From Anisus vortex (lineage: Eukaryota; Mollusca; Gastropoda; Planorbidae), in NCBI GenBank assembly GCA_949126835.1, contig OX421505.1, positions 7,634,587 to 7,698,586 of the forward strand: a stretch of DNA of 64,000 nt. The letters run 5' to 3'. How positions within the stretch are numbered: position 1 is the first letter of the stretch; each line of letters opens with the position of its first letter. This document shows, piece after piece, positions 1 through 64,000 of the stretch. The translations under genes were made by a program, and so were the position numbers. The notes beneath the pieces were generated by a model. That model saw only the letters and a program-made list of their open reading frames with translations, searched no databases and was not told the origin of the DNA.

Positions 1-597
1 CAGAGAAAGTCCTGCCGAAGTGGTCACTAATTATCAAGGAAATTAATTATCACACGATTCAGTAAACTATCTACCTGGATAAAAACACCATTTGCGTAAT
101 AAATTGACTGTTGGTGTCTGTGAGTAGAAGATTGACTTTTGATAATCCACAAAGGTGGTCAGGTCAGGCAGGAGCGACCGTATTTTTATCTAGCCATTGT
201 CCGCGCGGTCTAGTTTCATGTGTTGTATAAACATGGGTGGGGCCGCCAGTCGCAATGACAAAGAGCTTGTTTAATTTTATGATAATAGATAGAGAGGGAG
301 TGTCAATACTGTACAGGACAGGGCCACCATTGATCTCGTTACCCACATCGACGACCGCGAAAACTCCCTCCCAGCCCCACCCCATTGACGGACCCTCGAA
401 GCCACAATTTTAAGCGACCGGAATGTTTGGACAAAGGGATCGGAGACAGACATGTGACTTTAAAGTCCACCCACTCTTTTCTCATTGGTCCATGTTATAT
501 TATGTGGGTAGATCTTCCTTGTTTTAAAAACGCCCCAAACACGACTGTACGCACTTATTTCCTTTTGGATTTTAGTATTGTAAGACAACTGATGATA
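1..597. other. AT-rich flank, no gene seen
   Basis: Open frames here (one on each strand, about 75 codons) have no recognisable domain and no splice-site context tying them to gene A. I see nothing I can name. Confidence 0.4.
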
Positions 598-975
598 GAG
601 ATTGAAAATTTACTATAATAAACTAATTAGACTGATTTTTTAATTTATTTTAATTAAAGATTGATAATTTACTATAATAAACTAATTTGACTGATTGTTT
701 AATTTATTTTAATTAAAGATTGATAATTTACTAATCTATAATAAACAAATTTGACTGATTTTTTAATTTATTTTAATTAAAGATTGATAATTTACTAATC
801 TATAATAAACAAATTTGACTGATTTTTTTATTTATTTTAATTAAAGATTGATAATTTACTAATCTATAATAAACAAATTTGACTGATTTTTAAATTTATT
901 TTAATTAAAGATCGATAATTTACTATATAATAAACTATTTTGACTGATTATGTAATTTAGTATAATTAATAATCA
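598..975. repeat. Tandem array, six units of 59-64 bp
   Basis: Six AT-rich units follow each other, each starting AGATTGATAATTTACTA and ending TTTATTTTAATTAA. Units 1, 2 and 6 are shorter because they lack a TAATC-type insertion; units 3-5 are nearly identical, suggesting the centre expanded most recently. Confidence 0.9.
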
Positions 976-1034
976 ATAAAGGCCTAATGTGATAATTACG
1001 GTATATAAACACTCGAAATCTCCTCAAGACCTTC

Positions 1035-1205
1035 TTAATCGGGCTTTGGCCGATCGCCCCTGGCCATTTCGCGATCTGCCCGGCCAAGGTCCGAAATCAA
1101 GAACAGATCGGGCTTTGGCTGGTCAAATGTGAGGTGATATTGGCCACTTCGCGATCTGGCCGGCCAGATCGCGATCTGGCCGACTTCGGGCTTTGGCCGT
1201 AACAT
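1035..1205. repeat. GC-rich patch with internal repeats and palindromes
   Basis: In an otherwise AT-rich flank this patch repeats GATCGGGCTTTGGC and TTCGCGATCTGGCCGG. Positions 1161-1182 form a perfect 22-bp palindrome (CGGCCAGATCG and its complement). A 65-codon open frame on the minus strand is a by-product of the repeats. Confidence 0.7.
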
Positions 1206-1370
1206 ATACAATTCAAGCTTTTTACAATACATTTTTATGCTTTTGAAATTGATAGGTTGTCAAGGAAAAAAAAACGAGCTTCTGAGGCTCATTGCCATTT
1301 TAATGTCCTAAAAGTTGATCACTAAAGTAACTTGTATAGCCAGCATTACCAAATGGAGCACACGTATTTA

Positions 1371-2068
1371 GACTATAATATACATGGACCGCTTGCTTTA
1401 GTTTTTTATGCTATTATCTTCTGTTTTTTGCAATTCCCGATTCTAAATGAAGTAATTGTAATACAAGTTCCGTTTTATTAAATCGCATTTTTTTCGACTT
1501 TAAATGAATACTTGTAGGCCTATTAATATATCATTGAATATAATAAGATGGACAGCCTGCTCTATTTTTAGAGCTTATTTTCTTTTTTCCGTGTGCACAC
1601 AACACTGATCTATAAATTTTTCCGCTCTGTACTACTTTCGATTTTAATTTTTCATTGAGAAAATCATGGAACTTGTATATCAATAACTTTATTTCCGGTA
1701 TAGTAATTACGTTTTTTAGAATCGGGAATTCCGATCATCAGTGTTTCAAGTCATCATATAGCAGAAAAACCATACACCGAACATGAGTCTAACAGATAAA
1801 CTCCATACTTCTTCAATAAGTAATTATTTAATTTGAACATTTACCTCCAGTATGCCTTTCAATTCATCAACAAAAACTTCCTCATCCATAGCGTCCATAT
1901 CTTAGTCATAGATTGACGCACAAAATTTATAAAAAAATGGTGCGATTCAATAAAACCGTATTTGTATTACAATTACTTCATTTAGAATCGGGAATTCCGA
2001 AACAAGCAGTCTTTCGAGTCATCATATAGCAGAAAAACTAAAGCAAGCGGTCCATGTATATTATAGTC
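1371..2068. mobile_element. Foldback DNA transposon with TA target duplication
   Basis: The ends are inverted copies beginning GACTATAATATACATGGACC, with a perfect match of about 36 bp (1371-1406 against the right end) and TA on both sides (1369-1370, 2069-2070). A further inverted stretch (1424-1466 against about 1960-2000, around AATTCCCGATTCTAAATGAA) extends the arms. A reversed fragment of a related element lies inside at about 1545-1605. No transposase frame is visible, so it is non-autonomous. The TA duplication fits the Tc1/mariner supergroup; that assignment is inference. Confidence 0.75.
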
Positions 2069-2149
2069 TATGCACGTACCATCAAATATTTTTCTGTGGA
2101 AAAACAACAACAACATAATAAAAGCAATAATAAAAATGCAAGAATAGTT

Positions 2150-2228
2150 GCGGACCATGGATGAGCGTAGGACGCAATAATCTTCTTTATAGAAGGAGCG
2201 TCTGTAATGTATAAGATAAGATAAGACA
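2150..2228 (+). repeat. LINE 3'-end fragment (GGACC-ATGGATGAGCGTAGG family)
   Basis: This matches the last part of longer copies in the window (46715-46905, 55420-55595, and reversed copies at 21060 and 42540): GATGAGCGTAGGACGCAATA, then CTTCTTTATAGAAGGAGCGTC, then an ATAAG-rich tail. In the longer copies the preceding frame reads WNGLPEQTR-like residues, typical of a non-LTR reverse-transcriptase C-terminus. Confidence 0.65.
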
Positions 2229-3120
2229 CCAAATATAATAAATTATCGGTAGAAAACAGTGGGTTTACCTTATATGCTAATATAAGAAAGATGATCTTTA
2301 TTTTATAAATCTAAGTACTTCCATTTTCAGATGGTTTAACTTTAAATACTTATATTCTTCCACAAATTTTATATCATCACCTCAAAAGTGATTTTTAACT
2401 CAAACTTTTTTATTAAAGGAAAAACAAAAAAAAAAACGGAAGTGCAGAGATATGTGTACAATAATGTATGGACATAGTCAGTCTATGTGTTTAGTTTTGT
2501 TTTAAGTTGTTTTTTGTTTTTTTGCTGTATCTTTCTTTGATCCAAATGTAATGTTTCTAATGGTAGAAGTGCCCCATTAACCATGCTGGCTATGCAAGTT
2601 GATTTGCTGCTTATACTTATCACATTGAATGGGCACCACTTTACAACTACGAGTAAGTTCTTCTTGAATATATCTAAACTATAATAATATGTCACTGTTT
2701 GTCATGAAGTCATGCGTAATGTTGCAGGAAGTTTATTAGTACACAATGAGATAGTCTATTAGTGTGCAACTTTAGTAGTTTAGGCGCTTCGTAAATCCCA
2801 ATCACGCCCCTTAGAAGGGGCGAGGCGTCATGCTATTGCAGCGCCGTGTTGACCTATATAATAAGCCCTTGTACTTTCCCATATTGCTCAGCCACCTAGA
2901 ATACCGCGGTGGTCTCGTTATGTCGCTATTGTAAGCTAGGGTAAACATAAATCTCATCGAGCTTGCTTGAGATATGATCGAACAATGGAGAATTCGCCAA
3001 TGTGTTAAAATGCTGTTCTGCCTTTGTTCCCCCGACTGACCGTAGTGACCAGAGGCCCCACCCTGAACGACACCCCTACCCACCATCTTTCATCCCATGA
3101 CACGTGTTCTCACGCAACAT
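2229..3120. other. No gene recognised
   Basis: Minus-strand frames at 2483-2695 and 2811-3086 show no recognisable domain. A short inverted repeat (CGCCCCTTAGAAGGGGCG) lies near 2806-2823. Nothing else can be supported. Confidence 0.4.
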
Positions 3121-3140
3121 TGTCAGGATCACCTGACCGC

Positions 3141-3215
3141 TGACGTCAGCGCTGAACTTTGATTTTTATTGGCTAAGTGGGTGGGCCTTAGTCCCGCCTC
3201 TCTGACGATATACTT
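3141..3215 (+). promoter_or_regulatory. Candidate core promoter upstream of gene A
   Basis: Within 75 bp lie a perfect CRE-like palindrome TGACGTCA (3141-3148), an inverted CCAAT box ATTGG (3168-3172), a GC-box-like CCCGCC (3193) and a TATA-like ATATACTT (near 3208). The order and spacing suit a polymerase II promoter on the plus strand, 1.3 kb before the first gene A exon I can place. No transcript evidence exists. It could instead be regulatory sequence of a decayed LTR. Confidence 0.25.
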
Positions 3216-3307
3216 AATCTGCAGATTACCTGTTTAGTTTAGTCTGCTTTAGTCTACCTATGTCTAGCTTTCGAAGAAAGACCTGTGCACGCTCTGACAG
3301 TACTTTC

Positions 3308-3481
3308 GAGTTGTCAACGACGTGACCACGCCATTTAGACTCTGGCGTTCTAGAGTCCTTATAAGGATTGGAGTTACTTTCGACAAGAGTCTAGGCAGTC
3401 AACAGCGGATCCGACACGAAACCGATGACTGTGCACGTCTTGAATGTGCTCGGTAGTACACCGAGTTGTCAACGACGTGAC
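3308..3481. repeat. Short direct repeat pair
   Basis: GAGTTGTCAACGACGTGAC occurs at 3308-3326 and again at 3463-3481, 155 bp apart. The sequence between includes further short echoes (GTGCACG, CTAGAGTC). This may be part of a decayed element together with the motif cluster just upstream. Confidence 0.6.
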
Positions 3482-3499
3482 AAAAAATCCATACCCCTT

Positions 3500-4504
3500 T
3501 TCAACATTAGCCAGGACATTACACTTGACTAGAAGATTGTTTTTAACATTTCAATTTTAAACACAAACAAAGAATTGACTCTCTAATTCAAAGACTGTAT
3601 TCATGCTCAAATGGAGATTTTTAGGAGATTTTTGACAAGCAGTTTTGAATTTCTTGTGCAAAGTTCGCAGCATATTAGAACATTTAATCCTAATGATACC
3701 AACTAAATTCTTTTGCGAACATTGTCATATTTTTAAAAAGTCCCATTCAATTTATTCCAATCGCGTTTGGAAAGAGTTTTACTTTAATGACAAGGACAAA
3801 TCATCTCGTTGATCTAGACTCTAGATAATTAGTTGTATAGCGTTTGTTGTAGGAGTTGTTCTTTGTTTGTTGTATTCTTTGTATGTTGATCGAGATAATT
3901 TTTTGTTTGTTTATTGCGGCATTTTTGTAACAAGCTTTGGGCAGGCGTCACAGTCTCCTGAATACCTTAGCCACTGAAATTTGGAGAGTGTTCATTTTGT
4001 ATCAGGGCTGAATTAGATTTACAAACGCTTCTCTTTTTTTTAATAAGTGCCTAATATACGTATATCATTAATTAAAGTTTAATAAACACTGCATTAAAAT
4101 AAATGTTGTTGATTTTTCGAAACGAAAATAGAGGATATAAACTAAAGAAAATCACATTTCTGTTTATTACTTTGTTTGGGAGAAATGTTAGACCATTTTA
4201 TTTCATCAATTTGATTTGTTATCTTTCGGCTAATAATATATACATAACATATGAAAATGTCACTAGTTTATGAATTAGCCTGTCTTACCTTCATTCAACC
4301 TCACAGTGCAATGTTTCCCTTTGGAAAGTTGCTCCCTTTAACCACCGCATCTGTCCTTGTCTCAGCTTCTCTCATTGCCCCAGCATCTGTTCCTACGTGG
4401 CACTATTCCCCTCCCCTTTTTTATTCCTCCCCTAGTTGATTATTGTTAAGTTGCAACATTTCCACCCATACATTTCTTTTTTTCTTGTTTGTTTGTTTTT
4501 ATAG
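3500..4504. other. AT-rich stretch before gene A exon 1; no exon supported
   Basis: A signal-peptide exon for gene A would be expected in or before this stretch but I could not place one. The frame from 4251 (62 codons) is mildly hydrophobic but has no good phase-1 splice donor. A long pyrimidine tract and TAG at 4479-4504 form the acceptor of the first recognised exon. Confidence 0.4.
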
Positions 4505-4698
4505 CGGTTCAATTTCACAAAGTCCGCTTGCAATTAGAGATCAGCCATCGGCCTTGTTACTCTGGCGGATACGGGGCTTTCGAGACGTACGTGGAGATCT
4601 CTGGCTTGGCGGCGGTGGAGAGGCAGAGTATAGAATCTGAAATCGCTCCGCCTATAGAGGTGTACTTGCAGTCAGAGAGATACGGAACGCGAACTTTG
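4505..4698 (+). CDS. Gene A exon: distal domain, first half
   Basis: The acceptor follows a long T-rich tract ending TTTTTATAG; the donor is GTAATG. It enters in phase 1 and leaves in phase 0. The translated segment contains a CYSGGYG motif and ends with IEVYLQSERYGTRTL. This aligns with gene B 22307-22485, which has CYDNGV at the matching point and VKIYLEPDNGHSYVV at its end. Matching phase and position show the two are paralogous. Confidence 0.75.
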
Positions 4699-7600
4699 GT
4701 AATGTATCAATTGCGGGCCTTTTAGGTATTGTCATAGTGGGCCTAAAGTGTCTCATTATATTGTCCAGCGCTCCACAAATTGTATTAGTCTTATCCGGTT
4801 ATTTTTCTACTTGTATTTAGCAATTTGGTTTTTTCCTATATGGAGAATTGGCATCTGGAAAGAGAAAAACAGGTCGCCCACGCCTCCGATACACAGATGT
4901 CTGCCAGAGGGACATGCGAGCAGCCGGCATAAACGCAAATGACTGGGAGTGGAAAGCAGAGGATCGATCCACCTGGCGCACTTTTGTCAGGGAAGGGGTA
5001 AAAAAATAGCAGAGAAAAGAAGGATGGGGGAGATTGTAGATAAAGGAGCTAGAAGAAAGGCGAAGAAAATGGAACGCACAGAACACGTGTGTAAAATCTG
5101 TGATAAAGACTGCCATTCGAGGATAGGCCTGCACATCCACACGGGAAAATGCAACCTCAATCCACGGTGATGCACCATCGTCTCGAAAGACGGAAGGATG
5201 CCGAAGATTTAGCAATTTGCTAAAATTAATTTAGCATATCTGATCCTGTAAAAAACAAATCACACATGCACATTATCACATCATGTTTTGAAGGTTGTGA
5301 CTGTTATATTTCAGATCGACCTATATGTAGTACAACGTACTATTCTAGGTTTTATGCTCCTCTCCATTGCGTTACTTAAAATCTAACGCCTATACCCCAT
5401 TACCATTCAACTTATTATCTCGAAAGTGAAATTTGGCCACCTTGTTATATGTTTAAGTTAACCCTTCCCGTACCGACCTACTTCTATCTATGCTGCCTTC
5501 AGTTCCGCTATATACGCGCCCGGGACTGTAAGGGTTAATATAACCATCGCCTCTGGTTACATTGACCGATCTTATATGTCTTATTAGAATAACACACGAG
5601 CAGTCCGGGCTTTTAAGTCCAGGATGTAACGTGTAAAGCGGCATGCCAAGAACCTATCTAAGAATAGCCACCCTTGTGTCACGCCCTATTCGGTACGGTT
5701 GGGCGCAATAAAAAAACATGCACTATTCTGTTTCTTCCCACCCGCTGATTCCCCCTCCCCCGAATCATTGACGTGGCGGCTTGCACTGTCGTCAGGTAGA
5801 ACACATCTCAGGTTCTAGGCCTGGACATCCAGAAACTGGGCTTGGCGAAACGGGCCATTGCGCACATTGCTTCAACCCCGCCGAGTCTCTGTGACATTTC
5901 GCCTGTGAATGAAATCTCGGACGCCTTAGCCCAATGAGTGTAATAGGATCGTACCGACGCCCGCACAACAATACTATTATTCACCAATATTGTTAGTGTA
6001 TAACATCAACTGGCAAAGTGTGTAAACCGCCGATACGTCCACACTAAGAGCACGCCCGCAATTTTGCGTATCGAGCGACGATCGTATCCCCTGCAGGCTC
6101 TCTTGTGGTTGATAAAAACAATCCTGGATATATAGGTCATTTCATTGTCAAACTGGGTGCAGTTGAAAACAGCGCCGGTGGGGGAAGGGGTCCATTTTTA
6201 TCTGTACAAGTATGTTGTTGTTGTTAGGAGAATATTTGTTTCCATAGTAAGTAAAGTACCCTTCGGACCAAAGTGATCATAGGGCCGGTGAAGCAGCGTT
6301 CACCAGTTTCTGTGGCCACGGCATACTAGGGGATGTGGGGCCAGCACAATGCCCAGCCGCCTTTACTTTACCCCAACTAATGTCAGGTTCCCATCAGAGC
6401 TGGGTAGACTCAGGGACACCCTCAAGTCCTGGAAAAAAATCCCGGCTTCACCAGGATTTGAACCCAGGACCCTCGGATCGCCAGTCGAACGCGCTGCCGC
6501 TCGGCTACCGTGCCCCATAGTACATGAAGTTAAAATGTGTGTACGACTATGTGTATTTTTGCTATTTGGACAGGTCTGCATACTTTATTGGTTGACCCCT
6601 AAAATGGAGAAAGGTCCGTGCACTTGGTCACCATCACACTTGGAAGTAAAGGAGAATGTGTACAGCCTGTTGGTGCAGTTGGTGCCAGGGGATGATATGA
6701 ACAACACAAGGCTAGTCGGCATTCAAAAAAGAGAGTACCTGACGTATACCGAATACTTTACGGATGTTTTGCGCGTCCAGCGTGAGTAGGGCAGTTGGAG
6801 ATGCAGGGTGGTGGACTTTCTGGGTGTGGGTGTGTGGGGGGATGGTGGTGGACTGTCAGTGTGGGGGGGGGGGGACGGGGCGGAAGACATATTTGGAGAA
6901 CACTCTGTTAATGTTATAATTGTTAATAGCAAACGTATCAGAAAGTTTCAAACCAGTTGAAACCGCTTGAAAGAAACGCACACAATTACTCTGTCCTTTA
7001 CTGTGTTATTTCATTTTTTGTTTCTTGAAGTGTTGGATAAGTTGGATTATCTATCCATATAACATCGGTCTGCTATTCTGATGGTCACATATTTATAAGC
7101 CAGGTATTAAAAACGACATTTTTTTAAATCATCGGAATTAAAATTTGTCTCTATGTCAACCAAACTCTATTAGATTAGAAAACTTTAGTTAGGAGATTAT
7201 AAAACACAGTTTGGTATTTTGCTGGCCTTTACAAGTGGAACGTTTATATTTTATTCAGTTTCATTCCTCGATTTCTTAAACAATATTAAAACATACAATA
7301 CATACGGTGACAGTCACTAAATACTATTCAATTTGATAGTATTTTTTTCAAGTATTACTAAGCTATAGTAAAAATAAAAAATATTTTGTCCTTCTGAACT
7401 AAGTATATTTGGAATAAATAAGATCGTTAAAATAACAAGACCTTATAATTTTGTTTGTAAAGTCTGAATCTGTTTATAATTAGTTATCACATCGCTAATT
7501 TTTAAAATGCTTTTATACAATTTCACTTGTCTGTTGCTCTCAAGAACAAACTTGTCCCTAATGTATCGCCCAAAGATCTTAAAGTCAGTTTAATTTAAAA

Positions 7601-10600
7601 ATATAACAAATATATCAGAGTACGATTTGCTATCTTGCATGTGAGTGCTATATACCCTGTTCTGAACTGGAATATAATGCATTGTTCTTTGTAGGGGAGG
7701 AAATGAGAGACATATAAAATGGCGATTTTTAATCATTAAAATCCAACATTTTTCTCATTTATCGTTTTCTAGCTAAGTCGAAATTTAACCTAACAATAGA
7801 CGGCCGACTGCAAGACATCTACGACTGCGTGTACGTTGAGCCCGTCGCACAGTTCATTTACGTGACGTTTTGCGCAAAGTTCCTCCAAAATCCCAACCTC
7901 TCACTATCTCTGAAGAACGAGACCTTTACGAGTGTTGCCGGAGAATGCGTCTCGCGAAATATCAGTATGGATCCCGAGCCTTTCGAAGTGCAGGCGATTT
8001 ACACGGATGATTGTTGTCAGTACGGGAGCGTTACTTGCGTCATCAGAAGTAAGAATTAGTCTTACAATGTTTTCTTACTTTTCAAGTTATTTTTTTTTCC
8101 TTTCTTTATTTAAAATGGCCTTATTGTCTGTTTTAGCCTTTTGGTAATGTAAAATAATTAAGTAGCTTTACTCTAATAAAGAACACCGACTTGTGGCGGC
8201 AAACAAACCAGGATCCCCTCGAACAGCAGATCGCCAGGCGAAAGTGGCGGAGGATTTGGGCACACCCTACGGAAACCCCTACCGGACTCACCCGACTGGC
8301 TCTGCTGTGGAACTCTCATGGGAAAAAGACGGGTCGGTCGCCCGAAGACCACCTGGAGACGCTCCTGCGAAGAAGAAATGACAAGTTGCAACCTTTCATG
8401 GGGTGAACTAAAATAAAGGCTGCCCAGAAACGAGTGCGCTGGAGAGCTGTTGCGGAGGCCCAATGTTCCATAAGGAACCAAAGGAACTAAGGGTACGAAG
8501 GGGAACATTCCGGACTTTGTCGTATTTCGTGCAGCATTGATCTTGAGAAATAAGAGTTCATTTAAATGTCCCGCAATACACAACTTTAAAAGGAGTCTAG
8601 TTTTATAAAGACTTTATTATAATACATTGCCAAATTATCCTTATGTGGATTCGTTAAGTCATACCTAATTAAGGACAATAACTTCTGTAACCATTGGGTC
8701 ATTAAGCTGGCGAAGTGTGCAAACACATGCAAAGATTGTTGCCCGGGGAAAGAGCCCATGAAAACTCGATGGGGCGGAAGAAATAGGCGCAAGGATACTC
8801 GTCTCGACAATCTGTCTGGATAAATAGGTCTATACTCTGATATTGTTACTACCGGGAGAAAGTTCGGATTTATGAGGTAAATGAGGTCATGCGTCCTCGA
8901 TAATAAGCAAAGCAACAAAAATAATTTACAGGTGAAATAAGTTTTCTGCATGTGCCTGCTGGAATCCTACATGCAGTGTGCCCCAGGCTTCATGACTCTG
9001 ACAGGATCTTGGACCCACATATTTTTGTTACACCCTGGTATCGATTGCCGGAATTATTTTTCTGTTTTAAAGAGAACAAGCTAAATTCCCTGCCGTTGCC
9101 AGGGATACCAATACATTAAATATAATAAAAATATATAATTAAATATAATTATTATTTACTGAAAACATTAAGGAAATTAATTAAAAAAATAATAATTGTA
9201 ATCAGGTTTAAAAAATGGCATGTCTTTTGTTATTTAACAAAACGTTCGTGATATTCCTGGCTGAGAATCAAGCACCCGTCTCCCGAATGCGTCTAAAAAA
9301 AATATTCGGTTACTGAAAACATTATTTTAGGAAAACTTGTAAGTCCTGAAATTATTTACAATCTTTTAGAAAAGTAATATTAGGAGGGGAAAAAAAGTAA
9401 CAAAAGTTACCATTCGGAAATCGAATCCAGGTCGTCCGCATGGCAGTCGGATACGCTAACCACTCTGCTAGGGAGGAAACATGCCTGAAGCGAGATTGCA
9501 AAGAATAAAAAGAATAATATAATAGACAATAATAGGCAATAATGTCACGTGTCTTTAAATTAACCAATACGGATCGGAATCCACACACACAGTCTACTTT
9601 ATATATATACAAGCTACATTGCCCGGCGTTGCCCGGGTGAAAAAAAAAGGACTGTCTGGGGTGCAGATAACACATTTATAAACTACACTTACTGAATACT
9701 TTTATGAAAGTAAATACATATTGTAATAGGGTAAAAAAAATAGTCAAATATTTTTATTTAACAAAATCTATATTGCCTATAGATTTACAATTACAATGTC
9801 TTTTGTTTTTAAAAGTTTGAAAAATTAATTGTCGAAAAAAAAAAGTATAGTCTAACTGGAGAATCGAACCCTGGTCGCCCGTATAGCAGTCCACTACGTT
9901 TACCACTGAGCTATCGAAGACACATGTTGATGTGAAAAATTATTAGACGGTATATTGGGCTAGGCCTAGATAGGTCAGTGACACACGTGTTTTCAAATTG
10001 ACCAATGGGGATCCTCGCGGGGCTTAGCACTGTCTTTTTATATATATAGATATATATATATATATTTACACAGATTTAAAAATAAGAAAATTGTGGGAAT
10101 ATATATAAAAATATATATATTATAAGCTCGATCAAGGTCAGTGTGGCTGGCGTACCGAAGGTCCTGGGTTCGAATCCCGGTGTAGTCTAGGATGTGTTCT
10201 CGGTTCTCGAGGATGTCCCTGAGTCTAACTCCGCTCTGATGGGTACCTGAATTATGGTGATGGGGGGGGGGGGCAATGGCTTACTCTGGATTAGTGCTGT
10301 TGGGACATCGACATCACATGCTCTAAGCCGTTCTGTGCCGAATGAACAAAAACGTGTTTTTCTTGCACCCGCCCTTACACATCGACGCACTACAGATATT
10401 GGTCCTCGCGATTGTTTATTTGAAAAGGCTTCAATGTGTATGTGCGGAATAGGCAGACGACTGGGGTTCAGTGCACGGTGGCCGAGGGGCAGCGCGTACG
10501 TGTGGTGTACCAAAGGTCCTGGGTTCGAATTGTAATGAAGGCTAGAATTTATTTTTTTAGGACTCGAGGGTGTCCGTGAGTCTACCCAGCTTCTTTATAT

Positions 10601-12439
10601 TATTCGGGGTCAAGTAAAGGCGGCTGGGCATTGTGCTGGGCACATACTCCCTTAGTATGCCTTTGCCACAGAAACTGGGGTGAACGCAGTTTTGCCGCCC
10701 TATGGATTAATATGGTCCAACGCGTCCTTTAATTTACTTTACTACTTATGCTACATCTAGAGGTAGTGGATAAGATAACAATGGCCATTTCTCATAGCGC
10801 TTCTATCCATGCTATTTAATTTGGCATGCTCAGTGCGCTCTTGGTGTGAAATGCAGTGGTAGATGCATTAGCCAAAGAGAAAGTTCTTAAAAATATTTTA
10901 AAAGATTCTCTTGTCCCAGATTCTCTCAGTGTTTGAGGTAAACTGTTCTATAAACAAGGCGCCACTGATTCAAATGAGCGCACTCCCAGGTACTTCTTTT
11001 TGTGTCCAGCCAAACGGGGTGTTTTGAGGCGTGACTGCGAGCGGTAGTGGAGCGGTTGTTAACAGAGCAAGCAGGTACAATGCGGGGGATGAGAAGAATA
11101 CGCCCAATATATATTTTACTCACACATACATAGTCACTGGCCACTCTTGACCATAAATAGATTATGCACTTGTGTGAGCTTAGTGTTATTGTGTTGTTGT
11201 TTTTTTATGTTTAACATTCAATTTATAATGTATTTACACTATCTAAAAATACAGCTTTTGAAATAGAAATAGAGATCCTGGAGCCAAACTATACGTCTCT
11301 CGTTTGGCTGATATTTCTGGCTCCTGCCCTTTTAGGAATCATTGTTTCTGCCCATTGTAAGTATAAAGCAATACGTCTCAATCTGTCTACACTATATACC
11401 TTTTTCCTTTCATGGGATCCGTTTATGTGACAACTGCTGTAGAAAATGCAAGCATACCCGTAAATGGGACATGTTGGCCGAAACGGCAGCGAGTTCGGCT
11501 GGCGTACCGAAGGTCCTGGGTTCGAATCCCTGTGAAGGCTAGGATGTGTTCTCGGGTCTCGAGGATGTCCCTGAGTCTACTCGGCTCTGTTGGGTACCTG
11601 ACTTATGGTGAGGGGAGGGGGGAGGGGGGTAAAGTAAAGGCTGCTGTGCATTGTGTCATTGAATTCCATGTTGAAATAACTTTCACTATCATTCTACCGC
11701 ACAAGCAATACATTCCATGATGTGTATTAGTTTCTGGTCGCATACTTTGTAAACAGTGGTTGTTATTGGCTTTATTTGTTTTCTAAGGATCTTGTTTTGT
11801 GGGTAATTACCCTGAGCCCTATTGCGCTGGCTATCTCATGTATGCCCACCGTCTTCTGTTGGACATAATTATAAGACTTAGACATCCCTGAAAGGGTCCG
11901 AAAGGTAGTTGGTAGGTAGTTGGTGTAGATCAGGAATCGGCAACCTACGCCACGCGTGCCAGACTTGGCTTGATATTCAAAGGCATGCGGGAGACCTCCA
12001 AAATGGCAATTAAAGTCTTTTCTACAAGAGATTGAGTGCTAGAGCAGGTTACATTTTAGTCTTTCGGCACGCTGAAAAAATTAAAAATCTTACTTGGGCA
12101 CAAAATTTTATGTAAAGTTTGCCGACCCCTGTTGTAGATGAGTCTACTTTCAAATTCTCGTAGAGGGATTAAAATCACATATACAAGTTTCTGTGAAATG
12201 CTGTAGTGTAGGATATCTTAGTGTAAACTTATGTTTGTTTAATTGATGGGTCCATTAACTTTTTTGTTTTTGTTTTGCTTCAGATGGATATAATGTGTAC
12301 ATGGAAAAGTGTAAGTGCATTTAGTTTTTTTTAGTTTTGTCACTAGGTAATCATGATCCTAGATGGTAGATGTGTAGTGTCGGACCAACATATTATGATG
12401 TCTGCTGTCATGTACACGGACACATACAGAGACAAAAAC

Positions 12440-12514
<75 letters not shown>

Positions 12515-15115
12515 TAGCGAAATAAAGAAAGGGTAGTTTGTTAGATAATTCAATGAGCTCGGTTGAATTATTGATGGTCACAATAAGTGTATGCATACAT
12601 TATTGGGATAGGCAGATAGATAGATAAATACGTAGATAGCTTGTAAACGTGTAGGTATTTTAGGTACGTAGTTAGGTACGTATGTGTGTAGCTAGATAGA
12701 ACGAACACGTTAGTTGGCATGTAAGTACATGAGTACGAAGGTAGGTAGATACGAAACATACGAGTAGATAAACACACAGACAGTAAGACGAATAGCCACA
12801 TAGGCGGATATATACTTTTAGAGTTAGAGAGAAGACAGAAAGACTGAAAAATAGATATAAAGATAGATAGGTAGATATAAATGACATTAAGACATATAGA
12901 CATATAAGACATATAAGACATAAAGGCCTATTGACAAATTCTTATCTAATTTAGTTAAAAATAAACACATGCCACATGATAAAAAAAACTGTTAATTATT
13001 TTAAACTGATTAATCTTTCAGACGGTAAAATAGAGTCCCAAGACGCCCCAACATTTACTGGAGATATGTGTAAGTAAACAACTTGTATGTAGCCCTGTAT
13101 ATTTTGGTATGTGTCTTGATTCAGGCAAAGTAAAGATTGACAAGGCTTTTGGCTTGCAACATCACTTTCTTCAAAACAAAACACAGTCCTAGGGGGATAA
13201 ACCCATCGTTATATATATATATTTTTTGGTATTTTATAGACGTATTGTGGTTTTAAAACGTTTGCAAGGTTGTGCGTTAACAAGCGGGTGGACGTGAGGC
13301 AGCGCGTTCGGCTGTCTTACTGAAGGTCCTGGGTTCGAATTTTCGTATCCTGTTGCAGGCTAGGAATTTTCTCCCAGGTCTGGAGGGTGTGCCTGAGTCT
13401 GCCCAGGTTTGATGGGTACCTGACCTTAGTTTGGTTAAACTAAAGGCAGATGTGCATAGTGCTGGCCACACAATCACCTAATATGCCGTGTCCACAGAAA
13501 CTGGTGAACGCTGCTTCACAGGATCAATTCGCTCCGACAGTATAGCCTACTTCACTATACACCAACGCAAGAGTCATTCTACACTTCTTCTACTTCTGAT
13601 ACATCAAACAGTTCTTCTACGAAATATGGCCTCTTTACCACTTAACCAATTACCCCATCTAAGTACTTTGCACATTGTATCAATGGTGGCAGTTTGCTGA
13701 GATAAGAAAAATCGCTTGTAGTCACTGCGAGAATATTACATGTACCCTTCTGTGTTCGAGTGGCTGTGGCAAATGGAAGAGTTTAAACATCCGGGTCACA
13801 CATACTCCAAAAGGGGACTTGTGTATCCTACTGGCCACGCTAACTTCTTGTCACAATCGTAAAATTGCCTGGTAGACCTAGGCAACAAATCCTATCCATT
13901 ATCCTATTATATACACATGAGGAAATACTATAGGTATGTTAATATATTATTATATATTTATATATTCGTAGCTGAAGTCGATCCTGTACCGTCAGAACAC
14001 CCTAGTAAGTATTCTCTTCGCCTTAGTAGTATGGTATCTAGGTTACAGTTTGCAACTGGCGGGTCTACCCATCAATCGATAAATCCAAATAGCGGCAAGG
14101 AATCGATGTCCGAAATTCAATAACAATATTTATAACTTCAGGAAACAAGATGACCGCTCTTAATTTTGTTTACCGTGTTCCTTTTATCGCTCTAAAAAAA
14201 AATTTGTATTGAATCTATTCTCACATTTTTTTCCTATTTTCAAATATTTGTATTGAATCTATTATCACATTTTTTTCCTATTTTCAAATATTTGTATTGA
14301 ATCTATTAGCACATGTTTTCCCTATTTTTAAATACTTATATTGAATTTATTCTCTCATATTTCCCCATTTTTAAACAATTGTATTAAATCTATTCTCACA
14401 TTTTTTTCCTATTTTTTTAAACATTTGTATTGAATCTATTCTCGCAATTTTTCCCTATTTTTAAACATTTGTATTGAATGTATTCACACATGTTTTCCCT
14501 ATTTTTAAACAATTGTTAATTCTTTTATTTTTTTTCCCTATTTATTAAACATTTGTAATGAATCTATTCTCACATTTTTTACCCAATTGTTTAACATTTG
14601 TATTGAATCTATTTTCACACTTTTAACCACTTTTGAAACATTTGTATTAAACCTATTCTCGCAATTCGTTCTCTCTATTTAAACATTTTTATTAAAGCTA
14701 TTCTCACAATTTTTTTCTCTTTGTAAACATTTGTATTGAATCTATTCCCACAATTTTCTTTCTTTTTTTTTTTAGATTTATGTAAACCTTTTTATTAAAT
14801 CTATCTTTACTATTTTTCTCTTTCACTCTCTATGTAAACAACTGAGATGAATCTATTCCCACAACTTCCGTTTTTTTAAATCTATGTAAACAGATGAGGA
14901 CTCTAGTGGTGGTAAGTAAAACCATTCTTGCCGATGCCGTTTTTGTTTTTCTTGGCAAATTGAGAGTTACATATCACTATTTATTCCTTCAGTATTTTAA
15001 TAAATTTACTTTTCATCTCGTCACAACAATAAAGTATCAAGTTTAAAATTTGATTTTTTTCATAGAAAGCAAGAGTGATTCACCTCTGTTAATATTTGTA
15101 ACAGCAATAAGTTAA
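4505..15115 (+). CDS. Gene A: single-pass receptor-like protein, cysteine-rich/Ig-like (multi-exon, 5' end missing)
   Basis: Gene model built by hand. Exons: 4505-4698, 6574-6781, 7773-8048, 11255-11356, 12284-12310, 13022-13069, 13972-14004, 14894-14911, 15066-15115. Every internal exon border has GT/AG, and all introns are phase 1 except the phase-0 intron at 4698/6574. The product has a two-exon membrane-distal domain, a four-cysteine Ig-like domain with N-glycosylation sequons (NLT, NET, NIS), one membrane span and a tail of about 60 residues. AATAAA signals follow at 15133 and 15163. The family is unknown to me; the same architecture recurs downstream in genes B and C. Role as a surface receptor is inference from topology. 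The signal-peptide exon was not found. Confidence 0.72.
4833..5200 (+). pseudogene. Non-LTR retrotransposon C-terminal fragment
   Basis: The plus-strand frame reads GELASGKRKTGRPRLRYTDV, then a WRTFVREGV segment, then a C-terminal zinc-finger-like CKICDKDCHSRIGLHIH followed by C. This is the usual end of an invertebrate non-LTR reverse transcriptase (GRP-rich linker, DR.WR helix, terminal CxxC/H finger). The fragment is severely 5' truncated and lies in the first intron of gene A on the same strand. Confidence 0.8.
5458..5538. mobile_element. 81-bp TTAA-flanked miniature inverted-repeat element
   Basis: The segment is bounded by TTAA at both ends and starts TTAACCCTTCCCGTACC, ending GTAAGGGTTAA, so the termini are inverted (TTAACCCTT/AAGGGTTAA). 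A second, reverse-oriented copy lies at 58910-58990 and is nearly identical over its whole length. TTAA targets are typical of piggyBac and Kolobok elements. Confidence 0.8.
5740..5945. repeat. Fragment of a dispersed repeat (GTGGCGGCTTGCACTGTCG family)
   Basis: Segments such as GACGTGGCGGCTTGCACTG, GGCCTGGACATCCAG and GCGCACATTGCTTC recur at 61060-61315, 59205-59590 and 23900-24190. The copies share order but are diverged. No coding content is visible. Confidence 0.55.
6247..6520 (-). mobile_element. tRNA-headed SINE, near full length
   Basis: Read on the minus strand, it begins with a tRNA-like head (GGTAGCCGAGCGGCAGCGCG, then a B-box GGGTTCAAATCC), continues with a body containing GGGGTAAAGTAAAGGCGGCT and GGCCACAGAAACTGGTGAAC, and ends in AGGGTACTTTACTT. 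It is the most complete minus-strand copy and serves as a reference for the family. It ends 50 bp before gene A exon 6574. Confidence 0.85.
6574..6781 (+). CDS. Gene A exon: distal domain, second half
   Basis: The acceptor is TATTTGGACAG and the donor is GTGAGTAGG; it enters in phase 0 and leaves in phase 1. The peptide starts VCILYWLTPKMEKGPC and contains LVPGDDMNNTRLV, which lines up with RMRSEMNNSKVV in gene B exon 23108-23297. Together with 4505-4698 it forms a domain of about 130 residues absent from gene C. Confidence 0.78.
6785..7772. other. Intron, AT-rich; no feature beyond a poly-G tract
   Basis: A G-rich tract lies near 6870-6880. The rest is AT-rich with no repeat family I recognise and no exon-like frame. 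Confidence 0.5.
7773..8048 (+). CDS. Gene A exon: four-cysteine Ig-like domain
   Basis: A phase-1/phase-1 exon of 276 nt, acceptor CGTTTTCTAG, donor GTAAGAATT. Conserved pattern: a first cysteine (YDCVYVEP), a second (VTFCAKF), a strand LSLSLKNET, a third cysteine (GECVSRN) and a last one (SVTCVI). It shares this spacing with gene B exons at 24781 and 25406 and gene C exon 50095. Unlike a standard Ig domain it has no obvious core tryptophan, so the Ig-like label is tentative. Sequons NLT, NET and NIS suggest a glycosylated ectodomain. Confidence 0.82.
8180..8480 (+). pseudogene. Non-LTR retrotransposon C-terminal fragment
   Basis: The frame reads DLWRQTNQDPLEQQIARRKW, then RRIWAHPTETPTGLTRLALL, LRRRND, a stop, then QKRVRWRAVAEAQCS. 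This is the familiar ELWRxTNQxPIxxQIxxRKWxWIGHTLRK end of non-LTR reverse transcriptases. It is truncated, with stops, and lies in an intron of gene A. Confidence 0.8.
9070..9607 (-). mobile_element. tRNA-headed element with CCGGGCAACG hairpin end, diverged copy
   Basis: On the minus strand a tRNA-like segment (TAGCAGAGTGGTTAGCGTAT, B-box region GGATTCGATTTCC) lies near 9405-9470. It is followed by AT-rich body and a degenerate hairpin near 9070-9105 (CCCTGGCAACGGCAGGG when reversed). It matches the better-preserved copy immediately to the right and the plus-strand copy at 15978-16435. Confidence 0.6.
9608..10050 (-). mobile_element. tRNA-headed element with CCGGGCAACGCCGGG hairpin end
   Basis: Reversed, it runs from a TATATAAAAAGACAGTGC-like start, through CCCATTGGTCAATTTG, a tRNA-like part (ATAGCTCAGTGGTAAACGTA and GGGTTCGATTCTCC), to a hairpin ACCCGGGCAACGCCGGGCAA at 9620-9640. 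The plus-strand copy at 15978-16435 has the same order. The two minus copies here are head-to-tail. The paired AT-rich start and GC hairpin end recall Helitron-like termini, but I cannot prove that class. Confidence 0.65.
10135..10270 (+). mobile_element. SINE fragment (tRNA head)
   Basis: GGCTGGCGTACCGAAGGTCC followed by GGGTTCGAATCCCGG and TGTCCCTGAGTCTA matches the head and first body segment of the SINE family; it stops at a G tract. Confidence 0.75.
10478..10740 (+). mobile_element. tRNA-headed SINE, near full length
   Basis: Head GCACGGTGGCCGAGGGGCAG, B-box GGGTTCGAATTG, body GTAAAGGCGGCTGGGCATTG and CACAGAAACTGGGGTGAAC, ending TTTACTTTACT. Confidence 0.8.
10780..11090 (-). pseudogene. 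CR1/L2-like LINE 3' fragment
   Basis: On the minus strand a frame reads PVWLDTKRSTWECAHLNQWR, equivalent to the GHRKKTFGVRAFEAVAPVLW region of the LINE at 32935-35810. The 3' untranslated part (GCGCTATGAGAAATGG, AGCGCACTGAGCATGC reversed) also matches. It is 5' truncated and lies in the intron before the gene A membrane exon. Confidence 0.7.
11255..11356 (+). CDS. Gene A exon: stalk and transmembrane helix
   Basis: Acceptor AAATACAG, donor GTAAGTATA, phase 1 on both sides. The peptide has an acidic stalk (EIEIEILEPNYT) followed by a hydrophobic run SLVWLIFLAPALLGIIVSA, long enough to cross the membrane. It takes the same place as gene B exon 40258-40404 and gene C exon 51210-51308. Confidence 0.78.
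11465..11660 (+). mobile_element. SINE fragment (tRNA head plus partial body)
   Basis: Head GTTGGCCGAAACGGCAGCGA, B-box GGGTTCGAATCCC, body GTAAAGTAAAGGCTGCTGTG; the 3' part is missing. Confidence 0.78.
11931..12131. mobile_element. Non-autonomous hAT element, 201 bp
   Basis: The ends read CAGGAATCGGCAACC and GTTTGCCGACCCCTG, and the flanks are 8-bp near-duplicates GTGTAGAT (11923) and TTGTAGAT (12132). Internal GGCACGC and GGCACA motifs match the copies at 49842-50033 and 38739-39833. The 8-bp duplication and CAGGGGTC-type ends identify hAT. Confidence 0.85.
12284..12310 (+). CDS. Gene A micro-exon: juxtamembrane
   Basis: A 27-nt phase-1/phase-1 exon between TGCTTCAG and GTAAGTGC, coding YGYNVYMEK. 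It corresponds to the 30-nt exons 41010-41039 (B) and 51916-51945 (C). The three tyrosines could be phosphorylation sites, but that is speculation. Confidence 0.68.
12446..12512. repeat. (GA)n microsatellite
   Basis: About 33 uninterrupted GA units. Downstream (12600-12920) is a loose TAGATA/GTAGGTA-rich stretch that creates stop-free minus-strand frames with no protein meaning. Confidence 0.95.
13022..13069 (+). CDS. Gene A micro-exon: tail
   Basis: A 48-nt phase-1/phase-1 exon, acceptor TAATCTTTCAG, donor GTAAGTAAA, coding YGKIESQDAPTFTGDM. It corresponds by order to 42059-42130 in B (72 nt) and 52752-52808 in C (57 nt), though the sequence is not conserved. Confidence 0.62.
13284..13540 (+). 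mobile_element. tRNA-headed SINE
   Basis: Head GGCAGCGCGTTCGGCTGTC, B-box GGGTTCGAATT, body and 3' segment CCACAGAAACTGGTGAACGC present; ends near AATTCGCTCCGAC. Confidence 0.8.
13972..14004 (+). CDS. Gene A micro-exon: tail
   Basis: A 33-nt phase-1/phase-1 exon, acceptor TATTCGTAG, donor GTAAGTATT, coding SEVDPVPSEHP. It has the same length as gene B exon 43073-43105, whose donor (A|GTAAGTAT) is also identical. Confidence 0.62.
14195..14893. repeat. Imperfect tandem array leading into a gene A acceptor
   Basis: About fourteen units of roughly 43-60 bp share the core AAACATTTGTATTGAATCTATTC followed by CACA and a T-rich run. The last units drift to TATGTAAACAACTGAGATGA and TATGTAAACAG, where the AG is the acceptor of the next micro-exon. 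The array is a polypyrimidine-rich intron expansion. Confidence 0.8.
14894..14911 (+). CDS. Gene A micro-exon: tail (18 nt)
   Basis: An 18-nt phase-1/phase-1 exon, ATGTAAACAG acceptor and GTAAGTAAA donor, coding NEDSSG. Gene B (43451-43465, SESTA) and gene C (56054-56068, PSGSS) have 15-nt serine-rich exons in the same place. Such a tiny exon is weak alone; phase and paralogous position support it. Confidence 0.55.
15066..15115 (+). CDS. Gene A terminal exon (predicted)
   Basis: Acceptor TTTTTTTCATAG; the phase-1 frame reads ESKSDSPLLIFVTAIS then TAA at 15113-15115. Polyadenylation signals AATAAA lie at 15133 and 15163. A different last exon further downstream cannot be excluded. Confidence 0.5.
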
Positions 15116-15132
15116 CACAAATATAACGAAAA

Positions 15133-15168
15133 AATAAAAATAATAAGAAAATTACCTACACAAATAAA
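15133..15168 (+). terminator. Candidate polyadenylation signals of gene A
   Basis: Two AATAAA hexamers, 18 and 48 nt after the predicted stop codon. AATAAA is common by chance in AT-rich DNA, so support comes mainly from position. Confidence 0.4.
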
Positions 15169-15373
15169 ATTAAATAATGGGTTCATACCATTAATTTGTC
15201 CAGGCATTTAGTAATGGCACTTCTATCGTTTTTTATATTTTTTATATTTTTATTTTGATGTTTTTTTTAATTATACATTTCATTGAATTATTTATAAACA
15301 GTCGTGCTTATAAAAAAAAGTATCGATTGTCCTTTTTCTTCTTCTTATATATATTAATAATGATATATTTATC

Positions 15374-15960
15374 GTCAGTGGCGTATGTAGGCATGTTACA
15401 CATGTTCCTATGGAACATGGGCCGCTTTAAAAGGGGCCCCCACACATCACATAATTTATTTTGTTTTAACTTTTTTTTTGGTGGGGGTGCAGTTAGAATA
15501 GTGCTTTAACATTAGTCATATTAGTCATAATATAGAGACTGAACAGGACTAACAAATACTGCAAAATATATTGTGAATGAGAATTCGCATTGGATTGTTC
15601 ACTGACACTGATACACTGTAGGCCTGCATGGTTGTTCATACATGAGTTTTCAAACGAGCAACTTAAATTAAATGAAGTGAAATACCAAATTAGCAGTCAG
15701 AGTCAGGCAGTGTGGGCTACTGGTTATAATTCGGCATCAGCAACATTGTACACAGTCTAATACAGCAATGTCGGAAGTCGTGGGCGAGGCCACGAGGGGC
15801 CCCGACACCAATTTGGAAAACAGGACTCCCACAATCCTAAATACGGCCCTATTTATCGTTTTTAATCAAGGGTGGACACCGTTTATCGTTATTGTTCTAT
15901 TAAATGAATTTAGTACAACCAGACGGGCCAAACGATCTGAAAATCTATGTACATAATTAA
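15374..15960. other. Possible hAT element end (CAGTGGCGTA) and unclassified sequence
   Basis: CAGTGGCGTATGTAGG at 15376 resembles the inverted form of the hAT end TAGCTACGCCACTG at 40200, and GGGGCCCCCACA and GAGGGGCCCCGACACC stretches follow. A matching opposite end was not found. Confidence 0.3.
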
Positions 15961-15977
15961 TACAATTAATCTCTCTA

Positions 15978-16435
15978 TATATATAAAGAGAGTGTTTGTC
16001 CGCATACGAATCCCCATTGGTCAATTTGAAATCACGTGAGTTTGTGTCACTGACCTATTTAGGCCTATATACTGTCTAATAATTTTTCACATTGGACATT
16101 TGTCTCTACTAGCTCAGTGGTTAACGTAGCGGACTGCTATGCGGGCAACCGCTGGTTCGAGCCTCCAGTTTTCGAAAAAAAAATTTTCAAACTTTTAAAA
16201 AGAAAAGACGGGCAATTTATATTTTTGTTAAATAAAAATTTTTGCATATTTTTTTTACCCTATTACAATATTAGTTTTAAATTACTTTCCTAAAAGTCTT
16301 CAGTACAAAAAAAAAAAATTTAAATATTAGATTTATAGCTTTCTTTTAATTGTATTTTATAAAATGTGTATCTGCACCTTACACAGTCCTGTTTTTTTTT
16401 TCACCCGGGCAACGCCGGGCAATGTAGCTTGTTTT
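15978..16435 (+). mobile_element. tRNA-headed element with CCGGGCAACGCCGGG hairpin end
   Basis: Starts TATATATAAAGAGAGTG, then CCCCATTGGTCAATTTG, a tRNA-like block with A-box TAGCTCAGTGG (16110) and B-box GGTTCGAGCC (16153), an AT-rich body with TTTTTTTACCCTATTACAAT, and a terminal hairpin CACCCGGGCAACGCCGGGCA. The same order occurs reversed at 9608-10050. The tRNA block could be transcribed by polymerase III, but folding into a true tRNA is doubtful. Confidence 0.68.
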
Positions 16436-16439
16436 ATAT

Positions 16440-17535
16440 AAAAAAAGCACCTACCATTAGAAGCTTGTGTGGGCCAAATTAAAAACAGCGAGTCATGTTG
16501 TGACCACTGCCCCCATGTTACAATGGATACACGACCACGACAAACCTTTATTATTAGCGAATAAATCTTCTTCGCTTGCCATATTAATTGTGTGTCTTTG
16601 TTTTTGTCTTCTCAGGGACCGATGTTTCATGATTTCTGTTCTGGACAGCCCCTAAAACTCACGTTGTAAACAATAATATTTTAAAAAATGGCCGAAGACT
16701 AGAAGAGCTGTAGATCTCCACAACGTTTATTTTTTCATAGAATTCTCGGGCCAGCTTGCCTGCGTTTAGGCTGTGAACTTTGGTTAATGCATGCTTACCA
16801 AGGCACGCGTTTCTGCACAAGATCAATATGATAATCTGTTCCAATTCTTTTTTTTTTTCAAAAACGTAAATTGACCTCATCGTTGTACAAAAACCTGTAG
16901 AATTTTACTTTAACTGTACGTTATTACATTGAACTATTGAAGTGTTGTCATTTGATTTCTTGGCTAAAGCGTGAACAAGCTAAAGTTATTTTTTTGACTT
17001 TATTATTACCAGGAAATTAATTATATTAAATCTTGCATCCCCTTTACTCTATGTTTAAAAATTGTAAGATTTTTAATCCGACATGTCGGGGCTTTTTTAA
17101 AATTCATTCTTATTTAAGAAATAGTTTATCTTCATATGCCTCATGAAAAATATAAATAAGTTTGGAGTCATTTATACAAATCAATGTGTGAGAGGGGGGA
17201 AAAGCGTTAATTTGAATAGGGGTGTGCATTATCTCGATTCAGACGACAAAGTCCTGAAAGAGATAAAAGTTATTTATCTATATAATATTGAGATTCGGAG
17301 ACCGAAAATACTTGCTTATGTTTGACAAAGTTTGATTTATAATGTAAATGTATGCATTGATGCAAAATAAATTTCCCTTTTGATGTTTGGATTTTGTTTT
17401 ATTTCGTTTAAATAATTGCGAAATCTTTATTATAGGAAAAGTTATATATAAAAAAACATTGAATAATAGCGTATTAATGCTTTCGGATCTATAAAGATAA
17501 TAAACAATTTATGGCGAGGGATATATTGTTACCAC
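16440..17535. other. Intergenic, no feature recognised
   Basis: Between genes A and B. AT-rich, with scattered short frames and no splice-bounded or domain-bearing segment I can identify. Confidence 0.45.
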
Positions 17536-17536
17536 A

Positions 17537-17882
17537 GATTATAATAAGATGAATCGCTTGCTTTGATATTTGTGCTATTTGATAACTTGAAACACTTAGT
17601 TTCGGAATTTTCGTATTTCGGATTTTCTCAATGGGAAATTGGGATTAAAATGAAAACTTGTATAAGTGGAAGTCTTTCTCAAAGGGAAATTAGGATTAAA
17701 ATGAAAACTTGTATAAGTGGAAGTCTTCTCAATGGGAAATTAGGATTTAAATGAAAACTTGTATAAGTGGAAGTCTTTAGAGAAGTTTAGGGGTCTTTAA
17801 AGACATTATAATTGGCTGCATACGGGGAAAAAACAAGTGTGAAGCTCTAAAGATAGAGCAAGCGGTCCAACTCATTATAGTC
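17537..17882. mobile_element. TA-type MITE (ACTATAATAAG family) with internal triplication
   Basis: The ends are GATTATAATAAGATGAATCG and, inverted, GCGGTCCAACTCATTATAGTC. The interior has TTTGATAACTTGAAACACTT and ATTGGCTGCATACGG, as in the copy at 63008-63282. Positions 17630-17780 hold three tandem copies of a 50-60-bp unit (AGTGGAAGTCTTTCTCAAAG type) that is single in the other copies. Confidence 0.75.
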
Positions 17883-18104
17883 TTTGTTTTTACAAAGAGT
17901 AATAAACACTAAATTTAAATTTCCCAGCACAGTTTGGCGTCCTTTCATTATGAATAGAAATAATTACCGGTACATCTGTATTATTAGAACTGAAGGACAT
18001 ATATTTTTAATTCACTGCAACGAGTTCAGTAAATACAACTAATGAAGAGATGAAAATATTTGTTAAATTGCAGATTAGCAGCATTATAAAATAATTCTCA
18101 TCTA

Positions 18105-18360
18105 AGGTAGGAAACTATCCCAACGGACCAAATTGATCCATAAGGCTGTGGCCACTCCATACTAGAGGATTTTGTGGCCAGCACAATGCCCAGCCACCTT
18201 TACTTTACCCCAACTAAGGTCAGGTACCCGTCAGAGCTGGGTAGACTCAAGGACACCCTTTAATCCCATGAAACAAATCCTAGCCTTCACCATGGTTCAA
18301 ACCCAGGACATTTGGCACGCCAGTCGAACGCGCTGTCGGCTCGGCACACCGTGCCCAGTC
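18105..18360 (-). mobile_element. tRNA-headed SINE
   Basis: Reversed, it carries a head with AGCGCGTTCGACTGGCG, body GTAAAGTAAAGGTGGCTGGG and the terminal segment around GGATCAATTTGGTCCGTTGG. Confidence 0.8.
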
Positions 18361-18499
18361 TAACGTAGAAAGATAAAGAGCAAAGTATTACAAATAAAAT
18401 TAGCATTAAATTATATTTTAGAAATACAACACAATAATCCTCATCATCGGCTCCATAGTCTCGGAAAACATCACAATAATATAATTATAATAATCATCA

Positions 18500-18850
18500 T
18501 AATCATCAATCCCTTGACAGTTGTGGGGGGGGGGGGAGGGGGGGAGCGAATGGACACCACAGCAGTCTTGAGCAGCTGTCAATAGTTCAGTAGTCTGCAG
18601 CTTTGTCCAATCTTTAATATTGTCGAACCAGCATTTCCGCTGACGGGACTCACCCACGTCCAACCTTCTACAGTGCCTTGGATGATGTTTTTTTTGGCAG
18701 GTTATTATACTGCAACACATGACTGAACGATGTCAGTTTGCGCCGCTTGATTGATGCCATAATAGTTTCTAGTTTCTTGAGGGCCCAAAATTGATGATTT
18801 TCTGTCCCAGACACACTCCCAGACTATAATAACAATATAATAATATGATA
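18500..18850 (-). pseudogene. Non-LTR reverse-transcriptase C-terminal fragment
   Basis: On the minus strand the segment WDRKSSILGPQE is followed after frame changes by RQRKCWFDNIKDWTKLQTTE and LLTAAQD. The same two blocks occur in the plus-strand copy at 59740-60080 (WDRISSIAGPRE). They are the end of an invertebrate non-LTR reverse transcriptase (RP.KRWFDNIKEWT). Confidence 0.7.
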
Positions 18851-19329
18851 ACATATTCAGAATACATAGCGACAAAAATACTTTTGTTATTCCAAATGAC
18901 CAATAAAATATCGTTCTTCCCGTGCAGCATCCGGTGTGGACTGAAGTACAAGGATAGCTTAACATTATTTTAAACACTATGAAACAGGAAGACTTTACGC
19001 AATCCATGAGGTGCTCGCAGTAGTCTTGTATCTTCCTTATAGAAGGAGCATCGATTAACATATAATATAATAATAATACTATTAGTATAGCACAATGATG
19101 TATTCAAATACACATAATAATATATCATTAAATTCTACGACACAATATCAATCTTTTGCAATGTTCTGATAAACATAAAGACACAAATACTTTTCTTATC
19201 CTTTATGCTAGAACAAAGGCATATGAGTACTCTTTTTTTCAGAGTTGCATACGGGCATAGAATGGGTCACCTCAACAAACAAAGAAAAAAAAAACAATAA
19301 TTTAACATCATTTAAAACACCAATAAAAA

Positions 19330-19420
19330 TTCAGGCCTAGACGCAGACCACGGATGAGCGTAGGACGCAGTAATCTTCTTTATAAAAGGAGCGTCTGTTA
19401 TAATATATAAGATATTATAA
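19330..19420 (+). repeat. LINE 3'-end fragment (GATGAGCGTAGG family)
   Basis: GACCACGGATGAGCGTAGGA, then CTTTATAAAAGGAGCGTCTG and an ATAAGATA-like tail; the same family as at 2150 and 46715. A shorter reversed scrap lies near 19020-19060. Confidence 0.65.
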
Positions 19421-19515
19421 TCAAATAATCAGAAAGCCTTAGATGTAAAACTAATTTATAATTAAATTTTTGATTGAATGAATTCCTACTCACTCAATTT
19501 TTAGTACAAGTTATG

Positions 19516-19797
19516 GAATGGGTTCTTTCAAAGCTTGCCTTAATATTTCTGCTATTTGATAACTCGAATGACTTTTTTGGAATTCCCGATTCCCTTTTGT
19601 ATTGTACACTTCTGTTTTATTTAATCGCTATGATTTATTTTCTCAATGATAAAATTAAAATTGAAAGTTGTATACAGTGGAAACTTTTAGGCAAACGTAG
19701 GAGCGTAGAAGTCATTTTAGTCAGCGTTTTTGGTTGCGCACGGAAAATAGAACATATAACCTTTAAAAATAGATCAAGCGGTCCACCTTATTATAGT
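19516..19797. mobile_element. TA-type MITE (ACTATAATAAG family), diverged left end
   Basis: The right end CAAGCGGTCCACCTTATTATAGT and interior TTTGATAACTCGAATGAC and TTGGTTGCGCACGGAAAA match the family; the left end is degraded. An open frame of 124 codons across it is a by-product. Confidence 0.65.
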
Positions 19798-20612
19798 TTT
19801 TGGTTATTTGTACTAGTTAGGAAAGTTTACCAGCTTCTCTTCATTTAGAATTCTCAATGAAAATTAAAGTCAAGACTTCAAAATATTTTCTCAATAGATA
19901 AAAAAAAAATTAAAACAAGAAAACCATAAAAACGAAGTTTTCATTATACTCCCTTTATTTGCAAACTAATCTTACCATCATGTAATTAAATAATTGATTG
20001 ACTACTGGAAATGAAACGTACAGAAAAATATCTGTGTCGCAAATCTCAAAAATATCTCCTTACTCTGTATGAATTGTTCTAAAAATAATCTTGGCGCATG
20101 ATTTTTTTTTCTAGCTTTGCGCCGAAAAAGTATAAAAAGTTGCACAGGCAATTTTAACGCGAAATCAAAATATTTCTTATACTTTTCTTTTAAGAAATGA
20201 ATATTGTCAGAAGTGTAGTATTATTAAGTCGTTGTAACTGAAAATTTGATAGGATGTATTGTCAGGCGCCACAAGTCTGCTGTCCAAATTTCAGCTCGAT
20301 CGGACCACGGGAAGTGGTCGAAAAATTGAAGCCAATTTTTGCACCCAGACAGACAGAAAATGCAACTTAAAATAAAGGAAGTAAAAAAATTAACTTCGTT
20401 TTTGAACTGTTCACCTCATAACACTGATCTATATATTATAGCAGAAATAATTGTTGAACGGAAGTAAGAAAGATAACAAAACATGGCTGCAGCCAAAGTC
20501 TAGCTTAGATATTTACATTTCTAAATGTAGGTTTAAATTAAAATTTATTGACATTATTGTAAACTAAACAATTTATTAAGAATGAGCTCACAATATATAT
20601 TATAAAGTAAGG

Positions 20613-20890
20613 AAGTAAATAAGTAAAGTACCCTTCGGACTAAACTGATTATAGGGATGGTGAATCAGCGTTCACCAGTTTCTGTGGCCACGGCATACTA
20701 ATGCATGTGTGGCCAGAAAAATGTCCAGCCGCCTTTACTTTACCCCAGCTAATGTCAGGTAACCATCAGAGCTGGGTAGACTCAGGGACACTTTCAAGTC
20801 CCAAGAAAAATCCTAAACTTCATCAGGATTTGAACCCACAACCTTCGGATCGCAGGTCGAACTCGCTGCCGAACGGCCACAGTGCCGCAT
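20613..20890 (-). mobile_element. tRNA-headed SINE, near full length
   Basis: Complete in order relative to the copy at 6247-6520: GTAAAGTACCCTTCGGAC at left, CTTTACTTTACCCCAGCTAA in the body, and the reversed head with GTTCGACCTGCGATCCG at right. Confidence 0.83.
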
Positions 20891-21059
20891 ATATATTATA
20901 AACCTAACCCATCTGGAATTCTTTACCTTCGTTTGACAATTTTTTAGATGCTACAGTTATACTTTTATATTTGGCAGGTTAATTGGTTGCTACATTTATT
21001 TGCTTGATCCTATGTTTGTTTACAATTATTAATAACCTATATATTCTTTAGCCTAGAGA

Positions 21060-21265
21060 TGATATTATCTTATATTATACATTACAAACGCTCCTTCTGT
21101 AAAGAAGATTATTGCGTTCTACGCTCATCCGTGGTCCGAGTCTAGTCTTGCCTTTTTATTAATGTTTTAAATGATGTTACTGGTTGTCCTGGTTTGTTCA
21201 GGCAACCCATGCCATGCCCGAATGCCACTCGGGAAGAAAGAGTACTTATATGCATTTGTTCTCGC
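21060..21265 (-). repeat. LINE 3' end (WNGLPEQTR family)
   Basis: Minus strand: GGCATTCGGGCATGGCATGG reads toward GLPEQTRTT-like residues, followed by the CGGATGAGCGTAGAACGCAA end and TATAAGATAA tail. It matches 42540-42850 (minus) and 46715-46905 (plus). Confidence 0.68.
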
Positions 21266-21324
21266 ATAAGTGACAAGGAAAGTGTTTTTTATGTTTTTCT
21301 GAGCTTTGCAACAGATTGTTATTG

Positions 21325-21670
21325 GGTTGTATCCGTGTTCTTAGTTGTTTGTTGCTTAACGTCAAATGCCCTATGAGCTTAACGTCAAATGCCCTATGAG
21401 CTTAACGTCAAATGCCCTATGAGCTTAACGTCAAATGCCCTATGAGCTTAACGTCAAATGCCCTATGAGCTTAACGTCAAATGCCCTATGAGCTTAACGT
21501 CAAATGCCCTATGAGCTTAACGTCAAATGCCCTATGAGCTTAACGTCAAATGCCCTATGAGCTTAACGTCAAATGCCCTATGAGCTTAACGTCAAATGCC
21601 CTATGAGCTTACATTATGTTTGTTGGCTGCGCTATACAAATATATTTATTATTATTATCATTATTATTAT
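21325..21670 (+). repeat. LINE 3' untranslated segment with (ATT)n tail
   Basis: TATCCGTGTTCTTAGTTG, ATGAGCTTACATTATGTTTG, GGCTGCGCTATACAAA and a TTATTATTATT tail match 48310-48410. Short ATT tails are typical of CR1/L2-type LINEs. Confidence 0.6.
21354..21605. repeat. 23-bp tandem array, 11 near-identical units
   Basis: GCTTAACGTCAAATGCCCTA plus TGA repeats eleven times with essentially no variation. The related copy at 48340-48360 has one diverged unit, so the expansion arose within this LINE 3' segment. Near-identity suggests recent slippage, or uncertain copy number in assembly. Confidence 0.95.
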
Positions 21671-22306
21671 TTTTTAAACCTAACTATCATAAATGTTTTA
21701 ATTTTAAGGACGTTTTTCTTTCTTCGTGGGTATCTCTGGTTTGTCGTCATGTCAGAACTGTATCTGTTCGGGATTCCGATGGAGATCTGTGGATATCTTC
21801 CATTAAAACGTAGATTGATTTTTGGTTGAATTTTTGGGTTGTGTTTTGGTTGAATTTGGTTTTTTTTTTTAACTTTATATTAAATATTTATATTATTAGG
21901 CCTATCGGTTGTTGTTGTTTTTATCGTGTTTACTTCTAATTTACCTTTTAAGTGTATATTTAGTTTCTTTTACTTTTTTCATCAATGTATATTAAAATGT
22001 TTGTTATATATTTGTTCCTTTAAAATAGGCTCTCAGTTTATCATTACACTTTTTTTGTTTATAAATTAGACTTTAACAGCATATAGCTGTAAAATTTAGG
22101 AAATGATGTTTTAATTGTTGTTTTTTTCTTCTTACAAGCAATTAAAGTTTAAGTCTATAAGGTTTTCTTACAAAACAGCTTCTATATGGTTTGTTTATGT
22201 ACTTGGTAATTGTTGATGTAGTAAGTGTGTTGGTGACAGCGTAAAAAGTCGTCTTTGAATTATTATTTTGGTTTTCAAAATTTGACTGCACTGCTGACTT
22301 TCGCAG

Positions 22307-22485
22307 GCATTACAATTCCCAACGACGGAGTCACCGTCACTCACCGTTGCTATGACAACGGCGTCGTGAGCCACAAGGACGTGATGAGAATCGCCGGGTG
22401 CATAGTCCGCGGAGGCTTCCTCAAAGGCAGCTGGTCAGGCCTTGTGAAGATCTACCTGGAGCCGGACAACGGACATAGCTATGTG
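22307..22485 (+). CDS. Gene B exon: distal domain, first half
   Basis: Acceptor CTGACTTTCGCAG, donor GTCAGTAT; phase 1 in, phase 0 out, as in gene A 4505-4698. Key residues are CYDNG, IAGCIV and the closing VKIYLEPDNGHSYVV. Base composition is clearly more GC-rich than the introns, as expected of coding DNA. The weaker donor (GTCAGT) is the main uncertainty. Confidence 0.8.
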
Positions 22486-25400
22486 GTCAGTATCAAAATT
22501 ATCAGACCCAACATAAGATGCTAAGACTTGAGACCTCTATATACAACATTTTCAACGTATATAAAAGAAAGCCAATTGCTTTTTTCACTTAGTAATACTA
22601 AGGACCAAATTATAGGTTGTTTCTTTAATCATGAAGAAGAAAAAAATCCACTCCAGTCTAACCGCGTTGACTTCGGATTTCATCGTTTGTTTACATAGTT
22701 TTACCTGGTGTGGTTAAGCAACACTGCTTAGTTATTTCTTTCCAGGCGATTGTATAGCTCAAATTTATACATTTTTAAAATCTTGAGCTTTTTTCTTCAT
22801 TTTTTTTAGAACTCTACTGATGTCATTTTTTGTTTAAAACTACTTGTAAATATTAATGAAACTAATGAAAGGCTATTGCATTACACTAACTAAATGAAGT
22901 TTGAGACCCTAGACGCGACTTTATCAAATGTCAAGAAAAAATTTTGCTGGAGGGGCTTTATTATCCAACAAGATGGCATTCAACCCGACAGAAGTGAGTG
23001 TAACATTTGTTTAACTTCAGGATCTATAAACAATTTTTGATATGCCTTCTCTTGCTGTTGAAATAGCTTGCATTACTTATCATGGTCTGTTCTATTTCTC
23101 TTCTCAGATCTGCGTCGTGAATGTCCTAAACTGCAGCAGCAGCAATGTCAGGTGCAGGTGTATGGGGATGACGTCGCTGTACAGGTACTTCGCCGTGACG
23201 CTGAGGATGAGGTCAGAGATGAACAACAGCAAGGTGGTCATCTCGACCGGCGACGAGGTGAACTTCACCGCCGTGGCTGCCACCATCAAGCTGGAACGTG
23301 AGTTCAGGTCTGGGAGATAGGGCGGTGATGGAGATCGGTAGAGGCCATTGTGGAATGGTGGAGGGGGGCAGGGTGAAGTCAGACTTTCAGTCCAATAGTA
23401 AGAAGGATATCTTGGACTCTTTCACATTATCTCTATAATTTTTTAAACAAATACCAGGTTTGAACTCCACGTCTCGACGAGAATTCGAGACAAGATTTAC
23501 TCTCTTAGGACTCGGAGAACGAAATTTGCTGTATCACGAAGCTGTGATACCGTCCCATAAACGGTAGGCGCAAACGGTTGGCCGTCCCCATCCCTTCAGG
23601 GGGGGGAACCTGCAAGCCCATGATCGACCGTCTCCACCTCCTCTCTGCAGTTTCTACACCGCGAGTCTTCTTGGGGCCTTAGCTTGCTAAAGTAGGCCCC
23701 TATCGGACAATGTCCAGTGCGGAACTGGGCTATTGTAGAAGCCTCTCCTCTGTGGAGCTTCCACCATGGATCGGTGTTACCACGCACCTCGGCCCTTGTC
23801 AGAGTTATCCCAACCACTGTACCACTGGTCAGTTTCGTGCCTTCCGGCTTTATAGTCCAGGGTGTATTGATGTTAAAGGAAGTATCGTCAAAGTGGGTAC
23901 GTCCGGATCCTGTCCGAGGCTAGCCATCCTCGCGTCATGCCGATAAGGGCGTGTCGCGTTGCATAGAGTACGGTCTTCGCAGTACATGCACTACACTTGT
24001 TCCCCCCCCCCCCCGCCCCTGCGGAATTTCCTCTTGTTTCATTAACGTGGTGTCTTGCTCGTATACCACCACTGTCACCCGGTAACACACATTCCAGACT
24101 ATAGGACATCCAGGCACCAAGGTATTGTCCAATGTTGACTTTTTAACGGCTGAGTCAATACTTAATACCTTTAATGTACCCTTCAAAATCTATTTCTAGG
24201 TTGCACCCTCAGTGGTGCTAAACTTCAATGAACACTTCTTGATGGTTTCCTTCAATGTCCACGGTTTTGATGTCGTCATCCAATGTATTCAATGTACTCA
24301 CATCATTAATTCTTACAACAAGTATTCTCAAACTTTGTTTAGTAGCAAAGGTGCTTCGATATTCTCTCAGAAACTGCCGAGGTCTCGAGCTGAAAAGTGT
24401 GAAATATATTTTAGTGACTCCATTGCAAAATAGATTTATTTCAGTATTTATTTATTGGTTTGTTCGGTCATTTATACATTTGATAATACTTTGGTACTTT
24501 CCATGGAGTGTGCTGTTGTTAATTTTTTTAATCTCCAGAATTTAATTCTGTAACAAAGAAAAAAAAATGTCTTTTTAGATTTTGGAACTACAGTTAGAAA
24601 GGGTAGATTTTAGAGCTTGCTCAAATGTTTTAAAACCATTGCAGTTTTATATGACTATATTTATTTCGTCTTTTTTGTTGTTTGTCTTAATTAAGTATAT
24701 TGGCGGGCTGGATTTGTACCGCAGGCCGTAGTTTGAGTAATCATGATTAACAAGTAATTTTCAATTTTTTTTGTGCACAGCCGAAGTCAGGGTGAAGGTC
24801 ACTTTCAACAACGTGGAAGTCGATCCCCGGAACTGCACGATCAAAGTGGTCGAGAACACTCAGATGGCCTTCACATTCTGCGTCATGCACGCGTTGAGGC
24901 CGCACCTCACCTTCCGCCTGAACGGCCAGGAGAGCGCCCTGGACAGCAGCGCCCCCTGTGCGAGCAGCACCACGTGGGTGGCCCCGCCCCTGACCACACT
25001 GACCCTGTCCTACCAAGACGAGTGCGGACGCCACGATTCGTACGTCTGCTACTTTTATTGTAAGCTACAGTGTTGTTGTAAAAGAGTTTGGGTGATCTAG
25101 ATTGATTGGATTAAAGTAGTAATTTGTTGATTTACTAATTTGTCAATTGAACCATGGGTTGATTGATTGATGCATTGAAGGAGTAATTTGTTGATTTACT
25201 AATTTGTTAATTGAACGATCGGTTGATTGATTGATGCATTGAAGGAGTAATTTGTTGATTGACTCATTTGTTAATTGAACGATCGGTTGATTGATTGATG
25301 CATTGAAGGAGTGATTATTTGTTAATTGACTTATTGTTTTGATTGGATTGTCGATATATTTCATTGTTAGTTCGTTGGTTTCCCTACCTCCCTGCTTCGT

Positions 25401-28400
25401 TCTAGCTGAAGTCTTACTTTACCTCAAGTTTAACAAAATGATGATGGATCTGTTGAACTGCTCCACCAGTTGGCCAATGGGAAGGACCCTGGTCGTTGAC
25501 TTCTGCGCCACCTCGTCCGCGAACCCTCGGTTTACCGTCTCGTTAAACGATGACAAGGCGGAGAACTTCGAATCTGAATGCGCCAACGTCGTGGTCAACA
25601 TCACTAAACCAAAGAACCACATCAGCCTCTCGTACAGAGACTCCAGACTCTCGACGCGATACTACATTTGTTATATCACAGGTAAACTTTCAGTAAAATG
25701 TACACCGCAGGTCAACTTTCAGTAAAATGTTCACCACAAGTAAACTTTTAGTAAAATGTACACCGCAGTTCAACTTTCAGTAAAATGTACACTAAAAGTA
25801 TACTTTCATTAAAATGTACACTAAAGGTATAATTTCAGTAAAATGTACACTAAAGGTATACTTTCATTAAAATGTACAATAAAGGTATACTTTCATTAAA
25901 ATGTACACTAAACATATACTTTCATTAAAATGCACACCACAGGTAAACTTTCAGTAAAAATTACACCACCGGTAAACTTTCAGTGAAATGTACACTACAG
26001 GTAAACTTTCAGTGAAATGTACACTACAGGTAAACTTTCAGTAAAATGTACACTACAGGTAAACTTTTAGTAAAATGTACACTACAGGTAAACTTTCAGT
26101 GAAATGTACACTACAGGTAATCTTTCAGTAAAATGTACACTACAGGTAAACTTTCAGTAAAATGTACACTACAGGTAAACTTTCAGTAAAATGTACACTA
26201 CAGGTAAACTTTCATTAAAATGTACACTACAGGTAAACTTTCAGTAAAATGTACACTACAGGTAAACTTTCAGTAAAATGTACACTACAAGTAAACTTTC
26301 AGTAAAATGTTCACCACAAGTAAACTTTCAGTAAAATGTACACCGCAGTTCAACTTTCATTAAAATGTACTCTAAAGGTATAATTTGAGTAAAATGTACA
26401 CAAAGGTATACTTTCATTAAAATGTACAATAAAGGTATACTTTCATTAAAATGTACACAAAAAATATACTTTCATTAAAATGCGCACCACAGGTAAACTT
26501 TCAGTAAAAATTACACCACCGGTAAACTTTCAGTGAAATGTACACTACAGGTAAACTTTCAGTAAAATGTACACTACAGGTAAACTTTTAGTAAAATGTA
26601 CACTACAGGTAAACTTTCAGTGAAATGTACACTAGGTAAACTTTCAGTGAAATGTACACTACAGGTAATCTTTCAGTAAAATGTACACTACAGGTAAATT
26701 TTCAGTAAAATGTACACTACATGTAAACTTTCAGTAAAATGTACACTACAGGTAAACTTTCAGTAAAATGTACACTACAGGTAAACTTTCAGTAAAATGT
26801 ACACTACAGGTAAACTTTCAGTAAAATGTACACAACAGGTAAACTTTCAGTAAAATTTACACCACAGGTAAACGTGTATTAAATTATATATCACAGGTAA
26901 ACTCTCTTTACAATTTCTTTATAAAATGTACATTGCAAATGTTACGAAACGTAAATTCCCTACATTGTAATGTTAATAAACCAACTAAATCATTTAAGCG
27001 AATTGCGTTTAAACGATATAAAATATTTCTAAGCTCAAGGTTTCCCCCGGGTTTTTCCTAACCTAATTAGAGCATTATTGTTTTTTTTAACCTCGATAAA
27101 AACATGAACTGTCCATGCTCGTACAGCATGTCAAGGTCGATCGGTTTCTCCTCATTTAGTTAGAGCCTTATTGCTTGTTCTTAATAAAAGACAATCTGAT
27201 CACGCAGTCAACACGCGAGCTCGAGTGAAATACTCGTGTACCTAGGCTGTCTGGGATTTCCAACCATTGACCCATAACATATTTCTACGCGATTCGGACA
27301 TTTTAGTTCAGTTCTTGGCGTGCAGTCGATCGGATAACATCTAAGTTTCTGAGTCTCTGAGTATCGTTTCTATTTGATTTGTATTATGGAATATTCTTTA
27401 TTATTCTACTATTAGCTACAATGCTATATGTTCATTGAAGATATTCATTACTAATTGGAATATGTGTATTTCTTAATTGTGTATATAATATTATTTGGAT
27501 TCCTACTGGATTGATTTTGTAAATTAAATTAAATTTATCGTTGCTTTCTACACAACTTGGTTAACGTCAATATTTCAAAGTTATATACATGTGTGTATGT
27601 GTAGTATTTATTCAACTATATTAATAATCTACACTACAACTCAACATCGAGGTTCTTGCTGTATAATATGAGCCACAAATAATTATACATGAAGAAAAAT
27701 CAACTGAAAACTCTAAAACTACGCTATGTGAATTGCCAGGGGATTATTAAGAACCAGGAATACTCTAGACAACTACAAACAAACTTCATAATGATATAAT
27801 AAGACCTTCACTAATACAAGGATACTCACACTAACAATAACAACACTATAACTATTATTTTCATAAATTGAATGGGGGCTCTAGCCGTAATACCATTATA
27901 AATTATAATTATACTTGTGTGATACAAATGGAAGGTCTCATCCATGATTTATTATGGTGAATAAATTGCCTTGTAATAAAATGGGTTTTGCTCGTCAGTG
28001 ATTTACTAACAAACGTTTAGAGGATTTACTTCAACTTCAAGAATCGTTATACTATTTACACAAACTATTTACAACTGCCGTAATACACACTCGTAACTTG
28101 GATGGATTGTGTTGGAAAATATGAACAATATAAAGTATACTAAAGATTGTGATTGAATTGAACATTGCTTTTGAGAATCGGAAAACTTAACTATTCAGCC
28201 TGGAAAATTATCTTGTGTTTTACCTTATCAAACAAAGTAACTCTAAGAAAGTATTGTTTTTATGACCTTGTTGTGACAAATCTGAACTGTGTGGTGTAGT
28301 GAATTATTCAAAGGACAGAAAGTAAGTTGGACTCTTTATTGTATTATTAACAAGATTTATAGTAACTTTTAATAATATAGAAAATGGAAGCCACAAATAA

Positions 28401-31400
28401 TCTTACATTGGACCCAGAGATATTTGATCTAACCTCAGAACAGCTTAATAAAATGTCAATGATACAATTAAAAGAATTGGCTAAATCATTGGGCATTTCT
28501 ATCACAGAAACTAGGCCATCAAAAACTAAATTACTTCAAGAGGTAACTGAGTGTTTAAGAAAACAAGGTACACTAATTATTGAAGAAACTACTGCTAATG
28601 ATAATATTAATGATGAATCAGATGATGAATTACCTTTTCCTATAACACAAAGAGTGAAGCATACAACTGGTGAATTAAGTGAAGAATTGAAATTTAAACT
28701 TGAGTTAAGAAAGATGGAATTGGAGATGGAAAGAGAAAACAAGAGAATTGAGATGGAAAGTGAAAACAAGAGAATTGAGATGGAAAGAGAAAGAGAAAAC
28801 AAGAGAATTGAGATGGAAAGAGAAAACAAGAGAATTGAGTTAGAAATAGCAAGAGAGAAAATAGCAAGCCAAGAAAGAATTGAGCTAGCAAGGTCTCGTA
28901 CGTCAAATCATTCGAATGCAAGCTCTGAAGCAGATGCAGAACTGTATAAGTTTAAGAAACATATTTCAGTTTTTGAAGCTAATTCGGTGGAAGAGTTCTT
29001 CATGATTTTCGAGAGAAACGCTAGAGACTATCAATTTCCCGAGGGCAAGAAAGCTCTTCTTCTACGCTCAGCTCTGTAAAAAAAGGAAAGGCACTTGATG
29101 TTGTATTAAGTCTTACAGAAGAGGAATTGTATGATTATGAACTGATCAAGAATAGAGTACTGCTAAGTTATGCATTAACACCTGAAAAATATAGAAAAGT
29201 GTTTCGTGAATCTAAGAAAGAACAGGTACAATCCCATGTTGATTTTCTAAGACAGAAAAAGAAACATTTTGAAAGATGGATTCGATCCAAAGGTGTAAAC
29301 AAAGACTTTGATAAATTAACTAATCTTATGCTAATGGAAGACTTTAACAATAACATCAGAGGTGATGTAAGAATGCATTTAGAAGACAAAGGTGTAGAAC
29401 AAGTAGAAACAGCAGCAGTAATGGCAGACGAATATGTTATTATCCATTCCAGCAATAACTTTACAACAGTTGATAAATCTAAATTTCAGAATCGAGATAT
29501 GAAGGTAGAAAAGAAAACCATGAATCCAAATGAATCCTATCAATCAAAGAGACATCAGCAGAGCAATGAAGGTCCAACAAATTCCAAGCCAACCTGTAGC
29601 CATTGTAAACGAATTGGACATACTAAGGAAAAGTGCTGGATATTGAATGGGAACCCGAATAAAAAGAATGTTGTCTTATCGTATGTAGCAATGCCGAAAC
29701 AAAGAACTCATGAAAATGTAAAGAAGGATATTAGAACTCAAACAGAGATACCTAGTGCTAATGCAGATAACCTGACAAAACACACGTATCTAGGAAACTT
29801 GAAACCAGAAATAGTTCCTGAAATAGAGACAATGGTTTTCAATAATTCTAATTCTAATCTGAGCTCCAAGGAGTCTATATCAGATGGAATCACAATGAGT
29901 ACTAAACCTACCTCTTACAAAAATAACTTGGATACAGATATCATCGATACTGAGATACCAAGCAATTGTTTGCCATTCATTGAAGAAGGTACCGTGTCAT
30001 CCATAATAAATGGTGTCACTAGTGAAAAGAACATCAGAATACTCCGTGATACAGGGGCTGAGGTTTCACTACTTTTAGAGAATACTGTTCCTACGTCACA
30101 ATCGACATATACAGGACAGGATCTTACTATTCAAGGTGTATCAAGGAAAAATTTACAAGTTCCTTTGCATCAAATACAGCTGAAGAGTGCGTACTTCACT
30201 GGAAATGTAGTTGTGGGTGTATACAAATCACTTCCGTTTAAAGGCGTTTCTTTAATACTGGGAAATGATATTGCTGGAGATGTGGTGCATTCCATATCAA
30301 AGAAAAAACAATGCCTTAATAAAAGTGAGAGCTTTATCAAACTTATATGCATCGTCACTAGAGGTATGGCCCAACAACAAAAGTCTGTCGAAACCATGTC
30401 AAAGTCAAAAATAGAACCAGAAATTGACCTACAGGCAACTTTCCTGGCTGACATTGTGAGTGGTCCCTCAGTCAAGACTACTGAAAGTAATTTGTCACCT
30501 CGACAATTACTCCTATTAGAACAGAATAGAGATTCAGGAATTAAACACCTGAAGAAAAAGGTGATAACTGAACAGGAGGCAGAAACTAAAGGAAATGGAT
30601 TTTTTCTGAAGGAGGGAATATTAATGCAAAAATGGAGAGTTGTGAAATGTGATAATGACAATTGCAGAGAAGGAAGTCAGATTGTGATACCAGCCATATA
30701 TCGCAATGACATTTTACACATGGCTCATGACACGACATATGCTGGTCATCTATGAGTGAACAAGACTTACCGTCGAATTCTTCCGTACTTCTATTGGCCT
30801 GGACTACATCGTGACGTCACAAAATACTGCAAGTCATGCAATACATGCCAGATAGTTGGTAAACCTAAATAGACTATACCGGTAGCACCTCTAAAGCCAA
30901 TACCTGCCTTTGCAGAACCATTTAGCCACTTGCTAATAGACTGTGTAGGTCCTTTGCCTAAAACAAAGACAGGACACCAGTACTTATTCACTATAATGTG
31001 CACTGCCACGAGATATCCTGAAGCTATTCCGCTACGCACCATTAACGCAGATAAGATATCTGACGCACTGATTGCATTTTGTTCAAGATACGGTCTTCCA
31101 AAGACTATACAGTCAGACCAAGGATCTAACGTTACATCAAAGCTGTTTAACCAGGTCTTAAAGAAACTAGGCATCCAACATGCAACTTCAACTGCGTACC
31201 ATCCGCAAAGCCAAGGTGCCCTAGAAAGATATCATCAGACTCTGAAAACCATGCTCCGCACATACTGTTTTGAGAACACTGAAGACTGGGATCGCGGTAT
31301 TCCATTCGCTCTTTTCGCGACTAGAGAAACTGTGCAGGAATCTCTTGGATTCAGTCCGTTCGAGTTAGTGTTTGGACATTCAGTTCGAGGACCTCTAAAA

Positions 31401-34400
31401 CTGTTGCAGGAAACCTTGTTAAATTCTGATGAAGAGACTGGACTCGTAGCTTATGTGGAACAATTTAGCAATAGAATCTATCATGCTTTTAATCATGTTA
31501 AAGATAATCTTTTGCAGGCTCAGAAAAGAATGAAAGGGTACTATGATGTCAAGGCCAGATCCCGATGTTTCCATCCTGGTGATAAAGTCCTCATGTTGAC
31601 CCAACTGTCTGGACAACCCCTGAGTGCAAAATATACAGGACCATATCAGGTTTTAGATAAAATCAGTGATGTAACATACCTTGTAAAAACCCCTGATAGA
31701 AGGAAAACACAGAGACTGTGCCATATAAACATGCCAAAACCTTATGTTGTTAGGGAAGAACAAACTGACATTAGGCCAGTGAGTGCTATCAAAACTGTTG
31801 AAACACCCCCGCCTATATTTAAAAAGACAATCATAGAAAGTAAACTTCAGAACACTGAAGCACTTAAAAACCTCAATGATAAACTAGCACATCTAGACTC
31901 AGGTGAACAGACTTCTATCAAGGGTTTAATCTATGATTATGTAAATTTGTTTATTAATGTTCCTAACAAAACAACTTTGGTTACCCATGATGTAGTTTTA
32001 AAAGATGATAATGTTAAACCTGTCAAACAACATCCGTATAGGGTTAATCCAATACAACATGAACACATCCGTAAAGAAATTGATTATATGGTGAGCAATG
32101 ATATAATTACTCAAAGTAACAGTGATTGGTCATCCCCATGTGTGTTGGTCCCCAAATCTGATGGTTCACTACGCTTCTGTGTAGACTATAGAAAATTAAA
32201 CCAAGTGACAAAAACAGATTCGTATCCCATACCACGGATTGATGATCTAATCGATAGAGTAAGCACTGCAAACTATGTAACTAAGATTGACTTACTAACA
32301 GCTTATTTCCGAATCCCATTGACAGATAGGGCTCAGGAGGTATCAACTTTTGTTACTCCTGATGGATTATATAAGTTTAAAGTAATGCCATTCGGAATGG
32401 TCAATGCTCCAGCTAGTTTTCAAAGACTAATAAACACTATTATCCATGATATCCCACAATGCCATGCATATCTGGACGATATCGTAGTGTTCAGTAATAA
32501 CTTTAATGATCATCTAGATCAGTTAAAACTATTAGTCCAAAAACTAAAACAGGCTAATCTTACTATAAACCTAGTTAAAAGTCAATTTTGCCATGCAGAA
32601 ATTGAATATTTAGGTCATGTAGTAGATAATGGCAAAGTCAAAGCTATACAGGACTTCCCTGTCCCTAAAACTCAGAAACAACTTCGAGGATTTTTGGGTA
32701 TGGCCGGGTACTACAGGAAGTTTTATAAAAACTTTTCTATTATCACTTGCCCTTTGACAAATCTCTTGAGAAAGAAAATTCAATTTAAGTGGACTCAGGA
32801 ATGTGACCAAGCCTTTAATGATATAAAAGACATACTGACCAAGGCACCAGTATTAGTCTCACCTGATTATACTAAACCTTTCAGAATAACGGTAGACTCG
32901 TGTAATACAGGAATGGGCGCGGTAATCTCACAAATAATAATAATAATAATAATGAGCACTTTTATAGCGCAACTATCCATGCTATAATAGCATGCATAGT
33001 GCGCTGTCATGACATAGATACAAGAGCACAAATTAGACAATGATTACTTAAACATATAGGACTTTAGGTTCTTTTTAAAAGACTTTGCTTCAGTTTGCCT
33101 TAGTGAAATAGGCAAATTGTTCCATAATACGGGCGCCACCGCCTCAAAGGCGCGCACTCCAAAGGTTTTCTTTCTATGTCCAATAAGACTGGGAGTCCTA
33201 AGTAATGACTTTTCACTTGAACGGAGATCTCTTGCTGGAACATATGTTGTAAGAATGTTTTGAAGATAGCTAGGTGCAGTGCCATCCAAGCAGCTGAATG
33301 CCAGGGAAAGAAGCTTAAATTCAATTCGCTTTTGCACGGGGAGCCAGTGGAGATCCCTAAGTATAGGGGTGATGTGAGCGGACCTCTCGACCAGAGATAC
33401 TATGCGTGCAGCATTGTTCTGCACCTTCTGGAGTCTCTCAATCTGCTTTTTTGGAATCCCCCACACGCAGCTGTTGCAGTAATCAAGTCTTGAGAGAATA
33501 AGAGAGACGGCAACAGCATTTGCTGTTTTCTTGTTTAGATGAGGTCGCAATTGACCTAAGGCTCGTAATTGCATAGAGCATGCCCGGACGACAGAGCTGA
33601 CATGGGTAGTCATTGAAAGTTTACTGTCAATAAACAAGCCAAGATCTTTTACATAGTCAGATAAGGTAATTTCAGCAGTGCCAACTTTTATTGCTTCTAG
33701 CTTAGAGGTTTTAAGTTTAGCATGAGACCCACACAATATTGCCACTGTTTTATCATCATTTAGCTTTAGCCTATTTTCCACCATCCACGATTTCACTGAC
33801 AGGCATCAGTCTTCAAGAGATTTTACAGCCGCAGCACAGGAAGCAGGATCAGGATTGAAACTAATGTATAATTCCGTGTCGTCAGCAAATAGCTTACGAT
33901 TTACGCCATGGGTACTAATGATTTTGCCGAGTTTACTAGTATAGATAGAGAATAGTATAGGTCCCAATACAGAGCCTTGTGGTACTCCGCACCTCAGTGG
34001 TGTGCTCTGCGAAGAAGCTTGTTTTACCACAACATATTGGGTCCTATCCTCCAAATAAGACGTGAACCACCGCAGCGCATTACCCGTGATGCCCATCTCC
34101 TTTTTAAGCCTGGCTAGAAGAAGCTCATGGTCAATTACGTCGAAAGCTGCACGTAAGTCAAGCAACACTAATAGTGATAGTTCGCCACGATCAGCACTAC
34201 AAAGTACATCATTTAGGACTCGCAGAAGTGCTGTTTCGCAACTGTGGCCATAACGATAGGCAGATTGGAACGGGTCAAGTAGATTATTAGCATTAAGATG
34301 CTGCACAAGTTGTTGCGACACAACTCTCTCAAGTATTTAGAAATAAAGGAGAGATTTGAGACCGGGCGATAGTTATTGCAGTCATTCATATCTAAGCCAT

Positions 34401-37400
34401 TTTTCTTCAGGAGGGGCTTAATGATCGCCGTTTTGAATGGGCGTGGAATTTTGGCAGACAGTAGGCAGGTGTTTATAATACTACAAACACAGGAAGTAGA
34501 ATGTCCATGCATGTCAGCACAATTTTGGTAGGGATGGGGTCAACAGTGGAATATGTAAGTTTAGATGATAGAATAATACGTTTAAGTCCTTCCTCACAAA
34601 CAGGGATGAGTTCCACTAATGGGATACCTGCGAAGACATCATCCACTAGGGGCAAAGAATCACGCTCTTCAAAGCTTTTCCTAATTTTCTCGACTTTGTC
34701 AGTGAAGAATTTGCTAAGTGCTTCCGCTGCTTTCTCACTGCTCATGTCAGGCAGAACGGGGGTTTCAGATCTTTTTCCAAGAAGATCATTGACAATGGAG
34801 AAAATCTTGCGTGAGTCCGTTCCTGGAGACTTTAGTTTAGAAGAGATTGAATATGAACCGACTTTTCATGCCTGATCACTTGAGCGAACCTATTTCTTTC
34901 TTTCCGAAATATTTTTTTGTCACATTCAAGTCGAGTTCTTCTCCAACGCTTTTCAGCTAAACGACGGATTGACTTCGCTTTCCGAACTAAAGGGGAGTAC
35001 CAATAGGAGTTCGGTCTGTCACTAACAAGTTTTTCCGTCACTGGGGCGTAGTCATCCAGTAAAGTGGAGAGAGTCTGGTTGTACAGGAGGACCAGGTTTT
35101 CAGGATCACTTGATTGTGACTTAACCAATTCTGATTTAGTAAGACTATCGCGAAAAGAATACATATCGATATTCTTAAGATTCCTCGTCTTTATCTTTTT
35201 TCTCCCAGCAACTGGTCTTTTCATATGTGTCTTTAACCGCACAAGGAAGTGATCAGACAGAAGGAGGTCCTCAACACTCACAGAGTGGACAAATACCGGT
35301 ATGTCAGATCTAGAGACCACCCAATCTAGGATGTGTCCAGCTCTGTGCGTTGGTTTGGAAACATGCTGAGTTAAGTCAGCAGAGTCAAATAATTGCTTAA
35401 GCTGATGAGTGTGGTTGTTTTCTGGATCATCCCAGTGGAAATTAAAGTCACCTAAGATCAGTAAGCTCTTGTTTTTGATAGATGATACAAGGTTCCCAAA
35501 ATCGCCATGAAAACAGCTTTCCTTTAACTGATTTGCGACAGAAGGCGGAGGTCTATATATAACAATGATTCGAACAGTTTGTTTGCCTTGGGAGATTACG
35601 AAGTTCATGCATTCAAATGAGAAGTAGTTCATATCGTTACAAAGCCTCACAGTCAAGGCAGATCGATAGATCACTGCTAAGCCCCCACCACGTTGACCAG
35701 TAGAGCGGGGCTTTTGAAAAAAGACATAGCCAGTAGGCGTCATCTCTCTAATTGCTGGTTCATCACCCCCCTCATGCAGCCAAGACTCCGTGATGATCAT
35801 AATATCAAGTGATTATCAAATAGGAGATGATTCTCTTGAACATCCCATTAGCTTTTGTTCAAAAAAATTTAACCCACATGAGGTAAATTATAGCACAATA
35901 GAGCAGGAATTACTAGGACTTATCCAAGCATTGAAACATTTCAATTACTATGTAAATGGTTCTCAGTTCCCAATCGAGATATTCACTGATCACAATCCAC
36001 TAGTATTTCTTTCTCGCATCAAACAAAATCAGCGCATTCTAAGATGGAGTTTGTTTATTCAAGCTTACAACTTACGAATAACTCACTTATCTGGAAAAGA
36101 TAACATCGTCGCGGACACCCTATCGCGTATGTAACAAATGTATAAAAGGATAACTTCATGTATATATTCTGATAATCCTAACTAAGAGAATTGGATCATT
36201 TAAAATATAAATGCATGAATATATGAATATGTTTTGATTTTTTTATGCAATATCTTATGCCTTATTTTATGCCATGAATATTTCCATTTGCTAAGAACAA
36301 ATATTATTGAAAGAACCTAATAAGTTACTTATAAAATATTATGGATTTATGAACATAATTTTTCGTTATTAGTAAGAAAATGAATGAACAGAAATGTACA
36401 TCCGTATTTTGAAACAATCAAACTATAGTTGTAATTATGTAAAATCCAAAATAGAGTAATGTGCATACACTTCACATGCTTATACACTTAAGATTAAATT
36501 CTTACTCTTAAGTTTATTTAATTATTAATTTCATTTAAGTTGAATTAATTAATGATTGAATTGTTTAATATGATAACATTAGTTATGTTGATTTTTACCT
36601 TATAAATAAGATGATGATGTTTATAAGGAATGATATCTCAGAGAGTATATTTTTTTTTAGAATAACGCGAACATGTGTTATGGTCTAAGAATAACTTGAG
36701 ATCCTATATGGTGAGGGTTTAATAGAATAAATTATTTCCCTTACTTGTCTTATTTAACGGACTACCCAGGTGGAGTCAGTTTTTTTGTATATTGTTTAGA
36801 ACTAAAGTTAAGTGCAGGCGGTTCTAAAAGAAATTGCACACTTCTATTGTTTAGTATGCAATGTTCTTTTCCTTTTGGTACGGGCGAATGTTACGAAACG
36901 TAAATTCCCTACATTGTAATGTTAATAAACCAACTAAATCATTTAAGCGAATTGCGTTTAAACGATATAAAATATTTCTAAGCTCAAGGTTTCCCCCGGG
37001 TTTTTCCTAACCTAATTAGAGCATTATTGTTTTTTTTTAACCTGGATAAAAACATGAACTGTCCATGCTCGTACAGCATGTCAAGGTCGATCGGTTTCTC
37101 CTCATTTAGTTAGAGCCTTATTGCTTGTTCTTAATAAAAGACAATCTGATCACGCAGTCAACACGCGAGCTCGAGTGAAATACTCGTGTACCTAGGCTGT
37201 CTGGGATTTCCAACCATTGACCCATAACATATTTCTACGCGATTCGGACATTATAGTTCAGTTCTTGGCGTGCAGTCGATCGGATAACATCTAAGATTCT
37301 GAGTCTCTGAGTATCGTTTCTATTTGATTTGTATTATGGAATATTCTTTATTATTCTACTTTTAGCTACAATGCTATATGTTCATTGAAGATATTCATTA

Positions 37401-40400
37401 CTAATTGGAATATGTGTATTTCTTAATTGTGTATATGATATTATTTGGATTCCTACTGGATTGATTTTGTAAATTAAACCAAATTTATCGTTGCTTTCTA
37501 CACAACTTGGTTAACGTCAATATTTCAAAGTTATATACATGTGTGTATGTGTAGTATTTATTCAACTATATTAATAATCTACACTACAACTCAACATCGA
37601 GGTTCTTGCTGTATAATATGAGCCACAAATAATTATACATGAAGTAAAATCAACTGAAAACTCTAAAACTACGCTATGTGAATTGCCAGGGGATTACTAA
37701 GAACCAGGAATACTCTAGACAACTACAAACAAACTTCAGAATGATATAATAAGACCTTCACTAATACAAGGATACTCACACTAACAATAACAACACTATA
37801 ACTATTATTTTCCTCGAATAAAAAAGAGTTGTGCCAATCACAGTGAAGAGGGAGTCTGTAACACGCTGGAGTGTACGATCAGAAGCTGTTAAAGCTATTT
37901 ATTAAGGACTAGATGAACTAGTAGGGCAGTTGGAAAAATTATCAGAAGATGCATCAATGACGCCTGACATCAGAAGTGATGCAGAAACATTGCTGACAGG
38001 CATTTTAAACTTTAACTTCCTAGTTTTGTTACATTTCTGGAATGTCATACTTGAGAAAATTGATCGTGTCCGGAAACGTTTGCAAGATCCTACTATGAAA
38101 TTCAAGAAAGCAGCATCTGATCTTGAATCGTTGGAGCAAGAACTTGTCAACATTCGTGATAATTTGTGCCAGGTTGCAGTAGACAATGGAAAAACAAGAT
38201 GCACAACTTGGGGAATCGAGGTTGACAGAAGGATTAGATGACAAAAGAGGATGCCTAGAGAATTAGCAAGAGATGCAGGCCTTTCTACAGAAGAAGAAAT
38301 TGCACGTATTATGAACAGCGTAATTGATAGACTCAGGAGATATCAATATGGTTTTTACGTCTAAAAAAGGTAAGCACCAAATTTTGATATTTACTAGACG
38401 TCAAAACTTTTCTCGCTGAGACATATGTCGATACCCCTAGTCAAAATTGCAAAATGTCTATGACACTGACGTCAATGGTCACGAATTGTGCACAGCAATC
38501 GGAGACTGCAAAAATGCTGCTCAGTGCCCGGACTGAAGTTCTACCGAAAACTTCTTTGGATCTTCTTGGTTTTGTCGTTTCATATGGAGATGACGTATTT
38601 CCGAATCTGCGCATTTCACCGAAAATACTTCTAACGATAATCATTGCTGTTGCAATTGCAAGCTGTGAGCGGTCCTTCAGCAAACTAAGGCTTATTTTGT
38701 CTTTTTTACGTGCTTCAATGGAACAAGATCGTCTAAGTCAGGGGTCGGCAACCTAGGGAAGGCGTGCCAAACTTGGCACGCATAGCGATTTTCATTGGCA
38801 CGAGGTTGTTTTTTTATTGATGAAAAAACAAACATTTCCCCGTTCTTAATGAGGAAAACTGACTGTTGAAAACGATGTTTCTGAATGACAGAGCGACACA
38901 TTTCAGTTAGTTGAACGCATTTACAAGGACGGGTTAAATCAAGTGGGTTAAATGGACAAACAATTAATGCAGGAAATGTTTATTTACAACTGTTTAACGT
39001 TAATCAATTGTATACCTCTAATGATTACATATTGTAATGAATACAATAATGATAGATTTATAAAAAGGAAATAATAATTAGTCAGTAATATTTGTTATAT
39101 TACAAAACATAACTTGTTTGGCATCAATATTGAATCAAAATTAGAAACTTTTTTTGAATTAAAGGGAGATAATAAGTCCGTTTTTTATGCTATTATTTCT
39201 AATATTGTGTTTCTTATTTTTCTTTTATAATAGACTAAATGGCCTACAACTTATAACGTTATAATGACCAAACTGTAAAATGTAGTTGAAAATTTTATAA
39301 ATATATAAGATCTGTATGACTAAAACATTTTATGCTTATTTTTTAAACATTACATTAACTACCCTGTTTGTATGATTACTACATATGAATTCCGCTCTAC
39401 TATAGTGGTACTGCTCTTATATAGAGATTGAGCAAATTAAAGACAATCTCAGTTAAACTGAGAATAAACTATCATCAATATTACCAGTTGCTAGATCCTT
39501 ATCTGGACAACCAAATGATAATGTTTACAAAATCATTACCAAAAATATGAAAGTTTGGTAATATTATTTTTTGGGAATAAATGCAAATAAAAAGGTTGAT
39601 AATCACACACACGCGTTAATTATTGTTATTAAATATAAAACGCTTTAACGATTTTTTTTTCTATAAATTTCCTTTGCTTTTGGCTTTGGTCTTGCTACGG
39701 TGTTAAATTGTCTTATAAAAAAATAAAAATAAAACAAGTATAATAGAGCAGGTTGACTTTTAGGCTGTTGGCACGGTGAATGGTTTAGAAATCCTAGTTT
39801 GGCACACAATTAGCAAAAAGTTGCCGACCCCTGGTCTGAGTGATCATACACTTCTCAGCATCGAAAGAGAAACACTTGAGAATATTAATTTTGACAACAT
39901 TGACGAGTTTGCGACAGTCGAATCAAGGAGGATCAATTTGTTATAGACTATATCTATTCCAGTCATTTATAATTAGTAGTTGTTGTTTTTTTCAAATAAA
40001 TTGCTTACAATCGAATAGAGACTTATTAGTCTGTATTCTATTTCATTAAAATACCAGATGCTTCGAAAATGAACCATATAAACCCAAAAATTTCAAAATT
40101 TTCTTGGGGGCTCAGTGAGTTCCCAGACTCTGTCGGTCCGAGAAGGGGCTCAGACTTTGTGTCATGTCCCCGGGCGCAGATGACCCTAGCTACGCCACTG
40201 AAAAGAACGAGCATTTTGATTTTAATTTTTATATTCGCATCAATTTTCTTCCATCAGGCGTAGATGACCCGGATGATTATACTGACATTATTCCCTACGA
40301 TTGGCCAAACCGAAACGCCAGCATTCCATTTCTTCGAGTTGGATCATACGTGGAATACATCTTTTCCTCCGTAATTGCAGTCGGAATTATTCTGACTGTC

Positions 40401-40677
40401 GCAGGTAATTTTGAAATCGTATTGGAAAAAAAATTAATTTCATTGAATCAAAGCTAAATATATGAACGAAATTGCATTTGAATATATATTCGCGTTTTAA
40501 TATAGTGTTAGTTATTTTGATTTTGAGCAAATATTGATATGGACATTAACACAGTTTCTGTATATTTTTTTTGCATAGTAAATCGTTAACTAAAAAAGTC
40601 CAAAACGGCCGCCATTTTCATGGCAATCATCAGAAAAACAGTTTGTTCAACATATTTGTACTAGGACGTCTCAATGC

Positions 40678-40734
<57 letters not shown>

Positions 40735-43700
40735 AGAGAGAGAGAGAGATTTATATATATACATGAAAATGATCACAATGCATGCAGAAATATAAAATAA
40801 AAAGGGTTTCTACTGACTCCCCTACTCTTAATATGATAGAGAAAATGGACTTACAAAAACATTTTTTTTTCCGTATCAAGCTCTTATCCCCTCATTATCT
40901 CGTCTGTGTGCTTATGGTTTCTAATGCTAAGTTAATAATGTACATTGTGCTAAGATACCTTTAATTCGTACAATTATGTTCATTCATCTACTGTATTTTT
41001 GTTTTTCAGTATCTTCACTGGTTTTATACAGATACGTAGGTACGTCAAGGTTAATGCTATCAATACTATGCGGATTGTGTAGCTAGTTCAACGCAAATAC
41101 TCCTTATCCTTTAATTAAAATCAACTTAAGTCGTAGAGCTTATAATGTCCGACCAAACTGGGATGAACTCGTGGGACACTTATTTAACTCCTTTAATTAT
41201 TGCTTTACCCATTCAGTAACTCAATTGTAAAATGTTATCTTTTCCACATCAAAAGTTTTCTTTGTTTCACTAACATATGTAAAGTAAAAAAATCCTTATT
41301 TGACAACGTAAGTCTCTGTGTGACACGTTAAGTCACAAGGAGATTGTATGACCAGCACAGCGCCCAGTCACCTTTACTTTACCACTCACCACCGACTAAT
41401 GTCAGGTACTCATCACAGCTACGGTTAGACTCAATGGAGACCTGGGGAAAAACAATTCTAGCTTTACGTGGATTCAAACCTTGCGCATTCCATACGACAA
41501 ATCGAACGCGTAGACAATTGGCCACGGGACTACAAAAGAATGTTGTTGTTTTTAAAGTCTCGTTTTCGGTTTCACTGTATACAATGCCTCTGAGTCTACC
41601 CAGCTCTGACACTAGTTGCGGTACAGTTAAGGCGGCTAGGCATTGTGCTGGCCACACACCCCTTCGTATGCAATAACAACAGAAACTGGTGAACGCTGCT
41701 TCACCAGCCGTATGATCAGCTTGGTCCGAATGGTAATTTACTGTATACGATATACAGAGGATAGTAGTGTCCTTAATGTCTTGAAAAGAAGACAGGAATT
41801 TTTTTTGTTATCAGTCAGTTCAATTTTTTCTTTAAGGTCACATGATTAAATTTTTTAAATACTTATTGAAGAAAGAGGAGACGGGCCCAAAGTTATCACT
41901 AGTGGGCTCTGAATCCAATCAACCTTGGTTAGGGTATTCAGCCAACCACTATCTTTCATTTCTAGGAAAGACTTAACATAACTTTTATCCTAACCTTTAT
42001 TTGAAACCAAATTTCAAATTAGTATTGACTAGTCTGTGTGTTTAATTTCTCTTGTTAGACAAAATGAAACGCAGAAACAGAGACGGAGACGACTGGGGAC
42101 CTTACAGGATTACCTCCAGAGACATTCTAGGTCATCACTACTCGTTATATCTTGTTATTTACTTTCACATGGGTTATCGACCAATTATCATAACTTTTAT
42201 AACCTTGATTTTACAAAACCCCAAAAAAATTAGTGAAATCAACAACACTTTAACACATCACCAGGAACTTTTTTAAAAAATGAAATATTATTTTTAAAGC
42301 AATCTTAGTTCATATCTTATTGAGTGAGTCAATGGTTATCTATCTGCTGAAATTGTCTATTTCTAGGTAAACAGTAATAATATAGAGCTGGAAAATATCG
42401 ATGTAGCCCGTATTTCTATTAATATTTCATAGTTATAGATAACCAGCCACTTCCTTACAAAGACCTATTACCCATGCACACCAGAAATATTTGGAATTGT
42501 GTTTCATATGGAAAAACTGTAGACTAAAAATATAAAAAAGGATCTTATCTTATATATTACAGACGCTCCTTCTATAAAGAAGATTATTGCGTCCTATGCT
42601 CATCCGTGGTCCGAATCTAGTCTGGCATCTTTATTAATGTATTAAATGATGTCAAGTTACTGGTTTTTCTGGTTTGTTCTGGTAGCCCATTCCAAGCCCG
42701 AATGCCACTCGAGAAGAAAGAGTACTTATATGCATTTTGTATCTCATAAGGGATAAGGAAAGTGTTTTGTCCTTATGTATATTTGAGCTTTGCAACAGGC
42801 TGTTATTGGGTTGCATTTCTAAATTAGAGTTTAATGCCTTATGTATTATTACTACTTTACTCTTTTTCACACTATCATATTATAATTCATTTATTTTTAA
42901 ATTGTTATAGTGGATTAAAATTGGTCGCTGCACAAATGTATGATAACTAAATAACATTATCTATGAATTCAACGAATAAGCTTTTGGTAGTGTTCATCTT
43001 GATAAAAATTAAATCCAACAATTTTTTGATATGTTGAAAAATCTGGAGTTTCATTTCTTTTTCTGATTTTAGGTGACGTTTATACTGGCCCTAATAAAAT
43101 TCTTAGTAAGTATGGAACACCTTGATTTTACATATGCTATATATTGTTATGTCTTTTTATATGCATACCTTATTAATAGTGTTCGTATATCATTTTTTGT
43201 GTATGTAGCCCTATTTTCGCGGCTCGTGTTTTATATGGCGGACTGTTAGATCAGATGGTATGAGTTATTTGTCTGTGAATGACTTTATGTCCTATGTGAA
43301 TGATACTATTTTCTATGTGAATGATTCTATGTTCTATGTGAATGCTTATTAGATGTGGTTATGTTCATTGGAATGGTGTGTTTATTTAGTTAAGGAAAAG
43401 GGGTCGCTCATATCTAAAAAAATAACGTTTTCTGTCTTATTCAATCTCAGGTGAATCTACAGCAGGTAAATACATAAATATTTATATAAATATAAATGTG
43501 CATGTGAGTATATAAATATATATAAATGTGTATACAAGTGTCTATGCTGCTACTTTTTTTTTTTCTCAACAATTTGTTCACTAGTGCCTAAACATTACTT
43601 GTAGAAAAAATATATTTAAGCTATAAACTCTATTGTGAAGATTCCCAGCCTGCACTATTGATACACTAATGATGGGATAAACTGCGGTCATGTTTGGGAG

Positions 43701-45583
43701 AGGGTGGGGAAGGGGTGACTATAACTTTTAGTAATAAGGAAAAGCGAAACACGATCAATGGGTTCGTTGTGTACGTTCATAAGTTATACGCTCAACAAAT
43801 ATCCTAATCAAGGGCTACAAATGGAGGAATATTGATTAGAAACAGATGACATCGGGAAGGAGAGCCAATTCTTAAACTTTTAAAATATTTTTTTTAGTAT
43901 CCCGCCGGACCAAATTAATCCATAAGGGCGGTGAAGCTCCCTTTCAAACTAATACCCAATGTTTAAACGTGTATTCGTATCAAACACTTGTAGGGCTCTC
44001 CCTGTCGCATATATTAGATAGACAGAAATACAGACAGACAGACATGCATTAAAAGACACACTTTAGATAAGATAACTTTATTTTATAGAGCCGAAAAAAA
44101 AATTGAATTTTGTCTTGATTACGGATATTCCATTTATCAGCATATTTTAAGCAATATAAAAGAACTATTCTTACTCAATCACAGAAATATACTTATACAA
44201 ATAGACATGAAAATCATGCTATTATATCATACAAGAAAAAAGAATCATAAGGAGTCAGCTTTTTTATTTGTGGTTAAACAATTCTTACCTACAGTGAAAC
44301 CAAAGAGTTCGTATGACTTTCTGTTTTTGCCCTTATTGAAAGAAGTCGACCACTTTGACTAGATCTAGACCTAATTTAGTTGTCGTGTAGTGGGTGCGCA
44401 TTGGTCCTTAAGGATTTTATCAATCATAGACAGGCACCTTGAATTGAATAGATCTCCAAGAGCTGGTAGTTGTGTCTGTGTTGTACGATAAAGTTTGTTT
44501 ATTAGTCGGTCTAAACAATTTTTGTTCAATTTAGTGGCATTACGCATACCAACAGGTGTTTGCGAAAATGATGATTCTACGAACATTTGCCTTGTAAAAA
44601 AATATAATTCATGATGATCATGTCTATATAAAATGTCTTTAGCTTACTAAAACAGAAAAGTCTTTGTGATTGATTCTAACGCCAAGATATTTATATTGCG
44701 AGCCTTGATCTATTATTTGGTTGTTTATTGGCAAATCAGCCATCTTGTGTTTTTCCTTCCGAAAGTCAATTATTTCGTTTTTTCTCACATGTATAGAGTG
44801 TTACCTCTCGCTGTCTAGGGTGGTTAGTTTATCTAAATCACTTCTTGGTGCCCTGGAAGAATCTTAAACGTTCATCTAATGACACGACTACACTTTTTCA
44901 TCAAAGTAATTTAGAACGACGCCAGGGACAATTAACATAACTCTAATTTGACATAACACAATACATCGACGCTCAATACAAGTCAATAATCACATGATTT
45001 TAGTACAAAACATAAGTAGTATTGAAACACAGACTAACCGTCTCTCATTACACTCTACTCTCTACTCTAACTACACACCACATGGTCATTCATGCCAAAC
45101 GGACAAGGGTCACCGAAAGTCACCAAAAGAATGTGACTATCAGTTACAAAGTTGGGTAATCACAACTAAACAAAACAAGGGAGTTAATTAGTTATAACTT
45201 CATACATCACAAGAGACAGACACTAACTGAACGACTTATCCTCAGACTGAAGAAAAATGAAGAAAACGGATAATCATTTATTAATATTATTATAGATATT
45301 ATGTACATTTTTTTTTGTTTATCGTATAACGAAGCGACAACAAAGCTGGCCTGCGGGCCACCACTTTGAGAAGCTCTGACCACACAGAGGGGAATTTTTT
45401 AAATACATCTTTGTAAAGAAAATCCTGATTTTGTGTCGTCACAATCACTTAAGTTAACGTCCCTGCGTACGCATCATTCATTTAATTCTAACGGTTAATA
45501 TGTAAACTGTTCTCTCCACAGTTACAGCTAATAGTTCCGGTGTTGATTCTAACAGTTACGCCTCCAGTAGGTGCCTTTTGTAG
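22307..45583 (+). CDS. Gene B: single-pass receptor-like protein with three extracellular domains (multi-exon, signal exon missing)
   Basis: Hand-built model with exons 22307-22485, 23108-23297, 24781-25059, 25406-25681, 40258-40404, 41010-41039, 42059-42130, 43073-43105, 43451-43465 and 45522-45583. All introns are phase 1 except the phase-0 intron 22485/23108. The order is a distal domain of about 120 residues, two four-cysteine Ig-like domains, an acidic stalk plus membrane helix, and a tail of about 80 residues. It parallels gene A exon by exon with one extra Ig-like exon. A 14.6-kb intron between 25681 and 40258 is filled by nested transposons. Sequons include NCS, NNS, NFT, NCT and NIT. 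No known family is recognised; surface-receptor role is inferred. Confidence 0.75.
23108..23297 (+). CDS. Gene B exon: distal domain, second half
   Basis: Acceptor ATTTCTCTTCTCAG, donor GTGAGTTC; phase 0 in, phase 1 out. It starts ICVVNVLNCSSS, has an RCRC cysteine pair and RMRSEMNNSKVV, and ends TIKLE. It lines up with gene A 6574-6781. Confidence 0.82.
23590..23890 (-). pseudogene. Non-LTR retrotransposon fragment, RNase H-distal region
   Basis: Minus strand: a frame with FRTGHCPIGAYFSKLRPQED, SRCRNCREEVETVDHG. This RTGHCPxGAY...C..C...ET..H pattern is the end of RNase H-bearing non-LTR retrotransposons. It is truncated and antisense in a gene B intron. Confidence 0.75.
23895..24190. repeat. 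Dispersed repeat copy (GATCCTGTCCGAGGCTAGCC family)
   Basis: Shares GATCCTGTCCGAG-CTA-CCA, CTGCGGAATTTCC and CATTAACGTGGTG-CTTGC blocks with 59205-59590 and 61060-61315. A 14-C tract interrupts it. No coding content is visible. Confidence 0.6.
24781..25059 (+). CDS. Gene B exon: four-cysteine Ig-like domain, first copy
   Basis: Acceptor TTTTTGTGCACAG, donor GTAAGCTAC, phase 1/1, 279 nt. Pattern: RNCTIKVV, FTFCVMHAL, LTFRLNGQ, APCASS, LTLSYQDEC, SYVCYFY. The extra cysteine (DEC) parallels DDCC in gene A. Strongly GC-rich for the region. Confidence 0.85.
25140..25330. repeat. Three-unit tandem repeat, about 64 bp
   Basis: Units begin near TTGATTGATTGATGCATTGA and continue GGAGTAATTTGTTGATT and TTAATTGAACGATCGGTTGA. 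It lies in the intron between the two Ig-like exons. Confidence 0.85.
25406..25681 (+). CDS. Gene B exon: four-cysteine Ig-like domain, second copy
   Basis: Acceptor CTTCGTTCTAG, donor CACAG|GTAAACTTT, phase 1/1, 276 nt. Pattern: LNCSTSW, VVDFCATS, FTVSLNDDK, SECANVV, ISLSYRDS, YYICYIT. It shares ISLSYRD/LTLSYQD with the preceding copy, so the two are likely a tandem duplication. The donor is the first of a long series of near-identical CAG|GTAAAC motifs. Confidence 0.85.
25679..26895. repeat. About 42-unit, 29-bp tandem array built on a splice-donor sequence
   Basis: The unit contains CAGGTAAACTTTCAG, then TAAAATGTACACTA. The first copy is the exon/intron junction at 25681 itself. Variants include AAAGGTATACTTTCATT and CAAGTAAAC. 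A higher-order duplication is visible: 25726-26120 and 26295-26640 share the same succession of variant units. Confidence 0.95.
26940..27862 (+). repeat. 5' LTR of Ty3-type (Gmr1-like) retrotransposon
   Basis: Starts TGTTACGAAACGTAAATTCC and ends near ACTATTATTTTC. It matches 36889-37812 with about ten substitutions and one T-run length change by eye (roughly 1%). A possible primer-binding site TGGGGGCTCTAGCC starts at 27873. An LTR of about 920 bp is long but normal for Ty3-type elements. Confidence 0.92.
27863..28383 (+). other. 5' untranslated leader of the retrotransposon
   Basis: Non-coding, AT-rich, between the 5' LTR and the Gag start codon. No further structure is recognised. Confidence 0.6.
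28384..29079 (+). pseudogene. gag: Retrotransposon Gag, N-terminal part
   Basis: 231 codons from an ATG preceded by a long leader. N-terminal residues 15-60 resemble a SAP-like helical motif (MSMIQLKELAKSLGI). Residues about 110-165 are a highly charged predicted coiled coil built from about five repeats of MERENKRIE. The capsid region starts near residue 195 (VFEANSVEEFFMIFERN). The frame ends at a stop inside a run of seven A (about 29078-29086). The downstream frame continues the capsid directly, so this is one gene broken by a one-base slip. Confidence 0.85.
29080..30755 (+). pseudogene. gag-pol: Gag C-terminus, zinc knuckle and protease, start of integrase
   Basis: In frame 3 the capsid continues (SLTEEELYDYELIKNR, then DVRMHLEDKGVEQVETAAVM), with a helical layout like vertebrate SCAN domains, which are derived from Gmr1-like capsids. 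A CCHC knuckle (CSHCKRIGHTKEKC) lies near 29600-29640. The aspartic protease motif DTGA is at about 30048-30059 (LRDTGAEVSLL). The integrase zinc-binding histidines (HMAHDTTYAGH) lie just before a TGA at 30753. RT is absent here, as expected if integrase comes first. Confidence 0.85.
30756..31790 (+). pseudogene. pol: Integrase (HHCC, DDE core, GPY/F module)
   Basis: After the stop the HHCC finger finishes with CKSCNTCQ, followed by a second in-frame stop near 30870. The open frame from 30930 gives the catalytic core: first Asp in LLIDCVG, second in IQSDQGSN, Glu in GALERYHQ. A module with AKYTGPYQVL follows near 31627, the GPY/F signature of Ty3-type integrases. No chromodomain is seen. All three acidic residues are present although the upstream stops prevent a full polyprotein. 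Confidence 0.9.
31950..32940 (+). pseudogene. pol: Reverse transcriptase and start of RNase H
   Basis: Same frame as integrase. Ty3-type RT blocks: SPCVLVPKSDGSLRFCVDYR, KIDLLTAYFRIPL, FGMVNAPASFQRL, and catalytic YLDDIVVFS (near 32469). Then the connection LRGFLGMAGYYRKFYKN and RNase H start ITVDSCNTGMGAVISQ, where the frame is broken by a LINE insertion at 32935. The RT core appears intact. Confidence 0.93.
33044..34512 (-). pseudogene. LINE reverse transcriptase
   Basis: Minus strand, from right to left: NYRPVSNLSFISK, FQSAYRYGHSCETALLRVLN, LLDLRAAFDVIDHELLLARL, GVPQGSVLGPILFSIY and catalytic FADDTELYISF, then a stop near 33806, then WMVENRLKLNDDKT and the C-terminal FEAVAPVLWNNLP. FADD with this palm order fits the CR1/L2/Rex group. 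Broken by at least one frameshift (near 34321) and one stop. Confidence 0.88.
34473..35800 (-). pseudogene. LINE apurinic-like endonuclease, truncated
   Basis: Minus strand, 322-codon frame from 35800 to 34832 beginning ITESWLHEGGDEPAIREM. It shows the endonuclease core GDFNFHWDDP, the THRAGHILDWV block and the final LLLSDHFLV. The linker toward RT (KAAEALSKFFTDKVEKIRKS) continues in another frame at 34745-34473. The first catalytic block of the endonuclease is absent, so the copy is truncated at its 5' end. Confidence 0.87.
35813..36134 (+). pseudogene. pol: RNase H, C-terminal part, of the retrotransposon
   Basis: The frame resumes after the LINE with SFCSKKFNPHEVNYSTIEQE, then LLGLIQALKHFNYYV, FTDHNPLVFLS and the closing LSGKDNIVADTLSRM before TAA at 36132-36134. 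This is the normal end of Ty3 RNase H. No integrase follows, confirming the unusual order. Confidence 0.9.
36135..36888 (+). other. Retrotransposon 3' non-coding region
   Basis: 754 bp of AT-rich sequence between the RNase H stop and the 3' LTR; no envelope or integrase frame. The polypurine tract is not obvious. Confidence 0.7.
36889..37812 (+). repeat. 3' LTR of the Ty3-type retrotransposon
   Basis: Same sequence as 26940-27862 with a few substitutions (for example ATTAGC/TTTAGC and ATTAAA/ACCAAA). It directly abuts hAT transposase sequence on the right. Confidence 0.92.
37813..40200 (+). pseudogene. hAT transposase relic, 5' part missing
   Basis: Plus-strand blocks in order: about 37860-38240 (LSEDASMTPDIRSDAETLLT, FLVLLHFWNVILEKIDRVRK), 38243-38365 (RELARDAGLSTEEEIARIM), 38540-38735 ending with the hAT dimerisation signature AIASCERSFSKLRLILSFL, then, after a nested insertion, LLSIERETLENINFDNIDEF and a stop at 39945. 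The right end TAGCTACGCCACTG at 40187-40200 is a typical hAT terminus. The layout fits the DUF4371/ZMYM-associated hAT group. Stops and the missing N-terminus make it inactive. Confidence 0.85.
38739..39833. mobile_element. Non-autonomous hAT element nested in the hAT transposase
   Basis: Ends CAGGGGTCGGCAAC and GTTGCCGACCCCTG are perfect 14-bp inverted repeats, flanked by 8-bp target duplications GTCTAAGT (38731) and GTCTGAGT (39834), one mismatch. The host frame resumes after the right copy. 1,095 bp, no transposase frame. Short relatives lie at 11931 and 49842. Confidence 0.93.
40258..40404 (+). CDS. Gene B exon: acidic stalk and transmembrane helix
   Basis: Acceptor TTTCTTCCATCAG, donor GTAATTTTG, phase 1/1, 147 nt. 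The stalk DDPDDYTDIIPYDW is strongly acidic and followed by NRNAS (a sequon). The hydrophobic run YIFSSVIAVGIILTVA continues into the next exon (SSLVLY), so the span crosses a splice junction, as in gene C. Confidence 0.8.
40680..40733. repeat. (AT)n microsatellite
   Basis: About 27 AT units followed by a short (GA)n run, in a gene B intron. Confidence 0.95.
41010..41039 (+). CDS. Gene B micro-exon: end of membrane helix
   Basis: 30 nt, acceptor TTTGTTTTTCAG, donor GTACGTCA, phase 1/1, coding VSSLVLYRYV. Hydrophobic residues complete the span and arginine marks the cytoplasmic edge. Confidence 0.72.
   Translation, partial: YLHWFYTDT
41330..41545 (-). mobile_element. SINE copy, head-to-tail partner of the next one
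   Basis: Reversed body (CACCTTTACTTTACCACTC) and a degenerate reversed tRNA head (GATTCAAACC, CGAACGCG). It is followed by an opposite-strand copy. Confidence 0.65.
41575..41740 (+). mobile_element. SINE fragment (body and 3' end)
   Basis: CCTCTGAGTCTACCCAGCTC, AAGGCGGCTAGGCATTGTGC and CAGAAACTGGTGAACGCTGC, with the head missing. Together with 41330-41545 it forms an imperfect inverted pair. Confidence 0.7.
42059..42130 (+). CDS. Gene B exon: basic cytoplasmic tail segment
   Basis: 72 nt, acceptor TTTCTCTTGTTAG, donor GTCATCAC (weak), phase 1/1. The peptide begins DKMKRRNRDGDDWGPYRITS; the basic cluster suits the inner membrane face. The phase fits, but the donor is not a strong match, so the right border is the least certain. 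Confidence 0.58.
42540..42850 (-). repeat. LINE 3' end (WNGLPEQTR family)
   Basis: The longest reversed copy: the ATAAG-rich tail at left (GATCTTATCTTATATATTAC), CGCTCCTTCTATAAAGAAGA, CATCCGTGGTCC, and coding-end sequence with AGCCCATTCCAAGCCCGAAT at right. Confidence 0.7.
43073..43105 (+). CDS. Gene B micro-exon: tail
   Basis: 33 nt, acceptor TTCTGATTTTAG, donor GTAAGTAT, phase 1/1, coding GDVYTGPNKIL. Same size and donor as gene A 13972-14004. Confidence 0.65.
43451..43465 (+). CDS. Gene B micro-exon: tail (15 nt)
   Basis: 15 nt between TCAATCTCAG and GTAAATAC, phase 1/1, coding SESTA. Accepted because genes A and C have Ser-rich micro-exons of 18 and 15 nt at the same place. Confidence 0.52.
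43900..43960 (-). repeat. SINE 3'-end scrap
   Basis: CCGGACCAAATTAATCCATA and GGGCGGTGAAGC match the terminal part of the SINE family; the rest is absent. Confidence 0.5.
44060..44920 (-). pseudogene. Non-LTR reverse-transcriptase fragment
   Basis: Minus strand, right to left: a segment with NEIIDFRKEKHKMADLPINN and QYKYLGVRI, the post-catalytic block of LINE RTs (EMVIDF...V...FKYLGV), then CLDRLINKLYRTTQTQLPAL and TTRQLN, then KGKNRKSYELFGF near the 3' end. Several frame changes; a second LINE family, different from that at 32935. Confidence 0.7.
45335..45380. repeat. hAT terminus scrap
   Basis: GGCCTGCGGGCCACCACTTT followed by GAGAAGCTCTGA resembles hAT ends of the GTGGCCCGC...AGAGCTTCTCAAAG type. 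No partner end was found nearby. Confidence 0.4.
45522..45583 (+). CDS. Gene B terminal exon (predicted)
   Basis: Acceptor TTCTCTCCACAG; phase-1 frame VTANSSGVDSNSYASSRCLL then TAG at 45581-45583. AATAAA at 45793. A GT directly after CCAGTAG could be a donor, but using it would leave phase 2, unlike every other tail exon. Confidence 0.5.
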
Positions 45584-45792
45584 TTTTACTTGTTCTGTAC
45601 GTTGTTGTTCACTAACAATGTTTCTAAACAATCAGACTATATTTAATATATTTTTTCTATTTATAATATATATCTATTATTGTTATGAATCAGCCCATCA
45701 ATCGACAACATAAAGTTACTCTTCCGCAAAGAACAATGCGCTATATTCCAGTTGAGTTTAAGACATATAGCACTCAAATCACACCTTAATAG

Positions 45793-45798
45793 AATAAA
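45793..45798 (+). terminator. Candidate polyadenylation signal of gene B
   Basis: AATAAA, 210 nt downstream of the predicted stop codon; position is the only support. Confidence 0.35.
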
Positions 45799-46379
45799 TC
45801 TAACTCACCCACCTAGCTGCAGACATTTCCCACTGCTCACAAGAAATTGTGGATCACTTCATGCTTGAATACCCTGAGCTAACCTATTACAGTTACACTC
45901 TGTTGACCCCGCAACATACTGGAAGTTGAATTCCGTGTTTGCAACTTTTTCCGAAGTTATCGTCGATATTTTTTATTTATTTTACTTCCTTATTTAACTC
46001 ATTACTCACACTTGTTTTGTTTTTTTCTCTAGTATCAACAGCCTCGTCTTGACGATCATACAGACTAATACAGACACGTTTTGTCTGATTCAAGAAAATC
46101 AATAAACCGCAATAAGACACACGTCTCTGAATTATGAATCTGGGGTTTAAAAGATCTTATAATGTAACCAATATGCAGTGTATTGAAAAAAAAAAGTTGT
46201 TTTATGATGTCACAAGATTAATCTATAAACTTGTTTGAATCGTAATTTACATTTCCTTGTTCCTTTAATTCAGATGTTTGTGTTGTCGGTTTGTTTTGTT
46301 TATTATTTATCGGAGATCATGTTTACAATTATTCTTTTAGTTGTATGCGGAAATTAAATTATAGTTTGCAGGTGTCTGG

Positions 46380-46665
46380 AGGGGGGGGGGGGGCGGCAAG
46401 GTGGCCGAGCGGCAGAGTCTTCGACTGACACTCCGAAGGTCCTGGTATCGAATCCTGGTGAAGGCTATGATTTGTTCCCGGGAAGTTAGGGTGTCCCTGA
46501 GTCTAGCCAGCTCTGTTGGGTACCTGCCATTAGTTGGGGTAAAGTAAAGGTGAGTGGGTATTGTGCTGGCCACGCACCATCTAGTGTATGCCGCGGTCAC
46601 AGAAACTGGTGAACGCTGCTTCACCGGCCATATGGATCAATTCGGTCCGACGGGATACTTTATTT
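46380..46665 (+). mobile_element. tRNA-headed SINE, full length
   Basis: Follows a G tract. Head GGCAAGGTGGCCGAGCGGCA, B-box GGTATCGAATCC, body GGGGTAAAGTAAAGGTGAGT, end TTCGGTCCGACGGGATACTT. The best plus-strand copy. Confidence 0.87.
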
Positions 46666-46714
46666 TACAGGTGTTTCTGTGTGTAAATTTGAAGTCAGTA
46701 GTTATTACTTCTGT

Positions 46715-46880
46715 AAATGCGTGGCGTTCGGGCATGGAATGGGTTGCCTGAACAAACCAGGAAAACCAGTAACTTAACATTGATTAAAACATTAATAAAA
46801 ATGCCAAACTAGACTCGGACCACGGATGAGCGTAGGACGCAATAATCTTCTTAATAGAAGCAGCGTCTGTAATGTATAAG
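46715..46880 (+). repeat. LINE 3' end (WNGLPEQTR family)
   Basis: GTTCGGGCATGGAATGGGTT reads RAWNGLPEQTR-like residues, followed by ATTAAAACATTAATAAAAA, GACTCGGACCACGGATGAGC and a TATAAGAAGATTAAG tail. Confidence 0.72.
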
Positions 46881-46894
46881 AAGATTAAGAAGAA

Positions 46895-47185
46895 GATTTA
46901 CATTTCCCGAAAGACCAATTTGATCTATAGACCTTTGTAGCAGCGTATACATGTTTGCCATTTCCGAATGGTACGGGAGCGTGTGGCCAGCACAACGCCC
47001 TGCCGTCTAATACCTTTTACACAACCAATGTCGGGTACTTTGTAGAACTGGGTAAAACTTAATGAAAGAAACCCTTTAGACTTGGGGGGGGGGGGGGGGG
47101 GGGAGTCCTAGCCTTCACCATGAATCGAACCCCGGGCTTTCGCTAGGGAAATCTTAGCGCGTTACCGCTAGACCACGTAGTCCAA
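46895..47185 (-). mobile_element. Diverged tRNA-headed SINE, second subfamily
   Basis: Reversed head CTACGTGGTCTAGCGGTAAC with B-box GGGGTTCGATTCATGG; body related to but distinct from the main family. A poly-G tract (47083-47102) interrupts it. Confidence 0.7.
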
Positions 47186-47199
47186 CGATTATGTAACAA

Positions 47200-48235
47200 A
47201 AATCTGTATTTTTTTTTAAAATCAGATTTATACGCACAATACTAGTTTCCATCCTTCTCATCCTTCTTTTTGTGGACAAAAATTTATCTACATATGACTG
47301 CATTGCTAGTTGGCTTAGGAAGTAAAGACCTTATGTACCCATGGGCCTTATCGCTGGCGAAGTGTGAAAACCACCAGTACGCTTGCATCAGGAGCACACC
47401 GGTGGGCGAACGCATGGGGGACAACTCTTGATGCGCGTCCGATATTCGTTGTACCGCCAAGAGGTTCAATTGGGGGGGGGGGGAAGTCATGGGTGCAGAG
47501 TTCTCGTTATAAGTGTATTACTACAACATATGACATTAACAATAAGATCAGAAGAAAAGTATTATTCAATATAAACAAAGTTAATTAATGAAAATTATTA
47601 TTTAAACACTTGTTTTCATTTTCATACGTAAGATAACACCATAACATATTGAACATATATATTGATAGCATTTAACACATGACAATTTTGTTTTTGTTTC
47701 GCAGACCCTGGCCTTAGATTTTATTAGATTATATTTTTTAACTTTGCAAAGGAAACGGAAGTACTATACCTTTTTTTAAAATTATAATTAGCAAAACTTG
47801 TTCAAGAATTTAAAAACAAAACATTATGTTTTTTATATTATAGCGTGTATATAAAATGATTATTGATGAGATGGGTCTGGAGTTTGAAATCATATTGGCC
47901 TGTCTATAGAATGTGTAAATATGAAAAAGACACTCATGTAAGTTGGATGTGTTCTTCACAACAAAAGTTAACAATAATTGGTACTTCCTTGTAAAAAAAT
48001 ATCGAAAGTTGGTAGCATCGCTAAACTTACAAACACTTCCTTAGCAGAACGAAGGATAAAAAAGAAAAGTTAAAAAAACAACAACAACATAATGCATTAA
48101 ATTCTAACTCAGGCGAATAAGCTGTATTGTTACTTTCTAAAAGAACTTAAAAACTAATTATTTCTATATTTACCTTAGATAATATGTTTTACAACCCCCC
48201 CCCTTCCCCACTGTCTTACTTATATGTTAGGTTGT
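47200..48235. other. Intergenic; dispersed repeat scrap only
   Basis: Between genes B and C. 47350-47480 shares GGCGAAGTGTG-AAACCAC and CACCGGTGGGC with 59520-59585 reversed. The remainder is AT-rich with no exon or domain. Confidence 0.45.
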
Positions 48236-48237
48236 TT

Positions 48238-48410
48238 AGTGCTTCCTTTATTTGATTTGTCCAATGTTTGTAATGTTTTAAACCATCAATTAGTCTTATA
48301 TTTCTTGGCCCAGAGATTATATCCGTGTTCTTAGTTGCATGTTAAATGCTCTCTGAGCTTACATTGTGTTTTGTTTGGCAACGCTATACAAAGACTATTA
48401 TTAGAATTAT
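48238..48410 (+). repeat. LINE 3' untranslated segment
   Basis: TATCCGTGTTCTTAGTTGCA, TCTGAGCTTACATTGTG and GGCAACGCTATACAAAGACT match 21325-21670 without the 23-bp expansion. Confidence 0.55.
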
Positions 48411-48599
48411 CTTGTTAAACACTTGTGTCAAAAACACTTTTATCAACCAAATATGTTACAAACGTTCCTGCTGTATCGAAGATTACTGCGTCCTACGCTT
48501 ATCAGTTGTTTGAGTCTAGTCTTGCCGAATAACAAATAAAAAATACTAGGAAATTCTCATGATTTTGCTTTACGCCAGTGTGGCATTAAGGCATACAAC

Positions 48600-48740
48600 A
48601 GATCATGGGTCGGCAGCCTTTTTGATAATAAAGTGCCAAAGCAGGATTTTTAATGCATTCAGCGTGCCAACGGCCAAAAATTCATCCTGTTCCAGCACTA
48701 ATTGTTTTTTTGTTGTAGACTGCAATAAGATTACCTGATG
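48600..48740. repeat. Degenerate hAT element (CATGGGTCGGCAGCC family)
   Basis: Left end ATCATGGGTCGGCAGCC and internal AAGTGCCAAAGCAGGATTTT and GCGTGCCAACGG match the element at 49842-50033; the right end is lost. Confidence 0.6.
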
Positions 48741-49102
48741 TAATCCGCGAAATCCTCAGCTTAACATCATTTCATACCATAATGCAATTCTAGACTCTGC
48801 CCCCACCGATACGTCTTGAACGTAATCATCTTTTATTTTAAGCAAAGAGCGAATCTGAATTATAAAATAAAATCCGACCTTGTTTCTCTATAATATTGGC
48901 CTGTACGGTCCTAGATAATGTTTGGATCCTACTGATCCGCCCACCTGGATATTTAGTTTTAAATTCAGCCTGATTAGCTTCATCACTGAAAATCAGCATT
49001 TTTTTCTGAATATGATTATGAAAGGTAGAGCTGCAAAGACGTGACCAGTTCTTCGCTGACATAGACATCCAATGTCCTAGCATTCAAAGCGAATACTTAG
49101 TG

Positions 49103-49230
49103 ATCGGAGCTGGATAGACTCAGGGACGCACTCGAGTCTAGGGAAAAATATTTTAGCCTTCGCCAGGATTCGAACACATGACCTTAGGTACGCCAGTCGA
49201 ACGCGCTGCCGGCTTGGTCACCATGCCCCC
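49103..49230 (-). mobile_element. SINE fragment abutting gene C start codon
   Basis: Reversed tRNA head and first body part: GCTGGATAGACTCAGGGACG, CAGGATTCGAACACATGACC, GTACGCCAGTCGAACGCGCT. Its last bases (GGTCACCATGCCCCC) touch the ATG of the predicted gene C signal exon. Confidence 0.8.
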
Positions 49231-49333
49231 ATGAGTCGCTTAATCTGTAACAATGTCTGTTTCAGCATATTATGTCAGGACCACATCAGCGTATGCTTCT
49301 TTTGCCTGTCCATCACACTGGTCACTGGTCAAG
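49231..49333 (+). CDS. Gene C exon 1: signal peptide (predicted)
   Basis: ATG at 49231, donor GTAAGCTT after 103 nt, leaving phase 1 to match the next exon. The hydrophobic stretch ISVCFFCLSITLVTG suits a signal peptide, cleaved near TGQ/GD. A competing reading uses the AG at 49264 as acceptor, but that would enter in phase 2. Start choice therefore rests on phase. Confidence 0.5.
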
Positions 49334-52300
49334 GTAAGCTTTATACCATGTCAATGAGTTATACGGATGACTTGAAGACTTTTGATGGTCATTTGACTAA
49401 AAGGTATACCAGTAAACATTTTAAGTTTAATTGACTAACACCTTAAGACAGACAATGACGGATTCCCGGGTAAATTGAGTGGATGGCTAGATACATGGTC
49501 CGTTTGGCGAATCAGTGAATGGAATGGTTGTTGGATGGATAAGTTGATGGATGTGTAGATTGGTGAAAATAGATAGATAGTTTAATAGATGAATGAGTGG
49601 TAGGTGTATGCTAAATGAATGGATTGGTGAAGCTGTGGATGCATTGAGGATTGATGATAAATGGATAGATGATGTGATGAATGGATGGAATAGGAATAAT
49701 GATGCTGAATGATATAATTATAAATTAATTTATTTAACTATAAACTGTCGTAATGTAACAGATAGCATGAATAATCTTTATCCTGCTTATATAAGTGCAT
49801 TATACATAACATGAGCAAAGGGACACAACTATAGTGTATGGCAGGGGTCGGCAACCTTTTGAAAATAGTGTGCCAAAGTAGGATTTGTAATTCATTCAGG
49901 GCACCTAGAGAATAAAATGTATCCTGTTCATGCACTCAATTTCTTGTAGACAAGACTTGAATTACCTTTTTGTGGGTCTTTCGCGTGCCGTTGAAAATTA
50001 CTCAGCGTGCGTGCCGTAGGTTGCCGACACCTGGTGTACGGTATGGATGAGTTAAAAGTCAAAACCTTTTTACCATTGTATCCCTTGTTTGCAGGTGACC
50101 AGGACGTGGTCAGCTTCAAGGCAGGGGAACTGGCCATCAGCGGCCTGGAATGCCCGGTGAAGCTGCCCTTGGGCTCCGTGCACGTGTTCACGGCCTGCGT
50201 GGCGGTGTCGTACTACACCCACATCAGCTTGTCGGTAAACGACGACCACGTCTACCCGTCACCGAGGCCGTGCGTCAGCAGGGAGATCCAGCTGACCTCT
50301 GCTTCCACGGCCTTCAGCGTGGAGGTCAGCAACGCCTCCAGGGTTGAGTCGCCGAGCACATTGCTTTTCGGTTGCACCGTACAGTGTGAGTAGCCATCCG
50401 CCGAGAAACGGGGAGAGATTGCTAGTAAAAAGTAAAGTAAAGTATTCGTCTTCGGACCAAACCGATCATGGGGCTGGTGAAGCAGAGTTCACCACTTTCT
50501 AAGGCCACGGCATACGAGGGGATGTGTGGCCAGCACAATGCCCAGCCGCCTTTACTTTACCCCAAACTAGTGTCAGGTACCCATCCTAGCCTGCATCACA
50601 AGAGAAATCATACTCTTATGAGTATGTTAAATACGATTCACTTCCTTCTTGCGCTACTTTTATCATATAATACAGTCAATATGTTTTGTTTTTGTTCCTA
50701 AATATTGCCAGCATATAATTACTGAGATGCGTCACGGTGACCTAGCGGTAGCGCGTTCCACTGGCACGGTGAAGGCCAGGATCTGCTTTCATCCCTGACT
50801 CGATGTTCCTGAGTCTACCCCAGCTCTTAATTGTAACTGAAATTCGTCTGGGCTAGGGGAGAAGAAGCGGGTTGGGGGTAAAGTAATGGCGGCTGGACAT
50901 TGTGATGGCCACACATCCCCTGTGATCTATAATTTGGTCCGACGGGTACTTTTCATTATTATTACTCAGGCAATTTACAGTGGAATTTTAGTTTTACAAG
51001 CCTTATTATGTGCGTTTTTATTAACTTCTTTGTTTTTTTTGTTTTTTTTCCTGACTATCTTGGTTTCAAAAGGCAACTCGGAAGGCAAAAGAAAAAAATA
51101 CATAGAAAGGATTTATAAAAAAAACAAAAAAAAAAACACGTATTTTTGTTTCGTTTGTTTAATTTACCTATCATTGAATTTTATTTGTTTTATTTTCTGT
51201 ATTCAACAGCCTATGAAGAGTCTGTGAAAGTTCCCGCTGAGTATAAAACCGAATGGACTTTACCGATGATTGTAACTGGACTGATTATTTCCGTTCCCAT
51301 GGCTACAGGTAAAACACATATGATATTTCTTCACATTCACCTATCCCATAACCAGAGTGAGGGGCGAGGATCATTGGGGCACCATGTTTTGATAGTTGTA
51401 CAATTGTATGATATGATATTTCTTCACCTTCACCTATCCCATAACCAGAGTGAGGGGCGAGGATCATTGGGGCACCATGTTTTGATAGTTGTACAATTGT
51501 ATGATATGATATTATAAATGTATTTATACATACCACGTGGTATAAGAATTAATGTTATCATTATATGAATCGGTCTTATTCTTCTTTTTTTTATCTGTCT
51601 TTCAATAGATAACATTTTTTTTTTATTTGATGCTACTTGTAAATAAGAAAAAATATTATCCAGTTCAAAAACATAATAATAGTATGAGGCCTGTTTTTGT
51701 TTTAGAAATTATATATTAGTTCTTTGTTATTTTGACACGTTGGTGGAGTAATGGTCTGGTTTAGGGCTTGTTGATATATTTTTTTTATTATCATTGTCGA
51801 AACAATTTATTTTGGCTTATAGACAGGGTGGATACCCACTCATTAACTAAGGCCATACTTGCTTATCGAAAAGATATTATACTATTTCAATGCTAATGTT
51901 ATTTCTGTTTTACAGGTGCATTTCTTTATCTATTCGACAGACCTAGTAAGTATTATAAACTACTGATATCTTTGATTTGTTATTTTCTTTTAAAGTGTAG
52001 AATTTACGTCGGATAACTATGCTTCATTATTTTGTGCAAGTTTTTCTTTCCTTTACTTTATACTTACACACAAGTTTAGCTGTACAACAAAATCTAAAGA
52101 TATAAGAACAATAAAATGGATACAAGAGAAAAATGACAACAACGTTATCAAAAAGGCTCTATATAACCTTCGATGTTGATGAGCCGGAAATTCAACAATT
52201 CAATTCAATTCAATTCAACAATGCACCAGACTGCACACCAATACATCAGTTTGCACACCAATACATCAGTTTGCACACCAATACACCAGCTTGCACACCA

Positions 52301-55300
52301 ATACACCAGCTTGCACACCAATACATCAGCTTGCACACCAATACACCAGCTTGCACACCAATACATCAGATTGCAAACCAATACACAAGCTTGCACACCA
52401 ATACATCAGATTGCACACCAATACACCAGCTTGCACACAATACACCAGCTTGCACACCAATGCATCAGATTGCACACCAATAAACCAGCTTGCACACCAA
52501 TACATCAGATTGCACACCAATACACCAGCTTGCACACCAATACATCAGCTTGCACACCAATGCACCGGCTTGCACACCAATACACCAGCTTGCACACCAA
52601 TACATCAGCTTGCACACCAATACATCAGCTTGCACACCAATACACCGGCTTGCACACCAATACATCAACTTGCACACCAATACACCAGCTTGCACACCAA
52701 TACACCAAATAACAAGCTGATGTGTTGGTTGCTTCATTTTTTTTTTTACAGATACAACCACTGCCCATGCCCGTGGTCGAGCAGCAAGTATCAATAGTAC
52801 TGATTCACGTAAGTAGTTTCATAAGGTTCAATTCTAGATACTATATGGGCTTACTATTTAACGCATCACTTAGTGCTTTGACAGGGGCCAAGTGTGCTGG
52901 AGCTTTGTGCTATAGAGTCTTAGAAGTGGTGGATTCAGTTGTTTTTTTTCCTGCTCTTTCTTAAAGACTCTCTGTTCCACTAACTCCCCCCCCCCCTCAC
53001 TGTATTGATGTATATCTTTTGTATTATTTAGTCTATTTTTATCTGTAGTCAACCTGTTGCATTGCTCAGATAATTATAAAAGTAGACACTTCAATATCGC
53101 TGTTCCGCGCATGTCAAATGGGGTCAATTTATAGCCATGTAATTTTTGCAACACATTTAATGGAGTCTGTTAAAATATAGTCTAACACAATGGACCATAG
53201 AACTGAGTATTTAAGTCAAACCACAAACATCCACACATCAATTGATTAAAAAAAAATAACTTTTCTAAACTGTGTCATTAATTTTATGTTAAGATCGTTT
53301 TTTTTCATAAAAAATTAGGATTCATTAACAAGGTAAGTTTAAAGTGCTAAAATTAATATAAAGCGTTCATAAGCGGAAATAGTTAATCTTATTTGATAAA
53401 ATATATTATCTATACTCAATTAATTTACTAATTTCATTAATGCCTGATCATGCCTGATTTAGTTATGAATTTTTTAGAGCAGTCACTGTCTATGTTTATT
53501 AGAACATTTTTGTCAACCGACTACTTCCGTTCCGCTACTTTGTTTATTTATACAAAACATTAAAAAGTGTAATCGCAACTTTGTTTAAGCAAACGTACTC
53601 TGCTAGTTTTATAAGTTTAAAATGAATGAATAATTCCTTTTTATATACCGCAGACCTGCCAACCCTTCCGATTTTCTCGGAATTATACGGATTTTTCACC
53701 CCTCATTCCGACAAAGCCCTTAAAATTCCGATTTTGGGCAATTTTTTATTTTTATTTTTTTTCCGTCCGGACTGTCGATAGTAAAGCCACTTCAGTTATT
53801 TTTCATTATACCGTAGGCCTAGGCTAATATTTTGATAGCCAAACCTGGTTTTTACGAAACGTTTTCCATGGACCATGGTGCCAAAGTCCCATTACAACTT
53901 ATTTTCATTTAAAAAATGTAGCGATTTCAAAAATAATCTGATATAAAAAAAATAAAAAAAAACAAACACCGAATCTCTAGGTCTAGGACTCTAGGTCTAG
54001 GCCTACCGATGCAATGCCATATTCATATAAACTAGCCATATTAATGATTAAGCCTACGGTAGGCTTAATCATTAATATGGCCTACCGAATTACCGGTATT
54101 CGCTTTTGTAAAAAATACAATTTTGCGTGACATCTGATTTTCTTGGAAAGCGATACATTTTTAGCTCTAGGCTTACATTTCTTTACTATAAATGTAAACG
54201 CATATTACTCTTATACTGACCATTGAAAAACAAATTAGGAATAGGCCTTTTACTATAATAAGGAAAAATACATTTTTTTAGCCAAAGTAACTACGGAAAA
54301 TATTGTATAAAAAATACCTAGGCCTAGCCTATAGCATAAGTATATTTAGCCTATCATGTTGCTCAATTATCTAGTACTAGGTTAAATAGGTATGGGAGTA
54401 TAGGCCATATACGGTATAAATATGTTAAGGCCTGCTACTAGCATTTTTAGTAAGTCTACTAGTTACTATTACTATTTAGGCCTTCTACTAGGCTATTGAC
54501 TATAATACTATAGACTAACTATAGGCTATAGTATAGACCTAGAGTCTGTATTAACAGTTTTTAGCTTTATAACTTGACCTATTGATTTTCTTTAAAGTTG
54601 AATACACAGATATTAATTAAAACTTAAAACTAATTACATTGACATTAATAACTAACAATACTAGTTATATTCTTTCTAATTGAAAATAAGCCTACAGAAC
54701 TTTTCTTGGGACGTTGGCAGGTCTGATACCGGTATTATTTATCACTGGAAAGGGCTTGAAAAGAGGATTCCAATGGTATATCATTTATTAAAATCGGATT
54801 AGAAATAAAAAAGTTTTGAATTTTTAAGTAGTGTAGACAATTAGACTAACAGTTATTGTTAAAGTTAAGGTTTCAAGAGGGTGACAACATGTCTTCAATA
54901 TTAATCTTGTTTTTAAATCATATCGTTTAAGACCCACAAAAACATAATTAAAAAACAACAAAATACAACACTAAATGCAAAAACATGAATAAATGTTAGC
55001 CACGTTTATTGAAAAAAAAAACGCTTTATATATAAGAAATATTATTAATAAAAGAAATACGTTTGCCGACCCGCCAAAAAGTTTTTACGAAAAAAGAAAT
55101 ATATAAAAAAACTTACATTTACATAAAATACATAGATCAGTGCTATATTAAAAGTTAATTAATCTACTTCCGGTGCAAAGGTTACAAAAAAACTTAAATC
55201 ACAAAAATGGCTGGGTTTCTCTTCTTTAAAAAACACCTTATTTCCAAGCGCTAAAAAATTTATATCTCCCCTCCCTGTTGACCTATAAATACAAATGAGG

Positions 55301-56068
55301 TGGCATTTAAAAGATCTCATCTAGTTCTATCTAACAGTGTAGGTTTTTAGGCTAAATTCTTAATATGAAATTTTTATTGAAGTCGCTAATAAAAGACAAA
55401 ACAAACTTGCTTTATCCCTTATCCGAGTGGCATCCGGCGTGGAATGGGTTGCCGGAACAAACCAGGACAACCAGTATTTTAACATCACTTAAAACACTAA
55501 TTTTTAAAAAAATTCAAGATTAGACTTAGACCATGGATCAGCGTAGGACGCAATAATCTACTTTATAGAAGGGGCGTCTCTAATATATAAGATAATTTTG
55601 CCCACTTATTAACAGAAGCTTCTTTTTGCTTTGCTTGAGACAACCAACTGTGATTCTTATTCCTAATCCTAGTAATTCTATCTATTATTCTCATATTATA
55701 TATACAATTATATGGATATAACAGTCAATGACGGATTCCCGTCTAAATTAAGTAGATAGCTAGATAGACAGATAGATACATGCATACGCACATTGGAAAC
55801 ATTAATATCATCAGTCTATCTATTTAGATAGGCTATCTATGTAGGATAATAATAGGTTATGAAAATGCTGATATAAGCATAAATACAGTTAGGTATTTGC
55901 ACACCAATGCACTAATTCATTCATACATTTATGCTTTATTGATACATAGATTATTGTATCTTACGTTAATAAAAAGGCCTTCTATAATCTTCGATGTTGA
56001 TGGGCCGGAAATACAACAATTCAATTCAATATTTTGTTATAATTGTTTTACAGCTTCTGGGAGTTCAT
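49231..56068 (+). CDS. Gene C: short single-pass receptor-like protein with one Ig-like domain (3' end uncertain)
   Basis: Exons 49231-49333 (signal peptide), 50095-50385, 51210-51308, 51916-51945, 52752-52808, 56054-56068; last exon not firmly placed. Every intron is phase 1. It has the signal exon missing from A and B, one four-cysteine domain, a membrane exon and the parallel small exons. It lacks the two-exon distal domain. Intron lengths are short (0.6-0.8 kb near the membrane exons) apart from 52809-56053. The family is unknown; type I membrane topology is predicted from signal peptide plus one span. Confidence 0.7.
49842..50033. mobile_element. Non-autonomous hAT element, 192 bp
   Basis: CAGGGGTCGGCAACC ... 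GGTTGCCGACACCTG with 8-bp duplications GTGTATGG (49834) and GTGTACGG (50034). It ends 61 bp before the gene C Ig-like exon. Confidence 0.9.
50095..50385 (+). CDS. Gene C exon: four-cysteine Ig-like domain
   Basis: Acceptor CCCTTGTTTGCAG, donor GTGAGTAG, phase 1/1, 291 nt, GC-rich. Pattern: GLECPVKL, VFTACVAV, ISLSVNDDH, RPCVSRE, FGCTVQC. ISLSVNDD echoes FTVSLNDD of gene B and CVSR echoes CVSRN of gene A. Sequon NAS. Confidence 0.85.
50430..50600 (-). mobile_element. SINE fragment (3' end and body)
   Basis: GTATTCGTCTTCGGACCAAA, GAGTTCACCACTTTCTAAGG and CCGCCTTTACTTTACCCC; tRNA head missing. Confidence 0.75.
50730..50960 (+). mobile_element. tRNA-headed SINE
   Basis: Head GTCACGGTGACCTAGCGGTA, degenerate B-box, body TAAAGTAATGGCGGCTGGAC, end TTTGGTCCGACGGGTACTTT; a stretch between is lost. 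Confidence 0.7.
51210..51308 (+). CDS. Gene C exon: stalk and transmembrane helix
   Basis: Acceptor CTGTATTCAACAG, donor GTAAAACA, phase 1/1, 99 nt. Short charged stalk (YEESVKVPAEYKTE) then WTLPMIVTGLIISVPMAT, continued by GAFLYLF in the next exon. Confidence 0.78.
51319..51506. repeat. 93-bp tandem duplication next to a splice donor
   Basis: Two nearly identical copies starting ATGATATTTCTTCAC and including GAGTGAGGGGCGAGGATCAT, offset by 93 bp, beginning about 11 bp after the membrane-exon donor. Confidence 0.93.
51916..51945 (+). CDS. Gene C micro-exon: end of membrane helix
   Basis: 30 nt, acceptor TTCTGTTTTACAG, donor GTAAGTATT, phase 1/1, coding GAFLYLFDRP. Confidence 0.7.
52140..52218 (+). 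repeat. LINE 3' tail with (AATTC)n
   Basis: ACCTTCGATGTTGATGAGCC, GGAAATTCAACAATTCAATT. A second copy at 55965-56035 shares CTTCGATGTTGATG and the AATTC tail. Confidence 0.6.
52221..52712. repeat. 20-bp tandem array, about 24 units, next to gene C acceptor
   Basis: Unit CTTGCACACCAATACACCAG (with TCAG variants); one unit is 19 bp (near 52434). It ends 39 bp before the exon at 52752. Because 20 is not a multiple of three and the unit lacks stop codons in several frames, long open frames of 116-179 codons appear in all plus frames; they are not genes. Confidence 0.95.
52752..52808 (+). CDS. Gene C exon: tail
   Basis: 57 nt, acceptor TTTTTTTTTTACAG, donor GTAAGTAG, phase 1/1, coding NTTTAHARGRAASINSTDS. 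Threonine/serine-rich with two arginines. Confidence 0.65.
53651..54725. mobile_element. Inverted-repeat DNA element (CAGACCTGCCAAC ends)
   Basis: Left CAGACCTGCCAAC and right GTTGGCAGGTCTG are perfect 13-bp inverted repeats; ATACCG is repeated at both flanks (53645, 54726). 1,075 bp, AT-rich, no transposase. CAG...CTG ends suggest hAT-like origin. Confidence 0.75.
54035..54081. repeat. Perfect 23-bp inverted repeat with one-base loop
   Basis: Arms GCCATATTAATGATTAAGCC+TAC (54035-54057) and its exact complement (54059-54081) around G at 54058. It lies inside the element above. Confidence 0.95.
54726..55415. other. Gene C intron sequence, no feature recognised
   Basis: AT-rich; no exon or repeat family identified. 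Confidence 0.45.
55420..55595 (+). repeat. LINE 3' end (WNGLPEQTR family)
   Basis: GGCATCCGGCGTGGAATGGG, GTTGCCGGAACAAACCAGGA, CATGGATCAGCGTAGGACGC, AGAAGGGGCGTCTCTAATAT; the tail ATAAGATAA follows. Confidence 0.7.
55965..56035 (+). repeat. LINE 3' tail with (AATTC)n
   Basis: Shares GGCCTTCTATAATCTTCGAT and AACAATTCAATTCAAT with 52140-52218; just upstream of the last placed gene C exon. Confidence 0.6.
56054..56068 (+). CDS. Gene C micro-exon: tail (15 nt)
   Basis: 15 nt between TTGTTTTACAG and GTAAGTAGC, phase 1/1, coding PSGSS. Paired with the 15-18-nt exons of A and B. Confidence 0.5.
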
Positions 56069-56995
56069 GTAAGTAGCACACACAGTACCTAAAAGTTTTT
56101 GTTTAGAATTCTTCCACCCGAAATTAATTACAATCGCAATAGAGTATGTCTGTCTGTATTACATTACACATCTTATAATATACTCCGTTGAGGTAAATCA
56201 TAGGACTTTAGAGTTCCCTGATTCGAAACTAATTGCAATAACAATAGCGTTGTTTGTCTGTATAATGGACAAGTCTTAACGTGTATGCATGCATAAAAGG
56301 TCACGTGCAAAAACATTTCCGTTCTTATTCGATCATTTTATTCGAAACAATGTCTGCGTGCTACTTTACTGGTTGTACTCAAATTTGTTAGGGATTAAAA
56401 TTTATTTCATTTCCAATAGATGTTTACAAAGCAAAACAGTGTATTGTGAACGTCAGAAGGGAATAATCACCTTTTTAAAATATCAAACTTATTGCTTAAT
56501 GCAAAATAATTTTTGTTATTCGTTTTTATGAATTTACGCATTTTGTTTTTCAATAACCAAGAAAACGCAACTTTTGACTCATTTATTTTGTAAACAAATA
56601 AAAATTTAACGTCACGCGACTAACACTTGAGTATTAATGATCGCCTGTTCACTTTTGATGTTAAAAACGGATTTCTCATAACTAATATTGTATCCTTTGT
56701 ATAATTCTAAAAGACTAGAACTGGCCGTCGAGGTTGAAATCAATTGTCAAACACCAGCAAAAGCATGCTTTTTTTGTATTAGTTTAAAAATAGAACAGGA
56801 AGTTCACGAACATTCGGGTTCAAAAGTTCACGCCTCATTAAGACTTGTCAATAAAGCAGCTATTCGCCAATTCATACACAATCTGTTATATTTAGATATT
56901 ATAGGTGCATCAAGATCTCATTGTACGTCGTTCTCATGTGTGTGTTAGTCAACCGATCATTATCCTGTCCTTAACAAAACAATGATGTAGAATGA

Positions 56996-56998
<3 letters not shown>
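56069..56998. other. No further exon placed
   Basis: Frames at 56289 and 56688 (80 and 86 codons) have no recognised domain and no phase-1 acceptor. The gene C terminal exon may lie here or beyond. Confidence 0.4.
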
Positions 56999-57061
<63 letters not shown>

Positions 57062-57087
57062 TGAGAGAGAGAGAGAGAGAGAGAAAG

Positions 57088-57124
<37 letters not shown>

Positions 57125-57130
57125 TAGATA
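56999..57130. repeat. Compound microsatellite (TA)n-(GA)n-(GATA)n
   Basis: About 22 TA units, then about 24 GA units, then about nine GATA units. Confidence 0.95.
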
Positions 57131-57289
57131 TATAGGAATAGATATATAAAGCTCTGTCTGTGTGTTTAACCAACCAAGTCGGTTTATTTAAAGACACGCC
57201 TCATGTTATATTTTTGCGATTTCGCTTCACCTTTGTACTTCTACAAGTTTTTTGTTTTATTTCAATAAAAAATATTTTTTTAAGATTGT

Positions 57290-57430
57290 GACCTTACGAG
57301 CAACACTGGGCGATTATTGTTAAATTTAAAGACTTCCCTATTTTTCACCCGATTACAATATTTAAAAATAAACACTTTCCTAAATGTCTTCTGTAAAAAA
57401 TAATATTAAAAAAAAATTATTAGATTTATA
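57290..57430 (+). repeat. Scrap of the CCGGGCAACG-ended element
   Basis: TATTTTTCACCCGATTACAA, CTTTCCTAAATGTCTTCTGT and ATTAGATTTATAGCTTT match the body of the element at 15978-16435; head and hairpin are missing. Confidence 0.5.
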
Positions 57431-58816
57431 GCTTTGATATGTATATATAGATCGCTCAAGAAAATTATTTAACATTGGTTGTCATGGAGATCGCCTCTTC
57501 ACCTCCGGTGTAGGTATAACAGTATAGTTCTAATTGTATTACAATGACATGAAATAATACATACAAACACTTCGTTTGTCTCTTTTTTAGAATTGATGCT
57601 TGCTACAACCCAAGTAGAATTTATGAAATATATTCTTTTTTACACGACATTCTTTTTATAGTTTGCGCGATCTAGTTATTCTAAATCACTTACGACTGAT
57701 GACATAGTTTTTTACAGACGTTTCTTTCTACATAGAAGATTATTACGTCCACCAGGCCGTAAACTCCTGCAGAAAGGCAGGGATTGAGAACCCGGGACGT
57801 GTCGGTTGACAATCCGGTGAACTATTCGCAGGACATTTAGCCTGCAGTAACTATATCCATAGAATGCATTTGTATTTAAATGTATTTTCAGAAGGAGAGA
57901 TACAGATGACGCCATGTCTAAAGTAGCGGAAGATATTTGAATCACCATTTCGAACTTGCAAAATTAATACAGTCAAGTGTACGCCACTCTTGTATCGAGG
58001 AAAGAGCGCATTCCATAAACTATGGATGGAAAAAAAACTAGACAAATAAAACATGTCACTATTTGTATTAGTCCAGCATCCTGTGTTTAATTAATTGCAT
58101 AATGTGACAGTATTGTTTATTAATATGTAAAACATTGAGACTTGTTATTACAACTATTACCATTTCACAATGTACGTTTATATTTTCGGCTGTAAAAAAA
58201 AAGTAAGGTTATTTTTTATATCAAAGATATAAATCTCACGGAATATTACGAACAATTTAGAGACTTTACCTTGTATGTTATGTTACGCACGCCACTTCTG
58301 TATAGAAAATTATTGCGCTCCCCATTTAATCTGTTACGGCTTATCTTACGGTGTTACAGCTTTTGAACACGTAGTCTGAACTAGTCATGAAAACCAACCC
58401 TTTTTTAAGACAAGACAACTTCTAATAAGTAGTAGTAATCTATGTTCTCTCCCCTTAATCTCTACACATCAAAAAGAGAATATAAGAAGCTACATTCGAA
58501 GATATTTTTTTTACATGTTCTATTTTGACATTACTTTTAAAAGAGCCAGTTACTTTTGGAAAACGAGACATTTCCAATTGAAAAGCTAAACTTGTACAAA
58601 ATAAAACTGTACAGGACCCAATACTCAATTGAAACAAAGACATCTGTTTCTTTTCTTTTTTTGTATATGTATTTCTATGATATTATAAATTATCATTAGA
58701 TGACTTTTTAATAATATTTCTAGTCTTTTTAAAAAATTGTATTGGACTGTTTTTTTGTAAACATGTTTGGTTATTTGTTGCTTTCATTTAAAATGTTGAA
58801 AATAGTTTCTACACAG

Positions 58817-58857
58817 ATGCTGCAGTAAACCCACAAAGTCATTATATTTTGTTTTGA
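58817..58857 (+). CDS. Possible gene C terminal exon
   Basis: Acceptor GTTTCTACACAG; in phase 1 the frame reads YAAVNPQSHYILF then TGA. It fits phase and size of the last exons of A and B (14-20 residues), but there is no sequence similarity and no nearby polyadenylation signal. Offered only as a candidate. Confidence 0.2.
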
Positions 58858-58909
58858 TTCTCCTTATTTCGTTGTCGTTCTTGTTACTTGCCTTACGTTC
58901 AGTTTAGTC

Positions 58910-58990
58910 TTAACCCTTACAGTCCCGGGCGCGTATATAGCGGAACTGAAGGCAGCATAGATAGAAGTAGGTCGGTACGGGAAGGGTTAA
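58910..58990. mobile_element. 81-bp TTAA-flanked miniature element, reverse copy
   Basis: Exact reverse-oriented counterpart of 5458-5538: TTAACCCTTACAGTCCCGGG at left, GTACGGGAAGGGTTAA at right. Confidence 0.82.
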
Positions 58991-59014
58991 CATATGATTT
59001 CTCTTAATATTGGT

Positions 59015-59200
59015 CGAGCAGGCAGCGCGTTCGACTGGCGTACCGGATGTCCTGGGTTGGAATACGGGTTAAGGCTAGGATTTTTTTTTTGTACCCTCGA
59101 GTCCAGGGTGTCCCCGAGTCTACCCAGCTCTAATCATTAGTTGGGTTAAAAAAAGGGCGGCTGGGCATTGTGCTGGCCATTAGTTGGTACCTGACGGCGG
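59015..59200 (+). mobile_element. tRNA-headed SINE, 3' truncated
   Basis: GGCAGCGCGTTCGACTGGCG, TGGGTTGGAATACGGG, GGCGGCTGGGCATTGTGCTG; interrupted after the GGCCATTAGTTGG junction. Confidence 0.78.
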
Positions 59201-59204
59201 GTGG

Positions 59205-59590
59205 GAGGGGGGCACGCCAAGATCCTGTCCGAGACTAGCCACCCCGCAGCACTCAGATAGGGCGTTACGCATAACATAGGGTGCAGTCTCTGTAGTCACA
59301 TGATCTAGATTTCTCTCGCCAACTGCGGAATTCCCCTTGGATCAATAACGAAGTGGCTCTATTGGATACCTGCACTGTCGCCCGAAAGCACAAATTACAG
59401 ACTAATAGACCTGGAAAACTAGGCACCAGGGCGGGATTGACACGGGCTGTTGTTTTTATTGCTTCCTCCCCACTCTAGGCAGTTCAATGATTCTCGTACC
59501 CGCAACTAAGGATTGTCTCCCATGCCTCAGCCCACCGGTGTGCTCTTAATGCAAGCGTACATGTGGTTTCCACACTTCGCCAGCGTTGAG
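59205..59590. repeat. Dispersed repeat (GATCCTGTCCGAGACTAGCC family), longest copy
   Basis: Blocks GATCCTGTCCGAGACTAGCC, CTGCGGAATTCCCCTTGGAT, CTGCACTGTCGCCCGAAAG and GGCACCAGGGCGGGATTGAC recur in order at 61058-61315 and partly at 23895 and 5740. It continues into CCACCGGTGTGCTCTTAATG, shared with 47370-47410 reversed. Confidence 0.65.
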
Positions 59591-59739
59591 GCCGATTAGC
59601 AGAGAAGTGCTTTAGAGTAAAGAAGCTTTAAAACGTTAACATCTAATGGGCTGTAGAAAATGGTGAAATAGATTTAACTATCCCTACATACTATTTGTGA
59701 AAACCATTGTTCTGTAAAATCCTTTGAATCTCCTACCTA

Positions 59740-60080
59740 GAACACGGAACTAATGAGTATGTCTGGGACAGAATATCCTCAATTGCAGGCCCTCGAGAAA
59801 CCATTATGGCGACAATCAAGCGGCGCAAGCTGACATGGTTCAGTCATGTGTTGCGGCTTAATAACCTGACAAAAAAACCATCCTCTTAGGCACGGTAGAA
59901 GTTTGACATCGGAGAGGCCGTCAGCGGAAATGCTGGTTTGACAATATAAAATATTGGTCAAAGCTGGAAACGACTGCACTATCGCTCAAGATATGCAAAA
60001 GTGGAGAAAGGTGAATGCTGAGGAGTTCATTAGCCCCCCCCCCCCCCCCAACGATCACAAAGGTCAAATGTTTGATGATG
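59740..60080 (+). pseudogene. Non-LTR reverse-transcriptase C-terminal fragment
   Basis: VWDRISSIAGPREPLW, then in another frame KLTWFSHVLRLNNLTKKP (the RKLxWFGHVxRH block), ending in a poly-C stretch. Same family as 18500-18850 on the minus strand. Stops and frameshifts throughout. Confidence 0.72.
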
Positions 60081-60084
60081 ATGA

Positions 60085-61050
60085 TAACAAACTATTTCCT
60101 TCTATAACTAGGCTCATCTAAGAAAATCAGAATGTCAAACATAAATTTGGGTGTTTTCTGTACGTACGATTTTGTATCATTCGAATTCGGTAATTAAAGT
60201 CAAGCAATTGTGTTTCATCAAAGTTTATTGTCTCATTCCAAAAGCTTTATATGGAGCTATTTAGCATAGCCTATATACAAGATTAAATTTTAACGAAACA
60301 CAAAATTGCATTATTAATAATAATTATGATATAAAATAGCATACGATATGCAAGACATATATTATTACCATTTTAAAATATATAAAACATATAAGATTAC
60401 TTATTCATGGCATAATAATAATAATATAATGTTCATAATAGGCTACATATAGATCTAAGTGTGTGTAAAAATTGTATAATAATAAACAAATTAACATATG
60501 CAGTTTTAAATATGTATAACACACAAGTAATGTAGAATGCAATATTATTATAATATATTATTATTTATAAAGTAACAAAATGTGCAATATTATAATAATA
60601 TGAGAGTGAAACAATGTAGAATATAAGTGATACCTTAAAGGAATGAACGACATCCAATATTGTGGATCTTGTTGATTTTGTGTTGAAAATAAAAGGATTT
60701 ATACTATGAATATTTTCTATGCTACACAAGTTATGTTGCGTGCAGACCACGTTCCCGCATCGATATAAACATACCATGGGTCAGCCACATGAATACAAAC
60801 ATTCCAGGGGTCGTTCACATGAACGGCATGATATATCTCGTTTGATATTTGTCTGTTGAAAACATAGTATAAAAAAAATTGATGTTAGCTAAGATATTGT
60901 AATTGTCATGCTCGATGAGTATTATTTGTGTTAGTTTCATCACGCCATGTCTTCCACATTCAACCATCCATCTATAATGTCTCGTAAAAAAATAAATAAT
61001 CGGACGAGCCTTCCAGCTCTTGCGTCCAGGTCGTAACGATGTATAGTGGT
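60085..61050. other. AT-rich, no feature recognised
   Basis: Low-complexity AATAAT-rich sequence (60300-60560) and short frames only. A pair of similar GGGTC-CACATGAA-ACAT segments lies at 60778-60826. Confidence 0.45.
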
Positions 61051-61057
61051 AAATGAA

Positions 61058-61315
61058 GAAAGGGGGGGGCACGAAGATCCTGTCCGAGACTATCAACTCC
61101 GCGGCACGCCTGCGGAATTCCCCTTGGGATCATTATCGTGGCGGCTCGCACGTATACCTGCACCAGTAGAGAAAAAAAAATCGCAGACTATAGATCTGGA
61201 CACCCAGCCACCAAGGGCAGGGTTGCGACGGGCTTTTGCGCTCATTGCTTCCTCCCCCACCGAGTGTGGGAGCCTTTCGCCCGTGCAATGATTCTCGAAC
61301 GCGCAACAGGGGCCT
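61058..61315. repeat. Dispersed repeat (GATCCTGTCCGAGACTA family)
   Basis: GATCCTGTCCGAGACTATCA, CTGCGGAATTCCCCTTGGGA, CGTGGCGGCTCGCACGTATA and GCGCTCATTGCTTCCTCC match the other copies. Confidence 0.65.
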
Positions 61316-61406
61316 TATGATATTGGTTATGTTTCGTCATCCAACGACCTGTCAAATGTGCAAATCGCATGCCATCAAATTTATAAGCTAAAACATCATC
61401 TACTCA

Positions 61407-62328
61407 ATAGAGCGTTCGCAATGGGCGTGGCTTAGGTTTTTTAGTGACGTATTTGTGTAAATATAGAACCCACTTGAGGTACAAATGTAACGTAGTGAAG
61501 TTGTTCTTCATCATGCTAAATTCACACCTGAATATTGGCTACTCACAAATTAGGAGGTAAATAGTCGTAGATCATCTTCCTAGTCCAAGAGAAAGCCTTA
61601 CATGGATTTTTTTCAACGATTTTCAACATTTTACGCCCATTTTATCATCTTCATATCCGACCAGTAAGTGTTGCAATTGAATTGATTTTATTGACATTAT
61701 AATGAGGTCTATGCAGAATGATTTTCCGGTCACGTGATGTTGGGTAAATACACTTGTAAACATTAACAATGGCTTACTGCGCTGCTGTTGGGTGCGCAAA
61801 TTCTACCGCTAAATTATCATGTAAAGAATCTAAAATCTTTTCATCGATTTCCTTTGAAAGATCAACAAATAGGTGTTGTCCTTTAATAATTGTATGTCTA
61901 TAAACATTGTTCCATCCGTAAGCATCATTTATAATTTCACAATATTCAAGGATTTTTAACAAGCATAGGTGCCATTAAGATCAATGTAAAATCAGCCATT
62001 TTTTTTAGTTTACAAAGAATCACGTGATCGATTTTCTGTCTCTAAGGAATTGTGCATAGACCTCATTATTGATGTCATTGCGAATAATTGTAGGCCTAAT
62101 CGTTCGGTACAACATTAATTATATGTCAATGTATTCCCCCTTTTTTTAAATTTAAATACTGCAGATTAATTGATTAATGACTAGGGCCGGCTAGACTTAT
62201 TTACATAAATAAAAACAAGCTCGAGCCTATAATATGACACTTTGTTGATACAGCGGCCATTGTGTACACCACTACACGAAATAAACAAAAAACACGTGTT
62301 TTTTGTCACGTGATTGCAAACGCTCTAT
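61407..62328. mobile_element. THAP-bearing DNA transposon, internally deleted (P- or Kolobok-like)
   Basis: Outer ends ATAGAGCGTTCGCAAT (61407) and ATTGCAAACGCTCTAT (62313) are inverted with one mismatch. An inner perfect inverted pair ATAATGAGGTCTATGCA (61699-61715 / 62053-62069) encloses a THAP-like coding start, so there may be two nested elements. No full transposase is present. Confidence 0.6.
61769..61965 (+). pseudogene. THAP-type zinc-finger N-terminus of a transposase
   Basis: ATG at 61769 gives AYCAAVGCANSTAKLS (a C-x4-C start), and one frame over KSFHRFPLKDQQ, the FHRFP block of THAP fingers. A one-base shift near 61838 separates them and no more of the protein is present. THAP fingers sit at the N-terminus of P-element and Kolobok transposases. 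Confidence 0.7.
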
Positions 62329-62649
62329 AGGTCATACTGCCACCATTTCTATAAATCAAAATGCCATAAAGCCCTCTAAGCGATGATGTCATATCTCTGC
62401 AAGCCATGATGCCATCAATTATATATGTCAAAATGACATCAAATCAGAATGTCACTGCATGCATTTGCTAGAATGTCATCTATTTGGTATCTATGTCGAA
62501 ATGCAATTTAAAATAATAATTATACCATTGTTGTTTGTTGTTGTTTTTTTAACAATTTGAATTTAAATACTTACCCTTTGATCGGTTATCCTCATTAGAA
62601 TCTGCGAGAGAAATATAGATTAAACGACTTTTATTTTAAATCACACAAA

Positions 62650-63000
62650 CTATCATTTATCTATTACTATAGACCTAACTTTTTTTAAAAGCCAATATAT
62701 ATAAGGATCCGCAAACAACAGGAGCACACACCACCCAGGACGCGCTGGTGCATTTCTGAATGGCGCGCCATTAGTCCACTGTGATATATTATTATAAATT
62801 AAAAAAAAAAACAATTCCCTCGGCATGTAAAAGGTTAGGTTGGACACGTTTTTTCAAAAGGTAGACTTAAACCTGCATACACGAGAACATGAATTTGTTC
62901 TAGTTTAAAAATATGTTTATGCAAGTGTTATTTTTTTTACAGTACACAATGGACTGCTCTGTAAATGTCTATATACATTTTTGTAACAATTATTTAGTAA
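62650..63000. other. No feature recognised
   Basis: AT-rich sequence with one 64-codon minus-strand frame lacking any domain. Confidence 0.4.
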
Positions 63001-63007
63001 TAGCAGA

Positions 63008-63282
63008 GACTATAATAAGATGGACCGCTTGCTTTGAAATTTCTGATATTTGATAACTTGAAACACTTAGTTTCGAAATTTTCCAATGTCGCTCTAGGTC
63101 CTCTAGACTTCTGATTAAGTAAATCGCTATGATTTTCTCAATGGAAAATTAACATTAAAATCGAAAGCTGTATACAGCGGAAGTCTTTACGGAAGTTTAG
63201 GGTCATTAAAGACAGTGTTATTGGCTGCGCACGGAAAAAAACAAGCTCTTAAAATAGAGCAAGCGTCCATCTCATTATATTC
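63008..63282. mobile_element. TA-type MITE (GACTATAATAAG family), best copy
   Basis: Left GACTATAATAAGATGGACCG, right (inverted) AGCAAGCGTCCATCTCATTATA. Interior TTTGATAACTTGAAACACTT, GAAAGCTGTATACAGCGGAA and ATTGGCTGCGCACGGAAA. 275 bp; the reference copy for 17537, 19516 and the fragment near 1545. Confidence 0.8.
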
Positions 63283-63557
63283 TTTGGTAATAGTAAAAGA
63301 AAAAGTTCTGCCTATCTATCGAATACCTAAAGTATACATTTTCTGAAAGCTTTTATTTATTTTTATGCTTTTGAAAAATATTTTTTATTAATAAATAAAC
63401 CAAGTAAATTTTGATTAACATAAAAAACGACTGTGCAGTGACCTCCCTTTCTTGTCACGTTACCGATGGACACATTATTTTCATGCGGTCTTTCACTCTC
63501 GGGTTTACCTGGCTAGATATCAGATCGCTTCTCTGTGTACTGTGTACTAAATAAAAA

Positions 63558-63830
63558 CGAAGTATTGTTGCGCTGTTTATTGCTACAACAATTCGAACAT
63601 TAAATGTGGTGTAAGTTTTCAAGCATTTTCCGATGCAATGAGTGATAGTTCAAGAAGATCTAAATGGGAAAAATTATTTCATTTGTAAAAAACAAAATAA
63701 AAATTCAACACGCCACGCCATTTACATTTATTTGAACTGAACATTTTGTGCGAGAGGATTTTGAAAACATTCTTGCAGTCGAGATGGGCTTTCAAACGAA
63801 TAAAATCTTGAAGGCCCAAAGGCATTTTGT
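63558..63830 (+). pseudogene. THAP-type zinc-finger relic
   Basis: Frame KYCCAVYCYNNSNIKCGVSF gives C-x4-C, then RRSKWEKLF (the conserved Trp), a stop, and TEHFVREDFEN, the C-terminal H-F...DF part of a THAP finger. The start codon appears mutated (ACG). A second THAP relic about 1.8 kb from the first, of different sequence. Confidence 0.62.
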
Positions 63831-64000
63831 AAATTCACAAAGATAATTGTTCCTAAAAATCAAAGGTGACAAGACAATCACAAAGCAGGCCCGCGGCCCG
63901 CGTCTAAGACTGATTCGGAAATACCCTCGACCTAGAACAAGTCAACAGATCGGAGTAAAAAAAAAGAGCAAACTCATGAGAGATCTCAGAAAATAATTAT

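Follow-up and report, generated by a model that had tools for sequence, protein, structure and literature searches.

Among the strongest genetic factors that govern schistosome resistance in Biomphalaria are clusters of genes that encode single-pass membrane proteins lacking any known domain (PMC7494358). The clustered single-pass genes of the PTC2 region comprise 166-530 codons, have a membrane segment displaced from the N-terminus, are less than 50% similar between paralogs, contain no known domains and have nothing alike outside gastropods (PMC7494358). A paper that brings together PTC2, Biomphalaria and AlphaFold models FREP-type proteins. The grctm genes of the Guadeloupe resistance complex (GRC) of B. 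glabrata are likewise clustered and single-pass, with a beta-rich ectodomain in which FN3 is recognized by sequence in four of seven (PMC4361660). In Biomphalaria sudanica, hyperdiverse single-pass genes also occur in clusters, and Ig, FN3 or C-type lectin domains are present in some of them (PMC10875847). The Alr genes of Hydractinia encode clustered Ig-fold recognition receptors and form a 41-gene family (PMC11999971).

We hold with moderate confidence that the window analyzed here, a single stretch of 64,000 nucleotides from the snail Anisus vortex, carries at least three diverged paralogs in tandem (genes A, B and C), which encode type-I single-pass receptors of a diversifying recognition system. 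All three gene models lie on the forward strand, presumably as three separate transcripts, and they have in common a four-cysteine module of about 92 residues, an exon for the membrane segment and small exons for the tail (Table 1). The common cassettes are bounded by phase-1 introns, so that gain or loss of a module keeps the reading frame; A and C have one module each and B has two, and a distal domain, interrupted by a phase-0 intron, is present in A and B and absent from C. An earlier note on this DNA had proposed modular, single-pass receptor-like paralogs that gained or lost modules, and this reading is supported. The extents that it gave to the genes needed revision: the ends of the distal exons are corrected in Table 1, and A and C probably start further upstream, at candidate signal-peptide exons. 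Both matches in the signal-exon scan upstream of A are the tabulated exon, and the nine weak candidates for B include none that is convincing. The ATG of the candidate C signal exon sits at the border of a repeat copy (49104-49217, with similarity reaching 49233). Neither a last exon nor a polyA site could be identified for A, B or C, and the protein lengths are therefore lower bounds. Rfam (gathering threshold) and tRNA searches returned nothing.

Table 1. Features of the three gene models and of the retrotransposon in gene B (positions in the window)
Feature	Position	Strand	Phases	Length (bp)	Remarks
A candidate signal-peptide exon	2583..2652	+	ends phase 1		or from ATG 2592; strong donor
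A distal domain exon 1	4505..4698	+	1/0		reading frame, splice sites; aligns with B distal
A distal domain exon 2	6574..6781	+	0/1		begins V-C, B counterpart begins I-C
A Ig-like four-cysteine module	7773..8048	+	1/1	276	exon scan, module alignments
A membrane exon	11255..11356	+	1/1	102	top-scoring hydrophobic exon listed for 8048-22000
A tail exon 1 (tentative)	12284..12310	+	1/1	27	splice-site score only, not above background
A tail exon 2 (tentative)	13022..13069	+	1/1	48	IESQD and FTG inside
A tail exon 3 (tentative)	13972..14004	+	1/1	33	length equals B tail exon 3
A tail exon 4 (tentative)	14894..14911	+	1/1	18	splice-site score
B distal domain exon 1	22307..22485	+	1/0		frame, homolog alignment
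B distal domain exon 2	23108..23297	+	0/1		frame, homolog alignment
B Ig-like module 1	24781..25059	+	1/1	279	exon scan, module and homolog alignments
B Ig-like module 2 (membrane-proximal)	25406..25681	+	1/1	276	AlphaFold2 model, homolog
LTR retrotransposon in B intron, between module 2 and membrane exon	26935..37330	+			outside gene product
B stalk and membrane exon	40258..40404	+	1/1	147	hydrophobic-exon scan, homolog alignment
B tail exon 1	41010..41039	+	1/1	30	splice sites, homolog
B tail exon 2	42059..42130	+	1/1	72	ITSRD inside; homolog-supported
B tail exon 3	43073..43105	+	1/1	33	GDVYTGP conserved; homolog-supported
B tail exon 4 (tentative)	43451..43465	+	1/1	15	past end of partial homolog
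C candidate signal-peptide exon	49231..49333	+	ends phase 1		top candidate upstream of C
C Ig-like module	50095..50385	+	1/1	291	exon scan, module alignments
C membrane exon	51210..51308	+	1/1	99	read from sequence; not listed by hydrophobic-exon scan
C tail exon 1 (tentative)	51916..51945	+	1/1	30	sequence reading, splice-site score
C tail exon 2 (tentative)	52752..52808	+	1/1	57	INSTD inside; overlaps 20-bp minisatellite end
C possible further tail exon (tentative)	56054..56068	+	1/1	15	splice-site score

The spliced B model of 407 amino acids was built before any homolog was known, and against 5.8 billion proteins it gave one match at E up to 10 (1850 candidates): the Biomphalaria pfeifferi hypothetical protein Bpfe_004475 (E 2.6e-110; 45% identical residues across 98% of the query, tail exon 3 included). 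Identities are 64/122 in the distal domain, 43/92 in module 1, 37/91 in module 2, 10/26 in the stalk, 5/30 in the membrane segment with tail exon 1, 10/24 in tail exon 2 and 8/10 in tail exon 3. Bpfe_004475 thus resembles gene B in having, in equal order, a distal domain, two Ig-like modules, a stalk, a membrane segment and tail exons 1-3; it differs in that its first approximately 50 residues are unmatched, and it is annotated as partial and carries no name. As a model that predates the homolog matches it, gene B is confirmed as real at the level of sequence, including tail exons 1-3 and the membrane exon past the 10-kb retrotransposon. The LTRs of that element (26935-27380 and 36884-37330) are direct repeats, 99% identical, and its ORF encodes Pfam rve followed by RVT_1 in a single frame. 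A GPCR reading of exon 40258-40404 was rejected, since the homolog identifies it as the B stalk and membrane exon. A profile search of proteins, which covered gene C as one profile row, again delivered this one snail match and no further members (3332 candidates). The gene A protein had no match at E up to 10 (1898 candidates), and A and C consequently rest on their kinship with B. Chance ORFs as an explanation are ruled out by an ungapped exon-to-exon alignment together with the Biomphalaria homolog of B.

All four domain exons named in the earlier note are open and of phase 1/1. A blind scan restricted to phase-1/1 exons 210-420 bp long gave 82 candidates, which include all four at identical coordinates and of which most others lie in retrotransposon frames. 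The A module aligns with B module 2 without gaps across the entire exon (score 82), and when the four window modules and the two of Bpfe_004475 are compared, 12 of the 15 pairs score above all 1000 shuffles; the three weaker pairs all involve gene C (B1-C, 1/1000; A-C, 6/1000; C with Bpfe_004475 module 1, 26/1000). Four cysteines are invariant in all four window modules. The other three share 20-26% identity with B module 2, and yet the four exons measure 276, 276, 279 and 291 bp, all 1/1, in keeping with the earlier claim that the ectodomain diverges more than phase and exon size. A weak module tree groups B1 with Bpfe_004475 module 1 (79) and B2 with its module 2 (64), sets C beside Bpfe_004475 module 2 (56) and leaves A unplaced. 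The distal domains of A and B are also related (0/1000 shuffles, z 6.0), and that of A compares weakly with the distal domain of Bpfe_004475 (48/1000). We do not claim kinship between the distal domain and the modules: among 18 comparisons the best is Bpfe_004475 distal against the A module (3/1000), followed by 37, 43 and 84 of 1000.

The AlphaFold2 model of B module 2 is an Ig-like beta sandwich of eight strands (pLDDT 92, pTM 0.80); in the whole-protein model the distal domain has pLDDT below 40, and we assign it to no class. The modules are accordingly predicted to be Ig-like beta sandwiches with a non-classical four-cysteine pattern. In the model's strand order, with strand names and cysteine pairing inferred, the shared cysteines lie before strand B and within it, where strand E starts, and in the last strand. 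None of the six aligned modules has the classical B-F cysteine pair or the strand C tryptophan, there being no shared cysteine in strand 70-77 and no Trp at strand 41-46. A canonical Ig domain, our first guess from the Y-x-C ending, was dropped since that cysteine sits in the model's last strand. The matches listed by Foldseek and VIA include Ig domains, but FN3-like, PKD and other sandwiches score about as high, so that the fold comparison does not point to the Ig superfamily in particular; the tandem pair of Bpfe_004475 aligns with those of MAdCAM-1, VCAM-1, PECAM-1 and Fc receptors, among others. ZP-N-like and cytokine-receptor-like cysteine patterns, which we had considered, are not among the 50 fold matches listed, which does not in itself exclude them. 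Ten Pfam queries found neither an Ig nor an FN3 family at E up to 10, a range in which few matches above about 0.1 survive the HMMER filters. Searched by sequence, the PDB yielded nothing with the module profile, and with one other profile the best hits, a ribonuclease (E 0.056) and CD47 (E 0.8), were not used. The earlier note knew no described family of this layout, and a limited literature search likewise found none. The statement holds insofar as Pfam has none and the sole homolog found is unnamed; it does not extend to the fold, predicted to be an Ig-like sandwich and hence not new, or to single-pass clusters, already described in B. sudanica with Ig or FN3 domains in some members.

The small tail exons said to run in parallel through the three genes are upheld by the homolog for B tail exons 1-3; in A and C they depend on splice-site scores. 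Small symmetric phase-1 candidates in the tail regions number, on the plus against the minus strand, 5 and 5 in A, 7 and 1 in B, and 6 and 0 in C, and the other two phases give 6 and 3 (A), 6 and 7 (B), and 7 and 4 (C) on the plus strand. No phase stands out among such candidates, and those of A are no more frequent than on the minus strand. An I-x-S-x-D motif, defined after the sequences had been seen, is found in three of the 37 plus-strand candidates, once per gene (IESQD in A, ITSRD in B, INSTD in C), and in none of the 37 on the minus strand. The YTG of B corresponds to FTG in A. Pairwise scores of the A and C tails with B or Bpfe_004475 are mostly matched by shuffles (307 to 3689 of 5000).

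From this architecture we propose that each receptor would have a signal peptide (the candidate exons being those of A and C), an ectodomain of one or two Ig-like modules, topped in A and B by the distal domain, a single membrane helix and a short cytoplasmic tail encoded by tiny exons. The ectodomains would bind parasite, microbial or self ligands, and the tail, through I-x-S-x-D and, in B, GDVYTGP, would recruit intracellular partners; with both, the array would serve as a recognition system that diversifies. A, B and C thus probably act in recognition, and we hypothesize that this role is immune or self-directed. The same proteins could instead form a developmental, neuronal or gamete adhesion family without immune role, as might be suggested by the full-length B homolog with its parts in equal order in another snail and by the frequency of tandem Ig-like pairs in adhesion proteins, MAdCAM-1 and VCAM-1 among them. 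However, identities between two snails of 41-52% across distal domain and modules, and of 20-26% to B module 2 among neighboring paralog modules, are low for a conserved adhesion receptor, albeit with uncalibrated rates, and the array varies in module number; we regard an adhesion family as rather unlikely.

Alternatively, the cluster could be partly decayed, A and/or C being pseudogenes or remnants of a B-like gene. The introns are filled with repeats and a 10-kb retrotransposon, C is without the distal domain, last exons were not found and the tail exons of A and C are not established; nevertheless, A and C keep open module frames flanked by consensus splice sites, retain all four cysteines and each possess both a candidate exon for a signal peptide and an exon for the membrane segment, which makes decay distinctly improbable. 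The earlier note had suggested, as a hypothesis, a comparison with the PTC and GRC clusters of Biomphalaria, and a homolog of B does exist in that genus. A further possibility is that A, B and C belong to the very gene families of the PTC2-type single-pass genes of schistosome resistance. They fit the published description where it can be applied, with lengths as lower bounds (PMC7494358), but the comparison is by description, which unrelated single-pass genes could fit too, and a word search of the main text of the B. pfeifferi genome paper found no PTC, GRC or TM1; we consider such membership unlikely.

The preferred reading, a diversifying recognition array, thus has several partial parallels. 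Like A, B and C, the PTC2 genes of B. glabrata are clustered and single-pass, of overlapping size and low paralog similarity, and without known domains (PMC7494358), and only for PTC2 is a link with resistance known. By description, the grctm genes share the clustered single-pass organization and beta-rich ectodomain; four of the seven carry FN3 recognizable by sequence, while our modules have no Pfam match, and in the remaining three FN3 is absent too. In the B. sudanica clusters, similarly likened by description, Ig and FN3 were recognized by annotation, unlike the modules here by Pfam. The Alr proteins have a single-pass layout, short tail exons and unusual cysteines; they differ from A, B and C, with which they are likened by description, in being cnidarian and in having V-set and I-set domains. 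Leukocyte receptors of the LILR and Fc-receptor type have a comparable tandem Ig-like ectodomain in fold-level matches, but the modules are without the canonical Ig cysteine pair, the likeness is of fold only, and no ITIM is shown. With a fold, a module map and a candidate tail motif for a snail receptor family of this kind, what has so far been "no known domain" could be expressed, bound and mutated. It is conceivable, if decidedly speculative, that these modules are the ectodomain blocks of the domain-less single-pass genes in snail resistance clusters, which would then be Ig-fold receptors with non-classical cysteines and a shared short signaling tail. Such an Ig-fold recognition array would stand beside the FREPs, as a gastropod counterpart of the clustered leukocyte and allorecognition receptors.

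The 407-residue spliced model of gene B, one of three neighbouring plus-strand, single-pass receptor-like gene models (A, B and C), was built before any homolog was known, and as a query at E up to 10 it recovered a single protein match, the partial hypothetical protein Bpfe_004475 of Biomphalaria pfeifferi (E 2.6e-110; its cluster has 8 members). The two are identical at 180 of 401 aligned positions, with 3 gaps, in an alignment spanning the distal domain (the unclassified two-exon part of the A and B ectodomains) through to tail exon 3. Hence, the membrane exon of B beyond a retrotransposon and its tail exons 1-3 are real, as is gene B itself. The match also suggests that the DNA comes from a gastropod, probably a pulmonate. 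A five-row profile search returned the same single protein, and gene A alone as query gave no match at E up to 10.

In a blind scan, 82 candidates emerged as phase-1/1 exons 210-420 bp long with plausible splice sites; they included, at their exact coordinates, the four exons in which the earlier note had placed the modules (four-cysteine Ig-like domains of ~92 residues; one in A, two in B, one in C). The remaining exons were found by reading outward from the modules. In both A and B a phase-0 intron interrupts the distal domain just 5' of a [VI]-C pair. G+C is higher in the exon than in its flanks for 10 of 12 exons tested, the exceptions being distal exon 2 and the membrane exon of A. The scan for a signal exon of gene B gave 9 candidates, all weak.

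Exons of the three gene models, in window positions
Gene	Exon	Positions	Strand	Evidence
A	signal (candidate)	2583-2652	+	outward reading
A	distal 1	4505-4698	+	outward reading
A	distal 2	6574-6781	+	outward reading
A	module	7773-8048	+	blind scan
A	membrane	11255-11356	+	outward reading
A	tail 1-4 (tentative)	12284-12310, 13022-13069, 13972-14004, 14894-14911	+	outward reading
B	distal 1	22307-22485	+	outward reading; homolog
B	distal 2	23108-23297	+	outward reading; homolog
B	module 1	24781-25059	+	blind scan; homolog
B	module 2	25406-25681	+	blind scan; homolog
B	stalk/membrane	40258-40404	+	outward reading; homolog
B	tail 1-3	41010-41039, 42059-42130, 43073-43105	+	outward reading; homolog
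B	tail 4 (tentative)	43451-43465	+	outward reading
C	signal (candidate)	49231-49333	+	outward reading
C	module	50095-50385	+	blind scan
C	membrane	51210-51308	+	outward reading
C	tail 1, 2 (tentative)	51916-51945, 52752-52808	+	outward reading
C	perhaps further tail	56054-56068	+	outward reading

An LTR retrotransposon (26935-37330; LTRs 99% identical) sits in gene B, in the intron that separates module 2 from the membrane exon. Its ORF at 30873-32984 has an integrase (rve, residues 15-111) preceding the reverse transcriptase (RVT_1, 426-583), an order that we take to be reminiscent of Gmr1-like gypsy elements, and the preceding ORF matches SCAN and a retroviral protease. Nested in it on the minus strand are non-LTR retrotransposon pieces (33044-35812) with an endonuclease domain at 34835-35812; no Pfam family was found for the piece at 33047-33805. 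A hAT transposase dimerisation domain remnant (38388-38753) is barely over the Pfam cut-off. A tandem array of ~29 bp spacing starts right where B module 2 ends (25678 onward), its unit including the donor sequence of that exon; further arrays lie at 549-989 (~64 bp), 14175-14776 (~44 bp), 21308-21657 (~23 bp) and 52136-52797 (~20 bp). Short dispersed repeats (6248-6519, 20620-20891, 49104-49217, 50450-50565) appear SINE-like, the similarity of one copy extending as far as the ATG proposed for gene C. FDVD-x-PEIQQFNSI is encoded by both 52169-52210 and 55990-56031, and these two stretches close to the C tail are probably copies of a repeated DNA element.

Among pairs of the four window modules and the two of the homolog, 12 of 15 score above all 1000 shuffles, the others being reached by 6 (A-C), 1 (B module 1-C) and 26 (C-homolog module 1) of 1000; A aligns with B module 2 gap-free across the entire exon. 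The distal domain of A scores above all 1000 shuffles against that of B, and 48 of 1000 reach its score against that of the homolog; gene C has no distal domain. Scanning 2839 ORF pieces from both strands with profiles of three receptor parts recovered the four modules and the two distal exons of each of A and B, all profile members by construction; at this sensitivity the window holds no additional copies or relics (next best E 0.057). A and C each carry one module, which scores closer to membrane-proximal B module 2 than to module 1; therefore either B gained module 1 or A and C lost it. In the module tree C falls beside module 2 (support 56), and the placement of A lacks resolution.

Small symmetric phase-1 candidates in the tail regions number 5 versus 5 (plus versus minus strand) in A, 7 versus 1 in B and 6 versus 0 in C. 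On the plus strand, candidates in the other two phases are about as common (6 and 3 in A, 6 and 7 in B, 7 and 4 in C), so splice scores alone are no proof of the A and C tails. This phase control adds slightly to the weight of a partly decayed cluster in which A and/or C are pseudogenes or remnants, a reading that we consider unlikely. In pairwise tail alignments, between 307 and 3689 of 5000 shuffles scored at least as well as the real sequences. An I-x-S-x-D motif, spotted first as ITSRD in B and as ISSKD in the homolog and thus defined after looking, occurs in 3 of 37 plus-strand and 0 of 37 minus-strand candidates of 30-90 bp across the window (under a less strict cut, 3 of 104 versus 0 of 116); as numbered here, its carriers are tail exon 2 of each gene. 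Between B and the homolog, conservation is highest in tail exon 3 (8/10 identical) and lowest in the membrane segment plus tail exon 1 (5/30). YTGP in the B tail fits the pYxxP docking consensus of Crk-type SH2 domains; A has FTG at the position of YTG, which is evidence against a general role for it. The earlier claim that 4505-56068 holds a tandem set of three paralogous genes for single-pass receptors is borne out in part: its core is sound and gene B stands, with the A and C tails left unproven by scores.

With moderate confidence, we favour a diversifying receptor array as the best explanation. The ectodomain would most likely bind a ligand and the tail recruit partners, and phase-1 cassettes would most likely let such arrays diversify through module gain and loss. 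The module fold is Ig-like as modelled, and therefore this is no new kind of protein; the family is unnamed and departs from the canonical Ig pattern.

In the available text of the sources, PTC2 comprises clustered single-pass genes of 166-530 codons without known domains and with <50% similarity among paralogs, many assigned to groups for which genes 1 and 2 are the type members (PMC7494358, PMC11426442), and FN3 occurs in 4 of 7 GRC members (PMC4361660). Biomphalaria sudanica is described as having hyperdiverse single-pass gene clusters, in which Ig, FN3 or lectin domains occur in some genes (PMC10875847); thus, clustered Ig-type single-pass snail genes are not new as such. The comparison also took in the available text on Bulinus (PMC8861042), the B. 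pfeifferi genome (PMC10075465) and an invertebrate IgSF review (PMC11999971). A, B and C agree with these printed clusters in kind, by description, which is no proof of kinship; their arrangement resembles that of the known snail resistance clusters.
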